A program made the position numbers and the translations under genes. A stretch of DNA of 64,000 nt from Streptomyces sp. Q6 (lineage in GTDB: Bacteria > Actinomycetota > Actinomycetes > Streptomycetales > Streptomycetaceae), in NCBI RefSeq assembly GCF_036967205.1, contig NZ_CP146022.1:1488001-1552000 (forward strand), read 5' to 3'. The notes beneath the pieces were generated by a model, which was given only the letters and a program-made list of their open reading frames with translations, was not told the DNA's origin and did no database searches. Shown here in pieces: positions 1 through 64,000 of the stretch; within the stretch, counting starts at the first letter, position 1; every line of letters begins with the position of its first letter.

Positions 1-312
1 GCCCTCGAAGAGCTGGTTCTCGGTGACGAGGAAGGCGAGCAGCGGGGCTGACGGTTCGATCGCCCCGACGAGGCGGCGCAGCGCGTCCGCGGCCGGGCCG
101 TCCTCCAGACGGGCGCGATCGAGCGCGGCGTCGCACTCCTGGATACCGAGGTCCTCCAGGGCGCGGACGAGGGCGTCACGGCCCGCGAAGTGGCGGTGGA
201 GGGTGGCGCGACTGATGCCCGCGGCCCGCGCGACCTCGTCCATCGTGGCCGTGGACTTGCGGGTGAGCAGGGCGGCGGCGCTGCGCAGCATCTGTTCGCG
301 ATCGACTGACAT
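1..312 (-). CDS. TetR-family transcriptional regulator (N-terminal part, runs off left edge)
   Basis: Reading leftwards from the ATG at 312, the protein starts MSVDREQMLRSAAALLTRKS and continues into a helix-turn-helix (around residues 24-45, with ISRATLHRHFAGRDAL), the classic TetR DNA-binding fold. The C-terminal ligand-binding half lies beyond position 1, so effector and exact subfamily cannot be judged. A perfect 9+9 palindrome lies 18 bp upstream of the start and is the obvious autoregulatory operator. TetR proteins usually repress a neighbouring efflux or enzyme gene. The only neighbour visible is the small membrane protein read divergently from 468, so the main target may lie off the window. 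Confidence 0.85.
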   Translation of the reverse strand, partial: MSVDREQMLRSAAALLTRKSTATMDEVARAAGISRATLHRHFAGRDALVRALEDLGIQECDAALDRARLEDGPAADALRRLVGAIEPSAPLLAFLVTENQLFEG

Positions 313-330
313 GAGACAAGAGTAGACCGG

Positions 331-350
331 ATGAGACATTGATGTCTCAT
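331..350. promoter_or_regulatory. Perfect palindrome, probable TetR operator
   Basis: ATGAGACAT-TG-ATGTCTCAT is a perfect 9-bp inverted repeat with a 2-bp spacer, just upstream of the TetR start at 312. A half-site copy (ATGAGACA) sits at 311-318 over the start codon. Size and symmetry fit a TetR dimer site; binding by this protein is inferred. Confidence 0.75.
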
Positions 351-467
351 TCTTAAGGGGGAGATGAGCGGGAACGAGCCGGAATCGGCCGCAGGTGACT
401 CCGGTGGCCGGGCGCCTCACCCGGTGTTACGACTGTCGGAACGTTCAGGTCTCCGGGAGGTACGGGC

Positions 468-737
468 ATGGGGTGCTGCATCTTCGCGGCGATGGCGGCG
501 ATCGGACCACGGGTCGCGCTGGTGATCACCTGGCTGTTCACCCATCTCGTGGACCGCGCGTTCAACGGGGTCCTGCTGCCGCTGCTCGGTCTGATCCTGC
601 TGCCGTGGACGACCCTGGGTTACGTCTTCGCGTACGCGCCCGTCGTCGGCGTCGGCGGCATCGGCTGGATCGTGGTGCTGTGCGGGCTGCTGCTCGATCT
701 GTCGAGCTACGGGGGCGGGGCGCGGGCGCGCCGCTGA
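468..737 (+). CDS. Small integral membrane protein, unknown function
   Basis: This 89-aa protein is mostly hydrophobic: a segment around residues 14-25, then two near-continuous segments (LLPLLGLILLPWTTLGYVFAY and VGVGGIGWIVVLCGLLLDL) and a short basic tail ending GARARR. A GGGAGG ribosome-binding site precedes the ATG by about 8 nt. It looks like one of the small conserved multi-pass membrane proteins of Streptomyces; no catalytic motif is visible and I assign no function. It is read away from the TetR gene, and an 8-bp tandem repeat array begins 28 bp after its stop. Confidence 0.7.
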   Translation: MGCCIFAAMAAIGPRVALVITWLFTHLVDRAFNGVLLPLLGLILLPWTTLGYVFAYAPVVGVGGIGWIVVLCGLLLDLSSYGGGARARR

Positions 738-764
738 GCGTGGTGCGCGCCCTGGGCGAACGGG

Positions 765-870
765 GTCACCGGGTCACCGAGTCACCGAGTCACCGAGTCA
801 CCGAGTCACCGAGTCACCGAGTCACCGAGTCACCGAGTCACCGAGTCACCGAGTCACCGAGTCACCGAGT
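765..870. repeat. 8-bp tandem repeat array (about 13 copies of GTCACCGA)
   Basis: Twelve exact consecutive copies of GTCACCGA run from 773 to 868, preceded by one copy ending GG instead of GA (765-772). The array fills the gap between two convergent genes, and the stop codon of the minus-strand SWIM gene (862-864) lies inside a repeat unit. There are no spacers, so this is a microsatellite-like array and not CRISPR. Confidence 0.95.
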
Positions 871-2841
871 CCAGGCTGCGTCGCTCAATGCTGCTGACAC
901 CTCCTGGGTGTAGCGGGCGCAGGCCAGCCACGTACGGGCGAACGCGCCCTCGTCGGCCGGGGCGAGACGGCCGAACGCGTCGCGGCCCCGGTCGGCCGCC
1001 GCGCGGTGCAGCGCGTCGAGAAGCTCGGCCGCCGTGGGCAGTCCGGCCTTGCGCAGCGCCGCCGCCTCGGCATCCGGGCGGACCAGGGTCAGGGCGCGGC
1101 GGCCCGCGATCACCGCCTGGTCGACACGGCGGCGCAGAGGGTGGGTGGGGGCGGATGGCATCGGCATGGGCATCGGGGGCGGGGAGGAAACCGTGGGCGT
1201 CGGCTCGGTCGCGGGGACGTCCGCGCGCCCGAGGCGGTCCAGACCCAGGTCGTGCGTCGCGCCGGAGGGCAGACGGATGGCGAGGAGGGTCGCACGGGCG
1301 TGGGCGGCCGGGATGAGGCGAGCGATGACGCGCAGGCGGGTGCCGGGGGCGGCGGCGAGCAGGGCGAGGTTGTCCCGGTGGGCGAAGGTGGGGTCGTCGT
1401 GCGCGGCGGTGAGCCGTATGACGACACCGTCGCCGCCGGGGATGCCGCTGACGCCGCTGACGCCGGGGATGCCGGGGATGCCGGGGATGCCATCGATTCC
1501 AGTTGCTGCATGGCCTCCGACGGCTCCGGTGACTCCGACGGCTCCGGTGGCTCCAGTGGCTCCGGTGACTCCGACGGCTCCGACGGCTCCGACGGCTCCG
1601 ACGGCTCCGACGGCTCCGACGGCTCCGGTGGCTCCGGTGACTGCGTCGCATGTTGCGATCAGGCAGTCGCCGCCTCGCTCGCGCGCGACGCCGCGCAGTG
1701 TCACGTCCAGGAAGAGGAGGCCGTGCGGTGAAGTGCGGGCTCGGGCGGCCTGTTCGGCGACGGGGACGGACCACAGCGCGGCGAGCGGCTGCTCGGTCCA
1801 GTCGGCGCCGCGGGCGCGGGCCGCCTGCACGGCCTGTCCCGCGCCGAGTCTTCCGTCCGGCGCCACCGTCGCACCGGAGACGGTCAGGCCGGCCCGGGAC
1901 AGTTCGCGCGGGGTGAGGGATGTGTCGCCGAGCCGGATCGCGCGGTCGGCGACGGCGCGGGCCCGGGTCGCGGTACCGGGGGCGATGTCCGTGACCGTGT
2001 GGAGGCGTCCGTCGGCGTCGGCGGTCCAGGTGACGCAGCCCGCGTGCCCGGAGGCGGTCAGGACGGGTTCCGTGAACAGCCCGTACAGGCGCAGCGAGCC
2101 CGCTGGGGTGTAGGTGCGGCGGGACGCGCCGCGTGCCGCGTCGTCGCCGGGGTCCCGGGTCAGGGCGTGGGTGGTGGCGAGCAACTCGGTGAGCGCGTCG
2201 GCCAGTTCGGCGGTGCGGTGCGCCGGGTCCGCGGCGCGGGCGGCCCGGACGCCGTTCACCACCCGGATCGCGGCGGCCGCCGGGCGGTGCAGTCCGGCGA
2301 CCTTGCCGACGTGGGCGGCGCGCAGCAGATCCGCCTGCGAGACGGCTCCGGCGCCGTCGACTCCCGCGTCGAGCAGACGGGACGCGGATCGCCAGAGGGC
2401 GTGGGCGGCTTCGGTGGATCGAGCGACTTGGGAGGGAGGAGCGGCCGGGGCGGCTGAGCGAGCCGTTCCCGGGGTGTGCTCGGGGCTTTCGGGCTCCGGG
2501 AGTTCGACGGGAGCGGGGGCGGGGGCCGGCTCGGTGGTGGTCTCCGCCACCGGCGCGAGCGTGACCGCCGCCGCGCGGTGGACGCACGCCGGGGACAACA
2601 GGCAGTCGCAACGGACCGCGTCCGGCGAGGTCACGGTGCCGTCCGGCGCGTGGAGTTCGACGGTCGTCCCGTCGTCCACGGCGATCCGGTGCACGCCGGA
2701 GTCGGGGTCGGCCGTGTGCGGGCGGGCCGCGAGCTTGGCCGCGGCCGCGTCCAGTCGTTTGCGCAGCCGGGGCGTGAGCGCGGCGACGATCTCCCCGGTG
2801 ACCTCGGGCTGGACGGGCGGCAACGTGGTCGACATCGTCAT
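862..2841 (-). CDS. SWIM zinc-finger protein with collagen-like repeat insert
   Basis: This 659-aa protein has a SWIM signature near residues 78-90 ([11 protein letters not shown], the CxC...CxH zinc ligands), preceded by the usual N-terminal helical segment. SWIM domains bind nucleic acid or protein partners. The start is ATG at 2841, overlapping the stop of the upstream VWA gene (ATGA), so the two are translationally coupled. It is the last gene of a MoxR/DUF5682/VWA cluster, matching YehQ of the E. coli yehILMPQ locus. The oddity is a run of Gly-X-Y triplets (GAV, GAT, GVT, GIP) about 70 residues long, encoded at 1435-1643, interrupting the helical domain and looking like a minisatellite expansion. 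The extreme C-terminus ends inside the 8-bp array at 765-870. Confidence 0.8.
1435..1643 (-). repeat. 9-bp minisatellite encoding collagen-like Gly-X-Y triplets
   Basis: On the plus strand this reads as repeated GGCTCCGAC/GGCTCCGGT units and GGGATGCCG units. In the SWIM frame they encode Gly-Ala-Val, Gly-Ala-Thr and Gly-Ile-Pro triplets. The 9-bp period keeps the frame whatever the copy number. Confidence 0.85.
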
Positions 2842-5371
2842 CGGATCTTCTCCCCCACCCATCGGGCGAGTTCCAGCGGGCTGAGGGCGGCCACCGGCAT
2901 TCCGGCGGCGACGAGTCGGCTCGCCGTGCCCGTCGAGTACCGCGGGCGTCCCGCGTCGTCGAGGCTCGCGCAGCCGAGCACATGGCATCCCGCGCCGACG
3001 AGTTCACGTACTTCCCCGAGGAGCCCGCCGAGCGGGTAGCCCTCCTCGAAGTCGCTGATCACCACCACGAGCGTGCGCGAGGGCACGGTCACCAGGCGGC
3101 GGGCGTGGCGCAGGCCGGCCGCGATGTGCGTACCGCCGCCGACGCGCGTCTCGAGGAGCAGGGCGAGCGGATCGCTCACATGCTCCGTGAGGTCGACGAC
3201 CTCCGTGGAGAACGCGAGGAAGTGGGTGGACAGGGCAGGGACCCCGGCCAGGACGGACGCGGTCAGCGCGGCCCAGATGGTCGACGCCTCCATGGAGCCG
3301 GAGACGTCCGTGACGATGACGAGACGCCAGTCCGCCGCGCGTCGGGCACGGCCGTGGAAGACCGGCCGCTCCGGCACCACGACGATCCGGCCGTCGTCGG
3401 TGCGGCGTGCCGTGGCGAGGTTGGCGCGCAGGGTGCGGGCGAGGTCGAGGCCGCCGCCCGGTCTGCGGGTGGGGCGCGCGGAGGCGGCGCCCGTGAGAGC
3501 GGGGCGCAGACGGGTGGCGAGCGCCCGGGTCAGCTCGTCGACGAGGCGGCGGACCAGCGGGCGCAGGGCGGCGAGCCGTGACTCGGGCAGGCCTCCGGCG
3601 TGCTGGAGGACGGTGCGCAGCAGTTCCACGGAGGGGCGGGCCGCGTCCGGGTCGAGTGCCTCGACGGCGTCGGTACGGCCCGCTGCCGCGGCGGCCGCGA
3701 GCACCTCCTCCCGTACGCCGGGGCCGAACAGGGCGGTGAGCGCCTCGGCCCATTCCCGCACGCCCGGGTAGGGGGCGCCGCGGCCACCGCTCCGGCCGGT
3801 CAGGTCGCCTCGGGCACCCTCGCCGCGTCCGGCTCCGTACAACTCGTCGAGCGCGGTGGCCAACGGGGCCGTGGCGGCCGGCAGTTCGTCGGATCGCCTG
3901 CCCAGGAGCAGCCGCCAGCGTTCGGGTGGGGTGAGAGTGAGAGGCGTTTCAGGTGACTCGGGCGCTTCGGGTGCCTCTTGTACGTCGGGTGCCTCGGGTG
4001 CCTCGGGTGCTTCGGGTGCCTCTTGTACGTCGGGTGCCTCATGCACGTCGGGGCCCTGAGGCGGCAACTCCAGTCCCAGCGCCGCCAGCGTCTCCCGTGC
4101 CGTCAGGTCCGCGCGGGTCCAGGCCGCCTGGGTGGCGGGGTCCGTCGTGAGCGCGGTGAGAACGGTGCCGGTGCGGGACTCCACGACGTCGAGGAGGCGG
4201 TCCCTGGCCGCCGGTGAGAGCGTGTCGAAGCCGCCGCGCACGGCGGGCAGTCGGTCGAGGAACTCCCGGTCGGGCAGCGTCGTGACGCGGTCGAGGAGCG
4301 GATCGAGGACATCCGGCGCGGTCTCCAGGAGGGCTCCGGCCGCCGTGCACAGGCCGGTCAGCCGGGCCGTGAGGGCGGCGCGCGCGGACGGGCCCGCCGC
4401 CCCGTCGACCCAGGACGCGATCCGGCGGCCGAAGTCCCCGGCCGGAGTGTGGCCGAGCAGGGCCCGCACCACTCCGGCTGCCGCCGCCATCAGTGGCGTA
4501 CCGTCCGAGGCGAGCCGGACCAGCGCGTCCGCGAGCCGGAGCGAGCCCGACTCGTCGGCCTTCCGCGCCAGTTCGACCAGGGCCCGGGCGTCCTCCACGT
4601 CCTCGGAGCCGCCGATGCCGTCCAGGGCGCGGACCGCCGCCGCGCTCAGCGCATCGGCCGCCGCCACGAGGCGCGGCCGCTGTTCGTCGTCAGGGTCTAG
4701 GCCCGCGACATGGCCGGCCGCGAGACGGTCGACGAGGCGCTGGCCCGCGAGGAGTTCGGGGAGCGTCGCCGTGGACGGCAGGACCGTGGTCAGCTCGGTG
4801 AGGGCGTCCGCGGCGAGCACGGGCAGCGCACAGTGCGCCGCCTGTTCGAGCGCCGTCAGGGCCTGGGCCGCCGTCGGGCCGCCCTCGTCGCGGGCGGCCC
4901 GCATCCGCGTACGCAGCACGCCCTCCGCGGCCTGCGCGGGCGTCACGCCGCGCGCGCTCGCGGTCGTCAGGACCGCGGCCGTCGCCGGGGTCCACGCGGC
5001 CGTCCACCGGGTGGTCAGCGCGTCGCCCCCGCCGGTGCCGGTGACGGCGTGCTCCTCCGCGTACGGCACTCCGCACAGGGCGAGGCGGCGCAGCAGGATC
5101 TCGCGGCGGCGATCGCGGGGCGTGCGCAGCGGATCGAGCCTCAGCTCCCGCTCCTTGCGCGGGTCTCGCGGCCCCGGCAGGCCGAGTTCGGCGAGCTCAC
5201 GCTCCACGGCGGGACCGAGTCCGCCGCGCGGGGCGGCGGGCGTGGGGTGTCCGGTGCGCTCGCCGACGAGGACCTTCTCCATCGCGCGGGCCACCGCGCG
5301 TCCCCGGCCGAGCGGTTCGCCCTGGGCCAGGACGGTCTGGACGGCCTCGACGAGTTCGCCCCGGCCGGGGC
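2838..5371 (-). CDS. C-terminal part of DUF5682 protein fused in frame to a VWA (MIDAS) protein
   Basis: This reading frame carries two units. The N-terminal ~440 codons continue the DUF5682 protein encoded upstream, whose frame is lost near 5372 by one missing base. The last ~365 codons, from ERWRLLLGR near 3924, are a von Willebrand factor A domain with an intact MIDAS: DVSGSM, the Thr of GGGTH, and the Asp of VVISDFEEG. In the E. coli yeh locus the equivalents YehM and YehP are separate genes. Here an Ala/Glu/Pro repeat linker (EAPEAPDVQ) joins them with no stop. Independent VWA initiation is possible at the in-frame GTG at 4046. If the frameshift is real, the first usable ATG for this frame is at 5282. 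The 3' end overlaps the SWIM start (ATGA). MoxR–VWA pairs act as chaperone/remodelling modules. Confidence 0.75.
3957..4050 (-). repeat. 9-bp minisatellite encoding Glu-Ala-Pro linker
   Basis: The plus strand shows repeated TCGGGTGCC units with TCTTGTACG variants. In the coding frame they give EAP and DVQEAP repeats exactly at the junction of the DUF5682 and VWA parts, suggesting that repeat expansion removed the normal gene boundary. Confidence 0.85.
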
Positions 5372-6706
5372 CCGCAGGCCGCGCAGGGACGCGAGGTCGC
5401 CGGTGATGCGGGTGATCTCGCGGGCGTCGGCCGGTCCGCTGGGGTGGCCCTGCGCCCGCACGTCCGCGCAGATCGCCACGGCGGCGCGCAGCACGGCCTC
5501 CCGCAGCGCCTCCGGGCTGCCCGCCGCGTCGAACACCCGGTGCTGCCACTCCGGGTCCCGGATACCGGCCGGGTATCCGGAGCGGGCGTCGAGCAGCGGA
5601 TAGGTGTACGGGATGAGGCTGACGGTGCAGTCGCCGGGGGCGGAAACGGCGGCGGCGCCGGGGATGGGGTCGGCGGCAGCATCGGGGATGGAGTCCGCGG
5701 CAGCGCCGGGCATGCGGTCGGCGGCAGCATCGGGAATGGAGTCCACGGCAGCGCCAGGAATGAAGTCGACGGCAGCGCCAGGGATGGAATCGGCGGCGGC
5801 GCCAGGGCCTGGGGCCGTTCCGGCAATGGACGGCGGACCCGAGGACCTCGACGGGGTCGGGAGCGTGGCCGACGTAGCGCCCGAAGTCGGGGGCAACGCC
5901 CGTGCCTCATGCGGGGACGGAGTCGGGCTCGGGGCCACGGCCTCGCTCCGACCGAGCACTCCCCGCGTCAACGCCCCCGCGTGGAACGCCCCGACGACCA
6001 CCGCCGCCCTGCGCCCTTCGGCCGTGGCCGCGCGCACGCGTGCCCGCATCCATGCCTCGCGGGTGAGGTCCAGCGGGTCGATGCCCGCGCCCTCCTGTGC
6101 GTCGCGGCGCAGTGCCCAGCCGGTGAGGAGCGCGGCGCGGCGGAGCTCCTCCGGTTCCGCGCCCGGGGCCGGTGCCTCGACGAGCCTGTCCCACAGGTCG
6201 TCGTCGGCGCGGCCGGTGACGCCCTCGCGCAGGGCGTCCTGAAGGCGACGGCCGCCCCGCGGTGCCGGGCCGGTCCCGCGCGGCTCACGCCAGGCGGGGT
6301 CGGTCAGCGGCAGGTCGCAGGCGACCACGGGCACGCCCGCCCGCCTGGCCCAGCGCAACGCGGCCAGCTCCGGCGAGAAGTCCGCGAAGGGGTAGAAGGC
6401 GGGGCGGCCCGGCCCCGCCGCCGCGCCGCCGCCCGCCTCGCCACCCGTCTCGTCCATGGTGAGGACCGCCGCCAGCGCGACCGGCGCGACGGTCTCCTCG
6501 TCGGCCAGCCAGCCCAGGAACTCCTGCGTCTCCGCGGGCAGTTCGACGAGCAGCACATCGGGCCGCGCCGCGTCCAGGAGCCGGGGCACGGCGGCGGCGA
6601 GCGAGGGCGAGTGATGGCGCACGCCGATGAGGTACGGCCCGTCGGGCGCGGTGAGCGCCGCGACCGCGTCGTCCGGGGCGTGCGGGAACGGCACGGCGGC
6701 GGTCAT
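5141..6706 (-). CDS. DUF5682-family protein, frameshifted after about residue 445
   Basis: The ATG at 6706 lies 5 nt after the MoxR stop, with GGAGGA inside the MoxR tail as ribosome-binding site. The N-terminus (PYLIGVRHHSPSLAAAVPRL, VLLVELPAETQEFLGWL) is typical of DUF5682, the YehM-type partner of MoxR/VWA clusters. The frame is convincing to [10 protein letters not shown] near 5372, then becomes Ser/Arg-rich until a stop at 5141. The expected continuation [13 protein letters not shown] is in the frame shifted by one base. Adding one G in the CCCCGGCCGGGG run (about 5368-5375) gives a single 1,289-aa protein with the VWA part. As sequenced the product would be 521 aa with a wrong tail. An 8-residue repeat (GAAADSIP) is encoded at 5640-5815. 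Confidence 0.7.
   Translation of the reverse strand: MTAAVPFPHAPDDAVAALTAPDGPYLIGVRHHSPSLAAAVPRLLDAARPDVLLVELPAETQEFLGWLADEETVAPVALAAVLTMDETGGEAGGGAAAGPGRPAFYPFADFSPELAALRWARRAGVPVVACDLPLTDPAWREPRGTGPAPRGGRRLQDALREGVTGRADDDLWDRLVEAPAPGAEPEELRRAALLTGWALRRDAQEGAGIDPLDLTREAWMRARVRAATAEGRRAAVVVGAFHAGALTRGVLGRSEAVAPSPTPSPHEARALPPTSGATSATLPTPSRSSGPPSIAGTAPGPGAAADSIPGAAVDFIPGAAVDSIPDAAADRMPGAAADSIPDAAADPIPGAAAVSAPGDCTVSLIPYTYPLLDARSGYPAGIRDPEWQHRVFDAAGSPEALREAVLRAAVAICADVRAQGHPSGPADAREITRITGDLASLRGLRAPAGANSSRPSRPSWPRANRSAGDARWPARWRRSSSASAPDTPRPPPRAADSVPPWSVSSPNSACRGRETRARSGS
5640..5815 (-). repeat. 24-bp minisatellite in DUF5682 gene
   Basis: About seven imperfect 24-bp units (plus strand GGCGGCAGCGCCGGGGATGG and variants) encode an 8-residue repeat of the form P-G/D-A-A-A/V-D-S/F-I. 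It separates the N-terminal domain from the downstream helical part. Confidence 0.85.
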
Positions 6707-6711
6707 GTCGG

Positions 6712-7905
6712 TCAGTCCTCCAGTACCGGTCGCAGGTCCCACAGGGCGCGCCAACTGGCGGAACCCTCCTCGGCGCGGCGGCGCACCGCGCCGTCCCAGT
6801 AGCCGAGGAGCCGGGCCGCGTCGGCGGGGTCGTCCTTGCGCACGACTCCGGTGAGGTGGCCGGGGAGCAGGGCGAGGGCGTCCCGGTCGCCCGGGAAGTA
6901 GGCCGCGGCCAGGCCGAGGGCCGCGGCGACGGCGACGGCTTCGGCGGTGCTCATCACCGTCGAGGGGCGCTCGATCTCCCAGCCTTCGGCGGACCGCCCG
7001 GTGCGCAGTTCGCGGAACGCGGTCACGAGGATGTCGAGGACGGTGTCGTCGAGGCGGTACTCCGCGCCCGACCGCTCCACGGCCGCCCTGGACTGGCTGC
7101 GGACCAGGTCGAGTTCGGCGTCGAAGTCGCCGATCGGGCCGACGGTCTCGAAGTTGAACCGGCGCTTGAGCGCGGCGGACATCTCGGAGACGCCCTTGTC
7201 GCGGAGGTTGGCCGTGGCGATCACGTTGAAGCCCGGGGCGGCGTACGCCTGGGCGTGGTCCGTCCCGGCGAGTTCGGGCACGGCCATGCGCCGCTCGGAG
7301 AGCAGCGAGATCAGCGCGTCCTGGACCTCGGGCAGGCAGCGGGTGACCTCTTCGACGCGGGCGACGGCCCCCGTGCGCATCGCCGTGAGCACCGGCGACG
7401 GCACCAGCGCCTGCGGGCTGGGACCCTGCGCCAGCAACAGCGCGTAGTTCCAGCCGTACTTGAGCTGGTCCTCGGTGGTGCCCGCGGTGCCCTGGACGGT
7501 CAGCGCGCTGGTCCCCGAGATGGCCGCGGCGAGCAGTTCGGAGAGCATCGACTTGGCGGTGCCGGGCTCGCCGACGAGCAGCAGGCCGCGCTCGCCCGCC
7601 AGCGTCACCACGCACCGCTCGACGAGGGCCCGCTCCCCCACGAACTTGCGCCGGATCGCCAGTCTGCGCGGCGTCCCCTCCGGTGCGGCCGTCTTTTCGG
7701 GCAGGGTCAGGGGCTGGTCCGTGCCCATGACGAACGTGACGACCGCGCGGGGCGTCAGCGCCCAGCCGGGCGGCCGGGGCCCTTCGTCGTGGGCGGCGAG
7801 GAAGGCGAGTTCCCGCGCGTACAGCTCCTCGGGCGGCACGATCTGGCGGGCCGGTGCGGTGCTGGTCGGGGCGGTGGTGGTCGGTGCGGTGGTGGTCGGC
7901 GTCAT
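6712..7905 (-). CDS. MoxR-type AAA+ ATPase
   Basis: A 397-aa AAA+ protein with Walker A GEPGTAKS near residue 115, a sensor-1-like region FNVIATANLRD, and arginine-rich ALKRRFNFE, as in MoxR/RavA ATPases. The Walker B region reads VARVEEVTRC. It matches YehL of the E. coli yeh locus and sits directly upstream of DUF5682, VWA and SWIM genes, the normal partner set. MoxR ATPases with VWA proteins assemble or remodel target complexes; the client here is unknown. The N-terminus carries a TTTAP/TSTAP repeat from a 15-bp tandem repeat at about 7855-7900. The next upstream gene ends at 7969, leaving a 63-bp gap. Confidence 0.85.
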   Translation of the reverse strand: MTPTTTAPTTTAPTSTAPARQIVPPEELYARELAFLAAHDEGPRPPGWALTPRAVVTFVMGTDQPLTLPEKTAAPEGTPRRLAIRRKFVGERALVERCVVTLAGERGLLLVGEPGTAKSMLSELLAAAISGTSALTVQGTAGTTEDQLKYGWNYALLLAQGPSPQALVPSPVLTAMRTGAVARVEEVTRCLPEVQDALISLLSERRMAVPELAGTDHAQAYAAPGFNVIATANLRDKGVSEMSAALKRRFNFETVGPIGDFDAELDLVRSQSRAAVERSGAEYRLDDTVLDILVTAFRELRTGRSAEGWEIERPSTVMSTAEAVAVAAALGLAAAYFPGDRDALALLPGHLTGVVRKDDPADAARLLGYWDGAVRRRAEEGSASWRALWDLRPVLED

Positions 7906-7968
7906 CAGCGGGATCCCCTCGGGGCGCTCGGGCGTGCGGCGGGTGCGGAAGTCGGGTGCGGTGCGGGA

Positions 7969-10424
7969 TCAGCCACGGGCCCGCCCCTTCCGGGTCGCCC
8001 GCGTGGTCAGTTCCTCGTAGGCCGGTACGTCTCCGGAGCGGACCCGCTCCCAGGCGCGGGCGAACAGTTCGGGAACGGGCAGCAGAGGCACGGTCCTGGT
8101 GTGTCCCGTCACGTCGTAGAACCCGCTCTTCCATCCTTCGAGGGGCAGGGCCGGAGCCTTGAGGGCGAGCCAGGGGCCCGGCAGGAAGAGGCCGCGCCCG
8201 GCGCGGGCGCGCTTGGCCTCGACGACCAGATCGGTGGCGGCGAGTTCGGCGCGGGCCTTCTTGAGGCGGGCCGGCTTCCAGCCCGTCCAGCGGGCCGTGC
8301 TCCGGTCCGTGGGGTCGGGCAGGGCGAGGAGCTGGAGGTACAGCGCGGCGGCGTCCGCTCCGATGCCGCGGTCGGCGGCGACCTCGGTGACGAGGGCGGG
8401 CACGCTGCGCGTGGGGTCCTGGGCCGGGCCCTCGAAGTCGCCGTCGGCGGCGAGGGCGCGGGTGAGGTCGCCGCCGAGCAGGGCGGCGATGCGGCGCAGC
8501 ATGCGCGCCGCGCCGGAGCCGACGATGCCCTCGACCAGTCCGATCGCCGGGTCGTCGGGCCCGGTGAGCCCGGCCGGCCGCAGCAGTGTCATCTCGCGGT
8601 CGCCGTGCGCGGGGTGCAGGACGAACGCGGCCCCGGCGCGGGTGAGTCCGTCCGCGTCCTCGCCGCCCGCCTCGGGCAGCCCGTACGCCGTGCGGAGCCG
8701 GGCGGCGGTCGTGGCGCGGCCCTTCTCGGGCCAGGACAGTCCGCAGTCCAGGAAGAGGCCGGGGTCGGCGAGCCGGGCACGCAGCGCAACCTGGCCGGCG
8801 GGCAGCACGGCCCGCAGCGGGTGCCCGTACGGCAGTCCGTAGGCGAGGGCGGCGAGGCCGTCGACCGCCGCGGTGAGGGTGCGCGGGCGGGGCAGCGCCT
8901 CGGGGGCGTCCGCCGTGAGCCGCCCCTGTTCGGCGACGCGCTGGGTGGTGGTGCGGGACAGCCAGGCGTGACGGTCGGGGTTCAGGACGGCTTCCGTGGC
9001 GGACAGGTCGGGGATGCCGAGGGCCACGGTGTCCACGTCCTCGGTGAGCCGTACGAGGCCGCCGAACCGCTCGGTCCACCCGGCGCGCGCGGCGGCCACG
9101 TCGGGCCCGGTGCGCCACAGGGCGGCGGTGTCGGCGGGCAGCAGCGCCGCGGCGACCTCGTACCGCGCGTCGGCGGGCAGCGCGCGCAGGCGCTGTTCAC
9201 CGGCCTCGACCTGGGTCCGGGTGAGTCCGGCGACGTCGCGGCACTCGGCCAGGTCGTCCGCGGTGAGCGTGCCGCCGGGGCGTCCCAGGAGGAGCAGCGC
9301 GGCCTGCGCCGGTCCGCAGCCGGGAGCGGCGGCCAGCTCGGCGACGGCGTCGGGGCTCCAGGCCACGGGCCCGAACTCCCGCACGAGCGCGGCGAGTTCG
9401 GTCAGCCGGTCGCCGCCGAGGCTCGCCGCCAGGGGCTCGCTGCGGTGCACCGTGAAGTGGCCGACCGCGCCGAAGGCTCCGCTCGGGTCGTGGTCGAGGC
9501 CGATCCACTCCACGGTGCGGTGCTGGTAGGTGCTGTCGTACACGTTCTCGCTGTGCAGCAGGACGACGGTGCGCTCGCCGCAGCGGTGTACCTCTCCCCT
9601 GCGCTGGGGCGTCTGGCCCTGCTTCAGGGGCTGTTCCCGCAGGACGACGCGGCGCAGGGTGGCGGTGCCCGCGGCGAGCGGGCCGCTCGCGAGGGCGTCG
9701 AAGAGGTGGAGCAGCGCGGTGCGTTCGGACTCGTCCGTGAACGGCACGGTGGCCCGGCGGGCGAGGGCCGTCAGATGCGGCAGCAGCCGCGGCCAGCCGG
9801 CTCCGCCGGCCGGGACGGTGCCGTCGTCGCGCGTCCAGCCGTTGGCGAGCGGCGGGGTGCCGCGGTGCGGGGCGGGGCCGCTCGCCGGGAGGCCGGACAG
9901 GACGTCGCCGACGGCCTTGATCTGGCGCAGCGCGTGCGGCACGTCGCCGGACCAGTGGCCGGTCACGCCGTGGCCGACGACGGTACGGACCGCCCTCAGC
10001 AGCAGGGTGTCGCTGCCGTGTTCGGGAGTGAAGTCCGCGTACATGTCGCGAGGCGGCCGCTGAGCCCCGGCGGTCGATGCGTCGGCCGGTTCCGGATCGG
10101 TGAACTGCCGTGCGGACACGCACAGTTGAAGTGCGACACCGGCGATGGAGGTGATGCCCTCGCGCAGCGCCGGGTCGGTGACGCCGGGCAGGGCGCGGGC
10201 GACGGCGGCGGTCGACCGGGCGCGCAGCTCCAGGGCGTCCTGGGCGCGCTGTTCGTCGGTGCGCTCGCCGCGGGTGGCGGCGCTGTGCTCCACGTGGATC
10301 GCCGCGAGTTCGTCGACGAGGGCGGCGGCCGTCGCGTCGGCGCAGTCGCGCAGCGCCTTGGAGCCCGCTTCGTCGCGGGACCGCAGCGCGTGCCAGAACG
10401 GCAGCGGCGGCACGAGGGCGTGCC
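7969..10424 (-). CDS. Second (C-terminal) part of a ~1,690-aa protein, separated by a frameshift
   Basis: This frame is protein-like from about 10424 (HALVPPLPFWHALRSRDEAG) to the stop at 7969, over 815 residues. Its only early start is the GTG at 10413, with no ribosome-binding site and deep inside the preceding frame. The upstream part is the N-terminal half of the same protein; one missing G in the GCGGCGGGC run near 10420-10428 accounts for the break. Restored, the gene 13043-7969 would encode 1,691 aa. I see no catalytic motif, only a large Ala/Leu/Arg-rich, probably helical-repeat architecture. It sits between the DUF4132-like gene and the MoxR gene, the place where YehI/MolR-type proteins occur, so it is probably a scaffold or DUF4132-related component. 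Confidence 0.65.
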
Positions 10425-13043
10425 CGCCGCGTACCGCCCGCCGCCGGGCCCTCTGTGCACGGAGCCGAACGCGCCGTCCGCGGGCGCCGTCCCGTCCTCG
10501 TACAGCCCGAGTCCGCCGCCCAGCACGCCGAGCACCGGCGTCGCTCCGCCGGGCAGTCGCAGCGCGCCGACGGGCACGACACCCCCGCGGTCCAGGAGCG
10601 AGACGGTGCCGCCGCCCGGGGTGCCCGCCGTGAGGTGGTCGCCGTCGGCGCGGACCCAGTGGCCGACGACGGTGCCGTCGGTGCCGAGGGGGGTGCCTTC
10701 GAGGCCGGGCTGGAGCGGGAGCAGATGGCAGTCGGCGAGGCGCAGGGGGCTGTCGTCGCGTACAGCGGCCGCGAAGTGGCCGGGCAGCGAGGCCCGTCCG
10801 GTGGCGCCGGTCGCCGCGTCGTACTCGATCCAGGACGATCCGGTGCTGGTCACGCGCCGGCGCCAGTGGCCGACGCCGTCACCGATGATCTGGTGGCTCT
10901 CGGGCACCTGGGTGTCGCCCGCGTGCAGCGGGCGGGCGCCGGTGGTGCGGCCGCCGGCGGGCAGCGGCACGCTCGCGTCGACGGCCTGGTGCTGCCAGAA
11001 GAGGCTGCGGTGCATGACGGGTTCGAAGACGTGGCCGGGGCGCGAGGTCCAGTAGGCACGGGCGCCGCCGCTCTCCCACCAGGCGACCAGCAGATCCCCG
11101 TCGACGTACCGGAAGGCCCGGCTGCTCCAGTCGTCGGCGGCGCCGGGCACGCGCAGCTCGTGCTCCAGGAGGATGCCGTCCGGGCCGACGACGACGGCCT
11201 TGTCGCGGTGGGCGACGATCAGCGCGGGCCACGCCTCCTGGATCACGTACGGCTGGCCGTGCCGGATCCTGGGCGCGGGGCCGAGCCGGCGCATCGCCTC
11301 GTCGAGCGCGGGCCAGCCCAGCTCGTCGACGATCCCGGCGCGCAGGGTGCGGGCGAGGTGACGGGTGAGGTCGTGGCGGCGGACGCGGTCCACGGCGGCG
11401 GGGTTGACGTCGGCGGCGACGGAGCGGAAGCGCCGCAGGTGGTTCAGGGCGGACTCGGCGCCGGGCAGTCCGGCGGCGCGGGTGAGCGCGTCGGCCTGCT
11501 CGTCGAGCCAGTCGCCCAGTACGCCGCGCAGCACGGGGTGCCCGGCGACGAATCCGGTGTGCCGGTGGTTCCACCGGCCGAAGCCGATCTCGGCCCGCAG
11601 CAGCGGCGCGAAGCGCGGGTCGGCGGCGAGCGCGGCCAGGTCGCGGCGGTCCTCGTCGGTCCCGTCGAGCCACTCGTCGAGTCCGAGGCCGCGGCGCCTG
11701 CCGTAGGCGTTCGGCTCCGGGTCGGGGTGGGGGTCGGTGAGCGGGACGCCGAGGGAGAGGCACAGGTCGGCGAGGTCGAGGTCCATCCTGGTGTGCCAGG
11801 CGGTCCCGGCACGGTCCAGGTCCACCGGCCGCCCCTCGGCGACGAGCCGGGCCGCCATGCGCTCCACGAGCGCGTACGTCAGCGGGGTGCGGCGCTTGCC
11901 GCGCCAGCCGCCCTGGAGGTGCGCGGCCCAGCGGGACAGCCAGCCGCCCGCGTCCACGTCCGGGGTCGCCTCGGGGGCGGTGAGCAGTGCCTCGGCACCG
12001 GACTCGGCGAGCAGGTCGAGCCACTGCCGCTCGGCGGCGGCGCCCCGGCCGAGGCCGGTCGGCACGAACTCCAGCAGCCGGGCGCGCACGGCCGGTCGCT
12101 CGTGGGCGAGGACGACGAGCGTGGCCCGGTAGGCCGTCCAGAACGAGGCGGGGGCGCGCACCACGGCCGGGGAGGCGATGAGTTCGGCGAGGAGTGCGGT
12201 CTCCTCGGTGACGCGGTCCAGGCCCGCGCCCTTGATGAGGCGGCGCGCGTCCTGCGGCAGCGCCGCGTACGGCGGCATGCCGGCGCCGCACCGCTCGACG
12301 ACGAGCTGCCGGTACTGCCGCCAGGCGGCCTCGGGGCTGAGCCGGCGGGTGAGGTCGCCGACGTGGTCCTTGAGCGCCTTGACGGTGAGCGCCCCGGCGA
12401 AGGCGAACTCCAGGAACACGGCGCGCTGCCGCTCCTCGTCGACGGCGAGGCTGTGCACCCGCTCGGCCTCGCGGGCCTTGCCGAAGAAGGTCGCCGCGTA
12501 GGTGGTGTTCTCGTGGCGCAGGAAGGCGCGTCCGGCCTCTTCGTAGAAGGTGGGCAGGAAGTGCGGCACGGAGCGGCCGAGGCGCTCGCCGAGTGCTTCG
12601 AAGCCCTCCTTCGCGGCGCCCGCGCGGGACTTGGCCATCCGGGAGTACCGCTCGACGTCCTTGACGAGGGCCAGCGCGTGGTGTCCGTTGGCCGGGTCGT
12701 GGACGAGGGGCCAGGCGGGGAAGCCGAGCGTCTCGCGGCGCACCTGGCCGAGGCCGCTGTGCAGCGCGGTGCGGTGCAGTCCGAGGAAATCGAGGGCGAG
12801 GTCCTCGGCCTCGCCGAGGGTCTCGGGCACCAGGCGGACGACGGTGCGGCCTTCGAGGACGGGGTGCGCGTACGCGCGGACCGTCAGCGCGTCGGCGTCC
12901 TCGCCCCGGTGGGTGCCGGGCGGCAGGACGGCGCCCGCCTCCAGCAGTACGCCCGTGTCCGTACCCGTCTCTGCCCGCATGCTCGTGTCCCCCGTATTCC
13001 CGTGCTGGTCGTGCTGGTCGTGCTGGTCGTCGTGGGTGCTCAT
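9996..13043 (-). CDS. First (N-terminal) part of the same ~1,690-aa protein, frameshifted near residue 870
   Basis: Starts with ATG at 13043, overlapping the stop of the DUF4132-like gene (ATGA). The frame is convincing through TGHFAAAVRDDSP and DGAFGSVHRGPGGG, then turns into Cys/Arg/Pro-rich out-of-frame sequence after about 10425 and stops at 9996 (1,015 codons in all). The correct continuation is in the next frame. The N-terminus has a DQH triplet repeat (plus strand GTGCTGGTC x3 at 13002-13028). Repeated helices and a possible beta-rich region around residues 650-870 (VVVGPDGILLEHE, YVDGDLLVAWW) suggest a multi-domain scaffold. Function is inferred only from its place in a MoxR/VWA/SWIM cluster. 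Confidence 0.65.
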   Translation of the reverse strand: MSTHDDQHDQHDQHGNTGDTSMRAETGTDTGVLLEAGAVLPPGTHRGEDADALTVRAYAHPVLEGRTVVRLVPETLGEAEDLALDFLGLHRTALHSGLGQVRRETLGFPAWPLVHDPANGHHALALVKDVERYSRMAKSRAGAAKEGFEALGERLGRSVPHFLPTFYEEAGRAFLRHENTTYAATFFGKAREAERVHSLAVDEERQRAVFLEFAFAGALTVKALKDHVGDLTRRLSPEAAWRQYRQLVVERCGAGMPPYAALPQDARRLIKGAGLDRVTEETALLAELIASPAVVRAPASFWTAYRATLVVLAHERPAVRARLLEFVPTGLGRGAAAERQWLDLLAESGAEALLTAPEATPDVDAGGWLSRWAAHLQGGWRGKRRTPLTYALVERMAARLVAEGRPVDLDRAGTAWHTRMDLDLADLCLSLGVPLTDPHPDPEPNAYGRRRGLGLDEWLDGTDEDRRDLAALAADPRFAPLLRAEIGFGRWNHRHTGFVAGHPVLRGVLGDWLDEQADALTRAAGLPGAESALNHLRRFRSVAADVNPAAVDRVRRHDLTRHLARTLRAGIVDELGWPALDEAMRRLGPAPRIRHGQPYVIQEAWPALIVAHRDKAVVVGPDGILLEHELRVPGAADDWSSRAFRYVDGDLLVAWWESGGARAYWTSRPGHVFEPVMHRSLFWQHQAVDASVPLPAGGRTTGARPLHAGDTQVPESHQIIGDGVGHWRRRVTSTGSSWIEYDAATGATGRASLPGHFAAAVRDDSPLRLADCHLLPLQPGLEGTPLGTDGTVVGHWVRADGDHLTAGTPGGGTVSLLDRGGVVPVGALRLPGGATPVLGVLGGGLGLYEDGTAPADGAFGSVHRGPGGGRYAAGTPSCRRCRSGTRCGPATKRAPRRCATAPTRRPPPSSTNSRRSTWSTAPPPAASAPTNSAPRTPWSCAPGRPPPSPAPCPASPTRRCARASPPSPVSHFNCACPHGSSPIRNRPTHRPPGLSGRLATCTRTSLPNTAATPCC

Positions 13044-13897
13044 GCCGCCTGCTCCGTGTCCTCGAGGACGCGGCCCGCGTACAGGGCGGCGGCCATGCGC
13101 ATGCCCTCGGACCAGGCGACCGGGCCGACCTCGCCGAGGGGCAGTGCGGCGCCCTGCGGGGTGGTCCAGGTCAGGGGGCCCGTCTCGGTCTCCTCGTAGC
13201 CCTCGTAGTCACCGACCCAGACGCGGGCCTCGACGCCGCGGCCCGCTTCGAGGACGGGCAGCACCGCCTGGCCGCCGCGGACGCGGTAGCCGAGCGAGGT
13301 GGCGCGGCCCACGAGGAAGCGGAGCTCCTTGAACACGCCGCCCTCGTAGTCGTCGACGGCCTTGGCCGACAGGTCGCGGTCGGCGCCGCGCACATAGGTC
13401 TCGCGGAACAGCTGCTGGACGCCCTGCCCGACGCCGAGCTCCACCGCGAACTCGCGCAGTTCGTCGAGGTCTTCGAGGAGCACAGGGTGCGGGATGCGGA
13501 TCTGCTCGGGGCTGACGCGGACCGTGTCGCCGTCCAGGTCGACGAGGCCGATGCCGCGCTCCGCGTCCGCGTCGCGCAGGAAGCCGGCGACCGTGCCGTC
13601 CTCCCCGGTGACCACGAGGTCCTGGAGGGCGGCGCGCCAGGCGGGGTCGGGCCAGACCCGGGCGAGGACGGCGGCGGGGACGGGCAGGGACCGCGTCATC
13701 CAGTTCTCCACCTGGTCGCGGGCCTCGCGCTCGTGGCGCTCCAGCCACTCGGTGAGCTGGCGCAGGCCCACCACGGCCGGCTCGTCGGCGATCTTCGGCG
13801 GGACCGACTTCAGCAGCCTCCCCTTGCCGTTCCGGCAGACGACCTTGCCGGTCTCGTCCAGGGCGACCTCATAGTCGCCCGCCACCATCCACCCCAC
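13040..13897 (-). CDS. DUF4132-like (MolR/YehI-related) protein
   Basis: A 285-aa protein beginning at GTG 13897 with GGGGAGG five bases upstream. The sequence WMVAGDYEVALDETGKVVCR followed by LLKSVPP and LRQLTEWLERHERE resembles the DUF4132 domain of MolR/YehI-type proteins; I rely on recall of the family and could not search. DUF4132 proteins are the usual companions of MoxR, DUF5682, VWA and SWIM genes. It is first in the minus-strand operon and translationally coupled to the next gene by ATGA. A strong hairpin (13964-13998) isolates it from argH, so this operon should have its own promoter in the 60 bp before the start. Confidence 0.7.
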   Translation of the reverse strand: MGWMVAGDYEVALDETGKVVCRNGKGRLLKSVPPKIADEPAVVGLRQLTEWLERHEREARDQVENWMTRSLPVPAAVLARVWPDPAWRAALQDLVVTGEDGTVAGFLRDADAERGIGLVDLDGDTVRVSPEQIRIPHPVLLEDLDELREFAVELGVGQGVQQLFRETYVRGADRDLSAKAVDDYEGGVFKELRFLVGRATSLGYRVRGGQAVLPVLEAGRGVEARVWVGDYEGYEETETGPLTWTTPQGAALPLGEVGPVAWSEGMRMAAALYAGRVLEDTEQAA

Positions 13898-13963
13898 AAC
13901 TGCCTCCCCGACAGCCCGTGCTGATCAACTGCTCGAACTGTAGAGGTGACCACTGACAACGCG

Positions 13964-13998
13964 ACGCGGCCCGGTCCCCCGAAGGGGCCGGGCCGCGT
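13964..13998 (-). terminator. Intrinsic terminator-like hairpin after argH
   Basis: ACGCGGCCCGG-T-CCCC / CGAA loop / GGGG-CCGGGCCGCGT forms a very stable stem with one bulged base. It starts 18 bp after the argH stop and precedes the MoxR-cluster operon on the same strand. No U-tract, as is usual in Streptomyces. Confidence 0.8.
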
Positions 13999-14015
13999 GG
14001 ATCGCCGTGCGGGGA

Positions 14016-15543
<1,528 letters not shown>

Positions 15544-15638
15544 CGGGACGCTCCGTCGGCGCGCGGACGGCGGACCCGGCGCCGCAGAACTCCGGCTTCT
15601 GTCATGGACGCGCGAAAAACGCGTGGAAAAATCGCCGC

Positions 15639-16226
15639 ATGGGAAAAACGTACGAACGCATCGACGGCCGTCTGCGCACCTTCATAGAAGAGCAGCCGGT
15701 GTTCTTCACCGCGACCGCGCCGCTCTCCGGCGACGGCACCGTGAACCTCTCCCCCAAGGGCCTCAAGGGGTCCTTCGCCGTCCTCGACGAACTGACCGTC
15801 GCCTACCTCGACTTCGCCGGCTCGAACGCCGAGACCATCGCCCACCTGCGCGAGAACGGCCGGATCACCCTCATGTGGTGCGCGTTCCAGGGCCCGCCGA
15901 CCATCGTGCGGGTGCACGGCAGCGGCGAGGCCGTCTTCCGCGACGACCCGCGCTTCGGCGAGCTCCTCGGGCACTTCCCCGACCTCGACGTGAAGCGGCA
16001 CGGCCTGCGCTCCGTCATCGTCGTACGCGTCGAACTCGTCCGTGACACCTGCGGGTTCGCGGTGCCCTTCATGACGTACGACGAGGAGCGCACCCTGCAC
16101 GGCGACTACTTCGCGCGCAAGGACGACGGCGAACTCGCCGCCTACTTCGAGAAGAAGGAGCACATCGGGCAGAGCCTGGACGGACTACCGGGGCTGCCGT
16201 TGCCGCTGCCGCCCGCTACGTTCTGA
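15639..16226 (+). CDS. Pyridoxamine 5'-phosphate oxidase-fold (PPOX) protein
   Basis: A 195-aa protein of the split-barrel PPOX family: GLKGSFAVLDELTVAYLDFA, then LRENGRITLMWCAFQGPPTI and IVRVHGSGEAVF match the flavin- or F420-binding barrel pattern (VNLSPKG near residue 38). The substrate cannot be told from sequence; family members include flavin reductases and stress proteins. The start is ATG at 15639; earlier in-frame codons lie in low-quality coding sequence. It is divergent from argH, with the two promoters sharing the ~195-bp gap, and the next gene starts 3 bp after its stop. Confidence 0.85.
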   Translation: MGKTYERIDGRLRTFIEEQPVFFTATAPLSGDGTVNLSPKGLKGSFAVLDELTVAYLDFAGSNAETIAHLRENGRITLMWCAFQGPPTIVRVHGSGEAVFRDDPRFGELLGHFPDLDVKRHGLRSVIVVRVELVRDTCGFAVPFMTYDEERTLHGDYFARKDDGELAAYFEKKEHIGQSLDGLPGLPLPLPPATF

Positions 16227-16229
16227 GGC

Positions 16230-16943
16230 ATGCGTCCCTTACGAGCAGGTATCGCCGTCGCTCTCGCCTCCTTCGTCGCGCTGGGTGCCGCCCCGCCCGC
16301 CGGTGCCGCCGCCGTTCCGCTGCCGGCCCGTATGGCCGACACGGGCGGCGGGCGTCAGCTCGTCACCGCCGAGGCGCCCCGCGCGTCCGCCACGACCGGC
16401 ACGGTCACCTGGTGGGACCGGCGGGCGGACGGGCGCTGGGTGAAGACCGGTTCGGCGCCCGCCCGGTTCGGGGCGAAGGGGCTGGTCGAGGGCGTCAAGC
16501 GCAAGCAGGGGACGAACACGACGCCCACCGGCCTGTACGACCTGCCGTTCGCGTTCGGCATCGAGGCGGCACCCGGCGGCACGCGGACCGCGTACCGCCG
16601 GGTGCACCGCGCGTCCTGGTGGTGCCAGGACAACGACTCCCGCTCCTACAACCGCTGGACCGAGCCCCGCCCGGCCGACTGCCGCGCGTCGGAGTCCGAG
16701 CACCTCGCCGACTACGGCACGCAGTACGCGTACGCCCTCGTCGTCGGCTTCAACTACGACCGTCCGGTGCGCGGCCGCGGCGCGGGGATCTTCCTGCACG
16801 TCAACGGGCGGGCGGCGACGGCCGGTTGCGTGTCCGTGCCGAAGGACGCGATGCGGCGGATCCTCGCGTGGGCGCGGCCGGGGAAGGCGCCGCACCTCGC
16901 GATCGGGACGTCCGGCGGGGCGACGGCGATCACCCGGTACTGA
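16230..16943 (+). CDS. Secreted L,D-transpeptidase-like (YkuD) protein
   Basis: A 237-aa exported protein. A Sec signal peptide (MRPLRAGIAVALASFVALGA, cleavage after AGAAA) precedes a YkuD-type domain with the catalytic motif HVNGRAATAGCVSV near residues 193-206: the His, Gly and nucleophilic Cys of L,D-transpeptidases. The family makes 3-3 peptidoglycan cross-links or is a related secreted hydrolase; spacing is slightly unusual, as in the short actinobacterial members. It begins 3 bp after the PPOX gene. The last 14 bp overlap the 3' end of the opposing histidine kinase gene. Confidence 0.8.
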   Translation: MRPLRAGIAVALASFVALGAAPPAGAAAVPLPARMADTGGGRQLVTAEAPRASATTGTVTWWDRRADGRWVKTGSAPARFGAKGLVEGVKRKQGTNTTPTGLYDLPFAFGIEAAPGGTRTAYRRVHRASWWCQDNDSRSYNRWTEPRPADCRASESEHLADYGTQYAYALVVGFNYDRPVRGRGAGIFLHVNGRAATAGCVSVPKDAMRRILAWARPGKAPHLAIGTSGGATAITRY

Positions 16944-18420
16944 GCCCCGGGGCACGCGGCAGGCGCACGGTGAACGTGGTCCCGCCCGCCTCGCCGGTGA
17001 CCGAGACGGAGCCGCCGTGCGCCTCGACGACCGCGGCGACGATGGACAGGCCGAGGCCGGTGCCGCCGCCCTCGGTGCGGCGTCCCTCGCCGTGCACGAA
17101 CCGTTCGAAGACGGTGTCGCGCAGCTCGGCGGGGATGCCGGGACCGTCGTCGGTGACCGTGAGCAGCACCTCGTCCGTGCCCGGCGCGAGTCCGGCGGTG
17201 ACCTGGGTGCCGGGCGGGGTGTGCAGCCGGGCGTTGCCGAGGAGGTTGGCCAGGAGCTGGTGCAGGCGGTGGGCGTCGCCGGGCACGGTGACCGGCTCTT
17301 CGGGCAGGTCGAGCAGCCAGCGGTGATCGGGTCCGGCCGCGCGGGCGTCGGTGACGGCGTCGAGGACGATCCGGGTCAGGTCGACGGGTTCCCTGTCGAG
17401 GGGGCGGCCCGCGTCGAGGCGGGCGAGGAGCAGCAGGTCGTCGACCATGGCGCCCATCCGGCCGGACTCGGCGGCGATGCGCTCCAGGGCCCGGGTCACC
17501 TCCGGCGGGACGGGTCCCGGGTGGAGCAGGGCGAGTTCGGCGTGGCCGCGCACGGACGCGACCGGGGTGCGCAGTTCGTGGCTGGCGTCGGCGGAGAACG
17601 CGCGCAGCCGCTCCTCGCTGCGGTGGCGGCGGGTGAGGGCGTTCTCGACGTGGCCCAGCATGCGGTTGAAGGCGAGCGTGACCCGGCCGATCTCGCTGTC
17701 GGGCGGCCCGGTCTCGGGGGCCCGCGCGGGCAGCGCCACCTCGCCGCTGGCCAGCGGGAGTTCGCTGACCTTGGTGGCGGTGGCGGCGACGCGGCTGAGG
17801 GGGCGCAGCGACCAGCGCACCCAGAGCGCGCCGGCGACGCCGGTCACGACGAGGGCGATGCCGAAGACGAGGGCGCAGACGAGTTCGAGCCGGTGGACGG
17901 TGGCCTCGACGGGCTCGGTCGGCAGGCCGGTGAGCAGCACGTCGTCGTCGCGGCCCCGGTCGGCCATGACCCGGTACGAGCCGAGCGTGGACAGGCAGAC
18001 CGTGTGCCCGTTCCCGTCCGTGGGGACGGCCGCGAGGGCCTTCTCGTCGGCGGCGTCCAGGGTCACCGCCTGGTCGGCGGGGTCGCTGCCGGAGCGGACC
18101 ACGGCCGCCTGGGTGACGGTGCCGTCGACGGTGCGCACGCCGAGGGTGCCGGTGGCCTGGCGGCGGGTGTCGCCCCGTTCGTACTCCGCCGCCTCGTCGT
18201 CCCCGCCTCCTTTGTCGCGGGTGCCGCGGTGTTCGAGGCTGGCCGGGTAGGTGGTCCCGGTGTCGCGCAGTTGCTGGTCGAGCCGGTCGGTGAGGAAGCC
18301 GCCGAGTTCCAGGACGGCGGCGAGGCCGACGGCGGCGCAGCTCACCGCGAGGAGCACGACGAGCCCGGCGGTCAGCCGGCCGCGCAGGGTGTGCGGCCAC
18401 GGCGCCCGCGGCCTCCTCAC
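16930..18420 (-). CDS. Sensor histidine kinase
   Basis: A 496-aa membrane sensor kinase. One transmembrane helix at about 14-38, an extracytoplasmic loop of ~140 residues, a second helix at about 180-202, then HAMP, a HisKA dimerisation domain with phospho-acceptor His in SADASHELRTPVASVRG, and a HATPase domain with the G-boxes DDGPGIPAEL and GTGLGLSIV. The start GTG at 18420 overlaps the stop of the response regulator (GTGA), so the pair is translationally coupled. It is divergent from the ferric-reductase/FMN/ApbE operon, the likely target. The signal is unknown. Confidence 0.93.
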   Translation of the reverse strand: MRRPRAPWPHTLRGRLTAGLVVLLAVSCAAVGLAAVLELGGFLTDRLDQQLRDTGTTYPASLEHRGTRDKGGGDDEAAEYERGDTRRQATGTLGVRTVDGTVTQAAVVRSGSDPADQAVTLDAADEKALAAVPTDGNGHTVCLSTLGSYRVMADRGRDDDVLLTGLPTEPVEATVHRLELVCALVFGIALVVTGVAGALWVRWSLRPLSRVAATATKVSELPLASGEVALPARAPETGPPDSEIGRVTLAFNRMLGHVENALTRRHRSEERLRAFSADASHELRTPVASVRGHAELALLHPGPVPPEVTRALERIAAESGRMGAMVDDLLLLARLDAGRPLDREPVDLTRIVLDAVTDARAAGPDHRWLLDLPEEPVTVPGDAHRLHQLLANLLGNARLHTPPGTQVTAGLAPGTDEVLLTVTDDGPGIPAELRDTVFERFVHGEGRRTEGGGTGLGLSIVAAVVEAHGGSVSVTGEAGGTTFTVRLPRAPGLSTG

Positions 18421-19148
18421 GGGGCGACCGGCTTGAGGACGTACCCGGCGCCGCGCACCGTGTGGATCATGGGTGCGCGGCCCGCGTCGATCTTCTTGCG
18501 GAGGTACGAGATGTACAGCTCGACGACATGGGCCTGGCCGCCGAAGTCGTAGGACCAGACGAGGTCGAGGAGCTGGGCCTTGCTCAGGACGCGGCGCGGG
18601 TTGCGCATCAGGCAGCGCAGCAGCTGGAACTCGGTCGGCGAGAGGTCCACCGGTTGCCCGCCCCGGATCACCTCGTGGGCGTCCTCGTCCATGGTGAGAT
18701 CGCCGACCGTGAGCAGCGCGTCGGCGGCCCGCTCCCGGGTCATGCCGGCCCGGCGCAGCAGCCCGCGCAGCCGGGCGACGAGCTCGGCCAGGGCGAACGG
18801 CTTGGTCACGTAGTCGTCGCCGCCCGCGGTGATGCCCGCGATGCGGTCCTCCACGGTGTCGCGCGCGGTCAGAAAGAGCACACAGACGTGCGGCTGGTGG
18901 GCGCGCAGGTCACGCAGCACGGACAGTCCGTCGCGGTCGGGCAGCATGATGTCGAGGACCACGGCGTCGGGCCGGAAGTCGCGGGCGGCCTCGACGGCGG
19001 CGCGGGCGGTCGGCGCGGTGCGCACCTCCCAGCCCTCGTAGCGCAGGGCACCGCTGACCACCTCGGCGAGGTCGGGCTCGTCGTCGACGACGAGGACGCG
19101 CACGGGGGATCCGTCGGGGCGGGTCAGGGCGGCGGGGCGTGGGTTCAT
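18417..19148 (-). CDS. OmpR/PhoB-family response regulator
   Basis: 243 aa from ATG 19148, with GGGGAGG four bases upstream. The receiver domain has the acidic pocket VVDDEPD, phospho-acceptor Asp in VVLDIMLPDRDG, and the Lys of VTKPFAL. The C-terminal winged helix (LSPTEFQLLRCLMRNPRRVL, HVVELYISYLRKKID) is of OmpR/PhoB type. It works with the coupled histidine kinase downstream. Direct 11-bp repeats at 19173-19240, between this gene and the divergent redox operon, have the spacing expected for tandem binding of such a regulator. Confidence 0.94.
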   Translation of the reverse strand: MNPRPAALTRPDGSPVRVLVVDDEPDLAEVVSGALRYEGWEVRTAPTARAAVEAARDFRPDAVVLDIMLPDRDGLSVLRDLRAHQPHVCVLFLTARDTVEDRIAGITAGGDDYVTKPFALAELVARLRGLLRRAGMTRERAADALLTVGDLTMDEDAHEVIRGGQPVDLSPTEFQLLRCLMRNPRRVLSKAQLLDLVWSYDFGGQAHVVELYISYLRKKIDAGRAPMIHTVRGAGYVLKPVAP

Positions 19149-19172
19149 GGCCTCCCCAGGATCTCTCGGTTT

Positions 19173-19240
19173 CCTCTGAATCACCTCTGAAGCCGCTCTC
19201 AGGTGCCGTGGTGGGGCCCCGGTTCAGAGGTCGCTCAGAA
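19173..19240. promoter_or_regulatory. Putative response-regulator boxes (11-bp-spaced direct repeats)
   Basis: CCTCTGAA at 19173-19180 and 19184-19191, then GCTCTCAG at 19195-19202, are three repeats at 11-bp spacing. The inverse TTCAGAGG (19223-19230) and GCTCAGAA (19233-19240) follow. The cluster lies between the divergent regulator and ferric-reductase genes. OmpR/PhoB regulators bind 11-bp direct repeats; binding here is inferred. Confidence 0.65.
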
Positions 19241-19287
19241 CTTGGCGCCGCACAGTGGCAGCCCGAGCCCAGCGAGGAGCCGCCGCC

Positions 19288-20658
19288 ATGGTGTCAGTGG
19301 CCCACAGCCCGCCGCCGATACGCCACCGCGCGCCCGCGGCGCCCTCCCGGCACTCGCCGGCCGTGCCGCTGCTGGCCGCGGCGTGGGCGGGCGGCATCGC
19401 GGTGTTCGCCCTGTGGTGGCACGACACCGGTTCCGTCGTCGGCGCGGCGGGCTGGCTGAACGGGGCCGGGCGGATCACCGGGCTGCTGTGCGGCTACATG
19501 TGCGCGCTGCTCGTCGCCCTGATGGCCCGGGTTCCGTGGCTGGAGCGGGGTGTGGGCAGCGACCGGACGGCCCGCTGGCACGCGTCGGCGGGGCGCTGGA
19601 CGGTCGGCCTGCTCCTCGGCCATCTCGTCCTGATCACGCTCGGGTACGCGGCGCAGGCCCGGGTCGGCCCGGTCCGTGAGTTCCTCACGATCGTCCTGGA
19701 CCTGCCGGAGATGCTGAAGGGCACGCTGGGCGCGGCGATCCTGCTGGCGGTGGGGTTCGTCTCGGCGCGGGCGGTGCGCCGCCGGATGCGCTACGAGACC
19801 TGGTACTACCTGCATCTGCTCACGTACGCCGCCGTGTTCCTGGCCTTCTGGCACCAACTGGCCCTGGGCGCCGACTTCGTGGGCAGCGCGGCGGCGCGGG
19901 CGGCCTGGTACGTGCTGTACGGCGGCACGGCCGCGCTGGTGCTGTGGTTCCGGGTCCTCGTCCCCGTACGTCTCAATCTGCGGCATCGGCTGCGGGTCGA
20001 GGCCGTGGTGCGGGAGGCGCCGGGCGTGCACTCGGTGTGGCTGCGCGGGCGGGACCTGGACCGGCTCGGCGCGCAGCCGGGGCAGTTCCTGCGGTGGCGG
20101 TTCCTGACACAGGGCATGTGGGGCGCCTCGCACCCGTACTCGCTGTCGGCCGTGCCGCGGGACGACCTGCTGCGGATCACGGTGAAGACGCTCGGCGACC
20201 ACAGCGCGGCGGTCGCCTCGCTCGGGCGCGGCACCCGGGTGTGGGCCGAGGGCCCGTACGGGGCGCTGACCGCGGGGCGGCGGCGTCGGCGCAAGGTGCT
20301 GCTGCTCGCGGGCGGCACGGGCATCACGCCGCTGCGCACCCTCTTCGAGACGCTGCGCGCCGCGCCGGGCGAGCTCACGCTCTTCTACCGGGCGCGTACC
20401 GCCGAGGAGTTGGCGCTGCGCCAGGAGGTGGAGGCCATAGCCGCGCGGCGCGGCGCCCGGCTGGTGTACGCGCTCAACGCCCCGGACGGGACCCGGACCC
20501 CGATCACCGCCGACGGGCTGCGCTGGACGCTGCCCGACATCGCCGAGCACGACGTGTTCCTCTGCGGGCCGCCGGGGCTGACCGACGCCGCGTACGACGC
20601 CCTGCGGGCGGCGGGTGTGCCCGCGTCCCGTATCCACCACGAGTCCTTCGAACTGTGA
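19288..20658 (+). CDS. Ferric reductase-like transmembrane oxidoreductase (FNR type)
   Basis: A 456-aa membrane oxidoreductase. The N-terminal half has about six hydrophobic helices with the ferric-reductase heme-binding arrangement (LLLGHLVLITLGY, YETWYYLHLLTYAAVFLAFWH). The C-terminal half is an FAD/NAD(P)H module: HPYSLSAVP (FAD), LLLAGGTGITPLRTLF (NADPH), and CGPPGL near the end. It probably passes electrons from cytosolic NAD(P)H across the membrane to the flavoprotein encoded next. The start is ATG 19288 after GAGGAG. The next gene begins within 10 bp. Expression is likely controlled by the divergent two-component system. Confidence 0.9.
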   Translation: MVSVAHSPPPIRHRAPAAPSRHSPAVPLLAAAWAGGIAVFALWWHDTGSVVGAAGWLNGAGRITGLLCGYMCALLVALMARVPWLERGVGSDRTARWHASAGRWTVGLLLGHLVLITLGYAAQARVGPVREFLTIVLDLPEMLKGTLGAAILLAVGFVSARAVRRRMRYETWYYLHLLTYAAVFLAFWHQLALGADFVGSAAARAAWYVLYGGTAALVLWFRVLVPVRLNLRHRLRVEAVVREAPGVHSVWLRGRDLDRLGAQPGQFLRWRFLTQGMWGASHPYSLSAVPRDDLLRITVKTLGDHSAAVASLGRGTRVWAEGPYGALTAGRRRRRKVLLLAGGTGITPLRTLFETLRAAPGELTLFYRARTAEELALRQEVEAIAARRGARLVYALNAPDGTRTPITADGLRWTLPDIAEHDVFLCGPPGLTDAAYDALRAAGVPASRIHHESFEL

Positions 20659-20666
20659 GCCGCGCC

Positions 20667-21134
20667 ATGAAGTCTCACGCCCTCCGTCGCACCGTCCTGA
20701 CCTGCGCCGCGACCGTCACCGTGCCGGTCCTCGCCCTGGCGCTCAAACCGCACACCGCGCCGTCCGGGGCCGTCGGCTCCGGGGCCGTCCCCGCGCCGTC
20801 CGCGAGTCCGTCCGGGAGTTCGTCGGCCGGTGGCGGCTCCTCGTCCGGCACGTCGACGTCCCGGACCGTCACCGGAGACGTGGTGCAGACCCGGTACGGG
20901 CCGATGCAGGTCGAGATCACGCTGGAGGGCTCGAAGATCACGGCGGCGCGGGCGGTGCAGTCACCATCCGGCGATCCGCGCAGTCAGCAGATCAACGCCT
21001 CGGCGGTGCCGACCCTCGTCCAGGAGACCCTCGACGCGCAGAGCGCGCGGCTCGACTCGGTGTCGGGCGCGACGTTCACGAGCGAGGGCTACATGTCGTC
21101 CTTGCAGAGCGCGCTGGACCAGGCCCATGGCTGA
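20667..21134 (+). CDS. FMN-binding domain protein, secreted or membrane-anchored
   Basis: 155 aa: an N-terminal hydrophobic signal or anchor (LTCAATVTVPVLALAL), a Ser/Gly-rich linker, then an FMN_bind domain ending in DSVSGATFTSEGY. In RnfG/NqrC-like proteins the Thr of SGAT-type motifs receives a covalent FMN from ApbE, and an apbE gene follows directly. It likely accepts electrons from the ferric-reductase-like protein outside the membrane. The start may be ATG 20667 or GTG 20655, which overlaps the upstream stop (GTGA) and adds four residues. Its 3' end overlaps apbE by 8 bp. Confidence 0.88.
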   Translation: MKSHALRRTVLTCAATVTVPVLALALKPHTAPSGAVGSGAVPAPSASPSGSSSAGGGSSSGTSTSRTVTGDVVQTRYGPMQVEITLEGSKITAARAVQSPSGDPRSQQINASAVPTLVQETLDAQSARLDSVSGATFTSEGYMSSLQSALDQAHG

Positions 21135-21894
21135 GACGCCGGAGCCGCACCGCACCGTGCACACGATGGGCACGGTGTTCTCGCTCACGACCCGGGGGCG
21201 CCCGACTCCCGCCGTCCGTGCGGCGTTCGACGCCGCCGAACGACTGCTGCACCACACCGACCGGGTCTTCTCGCCATTCCGTCCGGACAGCGCGATCAGC
21301 CTGCTCGCGCGGGGCGGCACCGTGCCCGGGGCCTGGCGTGCCGAGGTCGACGAGGTGCTCGGCCTGTGCGCGCGGGCCGAGGCCCGCAGCGGTGGCGCGT
21401 TCACCGTCGGGTACGGGTCCGGGCTCGATCCGAGCGGTCTCGTGAAGGGGTGGGCCGTCGAGCGTGCTGCGGGGCTGCTGCGGGACGCGGGCGCCACCGA
21501 CGTGTGTGTGAACGGCGGCGGCGACATCCAGCTCCACGGCGGTCCCTGGCGGGTGGGGATCGCGCACCCGCTGCTGCCGGGCAAGGTCGCGGCGGTCGTC
21601 ACCTCGCCCGCGGGACCGCTGGCGGTGGCCACGTCGGGCACCGCCGAGCGGGGCTGTCACATCGTCGATCCCCGTACGGGGGCGCCGCCGGTCGGCGCCC
21701 CGGCCTCCCTGACGGTGGTGTGCGCGAGCCTGACGGAGGCCGACACCTTGGCAACAGCCGCGTACGCCAAGGGAGTCGAGGCGCAGGGCTGGCTGGCGAC
21801 ACTGGCGGACGTCTCGGCGTTCGCGGTGGCGACGGACGGGACGACGTGGGCGACCGGCGGCTTGGCCGGCACCTCCCCGACCAAACCCGTGTAG
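21127..21894 (+). CDS. apbE: FAD:protein FMN transferase (ApbE family)
   Basis: 255 aa. ApbE splits FAD and attaches FMN to a Thr or Ser of target flavoproteins. Motifs: DRVFSPFRPDSAIS, GLDPSGLVKGWAVERAA, VCVNGGGDI, and the Mg-binding/FAD region VATSGTAERGCHIVDP near residue 180. No signal peptide is evident from the ATG at 21127, so the protein seems to lack the usual export signal; an upstream in-frame start was not seen. The substrate is almost certainly the FMN-binding protein encoded just upstream, whose reading frame it overlaps. Confidence 0.92.
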   Translation: MAETPEPHRTVHTMGTVFSLTTRGRPTPAVRAAFDAAERLLHHTDRVFSPFRPDSAISLLARGGTVPGAWRAEVDEVLGLCARAEARSGGAFTVGYGSGLDPSGLVKGWAVERAAGLLRDAGATDVCVNGGGDIQLHGGPWRVGIAHPLLPGKVAAVVTSPAGPLAVATSGTAERGCHIVDPRTGAPPVGAPASLTVVCASLTEADTLATAAYAKGVEAQGWLATLADVSAFAVATDGTTWATGGLAGTSPTKPV

Positions 21895-21951
21895 CGACCA
21901 CATATCGAGACGCGGTTGCACGGGCGCCCGGCCGCGGCGTTGCATCGCCCG

Positions 21952-22980
21952 GTGCACAGCGAAACCGAACAGCCGACCACACCTTCCCCCACGCCCTCGG
22001 CGCCCTCGGCGTCTCCCCCGGCTTCCCCTGAGGGGACGGGCGCGGCCGCCGACCGTGCGGCGCGGCTCGCCGTCACCGTCTTCCCCGTACTCGTCCTCGT
22101 CGCGGGCGCCTGGGGCCTCGCCGCGCCCGGCACCTTCGCCGGGTGGGGCACCAACGTGCCCTATCTCCTGGGCGTGGTCATGTTCTGCATGGGCCTGACC
22201 ATGACGCTCGACGACTTCAAGGGGGTCGCGCGACGCCCCTGGGCCGTCGGTCTGGGGCTCGTCGCGCACTACGTGATCATGCCGGGGCTCGGCTGGGCCA
22301 TCGCCCACGCCCTGGGCCTGTCCCCGCAGTTGGCGGCCGGCGTCATCCTCGTCGGCTGTGCGCCGAGCGGCACCGCGTCCAATGTCGTGACGTTCCTGGC
22401 GCGCGGCGACGTCGCCCTGTCGGTCTCCGTCGCGACCGTCTCCACGGTCCTCGCGCCGCTGATCACGCCGCCGCTGACGCTGCTGCTCGCGGGCGCCTAT
22501 CTGCCGGTGGACGCCGGGTCGATGATGACGGACATCCTCAAGACCGTGCTGCTGCCGGTCATCGCGGGGCTGCTCGTGCGGCTGGTGCTCGGCCGGTACG
22601 TGCACCGTCTCCTCGGGCTGCTGCCGTGGCTGTCGGCGCTGACCATCGCGGTGATCGTCGCCGTGGTGGTGGCGGGCAGCGCCGAGGCCATCAGGTCGGC
22701 GGCCGCGCTCGTGCTGCTCGCGGTGGTGCTGCACAACGGCCTCGGCCTCGCCCTGGGCTACGGCGCGGGGAAGCTGGCGCGGCTCGGCCCGCCGGCGTCG
22801 CGGGCGATGGCCTTCGAGGTCGGCATGCAGAACTCGGGGCTCGCCGCGTCGCTGGCCACGGCCCACTTCAGCCCGCTCGCGGCGCTGCCCGCCGCGGTGT
22901 TCTCGGTGTGGCACAACGTCTCGGGCGCGCTGGTCGCGGCCTGGATGTCGTACCGCGCGAAGGCCGCGGCCGAGGGCTGA
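21952..22980 (+). CDS. Bile acid:sodium symporter (BASS) family transporter
   Basis: 342 aa from GTG 21952, with about nine to ten transmembrane helices. BASS signatures: LLGVVMFCMGLTMTLDDFK, GVILVGCAPSGTASNVVTFL (crossover region) and AFEVGMQNSGLAASLA. Bacterial members move organic acids such as pantoate with Na+; the substrate is not deducible. The N-terminal ~40 residues are Pro/Ser-rich and cytoplasmic. There is no clear ribosome-binding site, so translation may be leaderless. It ends 45 bp before the convergent argR 3' end. Confidence 0.88.
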   Translation: MHSETEQPTTPSPTPSAPSASPPASPEGTGAAADRAARLAVTVFPVLVLVAGAWGLAAPGTFAGWGTNVPYLLGVVMFCMGLTMTLDDFKGVARRPWAVGLGLVAHYVIMPGLGWAIAHALGLSPQLAAGVILVGCAPSGTASNVVTFLARGDVALSVSVATVSTVLAPLITPPLTLLLAGAYLPVDAGSMMTDILKTVLLPVIAGLLVRLVLGRYVHRLLGLLPWLSALTIAVIVAVVVAGSAEAIRSAAALVLLAVVLHNGLGLALGYGAGKLARLGPPASRAMAFEVGMQNSGLAASLATAHFSPLAALPAAVFSVWHNVSGALVAAWMSYRAKAAAEG

Positions 22981-23024
22981 GCCCTTGACCGCGGCCCGGG
23001 AACCGGCCGGTCCGTCGCGATTCG

Positions 23025-23606
23025 TCAGTGATCGTTCTGGGCGAGGCGGAGCATGTGCTCCGCCAGCGCCTGGCCGCCCGCCGGGTCCCGGCTGATCAGC
23101 AGCAACGTATCGTCACCGGCGATCGTGCCGAGGATGACGTGCAGTTCGGCCTGGTCGATGGCCGAGGCGAGGAACTGGGCCGCGCCCGGCGGTGTGCGCA
23201 GCACCACCAGGTTCGCCGACGCCTCGGCGGAGATGAGCAGTTCACCGGCGAGGCGGCGCATGCGCTCCTCCTTCGCCGACTCGCCGAGCGGCGCCTGCGG
23301 GGTGCGGAAGCCGCCCTCGCTGGGCACGGCGTAGATCAACTCGCCGTTGGTGTTGCGGATCTTGACCGCGCCCAGCTCGTCCAGGTCGCGCGAGAGCGTG
23401 GCCTGCGTGACGTTGAGTCCGTCGTCGGCGAGCAGCTTCGCCAACTGGCTCTGCGAACGCACCGGTTGCCGGTTGAGGATGTCCACGATCCGGCGGTGGC
23501 GCGCGGTGCGCGTCTGGGGCACAGCAGGGCCATGAGGGTGGTGGGCGAGCGCCACGTTCCTCGCGGCCTGCTCGTCCCTCTCCGCCTTCTCCGCTTTGCT
23601 GCTCAT
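23025..23606 (-). CDS. argR: Arginine repressor
   Basis: 193 aa. The N-terminal winged helix ([33 protein letters not shown]) binds ARG boxes. The C-terminal domain ([15 protein letters not shown]) hexamerises and binds L-arginine. The N-terminus is about 35 residues longer than minimal ArgR proteins, a common feature in Streptomyces. It lies 16 bp downstream of argD as the last gene of argCJBD-R, so it is made from the operon it represses. Target sites are seen before argC (27955-27991) and argH (15511-15537). Confidence 0.97.
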
Positions 23607-23622
23607 CGTCGTCGTCCCATCC

Positions 23623-24822
23623 TCAAGCTCGTGCTTCCCCGTCGGCCACGGCCGTGTCCAGTACGGCGGGCAGCGCCGCGAGGAACGCGTCCGCCTCGGC
23701 GTCGGTCAGGTTCAGCGGGGGCATGAGCCGGATGACGTCGGGTGCGGGCGCGTTCACCAGGAAGCCCGCGTCCTGGGCCGCCTGCTGCACCTGGGGTGCG
23801 CGCGGCCCGGTGAGCACGATACCCAGGAGGAGGCCCGCGCCCCGGACGTGGCCGACCAGCGGGTGGCCGATCGACTCGATTCCGGCCGTGAGCCGCTCGC
23901 TGATCCGCTTGGTGTTCTCCAGCAGGCCCTCGGACGCGATCGTGTCGAGGACCGCGAGGCCCGCCGCGCACGCGATCGGGTTGCCGCCGAACGTCGAGCC
24001 GTGCCGGCCGGGCTTCAGCAGCCGGGCCGCCTCGCCGAACGCGACGGTCGCGCCGAGCGGAAGACCGCCGCCGAGCCCCTTGGCGAGCGTGACGACGTCG
24101 GGCTCGATGCCCTCGTCGGCCTGGTACGCGAACCAGTGTCCGGTCCTGCCGACGCCGGTCTGCACCTCGTCGAGGACGAGCAGGGTGCCGGTGGCGCGGG
24201 TGATCTCCCGGGCTGCCTTGAGGTAGCCGGCGGGCGGCACCACCGCTCCGTTCTCGCCCTGGATCGGCTCGATGATGACGAACGCCGTCTCCTCGGTGAC
24301 CGCCGCCCGGAGCGCGTCCGCGTCCCCGTACGGGACGTGCGTGACGTCGCCCGGGAGCGGGGTGAAACCGTCCTGCTTGCCGGGCTGGCCGGTCAGGGCG
24401 AGGGCGCCCATGGTGCGGCCGTGGAAGCCCCCGGTCGTGGCGACCATGTGGCGCCTGCCGGTGAGCCTGCCGATCTTGAAGGCGCCCTCGTTGGCCTCGG
24501 CGCCCGAGTTGCAGAAGTAGACCGCGCCGTCCCGGCCGAACAGCTGGAGGAGACGCTCGGCGAGCGAGACGGGCGGCTCGGCGATGAAGAGGTTCGAGAC
24601 GTGCCCGAGGGAGGCGATCTGGGTGGAGACGGCCTCGACGATCGCCGGGTGGGCGTGGCCGAGCGCGTTGACCGCGATGCCGCCGACGAAGTCCAGGTAC
24701 TCCTTGCCGTCGGCGTCCCACAGCGTGGCCCCCGCGCCCTTGACCAGGGGCAGTCGCGGTGTGCCGTAGTTGTTCATGAGGGCGCCCTGCCAGCGCTCGG
24801 TCAACTCGTGGTTGCTGCTCAT
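23623..24822 (-). CDS. argD: Acetylornithine aminotransferase
   Basis: 399 aa, class-III PLP aminotransferase: N-acetylglutamate 5-semialdehyde plus glutamate to N-acetylornithine and 2-oxoglutarate. Motifs: [15 protein letters not shown], the [11 protein letters not shown] loop, and PLP lysine in [16 protein letters not shown]. The ATG at 24822 overlaps the argB stop (ATGA), so it is translationally coupled. Fourth gene of the arg operon. Confidence 0.97.
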
Positions 24823-25759
24823 GACGTGGTGTCCCCCTCCGCGTCGGGCACGACCATCGTGCCGATGCCTTCGTCCGTGAAGATCTCCAGCAGGATCGAG
24901 TGCTGGACCCGCCCGTCGATGACGCGGGCGGTGTGCACGCCGTTGCGCACGGCGTGCAGGCAGCCCTCCATCTTGGGGACCATGCCGCTCGCCAGGTCCG
25001 GGAGCAGCTTCTCGAGTTCGGTGGCGGTGAGCCGGCTGATGACCTCGTCGGAGTTCGGCCAGTCCTCGTAGAGGCCTTCGACGTCGGTCAGCACCATCAG
25101 CGTCTCGGCGTCCAGCGCAGCAGCGAGTGCCGCAGCCGCCGTATCAGCATTGACGTTGTAGACATGGTGGTCGTCCTGGGAGCGGGCGATCGAGGAGACG
25201 ACCGGGATCCGGCCGTCGGCGAGCAGGGCCTCGATGGCGCCGGTGTCGATCTCGGTGATCTCGCCGACACGGCCGATGTCGACCAACTCGCCCTCGATGC
25301 GGGGCTGGTGCTTGGTGGCGGTGATGGTGTGCGCGTCCTCGCCGGTGAGGCCGACGGCGAGCGGACCGTGCTGGTTGAGCAGCCCGACGAGCTCGCGCTG
25401 GACCTGTCCGGCGAGCACCATCCGTACGACGTCCATGGCGTCCTCGGTGGTGACCCGCAGGCCCGCCTTGAACTCGCTGACGATGCCGTGCTTGTCGAGC
25501 GCCCTGCTGATCTGCGGGCCGCCGCCGTGCACGACGACCGGCTTGAGCCCGGCGTGGTGCAGGAACACGACGTCCTGGGCGAAGGCGGCCTTCAACTCCT
25601 CGTCGATCATGGCGTTTCCGCCGAACTTGATGACGACGGTCTTGCCGTGGTGCCGGGTCAGCCAGGGCAGCGCCTCGATGAGCGTCTGGGCCTTGGGCAG
25701 CGCGGTGTGTTTCCGCGCGGAGGCCTTCTGGTGCTCGTTCGTCTTCTCGTTCGTCTCGC

Positions 25760-25763
<4 letters not shown>
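24819..25763 (-). CDS. argB: Acetylglutamate kinase
   Basis: 314 aa, amino-acid kinase fold. Phosphorylates N-acetylglutamate, usually the arginine-feedback step. Motifs: [10 protein letters not shown] (ATP-binding Lys/Gly), [11 protein letters not shown], and [17 protein letters not shown]. An N-terminal extension of ~25 polar residues precedes the core. The start ATG 25763 overlaps the argJ stop (ATGA); the stop overlaps the argD start. Confidence 0.97.
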
Positions 25764-27991
<2,228 letters not shown>

Positions 27992-28013
27992 AAGAAGCGG
28001 CGCCCCACCGGCA

Positions 28014-28018
28014 CTCCG
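28014..28018. repeat. Left target-site duplication (CTCCG) of the Tn7-like element
   Basis: CTCCG directly abuts the left terminus and is repeated at the right terminus (44126-44130). Confidence 0.9.
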
Positions 28019-28109
28019 TGCGACCGAGATTTTTACTTGGCGGACGAGCGCAGTAGTTGGCGGATCTTGCTTCGGTAACGCTGCGTTGTTGAGACTTGGC
28101 GCTCTCGTT
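28019..28109 (+). repeat. Left transposon end with three TnsB-type binding repeats
   Basis: After the terminal inverted repeat come three same-orientation copies of a motif with core TTGGCGGA: TTACTTGGCGGACGAG (about 28033-28048), GTAGTTGGCGGATCTTG (28053-28069) and a weaker GAGACTTGGCGCTCTCG (28091-28107). Arrays of this kind are TnsB sites in Tn7-like ends. Confidence 0.85.
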
Positions 28110-28281
28110 GGCCCTTGAGCGTTGCAGCTAGCCTGTGCCTGCCTGTGACTGAGCTCGGTAGGTGGCCCTTGAGCATTCCGGTTGGCCCCGTACTGGCCGC
28201 TGGATCACCGCCGAGAGGCTTCCGGTGGGCCGCCGGGCCAGCCATGATCAAGTTCCGAGGATTCGATGGTTGGGGTGTGAC

Positions 28282-29310
28282 GTGGACTGGCGGACCGATC
28301 CGACGTTCGAGATGTGTCGGAAAGTGACGGATGGGGCGGACTTGGCCTCGTTCTCGGGGGGGCCGTTCGACGTGCGGGCGGCGGTGGCCAGTATCCTGCC
28401 CGAAACTCGACAGGCCTTGGACTTGGATGCCGTCCCGTGGGGTAACTTCCCCCATGGGTACGACGTCCGGGAGGCAGTTTCCCTCCTGCGCGCTGGCGGC
28501 GAACCGGTCGTGGATGCGACGGGTGTGCTGTGGGGCCTGTGCGCCGACGACAGCCGGGCCGCCGCCGCCCTCGCCGTGCCGTTCCTCACTCCCCTCGCCA
28601 TCAACGCCCACCACCCACACCGCACCGCCGCCCTCGCAGTCCTCTCCGGCCCCGCCCGTGCCAGACACCACGGCGTCGCCTCTCGCGAGGAATTCCTCCT
28701 CCACCGCAACGATCCCCAGCGCCACGCCCCCGATACCCACGACGACTACGGCTACGAGGTGACCGGCTACCCGGCCGGCTGGTCGGTGGCCGCCGCCCGA
28801 GCCGCGATCACCACCGCCACCACCGCGCTCCTGCCCCTTCTTGGAGACTCCGACCCCACCGTCCGCGTCGACGCCGCCTACGTCCTGGCGACCGCCGCCG
28901 ACCCCGCCCACACCATCCGAACTGCCTTGGCCAACGGATTCGCCACCGAAGGCGACGCCATGGTCCGCGCCGCCCTGCTCCTGGCCGCCGCCGAGATCAC
29001 CCGGGCCCACCCGTACCCGCCGACTGTCAGGTGGCTGCGCGAACGGTGGCACGACCGAGCGGAGGCCCCCGAAGTCCGTCTGTCGGCGGCGGTCGGCTGG
29101 CTCTGCCTCACCGACCAATCCGCACCGGAGGAACTCCGCCGGGCCGTCGACACCCTCGCCGACAACGAGCGCGCACACGCCATGGAGGCCCTGCCGTGGA
29201 TGAGCGCCGCCTCGGGCACTAACGAACCAGGACTCCTGCGCTGCAGACGCTGCATGCTCCACCCAGAAGAACCTGACCCGGAAAAGGTCCTCTGGGACTC
29301 TCTGTTCTGA
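28282..29310 (+). CDS. Unknown cargo protein, HEAT-repeat-like
   Basis: 342 aa from GTG 28282 (GTGGACTGGCGG); earlier in-frame codons run into the transposon end and look non-coding. The middle has helical repeats with the HEAT pattern (LLPLLGDSDPTVRVDAAYVL, AMVRAALLLAAAEI, EVRLSAAVGWLCL), suggesting an alpha-solenoid of roughly four or five units used for protein binding. The C-terminus has a CRRCMLHPEEPDPEK segment. No catalytic motif. It is the first gene inside the left end of the Tn7-like element, so it is cargo; whether it belongs with the next two genes is unknown. Confidence 0.7.
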   Translation: MDWRTDPTFEMCRKVTDGADLASFSGGPFDVRAAVASILPETRQALDLDAVPWGNFPHGYDVREAVSLLRAGGEPVVDATGVLWGLCADDSRAAAALAVPFLTPLAINAHHPHRTAALAVLSGPARARHHGVASREEFLLHRNDPQRHAPDTHDDYGYEVTGYPAGWSVAAARAAITTATTALLPLLGDSDPTVRVDAAYVLATAADPAHTIRTALANGFATEGDAMVRAALLLAAAEITRAHPYPPTVRWLRERWHDRAEAPEVRLSAAVGWLCLTDQSAPEELRRAVDTLADNERAHAMEALPWMSAASGTNEPGLLRCRRCMLHPEEPDPEKVLWDSLF

Positions 29311-29410
29311 GCAACCGGTCGGCCAACTACCGTGCTCGGCCCGACTACCCGACTCGGGCGCCCACCGCCCCGGCTCTTGAGGTTCCTGAGCTGGGCGTTA
29401 GCCTCAGCGG

Positions 29411-30418
29411 ATGATTCCTGAGCCGCCACCGAAGGTCATCACGCGTCTCCGCGACGGGCGGATCCACGCCTACGTCGTGGGCCCCGACGTCTACGGGACG
29501 CTGGAGCCCGCAGTGGTCTTCCAGCCGAGGGACGGCGAGGAGGTCGTGGCGTCGGTGGTCCGGCGGGATCTGGAGCGGGTCGTGTACACGACGCTGAACG
29601 GAGTCGTCTGCCTTACGCGCGCCGGCGACCTCGTGTGGGCCTCGGACTTCGAACCGCGCTCTGACGTACCCCATGGCCACCGGCCTGGCTGTGTGCTGTC
29701 GCGGGACGGTCGGACGGTGTGGGTCTACCGGCCGGACGCGATGGCGGGCCGCGGGGGCGGGGACCAGTGGATCGTGCACGATGCCGACAACGGTGTGGTT
29801 CTCGCCCGCTGCGAGTTGGAGACGGTCGGGCACGGCGCCTCCCACCACGTGCATCCCGTGGACGGCAGCATCTACCTCGACATCGGTGAGGGCCAGGACG
29901 GCTCTGTCATTCTCCGGGGCACGGTTGGGGTGGACAGCGAGCCGGAGTTCGTGACGTACCCGTGGCAGGACCGCTGCCTGATCGACCTGGCTCCGTCCGG
30001 GCGTCAGTTCATGACCGTGGACCACGGGCAGGCGGACGTCGCCTTCCATGACCACCCCAACGGGGACGTGCTCTTCACCTTCCCTGTCGAAGCCTTCGGG
30101 TACGACCCGGAGGAGTCCTTCGTGGAATGGAGCGGCGGCTACCTGAGCGAGGACACGGCCATCGTCACCCTGGGAGGTGAGAGTCAGGACGAGGAGGAGT
30201 GGTTCCGTCACCACCTGGTCGACGTACGCACGGGCACCCTCGGCGGCGAGTTCACCGTTGAGGCGGGCAACCCGTACGAGCTGGTGCCCCTGGGCGACGG
30301 TTCCTGGCTCACCGGCGGCCCCGGCGGCGCCCCTGTCCGTTGGTCCAGCGCTCAGCAGCCGTCGGCACCGCCGCACCCGGCCGCACCGACCTCTCCATGC
30401 GGGGGGCAGCAGCCGTGA
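29411..30418 (+). CDS. Unknown cargo protein, beta-propeller-like
   Basis: 335 aa rich in beta-strand blade patterns (VVYTTLNGVVCLTRAGDLVW, GCVLSRDGRTVWVYRP, GSIYLDIGEGQDGSVIL, GGYLSEDTAIVTLGG), compatible with a WD40/PQQ-type beta-propeller. The C-terminal 30 residues are Pro/Ala/Ser-rich. No ribosome-binding site is obvious before ATG 29411, so translation may be leaderless. Its stop overlaps the next start (GTGA), coupling the two products. Function unknown; possible role as a recognition module in a cargo defence or immunity pair. Confidence 0.75.
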   Translation: MIPEPPPKVITRLRDGRIHAYVVGPDVYGTLEPAVVFQPRDGEEVVASVVRRDLERVVYTTLNGVVCLTRAGDLVWASDFEPRSDVPHGHRPGCVLSRDGRTVWVYRPDAMAGRGGGDQWIVHDADNGVVLARCELETVGHGASHHVHPVDGSIYLDIGEGQDGSVILRGTVGVDSEPEFVTYPWQDRCLIDLAPSGRQFMTVDHGQADVAFHDHPNGDVLFTFPVEAFGYDPEESFVEWSGGYLSEDTAIVTLGGESQDEEEWFRHHLVDVRTGTLGGEFTVEAGNPYELVPLGDGSWLTGGPGGAPVRWSSAQQPSAPPHPAAPTSPCGGQQP

Positions 30419-31080
30419 CGACGGACCCCCGAGTGCCGGTGATTCCTCAGGCGCCTGAGGGCTTGAGCCGGCGAGCTCGTTACTTCGTTGAGGGACACGG
30501 GCTGCGTGTTCCACACCGCGACCTCAAGCTCTTCCGGGAGGCATGGCTCAAGCAAGGGATTCCGGATGCCGAGATCGACCGGGCTGTCGCCTTCCAAGAG
30601 CGCTGGGGCGGTCTCGCCCTGCCCCCGGCCCCCGAATACGAGGGCGGCCCGCGCGTTCTGGAAGCCGATGCCCCGGAGGGCTCAGCCGCGAACGGATGGC
30701 GGTTCCCGGCTGGCGACTGTCGTGTCTCCATGGCCCACGGGTTCATGATCGGGCCAGGAGGTGAGTTCGGGATCGACGCTGACCACTGGACGCCGCTGCA
30801 CGCCAGCACAGAGGGATGGGTGGAAGCCCTGGCACTTGCCAGCCACGCGGGCTACTGGGCCAAGAGCATCACGAAGATCAAAGGCAGCGCCGTCGAGGAC
30901 GTGAACCTCGACGGATTCGAGCCGGTACCCGAAGTCCAGGGACTCGCTGACACCTGGTGGCGGGGCAAGGACTCGCTCATCGCCATCTACCGCGGCGAAG
31001 CCTCAGGCTTCAGCGCCCCCCACTGCCTGAGGGCCCATATCTACGGCGGGCTCGATGCGTGGGGCCTGGCCGGCAACTGA
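30415..31080 (+). CDS. Unknown cargo protein translationally coupled to the propeller-like protein
   Basis: 221 aa from GTG 30415, which overlaps the upstream stop as GTGA and has a GGGGGG stretch about 9 nt before it. The sequence is soluble and mixed alpha/beta (HRDLKLFREAWLKQGIPDAE, AVAFQERWGGLALPPAPEYE, FMIGPGGEFGIDADHWTPLH). The opening helices plus RWGG(L)xLPP pattern recall SMI1/KNR4 (SUKH)-like immunity proteins, but I could not confirm this. The coupling suggests it works with the propeller-like protein. Confidence 0.7.
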   Translation: MTTDPRVPVIPQAPEGLSRRARYFVEGHGLRVPHRDLKLFREAWLKQGIPDAEIDRAVAFQERWGGLALPPAPEYEGGPRVLEADAPEGSAANGWRFPAGDCRVSMAHGFMIGPGGEFGIDADHWTPLHASTEGWVEALALASHAGYWAKSITKIKGSAVEDVNLDGFEPVPEVQGLADTWWRGKDSLIAIYRGEASGFSAPHCLRAHIYGGLDAWGLAGN

Positions 31081-31153
31081 CTCCCGAAGGCCGAGCTCTC
31101 GGTCCTGCCGCTGAGCGTTCGGGTTCCCACAGGGGCCAAATTGCAGTACTAAG

Positions 31154-31165
31154 TCACAGTTGTGA
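31154..31165. promoter_or_regulatory. Inverted repeat upstream of tnsA
   Basis: TCACA-GT-TGTGA is a perfect short inverted repeat 54 bp before the tnsA start, in the only sizeable gap before the transposition operon. It could be an operator; no binding protein is identified. Confidence 0.35.
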
Positions 31166-31218
31166 TCAGTTCCGAAGATCGGGCCTTTTCGTTATGCAGG
31201 TGGTGATGCTCTGGGTGA

Positions 31219-32040
31219 GTGAGCGAGGTAGCCAGGGCAAGGATCCGGTCGGACTCGAGTTGCCTCGACGAGCTTGTCGCGGGGTACAGCGGGGATGCCG
31301 CATTTCGGGATCAACTCGACCTTGCGGATGGCTGGATTTCGCGGTGGAGTTCGACGTGGCGGGTGGGTACCGGTGAGGTCTGCTGGCCGGTCCGCGACAT
31401 GGCTCATGTTCCTGTGCTGTCGTCCCGGCCGGTGCGGGGGTTCACCTGGCGGGCGAAGCAGCGGCATCGCCCCGGCCTGGAGGTGATGGCGTCCACGGGC
31501 AGGGGGCACGGCTTCGAGTCGCTGGAGGAAGTGCGGCTGCTGGTCGCGCTGGACTTCCTGGGGGCGTCGGAGGTGCTGTCGCAGCCGTTCCGGCTGGACT
31601 TCGGACACAAGAGCGGGTCGTCTTGGCACATCCCGGATTACTTGGCCTTCATCGGTGGCGGGATGTGGCTGATGGACGTACGCCCGATGGGACTGATCAA
31701 GGACGAGGACGCGCTGAAGTTCGCGGCGGCCAGGGAGATGGCAGCGGCTTGCGGCTGGCAGTACTCGGTGGTCGCGGGCTGGCGCCCGCATGTCTGGAGC
31801 GTCCTCGACCACCTGTCGTCGCGTCGTCGGCCGGTGAGGGACCTGCTGGGCATGCGGGACCAGCTGCTCACGATCATCGGCGGCCGAAAGGGGCGCGTGA
31901 TGACGTTCTCCGCGCTGGCGGACGCGACCAGCGTGCCTTCCGTCGGCCGGGCCAACATCGTCCGGCTGCTCTGGCAGCGCGAGCTCGGCGTTGATCTGGG
32001 CAGTCCCCTGCGCGACAGCTCACTGATCTGGGGGGTGTGA
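31219..32040 (+). CDS. tnsA: TnsA-like transposon endonuclease
   Basis: 273 aa from GTG 31219. TnsA cuts the 5' strands at the transposon ends so that, with TnsB, the element moves by cut-and-paste. The nuclease core has FESLEEVRLLVALDF (catalytic Glu), then HIPDYLAF...MWLMDVRP, where the PD-(D/E)xK pattern appears as D...DVR with Arg replacing Lys, as in actinobacterial TnsA-like proteins. A C-terminal winged-helix region (ALADATSVPSVGRANIVRLL) probably contacts TnsB/TnsC. The exact start is uncertain, because the first ~60 residues are less conserved-looking. It overlaps tnsB (GTGA). Confidence 0.85.
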   Translation: MSEVARARIRSDSSCLDELVAGYSGDAAFRDQLDLADGWISRWSSTWRVGTGEVCWPVRDMAHVPVLSSRPVRGFTWRAKQRHRPGLEVMASTGRGHGFESLEEVRLLVALDFLGASEVLSQPFRLDFGHKSGSSWHIPDYLAFIGGGMWLMDVRPMGLIKDEDALKFAAAREMAAACGWQYSVVAGWRPHVWSVLDHLSSRRRPVRDLLGMRDQLLTIIGGRKGRVMTFSALADATSVPSVGRANIVRLLWQRELGVDLGSPLRDSSLIWGV

Positions 32041-33500
32041 TGGCGGCGCGGGGATTTCTGCAGATCGCGCCGGGCAGACGGCTCGCGCTCAACGGCGTCG
32101 AGTGGACGGTTGAAGATGTCCACGGCCAGCTCGGGCGGCTCGTGCTCGTGGATGGCGGCGGTCACACAGAGACCCGCTCGTTCCGCTGGCTCATCAACCA
32201 CGCCGACCTGCGACTCCTTCCGGCGACCGAAGCGCCTGGGCGGCCGGCGCCGGTCTCGCGGCAGCCGAGGACACTGGCCGACCTGACCGAGGACCAGGTG
32301 GAGCGGGCCCGGCTGCGGGCTGCGCATGTGCTGGAGGCCGAGACGGGGTTCCGGGAGGGGCACCCGGCTCGGGCCCTGCCCGGAGAGCCTCGTCCGGCTT
32401 ACGACCCGGACCGTACGACGCTGACCCAGCGTCGGTACGCGAAGGCGGCGGAGATGAAGGCGATGCCCCGGCCGGAGGCGGTCCGGCTCGGTCTGCAGCA
32501 CCTCAGTTTCCGGACGCTGGAGCGTCTGTCGGGACTCGCGGGCGACAGTCTCCTGCTGGCCTGCGCGGACGGACGCTGGACCCGGCGACGCAGTGGCCAC
32601 CGCAGCGTCACCGAGGAGGTCCGTGAGGCGATCTTCGCGGTCAAGGCCGAGTGCGGGGAACGCGCCCGCCTGAGTCTGGCCGCCCGGCACCGGTTGATGC
32701 ACCAGTACATGCGCGAGCGGTTTCCGGCGTTTCCGGCCGAGAAGATCCCTTCCCGTTGGACGTTCGCGGACGTCTGGAGGGAGTGGTTCGGGCCTGGAGG
32801 CGCCCGGCCACGCTACGGACGGACAGCGGAGGCCGCCGCGGAGGCCGGCGTTTCGGGCCGGATGGTGGTCCACCGCCCGGGCCAGGTCCTGGTGCTGGAC
32901 TCGACCCCGATGCCGGTGAAGCTGCGCGAGACCGTGTTCGGCGACGCGGTCACCGCGACGCTGACCCTCGCGCTCGATCTCTACACGCACGGGCTGCCGG
33001 CCTTCCGGCTCACGCTGCAGTCCGACACGTCGGTCGACGTCGCGATGCTGCTGCGGGACGTGATGCTGCCATTGCCGATGCGGGACGGCTGGGGCGAGGA
33101 CATGGAATGGCCCTACGCCGGGGTCCCGGCCGACGTGATCGCCGAGTTCACCGGGCACCGGGTCGCCGCTCTGCCGTTCTTCGCCCCGGAGACGGTCACC
33201 ACCGACCACGGCGGCCCCTACAAGAACCACGACCTGGTGGAGGTCGAGCGAGAGATCGGCTGCCGGATCCTGCCCGCCCGGGTGCTGCGGCAGACCGACA
33301 AGTTCGCGGTCGAGCGCCAGTTCCTCACGATCCAGACCATGCTCTTCGAGCACCTGCTGGGCTTCACCGGCGGCGACGTCGCCGACCGCGGGGCCGACCC
33401 GGAACGAGATGCGAGCCTCACACTCGCACAGGCCGAACACGTCATCGCGACCTGGATCGTCCAGATCTGGCAGAACCACAAACTAGTAGGACTTTGTTAG
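32037..33500 (+). pseudogene. tnsB: TnsB/TniA-type DDE transposase, 5' part (interrupted by IS701-family insertion)
   Basis: Starts at GTG 32037 or ATG 32040. The DDE (rve) catalytic core is visible: Asp in VLVLDSTPMP (~residue 292), Asp in TTDHGGPYKNHD (~394), Glu in DKFAVERQFL (~428). After IWQNHKL the frame enters the IS at 33487 and stops at 33500, giving a 487-aa product lacking the C-terminal beta-barrel and TnsC-binding tail. Joining at one CTAG to 34871 restores a continuous 763-codon gene (IWQNHK-LGEYAP). TnsB joins the 3' ends to the target and binds the end repeats at 28019-28109 and 44018-44125. Confidence 0.9.
33483..33486. repeat. Left target duplication (CTAG) of the IS
   Basis: CTAG at 33483-33486 is repeated at 34867-34870 flanking the IS; YTAR tetranucleotides are the known IS701-family target. 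Confidence 0.9.
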
Positions 33501-34866
33501 GTGGTGTCGTAGGGCTGCCAGGGTGCGGGTTGGTGGCAGGTGGGGCAGTGTCCTGACCAGGTGGCGAGCGTCTGCTGGAGTTGTGCGAGGGCCTGGTAGA
33601 GGGTCAGGCCCCGGCAGGGGCTTTTGGGTCGGTGCGCTGTTCGGTGAGGAAGAGGTGGGCCGCGGTCACCAGGGTGGTGTGGCGGTGCCAGCCGTCCCAG
33701 GACCGGCCCTCGAAGTGGTCGAGACCGAGGGCGGTCTTCAGCTCGCGGTAGTCGTGCTCGATGCGCCAGCGGGTCTTGGCGAGGCGGACCAGGACCCGGG
33801 GTGGCAGATCGGCGGGCAGGTTGGAGAGCCAGTACCTGACCGGCTCGTCGGCGCCTTTGGGCCACTGGGCGATCAGCCAGCGCAGAGCGATGGTGCCATC
33901 GTCGGCGGGCCGGGGACGACGACCGGCCGGACGGACCCGCAGGAACACGAACCGGGCCCGCATCCGGCCCCGCGAGCCGCGTCGCCAGCCGACGGTGACG
34001 GCCTGGCCGGGGTCCGCGGCCCGGACGTGCTCGCGCAGGCTGACCGGGCGGGTCCGGTAGCGGGCAAGCGGGCGCGGGCCCAGTCCGCTGTAGGGCGGGG
34101 TGACCGGCTCGATATCTGCCGGGTAGGCCGTCAACTCGCCCTTGACCTGCAGCACATAGGCCAGCTGTCGCTCCTCCAGCCCCCTGCGGAAGGAGGCGTT
34201 GTTGCCGTATCCGGCGTCGGCGGCCACCACCGCGGGCCGCAGGCCGAGCCCGGCCAGCTCGTCGAGCATGTCGAAGGCCAGCTGCCACTTGGGCCGGTGA
34301 TGCACGTCTGTCGGGATGCGGCAGTGCCGGCGCTGCCGGGCGGCATCAGGCCCGTCCCAGCTCCCGGGCAGGAACAGCCGCCAGGCCAGCGGGCAGGATG
34401 CGCGGTCGGTGGCCGCGTGCACGCTCACTGCCACCTGGCAGTTGGCGGTCTTGCCCAGCGGCGGGCAGTACTGCGCGGCGACCGCGGGCGACAGGTCACC
34501 GTCCTTGGGGAAACCGGTGTCGTCCACCACCCACACCTCCGGCCGGACCACCGCCATCGCACGGCGGGCCAGCCGCTGCTGGACCGCGTTGGCGGGCCAG
34601 GTCGACGAGGTGACGAACTGCTGCAGCCGTTGATGATCGACGCCGAGTCGGCGGGCCATCGGCTGCATCGACTTGCGCCGGCCGTCCAGGAGCAGGCCCC
34701 GCAGATACAGTCCGCCCTTGGCCCGCTGGTCCGACCGCACCAACGGCGCGAACACCTCCGCCGCAAAATCCTCCAGCCGGTCACGGCACCCGGCAAGCTC
34801 CTCCGGAGTCATACCCCCAGCGAACTACCAAGCCCTGAACCTGACCAGTCACCTAACAAAGTCCTA
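33487..34866 (-). mobile_element. IS701-family insertion sequence, 1,380 bp
   Basis: Bounded by perfect 17-bp terminal inverted repeats, TAGGACTTTGTTAGGTG at the left and its complement CACCTAACAAAGTCCTA at the right. CTAG duplications lie on both sides. It carries one transposase gene on the minus strand. The insertion splits tnsB; excising the IS and one CTAG restores the reading frame exactly, showing a recent insertion into a working gene. Confidence 0.95.
33604..34812 (-). CDS. IS701-family (DDE_5) transposase
   Basis: 402 aa, full-length. DDE superfamily motifs: first Asp in VWVVDDTGFPKDG, second in VVAADAGYGNN, and Glu in RIEHDYRELKTALGL. It carries the N-terminal region typical of IS701 proteins (FAAEVFAPLVRSDQRAKG, YLRGLLLDG). 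The gene looks intact, so the IS itself could still be mobile. About 117 bp of non-coding sequence separates its stop from the left inverted repeat. Confidence 0.95.
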   Translation of the reverse strand: MTPEELAGCRDRLEDFAAEVFAPLVRSDQRAKGGLYLRGLLLDGRRKSMQPMARRLGVDHQRLQQFVTSSTWPANAVQQRLARRAMAVVRPEVWVVDDTGFPKDGDLSPAVAAQYCPPLGKTANCQVAVSVHAATDRASCPLAWRLFLPGSWDGPDAARQRRHCRIPTDVHHRPKWQLAFDMLDELAGLGLRPAVVAADAGYGNNASFRRGLEERQLAYVLQVKGELTAYPADIEPVTPPYSGLGPRPLARYRTRPVSLREHVRAADPGQAVTVGWRRGSRGRMRARFVFLRVRPAGRRPRPADDGTIALRWLIAQWPKGADEPVRYWLSNLPADLPPRVLVRLAKTRWRIEHDYRELKTALGLDHFEGRSWDGWHRHTTLVTAAHLFLTEQRTDPKAPAGA

Positions 34867-34870
34867 CTAG

Positions 34871-35712
34871 GTGAATACGCCCCGAGCTGGGCGCCGGGTG
34901 AGGACCACAGCCCCAACACAATCTTCGCGGCGGCGATGGAACAGGGCGGCTTCGACCTGGACTTCCCAGAACCGAGCATCTACTACAAAGTCCTGCGCAA
35001 GCACCACGTGAAGATCCATCCGCGACGCGGAGTGAAGATCCTCGGGCTCTGGTATCACCACCCGGTCCTCGACGAGCCGCGCTTCCAGCAGCCCTCCGCC
35101 CGAGGCGGCAAACACGCGGGCCAGTGGGTAGTCCGCAGTGACCGCAGGGACCGCCGTCAAGTGTTCTTCCAGGAGCCTGCCGACCACGAGACATGGCACA
35201 TCCTGCGCTGGCGAGGACTGCCTCTCGAAGGCGAGATCCCCGCCTTCTCGGACAAAACCGCCGACGCCCTCCTAGCACAGGTGAAGGCGAACAACATCAG
35301 GATCCACTCCGAGAGCGAGCTCCTGGAGCATCTACTGGGGATCCTCGGTTCGGTCACCCCCGTCGACCAATGGCCCAGCCAGGCCAAGAAGAAGGCCGGG
35401 AAGAAGCAGCGCGTTGCCCAAGCCCGCGAGATCGCGCGCGCACAGGCTGCGGCCGCTGACCGCCCCGCCACAGCGGCCCCCGCGCCCGAGCCAGCTCCGG
35501 CCGAGATGCCTGCGGCCTGGGCCGAGCACGCCCGCACGATCGACCGCGCGGTCGACGCCGACCGCCGCCGACGGCGAGAAGAGGCCCTAGCCGGCACCAG
35601 GCCCGTCGCCCCGGAAACGCTGCGTGAGGCGCTGAACCGGCGTCCCATGTTTCGGCTTCCGCCCCCTGACGACCCAGAAACCGACACGACTTTCCGGCAG
35701 GAGGACGCATGA
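34871..35712 (+). pseudogene. tnsB: TnsB/TniA transposase, 3' part (continuation after IS)
   Basis: Continues tnsB from GEYAPSWAPGEDHSPNTIFA. It contains the Mu-transposase-like C-terminal beta-barrel (VKILGLWYHHPVL, RRQVFFQEPAD), a basic Lys/Gln helix (AKKKAGKKQRVAQAREIARA), and the acidic tail that normally contacts the AAA+ regulator. It has no start of its own. Its 3' end overlaps tnsC (ATGA), and AGGAGG precedes the tnsC ATG, so IS insertion may also reduce tnsC expression by polarity. Confidence 0.88.
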
Positions 35713-37001
35713 CGCGAGTCCCCTCTCACCACGATCTGCTGGAGGGTCTGCCTTCCCGAGGCAGGATCGCCGAGTTGATCCTGAGCAGCACCCCGCCTCG
35801 CGAGACCTACGTCGGCTGGCAGTATTACCGCACCCACTTCGGCTCGCTCGTCCCCGCTCCGGTGATCTCGCCGCGGCAGTGGTCAATGCTTCCCAAGAGC
35901 CGCCAGTACGACTACGACCTCTACCGGGAGCTGACGAACGCGAACCTGCCGCTGCAGGACACCCCCATGCACGCCAAAGTCGGCAGACTCATCCGGCGCC
36001 GTCTGAGCGGCAACACGAGGAAGAAGGACGACCCGACACGCGCCGGCGTCATGGTCAGCGGCTTGGGCAGCTACGGCAAGACCGCGTCTGTCTGCGCGGC
36101 CGGGGCAGCCTTCGAAGACCAGTGGCTGGAACTGCATAGCCATCTCAACCCCGGGGCTCTGCCGGGAACACGTGACCTCCACGCGCCGGTCGTCTACGTC
36201 TCGACCCCGGTGACAGCGACCCCGAAGAGCCTTTGCGCATCGATCCTGAACTTCTTCCGTGCCCCGATCCGCCCGGCGGCCACGCTGCCGGAACTGGTAC
36301 GGCAGGTCGCCGATTCCCTCTACGGCCATGGCGTCAAAGCGCTAATTCTTGACGATATCAACCGATTGCGGCTGCACCGGGCTGACGACCAAGACGTCCT
36401 CGACCTGGTGCGGGCCTTTATGAGCCTGGACGTCACTCTGATCCTGGCCGGCGTCAACATCCCCAGCCTCGGGCTGCTGCGCGAGGCCACATGGAACAAG
36501 AAGACCCGGCAGTGGAACATGCCTCCGCTGGAGTCGACCCGCATCCACGGCTTGGAGATCACCCAGACCGAGCACCGCTTCGAACTCGTCGAACTCGACC
36601 GCTTCCGGTATACCACCCCGCGTCAGATCCACGTTTTCGTCAATCACCTGGCGGGCATCGAGCGGCACCTGCGGCTGCAGAACGCCAAGGTGGGGATGCT
36701 CACCGGCGGCACCATGCCGGAGTACCTGATGCGCCGCACCGGTGGCATCGTCGGTCTGCTGGGACGCCTCCTCGAGGACGGCACCCAAGAGGCCATGATG
36801 TCTGGAAAGGAAGCGATCGACGAAAACCTGCTGGACGAGATCGTGATCCGGCGCGAAGAGCCCGAGCAGCCGCCGGATTCGCCCGTCATCCCGGCCAACC
36901 CACAGACTGCTGGCAAGAAGACCCAGCGCAAGCGCACGAAGCGGCCCCGAAACACCGTCTTCGACGACCAAGGCCCGGCTGCCACACAAACGGGCTCATG
37001 A
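35709..37001 (+). CDS. tnsC: TnsC/TniB-type AAA+ ATPase, transposition regulator
   Basis: 430 aa. Walker A is GLGSYGKTA (about residues 118-126), Walker B ALILDDINRL, and a sensor-like LILAGVNIPS follows. TnsC proteins form ATP-dependent filaments on target DNA, bridge TniQ to TnsA/TnsB, and give target immunity. A long basic tail (GKKTQRKRTKRPRN) may contact DNA. The ATG at 35709 is coupled to the tnsB stop and has AGGAGG four bases upstream; the stop overlaps tniQ by ATGA. Confidence 0.9.
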   Translation: MTRVPSHHDLLEGLPSRGRIAELILSSTPPRETYVGWQYYRTHFGSLVPAPVISPRQWSMLPKSRQYDYDLYRELTNANLPLQDTPMHAKVGRLIRRRLSGNTRKKDDPTRAGVMVSGLGSYGKTASVCAAGAAFEDQWLELHSHLNPGALPGTRDLHAPVVYVSTPVTATPKSLCASILNFFRAPIRPAATLPELVRQVADSLYGHGVKALILDDINRLRLHRADDQDVLDLVRAFMSLDVTLILAGVNIPSLGLLREATWNKKTRQWNMPPLESTRIHGLEITQTEHRFELVELDRFRYTTPRQIHVFVNHLAGIERHLRLQNAKVGMLTGGTMPEYLMRRTGGIVGLLGRLLEDGTQEAMMSGKEAIDENLLDEIVIRREEPEQPPDSPVIPANPQTAGKKTQRKRTKRPRNTVFDDQGPAATQTGS

Positions 37002-38833
37002 GGAATGAAGCGAAGATGCCTCCGCTGCCCCGGAGTCTTGACCCCGTGGCGGGAGAATCCCTGGTCAGCTACCTACTTCGACTCGGACACCGGCTCGGTC
37101 TCTCGCCCCTGCACCTGATCCGTGCGACACGTGCAGCAGGCTGGGCCAGTCACACTATCCCCTTCAGTTTGCTGCTGGACCTACCGACGCCCCAGGCCCA
37201 AGCATTCGCCCAGCTGACGAAACAGACGGCCGAGGAAGTCTCGGCACTGACGTTGACGCAGTGGCGAGATCGATATCCGCCGATCTCCCGGTCGATGACC
37301 CACCCGATAAGGACGATGCCAGACGAATGGCTCTACTTCGGCTCTCCACGATTCTGCCCCTCCTGTTTGGCGGGCGACGGTTCCCCAGCCCAGCGACTGC
37401 ACGGTGGGCCCTGGCGCAAACTCTGGCATCTGCCCATCGTGTTCGCCTGCGTCGAGCATCAGACCTACCTGGAAGGTGAATGTCCCCACTGCGGCCAGCC
37501 ACACGAAAGACCAGGGCTGCTGCTTCAGCGGGTCAACGACCACACTCTTCATCCAGCGCAATGCCGGTGGACGGTCGGCACCCAGACGCAGAAGAGAAAA
37601 TCCTACGCCTGCGCCGGCCGACTGGACGACAGCTCCGCCTTTGCTCACGTTGGCCGGCCAAAACCAGATGCCGAAATTCTCCGTTTCCAGCAGTCCCTCA
37701 TTTCCCGCCTGACACCATCGACTTCAGCCAAGGACGCGTCCAAATATTTCACCGATCTCCGGCTGGCCGCCGCGCTGATCAGTGCAACCTGGCCTCATGG
37801 CTCTAAACTCTTCGACGCCGAAACCGCTAGGCAAATCCACTCCTATTCGCAGAACCTGCAGGGCGGCGAGGGCGGAAAGCGCTACCATCAATGGTTCCGC
37901 GACACACCCCCACGTGATTCCGCTACCTGCGGAGCTCTACTGATGGCCGCAGACCAGATGCTTTCAAGGCGCGACCTTCCTGACCTCCTGTCAGACTTCA
38001 CACGCGCCGCGAATAATGCCTCCAACCAACCTCGCAGCCGCACGTCATGGGTAGTTGTCTACGACCGACACAAGGGCGACTGCTCCGAACGACTTCGCCA
38101 GGCCGCCGACCCCGTAACCCGAGTATTCCTAAGAAAGGGCACCCACCTCCAAACCGGCTACCAGCCCGAACACATCCCAGCATTCCTGGAGCCGGACTGG
38201 CACCAGCGCCACCTGGCCAGTTGCGCGGGCTCGCGATCCAAGACTGCGCGGAGGACCGCCGCCATCCGACTCGTCCAACAAGTCATGGGGGGATCCGACC
38301 AGGCCGCCGCAGAATTTCTCGGGATCCCTCCCATTCAGAGATACGTGCTCCGCGGACGCGACACTAGGTGGCCACTGAGTAGTGGCTGCAACCCTATTGA
38401 TTTCGATAGGGCTCTCCGCGCTCTCACTTCGGAACTGCAGTCACCACGCAAACCGCCAATTGACTACCGGCGCAGGCGACAAGCACTCCACGAATGGGCA
38501 ATCAGCCCCGACACCTGGAATGCTCTGATTCGGCACCTTCCTCGGTCCCCTCATGTCACCCAGATCGACTTCGGTGATCGGAAACGTCAAACGGCTTCTG
38601 TCTACGTATGGACGCTCATCACACAGGGCGAGCACCTCTTCGCTCCGCGGCCACTCGAAGCCGCACAACCTCCCGAAGTCCGCCAGCAATGGGCTCGGCG
38701 TCGCAACACAACCTGGTTCCAGTTCACTCGTCCTGACCCCATGGGCCACTATGCTGAAATGCGTCGAATTCTTTCCGAATACGCCCAACAGCTTGCCCGG
38801 GACATCGACTCAGGCGTTGAAGTGACTGACTGA
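36998..38833 (+). CDS. tniQ: TniQ/TnsD-type target-selection protein
   Basis: 611 aa from ATG 36998 (ATGA overlap with tnsC). The N-terminal TniQ domain is clear: LPRSLDPVAGESLVSYLLRL, then zinc-ligand clusters CPSCLAGDG and CPHCGQPHE. The remaining ~400 residues form a long C-terminal region with helix-turn-helix-like stretches (QAAAEFLGIPPIQRYVLRGR), as in TnsD proteins, which read a fixed attachment sequence. This suggests a site-specific, TnsD-like pathway. The last gene of the tns operon, with 6 bp to the convergent regulator gene. Base composition in the second half is less GC-rich than its neighbours, consistent with transfer. Confidence 0.88.
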   Translation: MRNEAKMPPLPRSLDPVAGESLVSYLLRLGHRLGLSPLHLIRATRAAGWASHTIPFSLLLDLPTPQAQAFAQLTKQTAEEVSALTLTQWRDRYPPISRSMTHPIRTMPDEWLYFGSPRFCPSCLAGDGSPAQRLHGGPWRKLWHLPIVFACVEHQTYLEGECPHCGQPHERPGLLLQRVNDHTLHPAQCRWTVGTQTQKRKSYACAGRLDDSSAFAHVGRPKPDAEILRFQQSLISRLTPSTSAKDASKYFTDLRLAAALISATWPHGSKLFDAETARQIHSYSQNLQGGEGGKRYHQWFRDTPPRDSATCGALLMAADQMLSRRDLPDLLSDFTRAANNASNQPRSRTSWVVVYDRHKGDCSERLRQAADPVTRVFLRKGTHLQTGYQPEHIPAFLEPDWHQRHLASCAGSRSKTARRTAAIRLVQQVMGGSDQAAAEFLGIPPIQRYVLRGRDTRWPLSSGCNPIDFDRALRALTSELQSPRKPPIDYRRRRQALHEWAISPDTWNALIRHLPRSPHVTQIDFGDRKRQTASVYVWTLITQGEHLFAPRPLEAAQPPEVRQQWARRRNTTWFQFTRPDPMGHYAEMRRILSEYAQQLARDIDSGVEVTD

Positions 38834-38839
38834 GATAGA

Positions 38840-39955
38840 TCAGAACTCCACGCGAGGACGTTCGATGATATCCCGACCAAGCAGGGTTCGAATGTCGGAT
38901 TCTGGAAGGCCGGAACGGTTGATGAAATCGCCGGATGTGACACCAGTTTTTTCCGTGAGCTCCAGTGCCCGACGCAAGAGGACCGGAGTTTCTGGATTAC
39001 CTAGAGAACCTGGCTCTACTTTCCTCCACCCTCGGACGGACAACGCTTTCCATCCTTGCGCGTAGGTGTTTTCGCTCATGACGCCCAGTGTTTTTGCTCG
39101 GACGAGGAGAGCAGCTAGCGAGACGTGCCATTTCGCCTTCAAGCGAAGAAGTGCGGGCCAGTCGAGCCGGTCCGGAAGTTCTGATTTGATGTCGCTGGCA
39201 GGCATTAGGAACGCAGCGGCGAACTCGTGGGCTTGACTCTCAGTAGCCTTGTCGCCAATTTTTCCAGTGACACCATGCAAGACCAGATGGCCTAGCTCGT
39301 GGGCCGCATCGAAACGGGAACGGTCGCGCAGTCCCTTGTCGGCCCCAAGAGCAACCACGGGCCTGTCGGAGAAGTCAACGCAGAATGCATCGACCTTTTC
39401 GATGCCAACGCGGAAGCGGACAACAATAATCCCGTTGATTTCCAGCAGTCGCACAACGTCTTGGACCGGACCGCGTGGGACTTTCCAGTGGCTACGGACC
39501 TGGGCAGCCGCTTGTTCGATATCAGCGGACCGGAGAGGCTGCCCTTCTTCGATTGGCACGCGCGGCAGATTGAGTTCGGGCAACGCAACGTGCTTTTCGA
39601 GCTCAAGCGTGAATTCCCGCGCGAGGTGTACGTAGGCGAGAGCTTGTTGGCGGTCTCGAGGAGAGGTGGATCGAAGACTGCGGAAGAAGCCGTTGACCTG
39701 CTCTTGGGCGGGGGGACGAGCCGGAGCGGCGAAGAACGACGTCGGAACCCGCAACGCGACCGCGAGCCGGCGAAGCGTCGATGTGGCGGGCTTGGTGTGT
39801 CCGTTCTCGAACTGGCTAATCGAGGCTGCGGTGACGGAGCCCACCTCTCTGGCCAGTTGCACCTGGGTGAGCCCCCGCAGTTCGCGTGCCATTCGCAGCC
39901 GGGCACGATCGAACAGGGCGGCGATGTCGCCGGGGTCCAGTTGTGGGTCGTTCAC
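38840..39955 (-). CDS. HTH (XRE)–ImmA/IrrE metallopeptidase fusion, probable CBASS regulator
   Basis: 371 aa from GTG 39955, with GGGAGG seven bases upstream; longer versions enter non-coding-like sequence. The N-terminal XRE helix-turn-helix (LRGLTQVQLAREVGSVTAAS, ISQFENGHTKPA) is followed by an ImmA/IrrE zinc-peptidase domain with HELGH (~residue 248) in RSRFDAAHELGHLVLHG and a downstream Glu in ESQAHEFAAAFLMP. Such fused proteins regulate mobile-element genes, and damage or infection may switch them. CBASS loci often encode a separate HTH (CapH) and metallopeptidase (CapP); this single-chain version, divergent from the CBASS operon, looks like an equivalent. That role is inferred. A 20-bp palindrome lies 25 bp upstream of its start. 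Confidence 0.9.
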   Translation of the reverse strand: MNDPQLDPGDIAALFDRARLRMARELRGLTQVQLAREVGSVTAASISQFENGHTKPATSTLRRLAVALRVPTSFFAAPARPPAQEQVNGFFRSLRSTSPRDRQQALAYVHLAREFTLELEKHVALPELNLPRVPIEEGQPLRSADIEQAAAQVRSHWKVPRGPVQDVVRLLEINGIIVVRFRVGIEKVDAFCVDFSDRPVVALGADKGLRDRSRFDAAHELGHLVLHGVTGKIGDKATESQAHEFAAAFLMPASDIKSELPDRLDWPALLRLKAKWHVSLAALLVRAKTLGVMSENTYAQGWKALSVRGWRKVEPGSLGNPETPVLLRRALELTEKTGVTSGDFINRSGLPESDIRTLLGRDIIERPRVEF

Positions 39956-39979
39956 GTCGCTCGCCTCCCGGCCAGTCGA

Positions 39980-39999
39980 CGTCCGCTGATCAGCGGACG
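39980..39999. promoter_or_regulatory. Perfect 20-bp palindrome, probable XRE operator
   Basis: CGTCCGCTGATCAGCGGACG is perfectly self-complementary and sits in the divergent control region between the HTH–ImmA/IrrE gene and the CBASS operon. It is a strong candidate binding site for the XRE dimer. Confidence 0.7.
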
Positions 40000-40103
40000 C
40001 TTCTCGATCTTGAGTACTCCGCTCGCATCTTAGGCACACCTTGGTTACCGGTCGGTCAAATCGCTCAGCTCCGGCCGGACGCACCCGAGGAAAGTGTGTC
40101 GAG

Positions 40104-40146
40104 TTGCATCCCCGCCCCGTCATGTACTCTACCTATCGCACGGAAG
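40104..40146 (+). promoter_or_regulatory. Putative CBASS operon promoter, short leader
   Basis: TTGCAT (40104-40109), a 15-bp spacer and TACTCT (40125-40130) make a weak sigma-70-type promoter, placing transcription start about 10 nt before ATG 40147. No good ribosome-binding site is present (GGAAG abuts the ATG), fitting near-leaderless translation. The spacer is shorter than ideal. Confidence 0.35.
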
Positions 40147-41106
40147 ATGATGTTCAAATCTGAGGTGACCCGCCAGCGGTGGGGGGACGGAGCTGAGGTG
40201 CTGAGAGTTCAGGAGTGCGTGCTGTCCAACGAGGTGATCACCGCCGACTCGGCGGAGACCACCTTGTGGGACGCCATCGTGGTGCCGGAGGGGATCAAGG
40301 AGCGGTTGCGCAACCAAACCGTGTTGTCGCTGCTTGTGCGGCCTGACCTGCCGTTTGCGGTGACGGCGCTGCACGGCCTGTGCACGCTCTACGGTCCTCC
40401 TGGTACCGGCAAGACGACCCTGGCGCGGGGTCTGCCGGCGCAGGTCGCCCGCTACGTCGGTGGAGGCGCGGTTCGACGGATCGAGATCAACCCGCACGGG
40501 CTAATGAGCGCCGAGCACGGGCAGTCGCAGCAGCGGGTCAGCGAGCTGCTCGGCGAGTACGTTCCGGGCCTCGCGTCGGATGGCGTGCCGACCGTGGTGA
40601 TTCTCGACGAGGTCGAGTCGATGGCTGTGGCCCGCTCGGCGGCGTCGCTGGCCGCCAACCCGGCCGACGTCCACCGCGCCACGGACGCGGTGCTCACTGC
40701 CTTGGATCTCAACGCCGCCGAGCACCCGCACCTGTTCTTCGTCGCGACCAGCAACTTCACCACCGCTCTGGACGAGGCGTTCCTCTCCCGCTCCGACGCC
40801 GCCATCCTCGTCCCGCTTCCCGAGCCGGAGGCACTGCGGAAGATCCTGGCCTCCACGCTGCTGATGCTGGCCGACAAGTACCCCGCCTTGGGCGAGCTTG
40901 CGCGCTCCTCGGTGGTGGACCGCATCGCCGAGGCGGCTCACGGACTGGACGGCCGCCGTACGCGCAAGGTGGTCTTCGAAGCCCTGGCTCAGCGGCTGGA
41001 CACGGTGCTGGACCCCGGCAGCCTGACCGAAGGCGACCTGGCCGCCGCGGTGCACAACGCCGTCGCGGAAACGGGCCAGCCGGAGGTGTCCCGTGCGGCG
41101 CGCTAG
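40147..41106 (+). CDS. cap6: TRIP13/Pch2-like AAA+ ATPase of type III CBASS (Cap6)
   Basis: 319 aa. Walker A GPPGTGKT (83-90), Walker B VVILDEVESM (150-159), sensor TSNFTTALDEAFLSRSD (201-217). The 'DEVES' and 'TSN...AF..R.D' arrangement is that of TRIP13/Pch2. In type III CBASS this ATPase unfolds the HORMA protein, releases it from the CD-NTase and keeps the system off until infection. The start is ATG 40147 or 40150. The first gene of a five-gene operon; its end overlaps the next gene by 14 bp. Confidence 0.92.
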   Translation: MMFKSEVTRQRWGDGAEVLRVQECVLSNEVITADSAETTLWDAIVVPEGIKERLRNQTVLSLLVRPDLPFAVTALHGLCTLYGPPGTGKTTLARGLPAQVARYVGGGAVRRIEINPHGLMSAEHGQSQQRVSELLGEYVPGLASDGVPTVVILDEVESMAVARSAASLAANPADVHRATDAVLTALDLNAAEHPHLFFVATSNFTTALDEAFLSRSDAAILVPLPEPEALRKILASTLLMLADKYPALGELARSSVVDRIAEAAHGLDGRRTRKVVFEALAQRLDTVLDPGSLTEGDLAAAVHNAVAETGQPEVSRAAR

Positions 41107-41572
41107 GCAGGTGGCGGCCTCCCCCACGCGCAGCGCCAGCGGAACCTGGGCGGTGATCTCGGACCTCGTGGCGGATACCGTGGCGCAGTCCTCCGCGCTG
41201 TCCCGCGACGAGGCGGTGCAGGCGATGTCGGCCGCCGAGGCAATCGGGCGGATGCTGATCGCGGCAGGGCACCTGCAGCAGCACCCGATCACCCTGGTGG
41301 CCGGCAAGGTGCACTGCGAGATCACGACGGTGTCCGGCACGGCGGCGCTGACGTTGGAGGAGAACCTCAACCCGGTCCCCGGCGCGGCGGGCGCCGACGA
41401 TTTCACGATCCACCTGCCGTCCCCGACCCCGCTCCAGGAGCAGGTGAAGGCAGCCGTCGATGGTCACGCCCGGTTGTCCGACGCTGTCCCGCCCGCTCCG
41501 GAGACGAAGGCGGCCAGCTCCGGTCCGCTGATCGACCGTGAGGCTCTGCGTCGGGCGGTGACCCAGCGATGA
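41093..41572 (+). CDS. Unrecognised CBASS-operon protein (159 aa) between Cap6 and HORMA
   Basis: Starts at GTG 41093 (alternative GTG 41111) and overlaps both neighbours: 14 bp with cap6 and ATGA with the HORMA gene, so it is made with them. The first ~95 residues look folded, with a helix (SRDEAVQAMSAAEAIGRMLI) and strands (HPITLVAGKVHCEITTVSG, AALTLEENL). The last ~55 are Pro/Ala-rich and probably disordered, ending PLIDREALRRAVTQR. I do not recognise the family. By position it may partner the HORMA protein, for example supplying a closure peptide or acting as a sensor; this is a guess. Confidence 0.8.
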   Translation: MRRARQVAASPTRSASGTWAVISDLVADTVAQSSALSRDEAVQAMSAAEAIGRMLIAAGHLQQHPITLVAGKVHCEITTVSGTAALTLEENLNPVPGAAGADDFTIHLPSPTPLQEQVKAAVDGHARLSDAVPPAPETKAASSGPLIDREALRRAVTQR

Positions 41573-42072
41573 CCTCCACCTATACCTACAGCTACACCCG
41601 GACCCACACCGCCACGCACCTGACCGACGTCATCCTCGGCACCATCACCGACATCCTCGCCGACCTGGGGATCAACATGGACCGGCTGCATCGCGACTGG
41701 GTGCAGAACGAGAACGCGATCAAGGCGTGGATCGAGGAGGGCTCACTCGACACGGTCGTCCTCGAGTGCCACCAGTCCTCGGGCGCCGTGGCGCCGGTGA
41801 TCGAGTTCCCGGTCTCCTACACCACCGCCGGCGACGGCAACGCCGAGTTCACCGCCTCTCGTGCCCGAGCCGCCCGGTTCCGGGCCAAGTTCGACCAGGT
41901 GCCCGCGGGCACCACCTACCGGCTGTTCTGCACCTTCAACGGGCCCCGCACCCCGCAACCGGGTTGGGGCCCCGGCCAGCGGTCGAGCACCGACGGCCTG
42001 CGCGGCATCACCTTCGGCACCCTCGGCTCCGCCCCACACGCCTCGACCGGCATGCGGTACTACCACACCTGA
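41569..42072 (+). CDS. cap7: Bacterial HORMA-domain protein (Cap7, family 1)
   Basis: 167 aa. The N-terminus TYTYSYTRTHTATHLTDVIL followed by GTITDILADLGI is the bacterial HORMA family 1 pattern. The C-terminal part (ARFRAKFDQVPAGTTYRLFC) would form the safety belt. HORMA proteins sense an infection-linked peptide, close on it and then activate the CD-NTase; Cap6 reopens them. ATG 41569 overlaps the upstream stop. 24 bp separate it from the CD-NTase gene. Assignment rests on motif recall and the TRIP13/CD-NTase context. Confidence 0.88.
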   Translation: MTSTYTYSYTRTHTATHLTDVILGTITDILADLGINMDRLHRDWVQNENAIKAWIEEGSLDTVVLECHQSSGAVAPVIEFPVSYTTAGDGNAEFTASRARAARFRAKFDQVPAGTTYRLFCTFNGPRTPQPGWGPGQRSSTDGLRGITFGTLGSAPHASTGMRYYHT

Positions 42073-42096
42073 GGCCACGAGCAGGAAGACACCGCT

Positions 42097-42963
42097 ATGG
42101 GATACATCGACGACGCCTTCACCAAGCTCAAGCACAACCTGGAGATCACCCAGACCGAGCAGAACCTGGCGAAGGCACGGCACGAGGCCATCCGCGATTT
42201 CGTCCGGTCGCACTGGGACCTCGCCGACGATTTCCTCACCGGCAGCTACCGGCGCGACACCAAGACGAAGAAGCTCAAGGACATCGATATCTTCGTGGTC
42301 CTCGACGCCAACGGCTCCCAGGCCGACTTCCGCGATCAGGCGCCCATCCAAGTGATCAACGCCCTGGAGACCCTGCTCCGTCAGAAGTGGAGCGCTGCCG
42401 CCCGCGACGGCATGGCCGTCGTCATCCCCTACGGCCCCGACGACGAGGTCATGTCGATCGACGTGGTCCCCGCCTTCAAGCGAGGCGAGGGCGGCTACTA
42501 CATCCCCAATCCCTCGGCAGGCGACTGGATCGCGACCAACCCCAAGCGCCACCACGAGCTGAGCATCGCCAAGAACGCCGACTGCGACGGCAAGTACGTG
42601 CCCTTCGTCAAGATGGTCAAGGGCATCAACCGCGAACTCGGTGAGCCCGTGTCGCCCTCCTTCCTGCTGGAGGTCATGGCCCAGTCGCTGGTGAAACCGC
42701 CGATAGGGCGCTACCAGGACGAGATCGTGCTGTTCTTGGCCACCGCCGCCGAACGCATCGGCGACGAGTGGCCTGACCCCGCTGGCCTGGGCGGTGACGT
42801 CAACGCCGTCATGAACGCGACTCAGAGGCTCGCCGCGGCCAACGCACTCACCCAGGCCCGCGCCATCGCGGAGCGGGCGGTCGACCTGGAGGACGAGGGC
42901 CAGGAGCGCGCTGCCTACGACGAGTGGAAGAAGCTGTTCGGGAACAGGATGACCAGGCCATGA
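42097..42963 (+). CDS. cdn: CBASS cyclic-oligonucleotide synthase (CD-NTase, SMODS)
   Basis: 288 aa nucleotidyltransferase. Active site: GS at 49-50 in FLTGSYRRDTKTK, the metal-binding acidic pair in KDIDIFVVL (62-64), and the third acidic residue in SIDVVPAF (~122). This is the SMODS layout of CD-NTases, which make a cyclic di- or tri-nucleotide alarm signal on phage infection. The C-terminal helical domain (SPSFLLEVMAQSL) completes the fold. AGGAAG lies before ATG 42097. The stop overlaps the effector start (ATGA), keeping synthase and effector in fixed ratio. Base specificity and clade cannot be set from sequence alone. Confidence 0.93.
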   Translation: MGYIDDAFTKLKHNLEITQTEQNLAKARHEAIRDFVRSHWDLADDFLTGSYRRDTKTKKLKDIDIFVVLDANGSQADFRDQAPIQVINALETLLRQKWSAAARDGMAVVIPYGPDDEVMSIDVVPAFKRGEGGYYIPNPSAGDWIATNPKRHHELSIAKNADCDGKYVPFVKMVKGINRELGEPVSPSFLLEVMAQSLVKPPIGRYQDEIVLFLATAAERIGDEWPDPAGLGGDVNAVMNATQRLAAANALTQARAIAERAVDLEDEGQERAAYDEWKKLFGNRMTRP

Positions 42964-43928
42964 ACCTCTCCACAGACCCCGGGGGCGTTCACGGGATACC
43001 GCCTCGGGCTATCCACGAGCGGCAGTTCGACGACGACATGTTGCTTATCCAGCGCGCCGCGTCGGCAAGCCACCAACGCGGCCAGCTCCTCGAAGCTGTG
43101 CGCGTCACCGCCGCCGTTCTGCTCGCCGCCGCCGGTGTCCTGATCACACTGTCCGGCCACGGCCGGACAGTCGTCTCGATCGTCGGGTTCTTCTGGTTCG
43201 TCGTCTCCGCGTTCCTGCTTAAGGGCCTCGCCGGGAGCACCGCCCGCCAGGGCGCCCTGCTCCAAGAGATGTTCGACGTCGCCCTGTTCCACTTGCCGTG
43301 GCGCGCCACCGTTGCAGGCGACCCCATCCCCGAACCCGACGTCCGCCGTCTCGCGCGCAAGCTCCCCCGAGGCGGCCCGAAGGACAAGCGCATCACTGAC
43401 GGTTGGTACGACCCCACCCACGACGTCCACCACCCCTACGACGTGTTCATTGCTCAGGAACAGAACCTCGCCTGGGACGCTCGTCTTCGCCGTCGCTATA
43501 GCTACGTCATCGCTGCCGTTGCGTTGCTGTGGGCCGCCATCGGCTTTCTCGCCGGCTTGGTGGTCGCGGACGCCACTCTGGGCGACACTCTCCTCAGCTT
43601 CTTCGTCCCATCCCTGGCGGTCTACCAGATCGCTTACGAAATCTGGTCCGGCCAACGCAAAGTGGCTGACGAACGCGACCGACTCACCAAGGTCGTCAAC
43701 ACCGAGCTACACAGCGGACGCCCAGGCCCCGTCCCTGACGACGAATGGCGCCGCCTTCGAAGCGTTGCACGGGACGTGCAGGACGGCGTACTCCGCACCC
43801 GCCTGGACACCACCCGAGTACCCGAGTGGTTCTACAAGCGTTTCCGCGACGACGACGAACGCGACTTCGGCGACACTGCAGAAGGCCACCGCGTCCGCCT
43901 CGCGCAAAACACACCCCCATCCGCGTAG
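42960..43928 (+). CDS. S-4TM pore-forming effector of CBASS
   Basis: 322 aa with four predicted transmembrane helices in two pairs: VTAAVLLAAAGVLITLSG and VVSIVGFFWFVVSAFLLKGL, then YVIAAVALLWAAIGFLAGLV and LLSFFVPSLAVYQIAYEIW, with ~110 soluble residues between. QFDDDMLLIQRAA at the start and WDARLRRRYSY before TM3 fit the S-4TM (SMODS-associated 4TM) family. Such effectors are thought to open membrane pores when they bind the cyclic nucleotide, killing the infected cell. Coupled to the CD-NTase by ATGA; last gene before the right transposon end. Confidence 0.9.
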   Translation: MNLSTDPGGVHGIPPRAIHERQFDDDMLLIQRAASASHQRGQLLEAVRVTAAVLLAAAGVLITLSGHGRTVVSIVGFFWFVVSAFLLKGLAGSTARQGALLQEMFDVALFHLPWRATVAGDPIPEPDVRRLARKLPRGGPKDKRITDGWYDPTHDVHHPYDVFIAQEQNLAWDARLRRRYSYVIAAVALLWAAIGFLAGLVVADATLGDTLLSFFVPSLAVYQIAYEIWSGQRKVADERDRLTKVVNTELHSGRPGPVPDDEWRRLRSVARDVQDGVLRTRLDTTRVPEWFYKRFRDDDERDFGDTAEGHRVRLAQNTPPSA

Positions 43929-44017
43929 TTCGTTGGGCGGGATGCTCCCAGCCCGCCCAACCGACCCACCGCGACTAAGAGCGGCGCACACGCTCACGCA
44001 CAGTGAACGCCGAAATC

Positions 44018-44125
44018 TCAAGGTCCGCCAAGTAGGCCTCTCAAGATCCGCCAAACAGAATTCTCTACGCGCTCCTGACCTCTGCATCTCAGAACACGAT
44101 CCGCCAAGTAAAGATCTCGGTCACA
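44018..44125 (-). repeat. Right transposon end with three TnsB-type binding repeats
   Basis: Inverted relative to the left end: AAGGTCCGCCAAGTAGGC (44021-44038), CAAGATCCGCCAAACAG (44042-44058) and the terminal GATCCGCCAAGTAAAGAT (44098-44115), ending in CTCGGTCACA at 44125. All share the TCCGCCAA core, the complement of the left-end TTGGCGGA. Confidence 0.88.
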
Positions 44126-44130
44126 CTCCG
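44126..44130. repeat. Right target-site duplication (CTCCG) of the Tn7-like element
   Basis: CTCCG follows the right terminus and matches 28014-28018. Confidence 0.9.
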
Positions 44131-44169
44131 GACGCGCCCGAGCCCTTCGGCCGGCGGACGGGCCCGGGG

Positions 44170-45660
44170 TCACACGGCGACGTGCCGGGTGTCGGCGGGG
44201 CCCTCGGCGGCGAGGCCGTGCTGCTCGTCCTCGGGGCGCGCCCGCTCGGGCAGCAGGAAGGTGATCGCGAGGAACGCCAGCAGAAGACAGGCCTGGACGA
44301 TCAGCGCGCGGCGGAAGCCGCCGGTGAAGTCACCGGTCTCGGCGCGGGCGAAGAACACCGATCCGAAGATCGCGACGCCGATGGATCCGCCGACCGCCTG
44401 CACGGCCGACAGCACTCCGGAGGCGGAGCCGATCTCGTCGTCGTCGACGGCGGCGAGGATGAAGCCGAACAGGGCGGCGATCACCATGCCGGCCCCGATG
44501 CCCGCCACCGTGACGCCGGGGGCGATGTCCCAGATCGAGAACGAGGCGGCGTCGAGACCGTCCAGTTCGCACCACAACAGGACCGCTCCGGCCAGCTGGA
44601 TCAGCGGACCGATCTGGAGCACCCGGCGGCCGATCCGGTCGGCGAGGAACGCGCCGCTGACGGCTCCACCGATCGCGGTGCCGACGGCGAGCGGCAGGTT
44701 GCCGAGTCCCGCCTCACCGGCGGTGAAGTGCTGACCGATCTGGAGGAAGAGGGTGAGGACGAGCTGTGTGCCGATCAGGCCGCCGAAGAACAGGGCGATG
44801 CCGCCGAGTCCGACGGTGAAGGCGGGTTTGCGCAGCAGGCCGGGGGTGACCAGAGGGTCCCGGCCCGCGGCGGCGGTACGGCGCTGCTGCACGGCGAACA
44901 GACCGAATCCGATCGCGGCGCCGGCCATGCACAGCCACGTCCACAGCGGCCAGCCGTCCTCCTGCCCCTGATTGAGGGGCAGGACCAGCAGGGCGCAGGA
45001 GAGCACGACCAGGGCAGCGCCGTTCATGTCGACGCGTACCGTGCGGTCGCCCGGCTTCCGCGGGACGAACTTCGCGGCGATGACCAGGGCGGCGAGGCCG
45101 ATGGGCAGGTTGACCAGGAAGACGGAGCGCCAGCCCAGGCCGAAGAAGTCACCCTCGATGAGGAAGCCGCCGAGGACCGGGCCGATGATGCCGCCCAGGC
45201 CGAGGACCGGGCCGAAGATCGCGAAGACCTTGGTGAGTTCGGGCCCGGAGAAGTTCTCCCGCAGCAGGCCGAGCCCCTGGGGCAGCAGCATCGCCCCGGC
45301 CATGCCCTGCACCAGCCGGAAGGCGATCAGCGACTCGATGTTCGGAGCGATCGCGCAGAGCAGGGAACTGGCGGTGAAGGCGGTCAGGCCGATCAGGAAC
45401 ATGCGGCGGCGCCCGTAGCGGTCGCCGAGCCGCCCGCCGAGCACGAGTCCGGCTCCCAGCGTGAGGGCGTAGCCGCCGATCACCCACTGGAGACCGACGG
45501 AGCCGGCGCCGAGCGACTTCTCCAGGTCCGGTCCGGCGACGTTGACGATCGACGCGTCCAGGAGGTCCATGAGCTCCGCGATGATCATCACGGCCAGGAT
45601 CAGCCACCGCCATCGCTGGGGTCCGACGGCCTCTTCGGTCTTGGGGGACGGGTCACGCAT
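44170..45660 (-). CDS. MFS multidrug exporter, DHA2 (EmrB/QacA) family
   Basis: 496 aa, about 14 transmembrane helices. Signatures: LLDASIVNVAGPDLEKSL (motif D), GGRLGDRYGRRRMFLIGL (motif A) and GPVLGLGGIIGPVLGGFL (motif C, antiporter). Exports drugs with proton antiport; substrate unknown. Start ATG 45660 was chosen because GGAGGT lies eight bases upstream. It is divergent from a MarR gene, with an operator in the shared gap, so ligand-relieved MarR repression is likely. The transposon's right end lies 44 bp past its stop, so this gene's 3' end is a candidate TniQ attachment landmark. Confidence 0.93.
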   Translation of the reverse strand: MRDPSPKTEEAVGPQRWRWLILAVMIIAELMDLLDASIVNVAGPDLEKSLGAGSVGLQWVIGGYALTLGAGLVLGGRLGDRYGRRRMFLIGLTAFTASSLLCAIAPNIESLIAFRLVQGMAGAMLLPQGLGLLRENFSGPELTKVFAIFGPVLGLGGIIGPVLGGFLIEGDFFGLGWRSVFLVNLPIGLAALVIAAKFVPRKPGDRTVRVDMNGAALVVLSCALLVLPLNQGQEDGWPLWTWLCMAGAAIGFGLFAVQQRRTAAAGRDPLVTPGLLRKPAFTVGLGGIALFFGGLIGTQLVLTLFLQIGQHFTAGEAGLGNLPLAVGTAIGGAVSGAFLADRIGRRVLQIGPLIQLAGAVLLWCELDGLDAASFSIWDIAPGVTVAGIGAGMVIAALFGFILAAVDDDEIGSASGVLSAVQAVGGSIGVAIFGSVFFARAETGDFTGGFRRALIVQACLLLAFLAITFLLPERARPEDEQHGLAAEGPADTRHVAV

Positions 45661-45677
45661 GGTTGATACCTCCACGA

Positions 45678-45724
45678 TGGAATAATTCCACGGTGAAGGT
45701 AAAGTGAGGACGGTAGGTTGTCAA
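45678..45724 (-). promoter_or_regulatory. MFS promoter with MarR operator over the start site
   Basis: Minus strand: -35 TTGACA (45724-45719), 17-bp spacer, -10 TACCTT (45701-45696). The inverted repeat TGGAA-TAA-TTCCA (45678-45690) covers the expected transcription start, a typical MarR-repressed layout. Confidence 0.7.
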
Positions 45725-45775
45725 AGTGGTCGCCGACGCGGGGTGCGCGGCAGCGGAGAAGGGTGACGGGCCTCC

Positions 45776-46294
45776 ATGGACGAAGCGATGCACGACGGCG
45801 TCGCGGCGCAGCGCGAGCGGCTGATGGAAGGGCTGAGGATCTACGGCGGCCACTACGCCGAGCTCGGTCGGCGCTTCGCCACCTGGCTGGGCCTGCACTC
45901 CACCGACGCGACCGCGGTACTGGAGATCGCCGCAGCGGAAGAGCGCGGCACCCTGCTGTCACCGGCACGGCTGAGCGAGCGCATCTCCCTCTCGACGGGC
46001 GCCACGACCGCCCTCCTGAACCGCCTCGAAGCGGCGGGCCACATCACCCGTACCCGCGAGCACCCGGACCGGCGCATCGTGTCCCTGCGCAGCGGCGCGC
46101 ACATCCAGGAACGGGCGGACGAGTTCTTCGGCCCGCTCGCCCACCGCCTCGACGCGGCGATGGCGCAGTACCCGCCGGACCTCCTGGCCCGGTTCGAGTC
46201 GTTCGTGGCCGATCTGAACTCCACGATGGACGCCCACCTCGCGGAGCCGCTCACGACGACCCCGGACTCCCCCGGCGGCGTCGCGCAGAACTGA
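45776..46294 (+). CDS. MarR-family transcriptional regulator
   Basis: 172 aa with the MarR winged helix: RLSERISLSTGATTALLNRL (recognition helix) and ITRTREHPDRRIVSLR (wing, with the conserved D-x-R-x5-L/T). N- and C-terminal helices form the dimer. Divergent from the MFS exporter gene and probably its ligand-responsive repressor through the operator at 45678-45690. Confidence 0.92.
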   Translation: MDEAMHDGVAAQRERLMEGLRIYGGHYAELGRRFATWLGLHSTDATAVLEIAAAEERGTLLSPARLSERISLSTGATTALLNRLEAAGHITRTREHPDRRIVSLRSGAHIQERADEFFGPLAHRLDAAMAQYPPDLLARFESFVADLNSTMDAHLAEPLTTTPDSPGGVAQN

Positions 46295-46309
46295 GGCCGG
46301 GCGGACCGA

Positions 46310-46440
46310 CAGGGGCCGACCCCCGCCGCCGACCCGCCGCCGACCCGCCACCGACCCGCCAGTGACTGGCCGCTGACCTGCCACTGGCTGACCACTGACC
46401 TGCCGCTGACCGGCCACTGACCGGCCGCCGACCGATCGCC
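46310..46440. repeat. Degenerate ~10-11-bp tandem repeats in MarR–TetR gap
   Basis: About a dozen imperfect units of the form C-GACC-CGCC-GC / TGACCTGCCACTG run through the gap after the MarR stop. Short runs (ACCCGCCGCCGACCCGCC) are near-exact, then diverge. No coding function is assigned on either strand. Confidence 0.65.
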
Positions 46441-46478
46441 CCGACGAGCCGTCGCCGCCGGGCCAGCGCGCCCATCGA

Positions 46479-46521
46479 CGAACATGTTCGCTACGTACTT
46501 GTTCGTCACGAACATGTTCGT
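46479..46521. promoter_or_regulatory. Three operator-like palindromes at 15-bp spacing, probable TetR sites
   Basis: CGAACATGTTCG (46479-46490), a degenerate CGTACTTGTTCG (46494-46505) and CGAACATGTTCG again (46509-46520, extended to ACGAACATGTTCGT) have centres exactly 15 bp apart. They lie immediately upstream of the TetR gene at 46534. Confidence 0.75.
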
Positions 46522-46533
46522 TACCGTGGAGGC

Positions 46534-47217
46534 ATGACCTCGCGAACCCCCACCCCCCGCAGCCGCCGCGACCGTCCGGCCAAGGCCGCGCTCACCTACG
46601 AGGGGATCGTGGCCACGGCCGTACGGCTCATGGAGTCGGAAGGGCTGCAACGCGTAACAATGCGGCGGCTGGCCCAGGAGCTCGACACCGGTCCCGCCTC
46701 GCTCTACGTGTACGTGGCGAACACGGCCGAGCTGCACGCCGCGATCCTCGAAGAGCTGCTCGGAGCGGTCGACCTGAGCCCCGTCCGGGGCCAGGGCGAC
46801 TGGCGCGACCGGCTGGCGGCGGTGCTCACCTCGTACACCGGCGTGCTCTTCACGCACCCGAGCCTCGCCCACTCCGCGCTGGTGGCCCGCCCCTCGGGGC
46901 GGAACTACCTGGCGCTGGTCGAGGCCGTGCTCGCCCTGCTGCACGAGGGCGGTGTGCCCGACGCGCAGGCGGCCTGGGGCGTCGACGTGCTGTTGCAGGT
47001 GGCCACGGCCACCGCCGCGGAGCAGTCGGCCCGTGGCAGCGGCGCGCCCGAAGGGGATCACGACGCGCTCGTGGCCGCGCTGCGCGGGGTCGGCGCCGAG
47101 CACCATCCGCGGATCGCGGCGATCGGCGACGACCTCTTCTCCGGAAGCCCCGAAGGGCGGCTCGCCTGGATCTTCCGCGCTGTCATCAACGGCACCGCAG
47201 CCACACCGAGGACCTGA
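46534..47217 (+). CDS. TetR-family transcriptional regulator
   Basis: 227 aa. Basic N-terminal arm, then a TetR helix-turn-helix (VTMRRLAQELDTGPASLYVY), and a C-terminal ligand domain of the TetR_C type (LLHEGGVPDAQAAWGVDVLL). It lies 40 bp upstream of a TetX-like monooxygenase on the same strand and likely represses both through the triple operator before its own start. GGAGG is only one base from the ATG, so translation may be leaderless. Confidence 0.9.
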   Translation: MTSRTPTPRSRRDRPAKAALTYEGIVATAVRLMESEGLQRVTMRRLAQELDTGPASLYVYVANTAELHAAILEELLGAVDLSPVRGQGDWRDRLAAVLTSYTGVLFTHPSLAHSALVARPSGRNYLALVEAVLALLHEGGVPDAQAAWGVDVLLQVATATAAEQSARGSGAPEGDHDALVAALRGVGAEHHPRIAAIGDDLFSGSPEGRLAWIFRAVINGTAATPRT

Positions 47218-47257
47218 CCCCGTCCCCCGCCCACCCTCACAGAAGCGAGTGATCGAC

Positions 47258-48406
47258 ATGAACTCCCACCACCCCATCACCGTCGTCGGCGCCGGCCTCG
47301 GCGGGCTGACGCTCGCCCGCGTCCTGCACGTCCACGGGATCGACGCCGTGGTCCTCGACCTCGACGCCTCCGCGGACGCCCGCGCGCAGGGCGGCATGCT
47401 CGACATCCATGAGGAGAGCGGCCAGGCCGCTCTGCACGCCGCGCAGCTCTACGACGCGTTCCGCGCCAAGGTGCACCCCGGCGGCGAGGCCATGCGCGTA
47501 CTCGACCGGCACGCGCGCGTGCTGCGCGAGGAGGCCGACGACGGGGCGGGCGACCGGCCCGAGATCGACCGGGGCGACCTGCGCGACCTGCTCCTCGGGT
47601 CGCTCCCCGACGGCACCGTGCGCTGGGGCACCAAGGTCACCGCCGCCCGCCCGCTGGGCGACGGGCGCCACGAGGTGACGCTCGCCGACGGCTCCGTCTT
47701 CACGACCGGGCTGCTGATCGGGGCCGACGGCGCCTGGTCGCGGATCCGTCCGCTGCTCTCGTCCGCCCTGCCCGCGTACACGGGGATCTCCTTCGTCGAG
47801 CTCGACCTCCATGACGTGGCGAACCGGCATCCGCGGGCCGCGAAGCTGATCGGCGGCGGCATGTTCTTCGCCCTCGGGGAGCGCAAGGGATTCCTCGCGC
47901 ACCTGGAGACCGACGGCAGCGTGCACGTGTACACCGCTCTGGAGCTGCCCGAGGACGGGCTCGCGGCCATCGACTTCACCGACACCGACGGGGCGAAGGC
48001 CGCGCTCCTGGAGCACTTCACGGGCTGGGCGCCGCAGTTGCGCGCGCTCGTCACCGACGCGGACGGCCCGCTGGTGCCGCGGCTGATCCACGCGCTGCCC
48101 GTCGGACACCGCTGGGAGCGCGTGCCCGGGGTGACCCTGCTGGGCGACGCGGCGCACCTCATGTCGCCGTTCGCCGGCGAGGGCGCCAATCTCGCCATGG
48201 CCGACGGCGCGGACCTCGGGCGCTGCCTCGCCGAGCACCCGGACGACGTCGAGGCGGCGCTGGCGGCCTACGAGGCGGTCATGTTCCCGCGCGCCGAGGA
48301 GAAGGCACGGGAGTCCTTCGAGGGCCTCGACATGATCTTCGACGACCGGGCGCCGCAGCCGCTGCTCGACATGTTCGCCGCGGGCGACGCCCGGCCGGAC
48401 GCCTGA
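47258..48406 (+). CDS. FAD-dependent monooxygenase, TetX-like
   Basis: 382 aa group A flavin monooxygenase: GxGxxG in VVGAGLGGLTLARVL, the DG motif region LIGADGAWSRIRP, and the FAD/ribityl motif GDAAHLMSPFAGEGANLAMA. The last closely follows TetX-type tetracycline destructases, but members also hydroxylate other aromatics, so activity on tetracyclines is not implied. Start ATG 47258. Paired with the upstream TetR gene, which suggests substrate-induced expression. Confidence 0.88.
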   Translation: MNSHHPITVVGAGLGGLTLARVLHVHGIDAVVLDLDASADARAQGGMLDIHEESGQAALHAAQLYDAFRAKVHPGGEAMRVLDRHARVLREEADDGAGDRPEIDRGDLRDLLLGSLPDGTVRWGTKVTAARPLGDGRHEVTLADGSVFTTGLLIGADGAWSRIRPLLSSALPAYTGISFVELDLHDVANRHPRAAKLIGGGMFFALGERKGFLAHLETDGSVHVYTALELPEDGLAAIDFTDTDGAKAALLEHFTGWAPQLRALVTDADGPLVPRLIHALPVGHRWERVPGVTLLGDAAHLMSPFAGEGANLAMADGADLGRCLAEHPDDVEAALAAYEAVMFPRAEEKARESFEGLDMIFDDRAPQPLLDMFAAGDARPDA

Positions 48407-48499
48407 CGCCTCGCCCCCGTCTGCGGAGTTGACCTGGAGTGCGCTCCACGTCATAGCGTCGGCGGGGTCAGGAACGCTCCCCGCCCTTGGAGGCCACCC

Positions 48500-49486
<987 letters not shown>

Positions 49487-49488
49487 GC

Positions 49489-49531
49489 ACGAGCGGCCCG
49501 GCGGCGTCCGTTCCGGCGCCGGGCCGCTCGT
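49489..49531. terminator. Bidirectional intrinsic terminator
   Basis: Perfect 15-bp arms ACGAGCGGCCCGGCG (49489-49503) and CGCCGGGCCGCTCGT (49517-49531) with a 13-nt loop, centred between the convergent stops at 49486 and 49543. Confidence 0.88.
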
Positions 49532-49542
49532 CCCCCGCGGTC

Positions 49543-52023
49543 TCAGTCCTTCTTGAGCCTGAGGAAGGTCACCGAGTTCGCCGGGAAGGTGTACGAGAAC
49601 GTGTCGGCGACCCCGTCGAACGTGGAGGTCACCGGCTTCACCGGTGTCTCGGTCGCGCTGTTCTCGGCGTCGGGCGCGGCGGCCAGTGTGGTCACCGTGG
49701 CCTTCCGCTCGACGTCGGCGCCCCCGAGGTCCACCGTCGTCCGGGCCTGCGCGTCCTGGGCGTTGACGACCTTGACGATCAGGTCACCGGTCTTCTTGTC
49801 ACGCGTGACGACCTGCCGGAACGGCTCCGCGGGCTTGTCGTCCTTGAAGGAGCCCCACTCCTGCCCGTCGAGGAAGAGCGTGACCTGGCGGCCGCGCACC
49901 TTGATGTCGACGTCGTAGGAGCGGCCGGTCTCGATGGTCCCGGCCTTGGCGATCAGCGTCGACTTCCCGCCGTTCACGGCCTGCTCGACGGCGGACTGGG
50001 TGTTGTTCCAGCCTCCCAGGTTCCACCAGTAGTAGTTCCCGGTGTCCTTGACGCCGAAGGCGACGAGGAAGCCTTCCTTGCCGGACTTCTTGGTGGCCTT
50101 CACGTGCAGGTCGTAGTTCCGCCAGCTCGGGTCACCCGCGGTGACCATGGTGTTCTCGGCGGCCTCGTCGGACTGCACGTACTGGCCGTCCTGGACGCTC
50201 CAGCTCCCGCGGCCGGAGCCGGTCCAGCGGGCGGCGTCACCGCTGAAGTCGTCGCCGAACAGGGCGTTCCCGTCGGCGTCCGTGACCTTCACGTCGTCGT
50301 ACGCGGCGCTCGTCGCCCAGGTCGACAGGCCCACGGCGCCGGTGATCGGTTCGAGGGTCGACGGGGTGGCGGTGCCGGTCGAGGGGACGACCTGGTCGCC
50401 GACGTTGCGCATGAACAGTTTCTGCACCTCGTAGTCGGCCGAGCCCCACGACTTCTGGTCGTTGAACCAGATCATGTCGGGCGCCCACTGCACGGTGTCG
50501 TCGCGGGCGAACAGCGGGGCGTAGGAGGCGAGCTTCACGACGTCGGCGTTGCGCTCCAGTCCCGTCATGTAGGCCGCTTCCGACAGGGCGTTGGACCACT
50601 TGTTGCCGAGGGAGGCGTACTCGCCGAGGAAGACCTTGGGGCCGCTCCTGTCGTACGTGTCGTAGCGGTCGTTGTTCTGGAGGAACCACTGCGGACTGTT
50701 GTAGTAGTGCTCGTCGACCATGTCGACGCGGGCGTCCTTGTTGAGCTTCCAGGCCGTGTCGAACGTCGAACCGGAGTCGTCGGGGCCGGAGTTGGAGATG
50801 ACCTTGACGTCCGGGTACCTGGCGGCGACGGCCGTGCGGAACTGTGTGAAGCGCGCGAAGAACTCCTCGGGCAGGTTCTCCTCGTTGCCGACCTCCAGGT
50901 GCGTGAGGTGGAAGGACTTCGGGTGGCCCATCTCGGCGCGGAGCTTGCCCCACTTGCTGGTGACCGGGCCGTTGGCGAACTCGATCAGGTCGAGCGTGTC
51001 CTGGATGTGCCGCTTCAGGAGCGCGTCGTCGTCGGTGGCCCGGTTCTGGCCGCAGCCGGTGACGAGTGCGGGCACGACGGGCAGCGCCATCGCGCCGATG
51101 TCCTCGGCGAACTGGAAGTACTCGTAGTAGCCGAGGCCGTAACTCTGGTTGTAGCCCCAGAAGTTGGCGTTCGTCGCGCGCTGCTCGACCGGGCCGACGG
51201 TGTCCTTCCACTGGTACGAGCGCTTGCGCTCGTAGCCGGACGCCGCGTCGTAGCCCGCCATGGAGCCGGTGTTGACGAGGCAGCCGCCGGGGAAGCGCAC
51301 GAAGCCGGGCTTCAGGGCGGCGACCTTCTCGGCGAGGTCCTTGCGCAGGCCGTTCCTGCGGCCCTTGTAGGTGTCCCGGGGGAACAGCGAGACCATGTCG
51401 AGCGCGGTGTCCGCCGACGAGGTGACGGAGAGCCGGCCGGTGGTGCCGGCGCGCGTGGCCGTGAACGTCGCCGTGTACTTGGCCCAGCCTCCGCGCGTGG
51501 CCACCCGCGCGGCCGTGGCCAGCGCGCCGTCGGCGTCGCTCAGCCGCACGCTCAGCGTCGAGTCGCCCCGCGCCCACACCGAGAAGTCGTACGTCCCGCC
51601 CTTCACGACGGTGATCCCGGTGCCGTACGCGGAGTTCGTGACGGTCGAACCGGCGCCCAGGGAGAGGTAGGTGCGGTTGCGGGCGTTGAGCCGGCCGGCG
51701 TCGTCGACGACCTTCGCCGTCCCGTCGACCGTCCACGCGGTGAGCGGCGTGTACGCCTTGTTGTCGGCCGTCGAGTACTCGAAGGACCGGTTCTGGAGCA
51801 GTTCGGCGTAGAGCCCGCCGTCGGCGGCCCGGTTGATGTCCTCGAAGAAGACGCCGTACATCGTGTCGTCGATCGTCGCGCCCGTGCGGCTCGGGTCGAC
51901 GGTGACCGTGTAGTCGGTGACGTCGTCGGCCACGGCCGAGGGCGTGACCGCGGTGCCGGCCAGCAGTGCTCCCACCGCGGCTCCGAGCCCGAGTCTCCAG
52001 CGCCTGCGTCGTCCACGCGTCAT
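49543..52023 (-). CDS. Secreted alpha-L-arabinofuranosidase, GH51, with C-terminal carbohydrate-related insert
   Basis: 826 aa from ATG 52023 (GGGGAAG upstream; ATG 52035 also possible). The signal peptide with twin Arg-rich start ends near AVA-DDVTDY. The GH51 catalytic domain has the acid/base Glu in HLEVGNEENLP and the nucleophile Glu in KVFLGEYASLG. A jelly-roll domain of ~140 residues lies before the catalytic domain (YDFSVWARGDSTLSVRL), and a LamG/DUF1080-like domain (WSVQDGQYVQSDE, YYWWNLGGWNNTQ) is inserted near the C-terminus. Releases arabinose from arabinoxylan-type plant polymers outside the cell. Single-gene unit ending at the shared terminator. Confidence 0.93.
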   Translation of the reverse strand: MTRGRRRRWRLGLGAAVGALLAGTAVTPSAVADDVTDYTVTVDPSRTGATIDDTMYGVFFEDINRAADGGLYAELLQNRSFEYSTADNKAYTPLTAWTVDGTAKVVDDAGRLNARNRTYLSLGAGSTVTNSAYGTGITVVKGGTYDFSVWARGDSTLSVRLSDADGALATAARVATRGGWAKYTATFTATRAGTTGRLSVTSSADTALDMVSLFPRDTYKGRRNGLRKDLAEKVAALKPGFVRFPGGCLVNTGSMAGYDAASGYERKRSYQWKDTVGPVEQRATNANFWGYNQSYGLGYYEYFQFAEDIGAMALPVVPALVTGCGQNRATDDDALLKRHIQDTLDLIEFANGPVTSKWGKLRAEMGHPKSFHLTHLEVGNEENLPEEFFARFTQFRTAVAARYPDVKVISNSGPDDSGSTFDTAWKLNKDARVDMVDEHYYNSPQWFLQNNDRYDTYDRSGPKVFLGEYASLGNKWSNALSEAAYMTGLERNADVVKLASYAPLFARDDTVQWAPDMIWFNDQKSWGSADYEVQKLFMRNVGDQVVPSTGTATPSTLEPITGAVGLSTWATSAAYDDVKVTDADGNALFGDDFSGDAARWTGSGRGSWSVQDGQYVQSDEAAENTMVTAGDPSWRNYDLHVKATKKSGKEGFLVAFGVKDTGNYYWWNLGGWNNTQSAVEQAVNGGKSTLIAKAGTIETGRSYDVDIKVRGRQVTLFLDGQEWGSFKDDKPAEPFRQVVTRDKKTGDLIVKVVNAQDAQARTTVDLGGADVERKATVTTLAAAPDAENSATETPVKPVTSTFDGVADTFSYTFPANSVTFLRLKKD

Positions 52024-52148
52024 ACGCTTCCCCATCCTTCACAGCGGTAACGGAAGTGTTCGAAATCTCGTACGTCGTCCTAAACTGCGAACGGCAAGAT
52101 AGGAAGCGACGGACCACGCGTCAACGGTTGGCGCAGAGGTGAACGGGA

Positions 52149-52655
52149 GTGATGTGGGTGAGGGGCGAACTCTGGCCGGTTTCCGACGTGTTGGCGTTCC
52201 TCGCGGGGCGCTGGCAGGTCGAGCGGACCGTGCGCGACCTCGCCGACGACGTGACCGCCACGTTCACCGGGACGACGGACTTCACCGACCTCGACGACGG
52301 GGACGCCGGGGGCGGGCTGCTGCACTTCGAGTCCGGCGTCTTCGCGTGGCGCGGCACGTCACGCCCCGCCGAGCGCACCCTGCGCTACCTGCCCGACCCG
52401 TCCGGCGAGACGCCGGGGACCGCCGTCGTGCACTTCTCCGACGGACGCTTCTTCCACGGCCTCGATCTGCGCACCGGTCACCACGTCGCGGACCACCCGT
52501 GCTCCGCGGACCTCTACCGCGGCGAGTTCACCGTGTACGACGCCGACCGGTGGCGGACGGTCTGGCGCGTGAAGGGACCGGCCAAGGACCTGGTCCTCAC
52601 GACGGACTACCGCCGAGCCGCAGACTCCACCGGCCGGGACGGCCGACGACCGTGA
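52149..52655 (+). CDS. DUF6314-family protein
   Basis: 168 aa. The opening VLAFLAGRWQVERTVRDLAD and later LLHFESGVFAWRG, VHFSDGRFFHGLDL and WRVKGPAKDLVLTTDYRR follow the DUF6314 lipocalin-like beta-barrel pattern. No known activity. Start is uncertain: GTG 52149, ATG 52152, or GTG 52158, which has the best ribosome-binding-site spacing. The opposing frame at 52597-52878 overlaps its last 59 bp. Confidence 0.8.
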   Translation: MMWVRGELWPVSDVLAFLAGRWQVERTVRDLADDVTATFTGTTDFTDLDDGDAGGGLLHFESGVFAWRGTSRPAERTLRYLPDPSGETPGTAVVHFSDGRFFHGLDLRTGHHVADHPCSADLYRGEFTVYDADRWRTVWRVKGPAKDLVLTTDYRRAADSTGRDGRRP

Positions 52656-52878
52656 CCGCCGACAGGGGCCGCGCGTCGATGGTCACGTACGTCGACGGCG
52701 GCGCCTTCAGCGCGTGGACGAGCGCGGCGCGGACCACCGACGGCTCCGCGACGGCCTCCCTGCGGCTGCCGTCGCACGGCCGGGTGTCCAGCCAGGAGCC
52801 GATGCCCGCGATGAACGCGAGCGGCGACTCCCCGCCGTGCGGCGCCGAGCGGGGATCACCGAGCCGGCGGACGCCCAT
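52597..52878 (-). pseudogene. Possible gene remnant, unknown
   Basis: A coding-like minus frame (LDTRPCDGSRREAVAEPSVV, RAALVHALKAPPSTYVTIDA) with an open extension further upstream (LAAAELRYCAATPAQPAL) but no good start or ribosome-binding site. It fills most of the ~400-bp gap between the DUF6314 and GNAT genes. I do not recognise the family; it may be a degenerate gene or chance. Confidence 0.25.
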
Positions 52879-53058
52879 GTCGCAGTCGCGCAGCGCGGGT
52901 TGGGCCGGGGTCGCCGCGCAGTACCGTAGCTCGGCGGCGGCGAGCGCGCCGAGGTCGGGCGGCGACGAGCGTGACGCCGAGCTGCCTGCGCGTGATCGTG
53001 TGACCCGTCGGCAGCCCAGGTCAAGGTGTCACACAGGGCGGCCGCCGGGCGCCGTTCC

Positions 53059-53514
53059 TCAGCGCGGTCGCGGCCGCAGCGACTGGTCGAAGTAGAAGAC
53101 CATCCACTGGTCGGGGCCGGGCAGCGGTTCGAAGCCCACCTCGGCGTACACCGCGTGCGCGTCCTTGGTGGCGAGCAGGATGCGGCGGACGCCCATCGGC
53201 CCCATGTGGTCGCGGACGGCGGCCGCGAGGGCCTTGCCGAGGCCCTTGCCGCGCACCTTTCGGTCCACGTACACGTCGCAGAGCCAGCCGAACGTGGCGT
53301 GGTCCGTGACGACCCGGGCGTAGCCGACCTGCTCTCCCGAACCGACGTCGTACACCCCGAAGTTGAGGGAGCCCTCCATCGCCTTGTCCTGCTTCTCGCG
53401 CGGGCGGTGCATGGCCCAGTACGCGTCGGTGGACAGCCAGTGGTGAACCCGCGCCGCGTCTATGCGCGCGGAGTCGGCGGAGATCTCGTATCCGTCCGGA
53501 AGGTACGTCGTCAT
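53059..53514 (-). CDS. GNAT-family N-acetyltransferase
   Basis: 151 aa. The acetyl-CoA-binding motif A is present: LCDVYVDRKVRGKGLGKALA (R-x-x-G-x-G/A), then motif B with VYAEVGFEPL. Substrate unknown; similar short proteins acetylate small amines or peptides. The start ATG 53514 has no clear ribosome-binding site. The MocR gene ends 44 bp upstream. Confidence 0.92.
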   Translation of the reverse strand: MTTYLPDGYEISADSARIDAARVHHWLSTDAYWAMHRPREKQDKAMEGSLNFGVYDVGSGEQVGYARVVTDHATFGWLCDVYVDRKVRGKGLGKALAAAVRDHMGPMGVRRILLATKDAHAVYAEVGFEPLPGPDQWMVFYFDQSLRPRPR

Positions 53515-53557
53515 ACGAGGAGCGTCGCAGGTCAGCCCGGCCGTAGTCGAGCTGGGC

Positions 53558-54994
53558 TCAGCCCGGGAGAAGTTCGTCACAGGCCACGCGGAGCCGTCGT
53601 ACGCCCTCGGTGATCTCCGCCGTGCCCGCGGCGGCCACGAAGCTCAGCCGGATGTACGGGGCCGGGGACTCGGCCGCGAAGTACGGGCCGCCGGGTGCCA
53701 CCGCGACGCCGGCCCGCAGCGCGCCGCCGACGAGCCGCCGCTCGTCCGTGCCGTCGGGCAGCCGCAGCCACAGGTGGTAGCCGCCGACCGGGACGTGCGT
53801 CAGGGACAGCTCCGGCACCTGCCCGGTGACGGCGGTGGTCAGGGTGTCGCGGCGCTGCTTCAACTCCCTCGCCACGGTCCGCAGATGGCGCGGCCAGGCC
53901 GGAGAGCCGACGAGTTCGAGCGTCGCCTCCTGGAGGGGGCCGGGCACGAAGAGGTGGTCGACGACCTGGATGGCGCGCAGCCGCTCCAGGACGGGGCCGC
54001 GTGCGGCGAGGCAGCCGATCCGCAGGCTCGGCGAGGTGGCCTTGGTGAGCGAGCAGACGTGCACGACGACGCCGTCGGGGTCGTCGGTGGCGAGCGGCAT
54101 GGGCAGCGGCCCGGCGTCCTCGTGCACGAGGCGGCGCACGAAGTCGTCCTCGATGACGAACGCCCCGGCCTCCCGGGCGATCCGCAGCACCTCGGGCCGC
54201 CGCTCCGCGGAGAGCACCGCGCCGGTCGGGTTCTGGAACAGGGGCTGGCACACGAAGAGGCGGGCGCCGGTCGCCTTGAACGCCTGCGCGAGCAGGTGCG
54301 GGCGCACCCCGTCCCGGTCGACGGGCACCGGCACCGGGCGCAGGCCTTCGGCGCGCGCGATCGCCAACATGCCCGGATAGGTGGGCGATTCGACCAGGAC
54401 GGGGGCGCCGGGCGGGGCGAGCGCGCGCAGCGCCGTGGCGAGCGCGGACTGGCCTCCGGCGGTGACGAGCACCTCGGCCGCGGTGACCGCACCGCCGATA
54501 CCGCGCGCGAACCACGAGCGCAGTTCGGGCAGTCCGTCGACGGGCGGCCGGTTCCACGCGCCGGGGCGGCGGCCCGCGCGGGCGAGCGCGGCGGCCATCG
54601 CGGCGGTGGGCTGGAGGTTCTGGTGCAGATAACCGCCGTTGAACTCGATGACGCCGGGCGGCGGCGCGGCCAGCGTCATCAGGACCCCGGAGGCGTCGAC
54701 GGCGCGCGGCACCAGCTCGGTGGCGGAGTCGGCGCTGAGCGCGACCTCCTGCCAGGACGTGTCGCCCACGGGGACGGTGGCGCGCGGCGCGGCCTTGTAG
54801 GCGCCCGCGCCGGGCCGCGTCACCACGAGGCCCTCGGCGGACAGCTGGGCGAGGGCCCGCGACACGGTCACCGGGCTGACCCGGAACCGCTCGACGAGGG
54901 CCCGGCTCGACGGCAGCTTCTCATCGACCGAGTAGCGCTTCAGCTCATCCTTGAGCTGTTTCGCCAGTTCACTCACGCTGCTACTCTCGTGCAT
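53558..54994 (-). CDS. MocR-type regulator (GntR HTH fused to PLP aminotransferase fold)
   Basis: 478 aa. N-terminal GntR winged helix (SSRALVERFRVSPVTVSRAL) joined to a type-I aminotransferase fold with the PLP lysine in VCSLTKATSPSLRIGCL and the region GGQSALATALRAL. MocR proteins use the PLP pocket to sense amino acids or vitamin B6. It may start at ATG 54994, overlapping the divergent exporter's start, or at GTG 54976. It is divergent from an EamA exporter, probably its target. Confidence 0.92.
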   Translation of the reverse strand: MHESSSVSELAKQLKDELKRYSVDEKLPSSRALVERFRVSPVTVSRALAQLSAEGLVVTRPGAGAYKAAPRATVPVGDTSWQEVALSADSATELVPRAVDASGVLMTLAAPPPGVIEFNGGYLHQNLQPTAAMAAALARAGRRPGAWNRPPVDGLPELRSWFARGIGGAVTAAEVLVTAGGQSALATALRALAPPGAPVLVESPTYPGMLAIARAEGLRPVPVPVDRDGVRPHLLAQAFKATGARLFVCQPLFQNPTGAVLSAERRPEVLRIAREAGAFVIEDDFVRRLVHEDAGPLPMPLATDDPDGVVVHVCSLTKATSPSLRIGCLAARGPVLERLRAIQVVDHLFVPGPLQEATLELVGSPAWPRHLRTVARELKQRRDTLTTAVTGQVPELSLTHVPVGGYHLWLRLPDGTDERRLVGGALRAGVAVAPGGPYFAAESPAPYIRLSFVAAAGTAEITEGVRRLRVACDELLPG

Positions 54995-55008
54995 GAGGAC
55001 TGAGAATA
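54982..55008. promoter_or_regulatory. Face-to-face promoters over shared start codons
   Basis: Plus strand -10 TACTCT (54982-54987) and minus strand -10 TATTCT (55008-55003) flank CATG at 54992-54995, which holds both start codons. Each would start transcription at or next to its own ATG, giving leaderless, mutually exclusive transcripts. -35 boxes are weak. Confidence 0.45.
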
Positions 55009-55940
55009 GCGCTACCGACCATCATGCGATAGCGGTCGCCGAGCGGACCGGGGCGCCGTCGCCTTCGAAGGACCGCCCGGTAGGCACCGCCTCCGGCACC
55101 CTGCTCGCCGCTCTCGGCGTCACCACGTTCTCCCTCACGTTCCCCTCCACCGCCTGGGGTCTCGAGGGCTTCGGCGCCTGGTCGCTGGTCAGCCTGCGCA
55201 TCGTGCTCGCGGCGGTGATCGCCGGGGCGTGCCTGCTCGCGCGGCGCGTCCGGCTCCCGGAGCGCCGCCACTGGGCCGGGCTCGCGGTCGTCACGGCCGG
55301 GGTGGTACTCGGCTTCCCGATCCTCACGACGCTCGCGCTCCGGACGGCGACGACGGCGCACTCGGCCGTGGTGGTGGGCCTGTTGCCGCTGACGACCGCG
55401 GTCTTCTCGTCCCTGCGCACGGGCGCCCGGCCGTCCCGTACGTTCTGGGTCGCGGCCTGCGCGGGCGCGGCCGCCGTCATCGCCTTCACCGTGCAGCAGA
55501 GCGGGGGCGCCCTCACCCGGGCCGATCTCTGCCTCTTCGGGGCGCTGCTGATCTGCGCGGCCGGCTACACGGAGGGCGGCAGGCTCGCCAAGGTGATGCC
55601 GGGGTGGCAGGTCACCGGCTGGGCGCTGGTGCTGTGCCTGCCGTTCGCCGTGGTCGGGGCCGCCGTCTCGCTCGCGTACGAGCCCGTGCGCCTCACCGGC
55701 CACGCGGTCATCGGCCTGATGTGGGTGGCGACGGTCTCGCAGTTCGTCGGCCTGGTCGTCTGGTACAGGGGCATGGCCGTCATCGGCGTCCCCAAGGCGA
55801 GCCAACTCCAGCTCGCCCAGCCGCTGTTGACCCTGGTCTGGTCGGTGTTCCTGCTCGGCGAGTCGCTGCCGGTCGCGGCGCCGCTCACCGCGCTGGCGGT
55901 TCTCGTCTGCATCGCGGTCACCCAGCGCGCCCGCGGCTGA
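54993..55940 (+). CDS. DMT-superfamily exporter (EamA)
   Basis: 315 aa, ten transmembrane helices in two EamA repeats (LLAALGVTTFSLTFPSTAWG and LCLFGALLICAAGYTEGGRL). The C-terminal EamA signature is PKASQLQLAQPLLTLVWSVF. Probably exports an amino acid or other metabolite. Start ATG 54993 lacks a ribosome-binding site and appears leaderless. Divergent from the MocR gene, its probable regulator. Confidence 0.92.
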   Translation: MRTENSATDHHAIAVAERTGAPSPSKDRPVGTASGTLLAALGVTTFSLTFPSTAWGLEGFGAWSLVSLRIVLAAVIAGACLLARRVRLPERRHWAGLAVVTAGVVLGFPILTTLALRTATTAHSAVVVGLLPLTTAVFSSLRTGARPSRTFWVAACAGAAAVIAFTVQQSGGALTRADLCLFGALLICAAGYTEGGRLAKVMPGWQVTGWALVLCLPFAVVGAAVSLAYEPVRLTGHAVIGLMWVATVSQFVGLVVWYRGMAVIGVPKASQLQLAQPLLTLVWSVFLLGESLPVAAPLTALAVLVCIAVTQRARG

Positions 55941-56025
55941 CCCGGCCGCCGCACCGGGGTCTCAACTCCCCAGCTGGGCCGTAGACTTGCGGAAAATCAC
56001 GGGCACGGCGAGGAGGTCACTCCTG

Positions 56026-56247
56026 ATGCGCGCAACCGTAGGCGACCAGCTCCTGATGCACGGCCGGATCGTCGGGCAGCACGACAGGGTCGCCCAGATC
56101 ATCGAGGTGCTCGGCGTCGACGGCGGGCCGCCGTTCCGCGTCCGCTTCGAGGACGGCCACGAGGCGATCATGTCGCCGGGCCCCGACGCGGTCGTCCGGC
56201 ACGGGACGAGTCACGAGGCGAACCGGGAGCAGCCGGGTCAGGTGTAG
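56026..56247 (+). CDS. DUF1918 protein
   Basis: 73 aa. MRATVGDQLLMHGRIVGQHD, IIEVLGVDGGPPFRVRFEDG and HEAIMSPGPDAVVRH match the small SH3-like DUF1918 family common in actinobacteria; molecular role unknown. Start ATG 56026 follows GAGGAG-like sequence. The last 10 bp overlap the 3' end of the opposing hydrolase gene. Confidence 0.92.
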   Translation: MRATVGDQLLMHGRIVGQHDRVAQIIEVLGVDGGPPFRVRFEDGHEAIMSPGPDAVVRHGTSHEANREQPGQV

Positions 56248-57446
56248 TGGTCCGCGACGACGCGGGCCATCGCGCCGATCCGGTCCTGCCCGACCTCCTT
56301 GGCCGAGAAGAACACATGACCGCGCACCTCGGGGAACCCCCTCGCGAAGGTGAGGTGCCGGGACAGCTCCGCGGGGTCCTGCCATGCCGCGGGCTGCGCC
56401 GGATCGCCCGCCTTGTAGAGGGCCTCGCCGATGTGGAGGCGCACGCCCGTGCCCCGTACGACCTCGTCCCACCAGGGCACGAGCTTCGCGTAGTCGGCGG
56501 CCGCGAAGCCGATGTTCCAGTAGACCTGCGGCACGATGTAGTCGATCCACCGCTCGCGCACCCACTTCCGGGTGTCCGCGTGCAGGTTGTCGTAGGTCTG
56601 CACCCCGGCGGTGGTGTCGGATCCCTCGGGGTCGGTCGCGATGTTCCGCCACACCGCGAAGGGGCTGATCCCGAACCGGACATGGGGCCGCGTCCGCTTG
56701 ACGCGCCGCGCCATCTCCCGTACGAGCCGGTCGATGTTGTCGCGCCGCCAGGCCGCCCGGTCCGCGAACCCGCCGCCGTACGCCGCGTACGCCGCGTCGT
56801 CGTCGAAGGTCTGGCCGGCCACCGGGTACGGATAGAAGTAGTCGTCGAAGTGCACCGCGTCGATCGCGTACTTCTTCACCGCGTCGAGCATCGCGTCCTG
56901 CACGAAGCGCCGGACCTCGGGCAGCCCCGGGTTGTAGTAGAGCTTCCCGCCGTACGGGACGACCCAGTCGGGGTGCAGCCGGGCCGGGTGCGTGGGCAGC
57001 AGCCGGCCGGGGTCGGTGTGGTTGGCGATCCGGTACGGGTTGAACCAGGCGTGCAGTTCGAGGCCGCGCCGGTGCGCCTCGGTCACGGCCGTGCCCAGCG
57101 GGTCCCAGCCGGGGTCCTTGCCCTGCGTCCCCGTGAGGACCTGCGACCACGGCTCGTGAGGGGACGGCCACAGCGCGTCGGCGGTCGGCCGCACCTGGAA
57201 GATCACAGTGTTGAGGCGGCGCCGTACGGCGGTGTCCAGCTGCGCGATCAGCTCGGCCCGCTGCTCCGCCGCGGTGAGCCCGGCGCGCGAGGGCCAGTCG
57301 CGGTTGGCCACGGTGGCCAGCCACATGCCCCGCATCGCGCGCGCCACGGGCACACCGCGCTCCGCGGCGACGGCGTCCCCGGCCGTCATCCCGGCCAGCG
57401 CGAGCGCGGCCCCCGCGGCGAAGGCCCGACGTGAGATACGTCCCAT
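56238..57446 (-). CDS. Exported GHL10 (DUF187) glycoside hydrolase-like protein
   Basis: 402 aa. A Tat-type signal (GRISRRAFAAGAALALAGMT) is followed by the GHL10 domain: RGMWLATVANRDWPSR, NTVIFQVRPTADALW, GLELHAWFNPYRIAN, DAVHFDDYFYPYP (probable catalytic Asp), and YIVPQVYWNIGF. Related enzymes act on bacterial cell-surface or exopolysaccharide glycans; the substrate is not known here. AAGGGGG lies four bases before ATG 57446. Confidence 0.92.
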   Translation of the reverse strand: MGRISRRAFAAGAALALAGMTAGDAVAAERGVPVARAMRGMWLATVANRDWPSRAGLTAAEQRAELIAQLDTAVRRRLNTVIFQVRPTADALWPSPHEPWSQVLTGTQGKDPGWDPLGTAVTEAHRRGLELHAWFNPYRIANHTDPGRLLPTHPARLHPDWVVPYGGKLYYNPGLPEVRRFVQDAMLDAVKKYAIDAVHFDDYFYPYPVAGQTFDDDAAYAAYGGGFADRAAWRRDNIDRLVREMARRVKRTRPHVRFGISPFAVWRNIATDPEGSDTTAGVQTYDNLHADTRKWVRERWIDYIVPQVYWNIGFAAADYAKLVPWWDEVVRGTGVRLHIGEALYKAGDPAQPAAWQDPAELSRHLTFARGFPEVRGHVFFSAKEVGQDRIGAMARVVADHYT

Positions 57447-57601
57447 GGTTCCCCCTTGTTTCCTGTGCCACGGTGGTGCGCGGATGAACAGCCGTTAACC
57501 CGAGCTCCACCCCTCCCATGTCTACGGGGTAACGTGCAGATCCGAAAGACCCTGTAGAGCAGTGGCGCCGGCGACCCCGGACGAACAGCGAAAGGCACGA
57601 G

Positions 57602-58474
57602 GTGACGGACGCCTTGACTGACATCACACGCGTCGGAGTGGTGGGGTGTGGCCAGATGGGGGCCGGGATCGCAGAGGTCTGCGCCCGTTCCGGTCTGGAC
57701 GTGATGGTGGCGGAGACCACCGGCGAGGCCCTGGAGATCGGCCGCACCCGGCTGCTCAACTCCCTCACCAAGGCGGCCTCCCGCGGCAAGATCAGCGAGG
57801 AGGAGCTGGCGGAGACGCAGGCGCGTCTCACGTTCACCACCGACCTGGGCGAGTTCGCCGACCGTGACCTCGTCATCGAGGCCGTCGTCGAGAACGAGCA
57901 GGTCAAGACCGAGATCTTCCAGGTCCTCGACCAGGTCATGACGCGCCCCGACGCGATCCTCGCGTCGAACACCTCGTCCATCCCGCTGGTGAAGCTGGCC
58001 GTGGCGACGTCCCGCCCGGACCACGTCATCGGCATCCACTTCTTCAACCCGGCCCCGGTGCAGCAGCTCGTCGAGCTGATCCCGGCGCTGACCACGTCGG
58101 AGGGCACGATCAGCCGTGCCCAGGCCCTGGTGGAGAAGGTCCTCGGCAAGCACGCGATCCGCGCCCAGGACCGCTCGGGCTTCGTGGTGAACGCGCTGCT
58201 CGTGCCGTACCTGCTCTCCTCGATCCGGATGTTCGAGTCCGGCATCGCGAGCCGCGAGGACATCGACAACGGCATGGAGCTGGGCTGCGCCCACCCGATG
58301 GGCCCGCTCAAGCTGTCCGACCTGATCGGTCTCGACACCATCGCCTCCATCGCGGACTCGATGTACGCCGAGTACAAGGAGCCGCTGTACGCCGCTCCCC
58401 CGCTGCTCCAGCGGATGGTCGACGCGGGCCGGCTCGGCCGCAAGACGGGGTCGGGCTTCTACACGTACGCCTGA
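57602..58474 (+). CDS. 3-hydroxybutyryl-CoA dehydrogenase
   Basis: 290 aa from GTG 57602 (AAAGG upstream). NAD-binding GCGQMGAGIAEVCARSG at the N-terminus; catalytic region IHFFNPAP with the preceding SNTSSIP; C-terminal dimer domain MGPLKLSDLIGLDT. Oxidises or reduces (S)-3-hydroxybutyryl-CoA / acetoacetyl-CoA, in butyrate or storage-lipid metabolism. Single gene followed by a strong hairpin. Confidence 0.95.
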   Translation: MTDALTDITRVGVVGCGQMGAGIAEVCARSGLDVMVAETTGEALEIGRTRLLNSLTKAASRGKISEEELAETQARLTFTTDLGEFADRDLVIEAVVENEQVKTEIFQVLDQVMTRPDAILASNTSSIPLVKLAVATSRPDHVIGIHFFNPAPVQQLVELIPALTTSEGTISRAQALVEKVLGKHAIRAQDRSGFVVNALLVPYLLSSIRMFESGIASREDIDNGMELGCAHPMGPLKLSDLIGLDTIASIADSMYAEYKEPLYAAPPLLQRMVDAGRLGRKTGSGFYTYA

Positions 58475-58541
58475 CGACGCGTACGCCTCACGCACCGTAC
58501 GCCTGACGAAAAGCGGGTGCGACCACGCACCGTGTTCGTCC

Positions 58542-58575
58542 ACGGGCCCGGCGCTCTTCGGAGCACCGGGCCCGT
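58542..58575 (+). terminator. Intrinsic terminator after 3-hydroxybutyryl-CoA dehydrogenase
   Basis: ACGGGCCCGG-c-GCTC / TTCG / GAGC-a-CCGGGCCCGT: 14-bp stem with one mismatch and a stable TTCG tetraloop, 68 bp after the stop. Confidence 0.88.
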
Positions 58576-58704
58576 TCCGTTCGCACGGGGTGCGCGCGAG
58601 TGACTCGCATATGCCCTCCGCACACGCTCCCGCCGTGTCCACCAGGCGAGTTGACTTCCGATGCGCACGACAGGGATGTCATGACTACGGAAAGGAGCGG
58701 ACTC

Positions 58705-58962
58705 GTGACCACCGACCCGGAGCATCCCGTGGTCCCTGAAGAACTCGCAGAGTTACGCCGCGTCTTCGAGGTCGGCCTGACTCGGATCGACGGCCAGCTG
58801 GCCCTGCTCGCCCACCGCGACGACCAGACGGCCAAGGACCAGGACGACCTGAGCGCGCGGATCAAGGCGCTCGAGCACACCCGCTGGCCCTTGCCCGCGG
58901 TCGCCGCGCTGACCGCGGTCGGAGCATTGGCCATCGCGGTCTGGCAGGCACTCGGTCACTAG
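58705..58962 (+). CDS. Small coiled-coil protein with C-terminal membrane anchor
   Basis: 85 aa from GTG 58705, chosen because AAAGGAG lies seven bases upstream; ATG 58681 has no such site. Residues ~10-60 form a charged amphipathic helix (ELAELRRVFEVGLTRIDGQL, DDLSARIKALEH), followed by one transmembrane helix (AVAALTAVGALAIAVWQAL) and a short tail. Tail-anchored, unknown function. Ends 13 bp before the convergent NUDIX gene stop. Confidence 0.8.
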   Translation: MTTDPEHPVVPEELAELRRVFEVGLTRIDGQLALLAHRDDQTAKDQDDLSARIKALEHTRWPLPAVAALTAVGALAIAVWQALGH

Positions 58963-58975
58963 GGTCCAACCGGCC

Positions 58976-59506
58976 CTAACCGAGCCGGAGATGGTGCAGG
59001 AGCAGTAGCGCGGCCGCCATGTTGGCGGCCGGGACCTCTCCGCGAGCGATCATGTCGGGGACGAGTTTGAGTGGGACCCATTCCCTGCGGTCCGACTCGA
59101 AGTCGTCCTGGGGGTGGCCGATGTACGTTCCCTCGTCGGTCCAGTAGATGTGGTGCCGGGCGTCCGTGAGGCCATTGGACGGCTCCACGGTCAGCAGGTG
59201 CTGCAGCGGTCCCGGCCGCCAGCCGGTCTCCTCCTCCATTTCTCGGGCGGCCGCGTACGCGATGTCCTCGCCGTCCTCGACGACACCCGCGGCCAGTTCC
59301 CAGCCCCAGCTGTCGGTGATGAAGCGGTGCCTCCACAACAGGAGCACCTCGTTGGCCTCGTTCACCACTGTGGCCACCGCCACGGGGCGAAGACGTATCA
59401 GGAAGTGATCGAGGTGTTGGCCGTCCGGCAGTTCGACGTCGGCCAGATTGACGCTGAACCACCGGTTTTCATACACAGTCTGTTCGTTTTGTTTCGTCCA
59501 CTGCAC
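58976..59506 (-). CDS. NUDIX hydrolase
   Basis: 176 aa from GTG 59506 with GGAAGGTGG upstream. The Nudix box is GVVEDGEDIAYAAAREMEEE followed by TGW, fitting G-x5-E-x7-REUXEEXGU. The preceding AVATVVNEANEVLLLWRHRF and following ESDRREWVPL resemble ADP-ribose pyrophosphatase-like members. Hydrolyses a nucleoside diphosphate linked to X; the exact substrate is not clear. It lies 80 bp downstream of the TPR regulator and may be co-transcribed with it. Confidence 0.93.
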   Translation of the reverse strand: MQWTKQNEQTVYENRWFSVNLADVELPDGQHLDHFLIRLRPVAVATVVNEANEVLLLWRHRFITDSWGWELAAGVVEDGEDIAYAAAREMEEETGWRPGPLQHLLTVEPSNGLTDARHHIYWTDEGTYIGHPQDDFESDRREWVPLKLVPDMIARGEVPAANMAAALLLLHHLRLG

Positions 59507-59586
59507 GGTTCTGCCACCTTCCGCCGAGTTGATGGCAATATCGCAGCAGTGGCATGAACGAGCGCCCAGCAGAAGGGCCTCACGGC

Positions 59587-60930
59587 TCAGAGCGGTACGC
59601 GCAGCGCCCCGTCGATGAGTTCGGCGGCCTCGGCCGTGCCGGCGCAACCGCTGCGGACGAGGTGCTCGCGTACCGCCCGGAGTCTGTCGCGCAGCCGCTG
59701 GGACTCCATGCCCCGGGCGGCCTCGGCCATCTGTACGGCGGTCTCCACCGCCTGGTCGGCGTGGCCCTGGCGCAGCTGGATCTGGCTGAGCACGGCGAGC
59801 CGGTGCACCCGGCCTCGGTCGTGCGCCGGCGTGTGCACGGCCTCCTGCGCGTGCTCCTTGGCGGCGGCGTAGTCCCCGAGGCTCAACAGGGCCTCCGCGA
59901 CCTGGACGTTGACGAATCCGGGCTGCACGTATCCGGTCTCGTCCGGTTCGTGTCCACGCCGGATCCGGTCGGCGGCGGACTCGGCACGCCGGATGCACTC
60001 CAGAGCGCTCGTGCCGTCGCCGAGGTGCGCGTACGCCTTCGCCTGCATCGCGTACAGATCGGAGGCGAGCGCCGGGGTGATGTGCCGGCCCGCCGCGCGC
60101 AGCGCCGCCTCGGCGAACGCGACGGCCTGCCGGTACTCGCGCATGTGCAGCGACTGATTGACCAGCAGCGCTATGACGTACGCGCCGAGCCCCCGGTCAC
60201 CACTGGCTTTCGCGAGCCGCAGCGCCTGGTGGAAGTAGCGCTGCGCGAGGCCGTGCGCGTCGGAGTCGTACGCGCAGATCCCGGCGATGGCGACCAACCC
60301 GCCGGTGGCGCGGTGCAGTTGGCGCCCGGTGGCGTCCGTGTAGCTGCCGCGCAGCAGCGGCGCCGCCTCGGCGTTGAGGAAGCCGACGATCCGGGTCCGT
60401 GTCGCGATACCGCCCGCCTTGCGGTACATCTGCTCGTAGTGGGTGCGGGCCGAACGCATCATCTCGATGTCGGCGGCGCTGACCAGGAGCCGCCCGCCGC
60501 GCGAGACGTCGTTGTCCTCCGGCGGGTTCTCCCACTCCCAGACCGGCATCACGGCCGGAGTTCCCGTGACGGCCGGGGCGTCGAGGATGTGCCGGCGCTG
60601 CTGCTCGTCGGAGCGCCACAGGGCCGTGGCCCGCTCGACGAACCCGGAGAGCCCCGGCGCCCCGTGCAGGGCGGCCGGTTCGCCGGGAATGCCGAGGCCG
60701 ATGTCGTCGAGCGTGACATGCCGCTGGAGCCGGGCCGCGAGCACCTCGCAGATCAGGTCGGGGACCTGACCGCGCGGGCGCTGGCCCTTCAACCAGCGCG
60801 CGACGGCGGTGTGTTCGTACCTCAGGGCCAGACCGCGGGCCTTCCCGGCCTGGTTCACGTGTGCGGCGAGGCCCGCATGGGAGATACCGGCCTCGTCGAG
60901 GATCGCGTCGAGCAGGGTGTTGGGCTGCAT
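59587..60930 (-). CDS. Transcriptional regulator with HTH-like N-terminus and TPR domain
   Basis: 447 aa. The first ~75 residues (LLDAILDEAGISHAGLAAHV, YEHTAVARWLKGQRP) look like a degenerate XRE-type helix-turn-helix. The remainder is a TPR array (AQRYFHQALRLAKASGDRGL, AVAFAEAALRAAG, LLSLGDYAAAKEHAQEAV). This layout is common in Streptomyces development/antibiotic regulators related in form to NsdA, but a specific orthologue cannot be named. Start ATG 60930. No other gene is seen in the 280 bp to its right. Confidence 0.85.
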   Translation of the reverse strand: MQPNTLLDAILDEAGISHAGLAAHVNQAGKARGLALRYEHTAVARWLKGQRPRGQVPDLICEVLAARLQRHVTLDDIGLGIPGEPAALHGAPGLSGFVERATALWRSDEQQRRHILDAPAVTGTPAVMPVWEWENPPEDNDVSRGGRLLVSAADIEMMRSARTHYEQMYRKAGGIATRTRIVGFLNAEAAPLLRGSYTDATGRQLHRATGGLVAIAGICAYDSDAHGLAQRYFHQALRLAKASGDRGLGAYVIALLVNQSLHMREYRQAVAFAEAALRAAGRHITPALASDLYAMQAKAYAHLGDGTSALECIRRAESAADRIRRGHEPDETGYVQPGFVNVQVAEALLSLGDYAAAKEHAQEAVHTPAHDRGRVHRLAVLSQIQLRQGHADQAVETAVQMAEAARGMESQRLRDRLRAVREHLVRSGCAGTAEAAELIDGALRVPL

Positions 60931-61211
60931 GGATGCCCTCCGTGGGCTCGGTGGCGCCAGCGTAGTCCAGGGGTCTTCACACGGGGTGTGATCGGAATGC
61001 TCAACTCCGGGCCTTGTGCACTCTGTTGTGGCCGGTTTCCTCCCGCTTGACTGAACTGCCTCGCAAGAGGCCGGCCGGGCCGCCGGCTCCCCCTCGACAG
61101 TGCGGCGGCCCGATCCCGCGTCGTCCGCCCGCTCGCCTGCCCGACACTCCGCGGCGGGCGGACGACGCGCCAGGCGTTCGGGGAGCGTCGGAGCCTTCGC
61201 GGACCGGACGG

Positions 61212-62351
61212 TCAGAGCGCGTGATGAGCGCTGTGCAGGGCCGGTTCGCCCGCCTGCGTCGGGACGCGCCTGCGGTCGTTGCGCAGCACGAGCATCGCGG
61301 CGTCGTCGCTGGGCGGCCCCCCGATGTGGCAGAGCAGCCGGGTGTACACGGCCTGGATGAGGGCCTTGGGCACCACCGGCCTGCGCCGCACGGCGGCCGT
61401 GAGCTCGGCGGGCAGCGGAAAGAACCGGCCATGACCGTCGCGGGCGTCCTCGATGCCGTCGGTGTGCAGGAGCATCGCCTCACCGGGCAGGATCCGCCCG
61501 CACGGCGCGGGCTCCAGGTCGACGGGGAGCGGGAAGGGCCCGAGCGGCGGCATCGGTTCGCCGTCGCTCATCGGCTCCACACAGCACACCGCTCCCGGCC
61601 GCAGCAGATACGGCCACGGGTGTCCGCAGTTGAGCGCGTACACGGCGCCGTCCTGCCGGATCTCCAGGAGCAGTACGGTGACGAACTCCTCGGCGAGCGG
61701 GCTCTGCGGCTCCCCTCCCCCGGCGGCGGGATGCTCGTCGCGCGAACGCTGGCGCAGATGCCGGGCGTGCGCCCGCTCCAACCGCCGGAGCACGCGCCCG
61801 AGTTCGTCCTCGTCGTAGGCGGCCTCGCGAAAGCTCCCGAGGACGGCGCCGACGGTGGCGAGCGCCGCCAGACCGTGCCCGCGCACATCGCCCATCACGA
61901 CCCGGACCCCGTGGTCGGTGGCCACGACGTCGTACAGGTCGCCGCCGACGCTGGCCCCGCGGTCGGCGGAGAGCTGGCCCGCGGCGAGCGCGAGACCGTC
62001 GAGCCGGGGCGGCAGCGGGCGCAGGAGGACGGACTGCGCGGCGCCCGCGACGGCCCGGATCTCCCGGAGCTCGCGCATCAGCTTCTGCCGTACGCGGAGT
62101 ATCAGCCCGGTTCCCACGGCGAAGAACACGGCGCTGGTCATGATCCGCGCCCCCATCCCGTTCTGCTGGGCCAGGGGGCAGATCAGCTTGTACGTGATGG
62201 CCACCGCGCCCCACATCGTGGGCAGGCCGAGCATCAACGCGCGCCGGACGCCGCCGGGTTCGGCCCGCGGAGCGCGGGCGGCACACGGGAGCAGTGCGCG
62301 CAGGGAAGGGGGGAGGATTCGGGTGGGCGCCCTGGACTTCGATCGCATCAT
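61212..62351 (-). CDS. PP2C-type (SpoIIE-like) serine phosphatase, membrane-anchored
   Basis: 379 aa. Two hydrophobic helices near residues 40-75 (MLGLPTMWGAVAITYKLI, MTSAVFFAVGTGLILRV) anchor the N-terminus. The phosphatase domain has the metal-binding acids GGDLYDVV and GDVRGHG, HTDGIEDARDG, and a final DDAAMLVLR. Such proteins dephosphorylate anti-sigma-factor antagonists in stress or developmental control in Streptomyces. Starts MM at 62351/62348. No partner kinase or antagonist is visible next to it. Confidence 0.92.
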   Translation of the reverse strand: MMRSKSRAPTRILPPSLRALLPCAARAPRAEPGGVRRALMLGLPTMWGAVAITYKLICPLAQQNGMGARIMTSAVFFAVGTGLILRVRQKLMRELREIRAVAGAAQSVLLRPLPPRLDGLALAAGQLSADRGASVGGDLYDVVATDHGVRVVMGDVRGHGLAALATVGAVLGSFREAAYDEDELGRVLRRLERAHARHLRQRSRDEHPAAGGGEPQSPLAEEFVTVLLLEIRQDGAVYALNCGHPWPYLLRPGAVCCVEPMSDGEPMPPLGPFPLPVDLEPAPCGRILPGEAMLLHTDGIEDARDGHGRFFPLPAELTAAVRRRPVVPKALIQAVYTRLLCHIGGPPSDDAAMLVLRNDRRRVPTQAGEPALHSAHHAL

Positions 62352-62469
62352 GCCGACGGCTCCCTAGGCCCTGTTCAGCGAGCGCACCGGTCGGCCCGGC
62401 GGCCGCACTGATTCTGTCGACCGTCTGTACCGATCGGACCAGATCGGCGAAATTCCTCACCCGAACGAG

Positions 62470-62505
62470 TGAGGGGCGCACCCGGTGGTCCGGATGCGCC
62501 CCTCA
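62470..62505 (-). terminator. Intrinsic terminator after pheT
   Basis: TGAGGGGCGCA (62470-62480) pairs with TGCGCCCCTCA (62495-62505), extended by CCGG/CCGG around a TGGT loop, 31 bp past the pheT stop on the minus strand. Confidence 0.88.
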
Positions 62506-62535
62506 CCTGGGACTACGTGCGACGTGGTGCGCCGG

Positions 62536-64000
62536 TCACGCGCCGCGCAGCACCGCGCCCGTGCGCTCGGCGGCGAGTGCCACCGCGGCGTCGCGGGCGG
62601 CGGACGCCTCGTCGACGGTCAGCGTGCGGTCGCCGGCCCGGAAGCGCAGCGCGTACGCGAGCGACTTCTTGTCGGCGCCGAGCTGCTCGGCGTTCTCGTA
62701 CACGTCGAACAGGCGCAGCGACTCCAGGAGTTCACCGGCGCCCTCGCGCAGCACCTTCTCGACGTCGGCGGCCGGGACCGTCTTGTCGACGACGAGCGCG
62801 ACGTCCTGCGTGGCCACCGGGTAGGTGGAGATCCGCGGCGCCTGGAGCGGACCGGTACCGGCGCGCTCCAGGACGTCGAGGTCCAGCTCCATCGCGCAGG
62901 TGCGCTCGGGCAGGTTCAGCGCCTTGACGACGCGCGGGTGCAGCTCACCGGCGTGACCGGCCAGGGTCCGCGTCCCGTCGATGTCGACATGGAGCGCGGC
63001 GCAGCGGCCCGGGTGCCACGGCTCGTGCCGGTCACCGCTGACGGTCAGCTCGATCCCGGCCTCACGGGCGAGGAGGCGGGCGGCCTCGACGGCGTCGGCC
63101 CAGTCGGCCGGGCGGCCCTTGCCCCACCAGCCGGCCTGCTCGCGGGCGCCCGCGAGGACGACGGCGGCGCGGCGCGGCTGCGCGGGCAGCGACGCGTCGA
63201 GTCCGGCGATCTCCTCGTCGGTCGGGCGGCGGTCGACGGGCAGCCGGGCCGGCACGCTCTCCTGGCCGGTGGGCCGGAAGACCAGGCCGGTCTCGAAGAG
63301 CGCCAGGTCGTGGCTGCCGCGGCCGTCGTTGCGGCGCAGCGCGGCGAGGAGGCCGGGCAGCAGCGTCGTACGGAGCGCGGGCTCCTCGTCGCTCAGCGGG
63401 TTGATCAGCTTGACCACGCGGCGGCGCGCGTCGTCGGCCGGCAGGCCGAGCTGGTCGAAGACGCCCTCGCTGAGGAACGGGTAGGTGAGCGCCTCGACGT
63501 AACCGGCGCCGGCGAGCGCGCGACCGGCACGGCGGTGCAGCCGCTGCCGCTCGGTCAGACCGCGGCCGGCCGGGGGCCGGGGCAGCGTGGAGGGCAGGTT
63601 CTCGTAGCCCTCCAGCCGGATGACCTCTTCGGCCAGGTCGTTGGCGTCGGTGAGGTCGGGGCGCCAGGACGGCACGGACACGGTCAGGGTGTCCTGGCCG
63701 TACGCGTCGCAGCCGACCTCCTGGAGGCGGCGCACGACGGTCTCGCGGCCGTACGCGACACCCGCCACCTTGTCCGGGTGGTCCGCCGGGATGGTGATGG
63801 TGTGCGGCGCGGACGGCGCGATGACCTCGGTGACGCCCGGCTCCGCGGTGCCACCGGCGAGCAGGACCAGCAGGTCGACGGCGCGCTGGGCGGCGGCGGA
63901 GGTGGCCTGCGGGTCGACGCCGCGCTCGAAGCGCTTGGACGCCTCGGAGGACAGCTTGTGGCGGCGCGCGGTCCGGGCGATGGAGACGGCGTCGAAGTGC
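62536..64000 (-). CDS. pheT: Phenylalanyl-tRNA synthetase beta subunit (C-terminal part, runs off right edge)
   Basis: The visible 488 codons cover the B5 domain, the catalytic-like core ([37 protein letters not shown]-type region at [20 protein letters not shown]) and the C-terminal FDX-ACB anticodon-binding domain ([34 protein letters not shown]). With PheS it forms the alpha2-beta2 enzyme charging tRNA-Phe. The reading frame is open to 64000, so the N-terminus and pheS lie outside. Followed by a strong terminator. Confidence 0.97.

Follow-up and report, generated by a model that had tools for sequence, protein, structure and literature searches.

Among the closest described systems, Tn7 carries tnsABCD and uses attTn7, downstream of glmS, as its attachment site (PMC2918618, PMC11406308). 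CAST and other protein-guided Tn7-like elements home to tRNA, parE and comM sites, and orientation control, according to a review, seems to be present in all Tn7 relatives (PMC10293859, PMC11406308). CBASS is already known as Tn7-like cargo and was recorded in 216 Tn7-like transposons, Actinobacteria included, by Benler et al. 2021; its main text contained no 'Streptomyces' and no 'HORMA', and 'argC' was not found together with 'Tn7-like' (PMC8649781). No report of argC as a Tn7-like attachment site was found, and such a site may be tabulated in supplements or elsewhere. Here, a Tn7-like element with CBASS genes was analyzed at argC in Streptomyces sp. Q6. It is very likely, judging from the sequence, that a TnsD-type TniQ reads the argC core promoter/operator and directs the element to a point 24-32 bp upstream of the -35 box, and that the present copy is stranded. 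The features of the window, the whole 64-kb stretch of chromosome that was analyzed, were as follows.

26908-27936, - strand: argC, beside the target site (Pfam semialdehyde dehydrogenase domains)
27961-27989, - strand: argC core promoter TTGCAT-N17-TATAGT with the ARG-box-like TTTATGCA; proposed TniQ recognition region
28014-28018: 5-bp target duplication CTCCG, left
28019-44125: Tn7-like element, 16,107 bp, Streptomyces sp. Q6 chromosome
28019-28044, + strand: terminal inverted repeat, argC-side end, 26 bp
28037-28064, + strand: two TTGGCGGA repeats in the left end (starts 28037 and 28057), presumed TnsB sites
28162-29310, + strand: cargo ORF, weak HEAT-repeat match below the Pfam cut-off
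29411-30418, + strand: cargo ORF, 335 aa, without family
30340-31080, + strand: cargo ORF, at most 246 aa, without family
31219-32040, + strand: tnsA (NCBIfam NF033179 TnsA_like_Actin, 109.3 bits, just missing the cut-off of 110, E 1.8e-31)
32037-33486, + strand: tnsB 5' part, holding the rve domain (Pfam rve weak, below cut-off)
33487-34866: IS701-like insertion sequence splitting tnsB, 1,380 bp, CTAG on each side
33604-34812, - strand: DDE_5 transposase of the IS701-like insertion sequence
34871-35712, + strand: tnsB 3' part
35709-37001, + strand: tnsC (TniB/AAA_22)
36998-38833, + strand: tniQ, 611 aa (Pfam TniQ E 2e-24; structure model), proposed argC target selector
38840-40123, - strand: fused HTH and M78 peptidase, proposed CBASS regulator
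40147-41106, + strand: TRIP13-like AAA+ ATPase (PADLOC TRIP13 E 5.3e-127; PDB 6lk0 E 5.6e-23)
41093-41572, + strand: HORMA protein 1 (PADLOC HORMA E 6.1e-97)
41569-42072, + strand: HORMA protein 2 (bacHORMA_2)
42097-42963, + strand: CD-NTase (SMODS)
42924-43928, + strand: S_4TM membrane effector (Pfam E 2.1e-77, PADLOC E 8e-179)
44024-44107, - strand: three TTGGCGGA repeats in the right end, presumed TnsB sites
44100-44125, - strand: terminal inverted repeat, CBASS-side end, 26 bp
44126-44130: 5-bp target duplication CTCCG, right
44134-44163, + strand: right flank matching the pre-argC DNA of genome G273, interpreted as the DNA that originally lay upstream of argC

The exact termini predicted for the 16.1-kb element were confirmed, both of them fitting TGYGACCGAGATYTTTACTTGGCGGA with 0 mismatches against a chance expectation of 0.00 in the 64-kb window, and these 2 were the only matches in the 8.95-Mb genome with up to 3 mismatches allowed. 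The predicted CTCCG outside both ends and the flanking argC and MFS genes were also found. Three core repeats had been predicted for each end, and this was true of the CBASS-side end, while the argC-side end held two. By Tn7 convention the argC-side end is named the 'right end' because it lies upstream of tnsA. Matching ends, short repeats and a 5-bp duplication, which are Tn7-like traits, were likewise present in the sister elements G180, G207, G048, L161 and L190.

The Tn7-like core genes were identified as those of a TnsB-type DDE transposase, the AAA+ protein TnsC and TniQ, together with a TnsA endonuclease (cut and paste) that scored just under the curated cut-off. In the predicted series tnsA-tnsB-tnsC-tniQ, tnsB was the one gene not intact. 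Its 5' part shared 90-97% identity with the tnsB genes of close sister elements, and its 3' part shared 86-92% with the C-terminal part of those genes. A DDE_5 transposase, inverted ends and a 4-bp CTAG duplication are the marks of the IS701 family, and all were found in the insertion sequence between the two parts, the ends of which were 17-bp perfect inverted repeats inside the flanking CTAG (inverted arms including CTAG at 33483-33503/34850-34870, 100%). The genome contained 3 copies of it, each 100% identical after rounding. With its tnsB interrupted and a single tnsC match in the whole genome, the element in the window is probably immobile, assuming that TnsB is not supplied in trans. It appears quite improbable that it can still move, either with TnsB in trans or with working parts made from the split gene: the rve domain does sit in the tnsB part before the insertion, the ends are intact and tnsA, tnsC and tniQ are open, but about 280 C-terminal TnsB residues have been cut away and a second tnsC match is absent. 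The IS701-like element would have landed in tnsB after the insertion at argC, stranding the transposon and leaving the CBASS genes open.

The HORMA/TRIP13 type III CBASS predicted as cargo was borne out by Pfam, PADLOC and PDB matches, and the gene set was complete, with CD-NTase, HORMA, TRIP13 and effector genes side by side. In type III CBASS, phage infection leads to a cyclic oligonucleotide that activates the effector. By analogy with the family, TRIP13 would open the HORMA proteins here, a HORMA protein would license the CD-NTase, and the cyclic nucleotide would trigger the 4TM effector. The divergent gene beside the module encodes a single fused HTH-peptidase, which matched PADLOC capP (E 3.4e-15), capH (E 2.6e-10) and, best, RmrA (E 2.2e-103). 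In each of the 4 loci examined for it (window, G022, G040 and Streptomyces sp. sk2.1) this fusion adjoined the same CBASS, and it probably controls CBASS expression. The element would have gained the CBASS module on the far-end side of tniQ. The original prediction regarded the position of the tns genes, with cargo on both sides, as unusual; it is not unique, as about 11.6 kb separated the argC-side end from tnsA in G022.

The position of the element had been taken as incidental. A search with the end sequence for sister elements, as had been suggested, covered 392 Streptomyces genomes and placed ends of the family at argC in 18 of them, and the DNA upstream of argC is thus a recurrent, targeted attachment site of this element family. 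All 18 loci matching the end pattern had argC next to the end, and they were argC sites only. The argC promoter motif, with TTTATGCA taken by us as an ARG-box (ArgR operator), stood next to the end at 28/28 occupied sites, and the same motif was found around argC in 29/29 loci (L007-L035), two of which were occupied (L010, L014). In 27 of the 28 sites measured the end lay 24-32 bp upstream of the argC -35 box, so that the insertions fell within a 9-bp span. argC keeps its promoter because the insertion falls upstream of the -35 box. The insertion distance from a conserved site was therefore fixed, and it was tied to TniQ by association. The distance from end to promoter is close to where TnsD binds at attTn7 (PMC2918618).

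For a sister element an empty site could be identified clearly, and for the copy in the window a candidate was found in G273, with a single CTCCG before argC, 30 bp from the -35 edge compared to 29 bp in the window. From there G273 matched the right flank of the window to about 44163, a match of 29 columns only in a genome picked out of 295, and 0 of 1000 base shuffles were as good across 34 argC loci. When the joined flanks were compared with the 295 genomes, the argC and MFS matches lay apart in all but G273 among the matches listed, and the G273 match ran 33 bases beyond the junction. The MFS gene was absent beside argC in G273. It was found in 26 others of the 392 genomes at E 1e-150 or better (the stretch was searched against 61 genomes, then 392), and the empty argC-MFS junction that had been proposed as a check was not seen, with argC within 1.5 kb in 0 of 19 fetched MFS loci. 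In some relatives the neighbor of argC was the gene lying 5.4 kb to the right in the window (49543-52035), and 5.4 kb of further DNA thus parts the element from the usual argC neighbor.

TniQ, as modeled, consisted of a TniQ fold with zinc-binding Cys/His residues in its core and a long C-terminal extension, about 230 further residues, mostly helical, that gave no clear structural match in VIA-align, which is not proof of a new fold. In TnsD, a DNA-binding C-terminal part recognizes the attachment site. In a quick TniQ tree with long branches, argC targeting was associated more closely with TniQ than with TnsB; the two exceptions were L162 and L169, whose TniQ fell inside the argC group while the elements were not at argC. 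One element, with a TnsB that is nearly identical in its N-terminal part and with another TniQ, sat elsewhere. No common target gene emerged from ten proteins encoded next to the ends of L162, L169, L172, L202 and L205. tRNA genes were also considered as the address of the non-argC elements and rejected, with 1 tRNA in 39 loci, some 0.6 kb beyond the outermost end listed there.

These observations suggested that TniQ would act as a TnsD-type selector and bind the argC core promoter/operator; TnsA and TnsB would excise and join the element, TnsC would link them to TniQ, and the 5-bp duplication would result. It is rather unlikely that TniQ instead reads the 5' coding end of argC and that the promoter spacing is a by-product. 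Known TnsD does recognize coding DNA, that of glmS (PMC2918618), and over 27 sites the distance to a conserved argC codon was nearly as constant (sd 2.10) as that to the promoter (sd 1.54), but the scatter was the tighter to the promoter, and the coding start would begin only at about +80, past the +23 to +58 stretch that TnsD covers.

A host protein bound at the argC operator (ArgR/AhrC or RNA polymerase) might recruit TniQ, so that targeting would not depend on TniQ reading DNA. The conserved block is itself operator and promoter, and the occurrence of both orientations would be in keeping with recruitment by a less strict signal. ArgR would also be expected at other arg operators, but the pattern was found at argC only (18/18) and the target followed TniQ variants, which makes such recruitment unlikely. 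That the pre-argC DNA is merely a permissive hotspot, where elements accumulate by selection, would agree with insertions that spare argC and its promoter and with upstream DNA that varies between species; it is highly improbable given the 9-bp span of 27/28 insertions and the different place taken by a near-identical TnsB N-terminal part with another TniQ. Direct reading of the promoter/operator by TniQ is therefore preferred. Points that speak against this reading of the element are the shortness of the G273 match, the MFS gene and the extra 5.4 kb on the right flank, the location of L162 and L169, and the unmatched 5-bp flanks in G022 and L184.

The orientation at argC was with the tnsA side in 14 copies and with the other side in 4 (n = 18), where later inversion is possible. 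In Streptomyces sp. sk2.1 a sister element at argC had the same CBASS in the same place, reversed, with an uninterrupted tnsB; its far end was not found within the stretch read. G022 probably carries the same CBASS in a sister element at argC, the parts being on separate contigs, and arrival of the CBASS element at argC is thus seen in two genomes at least, probably in three. In G022 the 5-bp flanks of the two ends differed (TGTGT versus GTGAT), and those of L184 likewise did not match. A scripted search of 19 sequences for a far end flanked by an identical 5 bp gave a convincing one in 4, and other stretches may end too soon. The element of G048 was very small (772 bp) and lay at the argC address, and S. 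monomycini contained a small, complete, cargo-free member of 6,495 bp. The tnsABC-tniQ set was uninterrupted in the sister element at locus L161 of S. monomycini NRRL B-24309. It is reasonably likely that a TniQ group homes to the argC promoter-operator, accepts both orientations and has been joined by different transposase lineages, the 772-bp element sharing the address. The 'strong case of defence-gene mobility' made in the original prediction holds for the history of the CBASS, found again in sk2.1 and probably in G022, and not for this copy, which is probably immobile.

If this reading is true, the argC site is a new sort of Tn7 attachment site, before a promoter and on regulatory sequence, and a complete CBASS is shown moving between Streptomyces species and stranded in one. 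Nearly the same TnsB with two TniQ proteins in two places provides a clean natural comparison, and the cargo-free S. monomycini member makes the argC site testable as a Streptomyces landing place. Insertion in two directions would question orientation control in all Tn7 relatives.

Compared to known type III CBASS, the element has the CD-NTase, two HORMA proteins, TRIP13 and membrane effector in common, whereas its regulator is a single fused HTH-peptidase and known systems have separate CapH and CapP, an HTH repressor and a peptidase activated by ssDNA. With the Actinobacterial Tn7-like transposons of Benler et al. 2021 it shares an Actinobacteria-dominated clade (PMC8649781). With CAST and protein-guided Tn7-like elements it shares a large TniQ/TnsD that is presumed to recognize the attachment site itself (PMC10293859, PMC11406308), but the site is another one and the element's family matches included no CRISPR gene. 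Tn7 has in common tnsA-tnsB-tnsC with a TniQ-domain selector, ends with repeated short sites, a 5-bp duplication, fixed spacing to a conserved site, and an end upstream of tnsA that adjoins the target gene, as in 14/18 copies here (PMC2918618, PMC11406308). Unlike Tn7, both orientations occur here, and no clear structural counterpart was seen for the C-terminal part of TniQ; the target of Tn7 lies behind a gene, beside coding DNA, whereas that of the present family lies before a gene, at its promoter (PMC2918618, PMC11406308).

The Tn7-like element beside argC was 16,107 bp long, and its termini at 28019 and 44125 were inverted copies of a single 26-base word, TGYGACCGAGATYTTTACTTGGCGGA. No further match to this word was found in the window at up to three mismatches (none was expected from shuffles), and the two termini were its sole matches across the 8.95-Mb genome. 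CTCCG abutted both termini on the outside. The exact matching ends and the CTCCG duplication of the original prediction were thus confirmed, and its three core repeats per end held for the far, CBASS-side end (three copies of TTGGCGGA) but not for the argC-side end, upstream of tnsA (two copies). All five copies of TTGGCGGA in the window lay within the element ends; the shuffle mean was 2.07, and at least five were reached in 3 of 100 shuffles. Behind the argC-side end were located:

28162-31080, three cargo ORFs without clear family

These were followed by tnsA, tnsB, tnsC and tniQ. All four predicted transposition genes were identified, but tnsB was in two parts, which the original prediction had not noticed. 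A divergent gene encoded a fusion of HTH and M78 peptidase domains, whose best named match was RmrA. Based on family matches, the genes for TRIP13, two HORMA proteins, a CD-NTase and a 4TM effector formed a complete type III CBASS, the cargo originally proposed.

The tnsB gene was interrupted (33486/34867) by an IS701-like element, which had perfectly matching inverted ends, was bordered by CTAG on either side and encoded a DDE_5 transposase on the opposite strand. Three copies of this element were present in the genome, all given as 100% identical after rounding and all between CTAG, so the insertion into tnsB looks recent. Given the split tnsB and the single match of a tnsC search in the genome of this strain, the Tn7-like element is probably stranded.

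Among 392 Streptomyces genomes, TnsC matches were found in 180, many of them distant (below 35% identity among the matches listed), and stretches around 20 of the best matches were inspected. In the six closest sisters (TnsC 81-82%), the start of tnsA was some 200 bp from that of argC, with tnsA pointing away from argC; in the sister element of genome G036, tnsA itself was in two pieces. Two more distant sisters (loci L080 and L081) likewise lay at argC, L080 in reverse orientation, and argC was not seen in the other 12 of the 20 stretches, some of which end at contig ends. The search for the end sequence in other genomes, suggested at the outset, was run with a pattern in which TTTATGCA and, after it, the terminal consensus were separated by a gap; sister ends were detected in 18 of the 392 genomes, with argC adjoining the end in all 18 loci and no match to the reversed control. 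TTTATGCA alone occurred three times in the genome of the window strain. A looser pattern, applied to 157 genomes of the order, was positive in 9, all of the same genus (control, one match), and absent from all 15 genomes of other genera searched; argC was present in 8 of 8 fetched loci. L192 and L212 showed several Tn7-like ends in back-to-back arrangement, as might result if members of one family had inserted next to, or into, one another.

Sister elements with both ends located
G180: 28,326 bp, same 5 bp on both sides
G207: 13,828 bp, same 5 bp on both sides
G048 (L126), at argC: 772 bp, CCAGG on both sides, longest internal ORF 167 aa (981-1484, minus strand)
S. monomycini (L161): 6,495 bp, same 5 bp on both sides, without cargo
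S. lushanensis (L190): 11,452 bp, same 5 bp on both sides

Since the G048 genome gave no TnsC match in the 392-genome search, its miniature 772-bp element would need a transposase from elsewhere. In three element-free genomes the joined flanks of the G207 element were continuous (86%, 85% and 79% along some 1,500 bases, apart from small gaps close to the junction), and judged by alignment this element-free junction is an empty site. For the window element, an empty argC-MFS junction had been proposed as proof; it was not encountered in that form, argC being absent within 1.5 kb of the MFS gene in all 19 loci fetched. In genome G273, a single CTCCG stood 30 bp away from the argC -35 edge and was followed by a 29-column match to the right flank of the window, to about 44163; 0 of 1000 shuffles were as good over 34 argC loci, and the score was 41 compared to 26 for the next real locus. 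Because G273, flagged by the joined-flank search, was selected out of 295 genomes, it is only a candidate empty site. Neither the MFS gene nor the remainder of the 5.4 kb (to 49542) adjoined argC in G273; both must have arrived through a separate event. This segment (44164-49542), with MFS and aldo/keto reductase genes, lay between the element and an arabinofuranosidase gene (49543-52035), which is the argC neighbour in some relatives.

Close relatives of the CD-NTase (95-98%) were detected in 2 of 294 other genomes searched, the next best being 42%. In G022, the same CBASS belonged to a broken sister element spread over several contigs (L076, L159), where it was placed between tniQ and the far end; an argC-side end was on another contig, and other inserts in tnsC and tniQ make this sister also look immobile. 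In G040 (L157/L158), the HTH-peptidase gene and CBASS were 92% identical to window 38821-43959, with no match to tns queries or the end pattern within 40 kb, suggesting that this 5.1-kb module may also move by another route. In a scan of named genomes, Streptomyces sp. sk2.1 showed the same CBASS, an uninterrupted tnsB and the CBASS-side end at argC. The HTH-peptidase gene adjoined CBASS in all four loci (window, G022, G040 and sk2.1) and is therefore likely part of the module; at the more distant CBASS (about 40%) of G164, this gene was not matched.

Whether the argC label followed TniQ or TnsB was compared on quick trees, that of TniQ having long branches. Among 41 TniQ proteins, 15 of 15 from argC elements fell in one group of 17 (SH-aLRT 99), whereas the label was scattered over separate lineages of the TnsB tree; it changed 3 times on the TniQ tree versus 5 on that of 48 TnsB N-terminal parts, the rows being not quite the same. 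Nine rows whose end was seen were labelled elsewhere, and 17 TniQ rows with argC not within reach do not count as proof of another target. The TnsB nearest to that of the window (97%) belonged to an element (L172; 7,250 bp, GAACT on both sides) with a different TniQ and not at argC. By association, these results suggested that TniQ rather than TnsB sets the argC target. The two other members of the TniQ group (L162 and L169) were not at argC, and a second target route is possible for them.

Where tns genes gave the direction (remnants G330/G256, G022 and fragment L214 left out), argC was adjoined by the tnsA side in 14 copies and by the opposite side in 4 (G207, L184, L190 and sk2.1). Later inversion is a possible origin of the reversed copies. 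G207 and L190 look like true insertions, because in each an identical 5-bp sequence stands outside the two ends. The flanking 5 bp of L184 differ between its ends, and the far end of sk2.1 was not found in the stretch examined. Orientation control seems common to all relatives of Tn7 according to a review (PMC11406308), whereas the argC family sits in both orientations.

CBASS on Tn7-like transposons is already known, with 216 listed, Actinobacteria included, and the same source describes an Actinobacteria-dominated clade as without experimental work (PMC8649781). No report of argC as a Tn7-like address was found in the main texts of the literature searched, so that, supplements aside, it is apparently unreported. 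CapH and CapP are described as separate proteins governing immune operons on DNA damage (PMC13373217); here the same two domains are fused in one protein, which by analogy might control the CBASS likewise.

The argC promoter motif (TTGCAT-N17-TATAGT) was present in every one of the 29 argC loci fetched (L007-L035), two of them occupied (L010 of G139 and L014 of G207). The distance from the end to the -35 edge was measured at 28 occupied sites, comprising the 18 pattern sites, nine named loci and G139. It was 24-32 bp at 27 of these (mean 28.7, sd 1.54) and 49 bp in G139, where a repeat of some 20 bp is present; among the 28 sites, 27 different flanking 5-mers were counted. At attTn7, the sequence at the insertion point is immaterial, the duplication spans -2 to +2 and the TnsD site +23 to +58 (PMC2918618). 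By the same numbering, the argC promoter occupies about +27 to +55, and we infer that its region is the putative binding site of TniQ.
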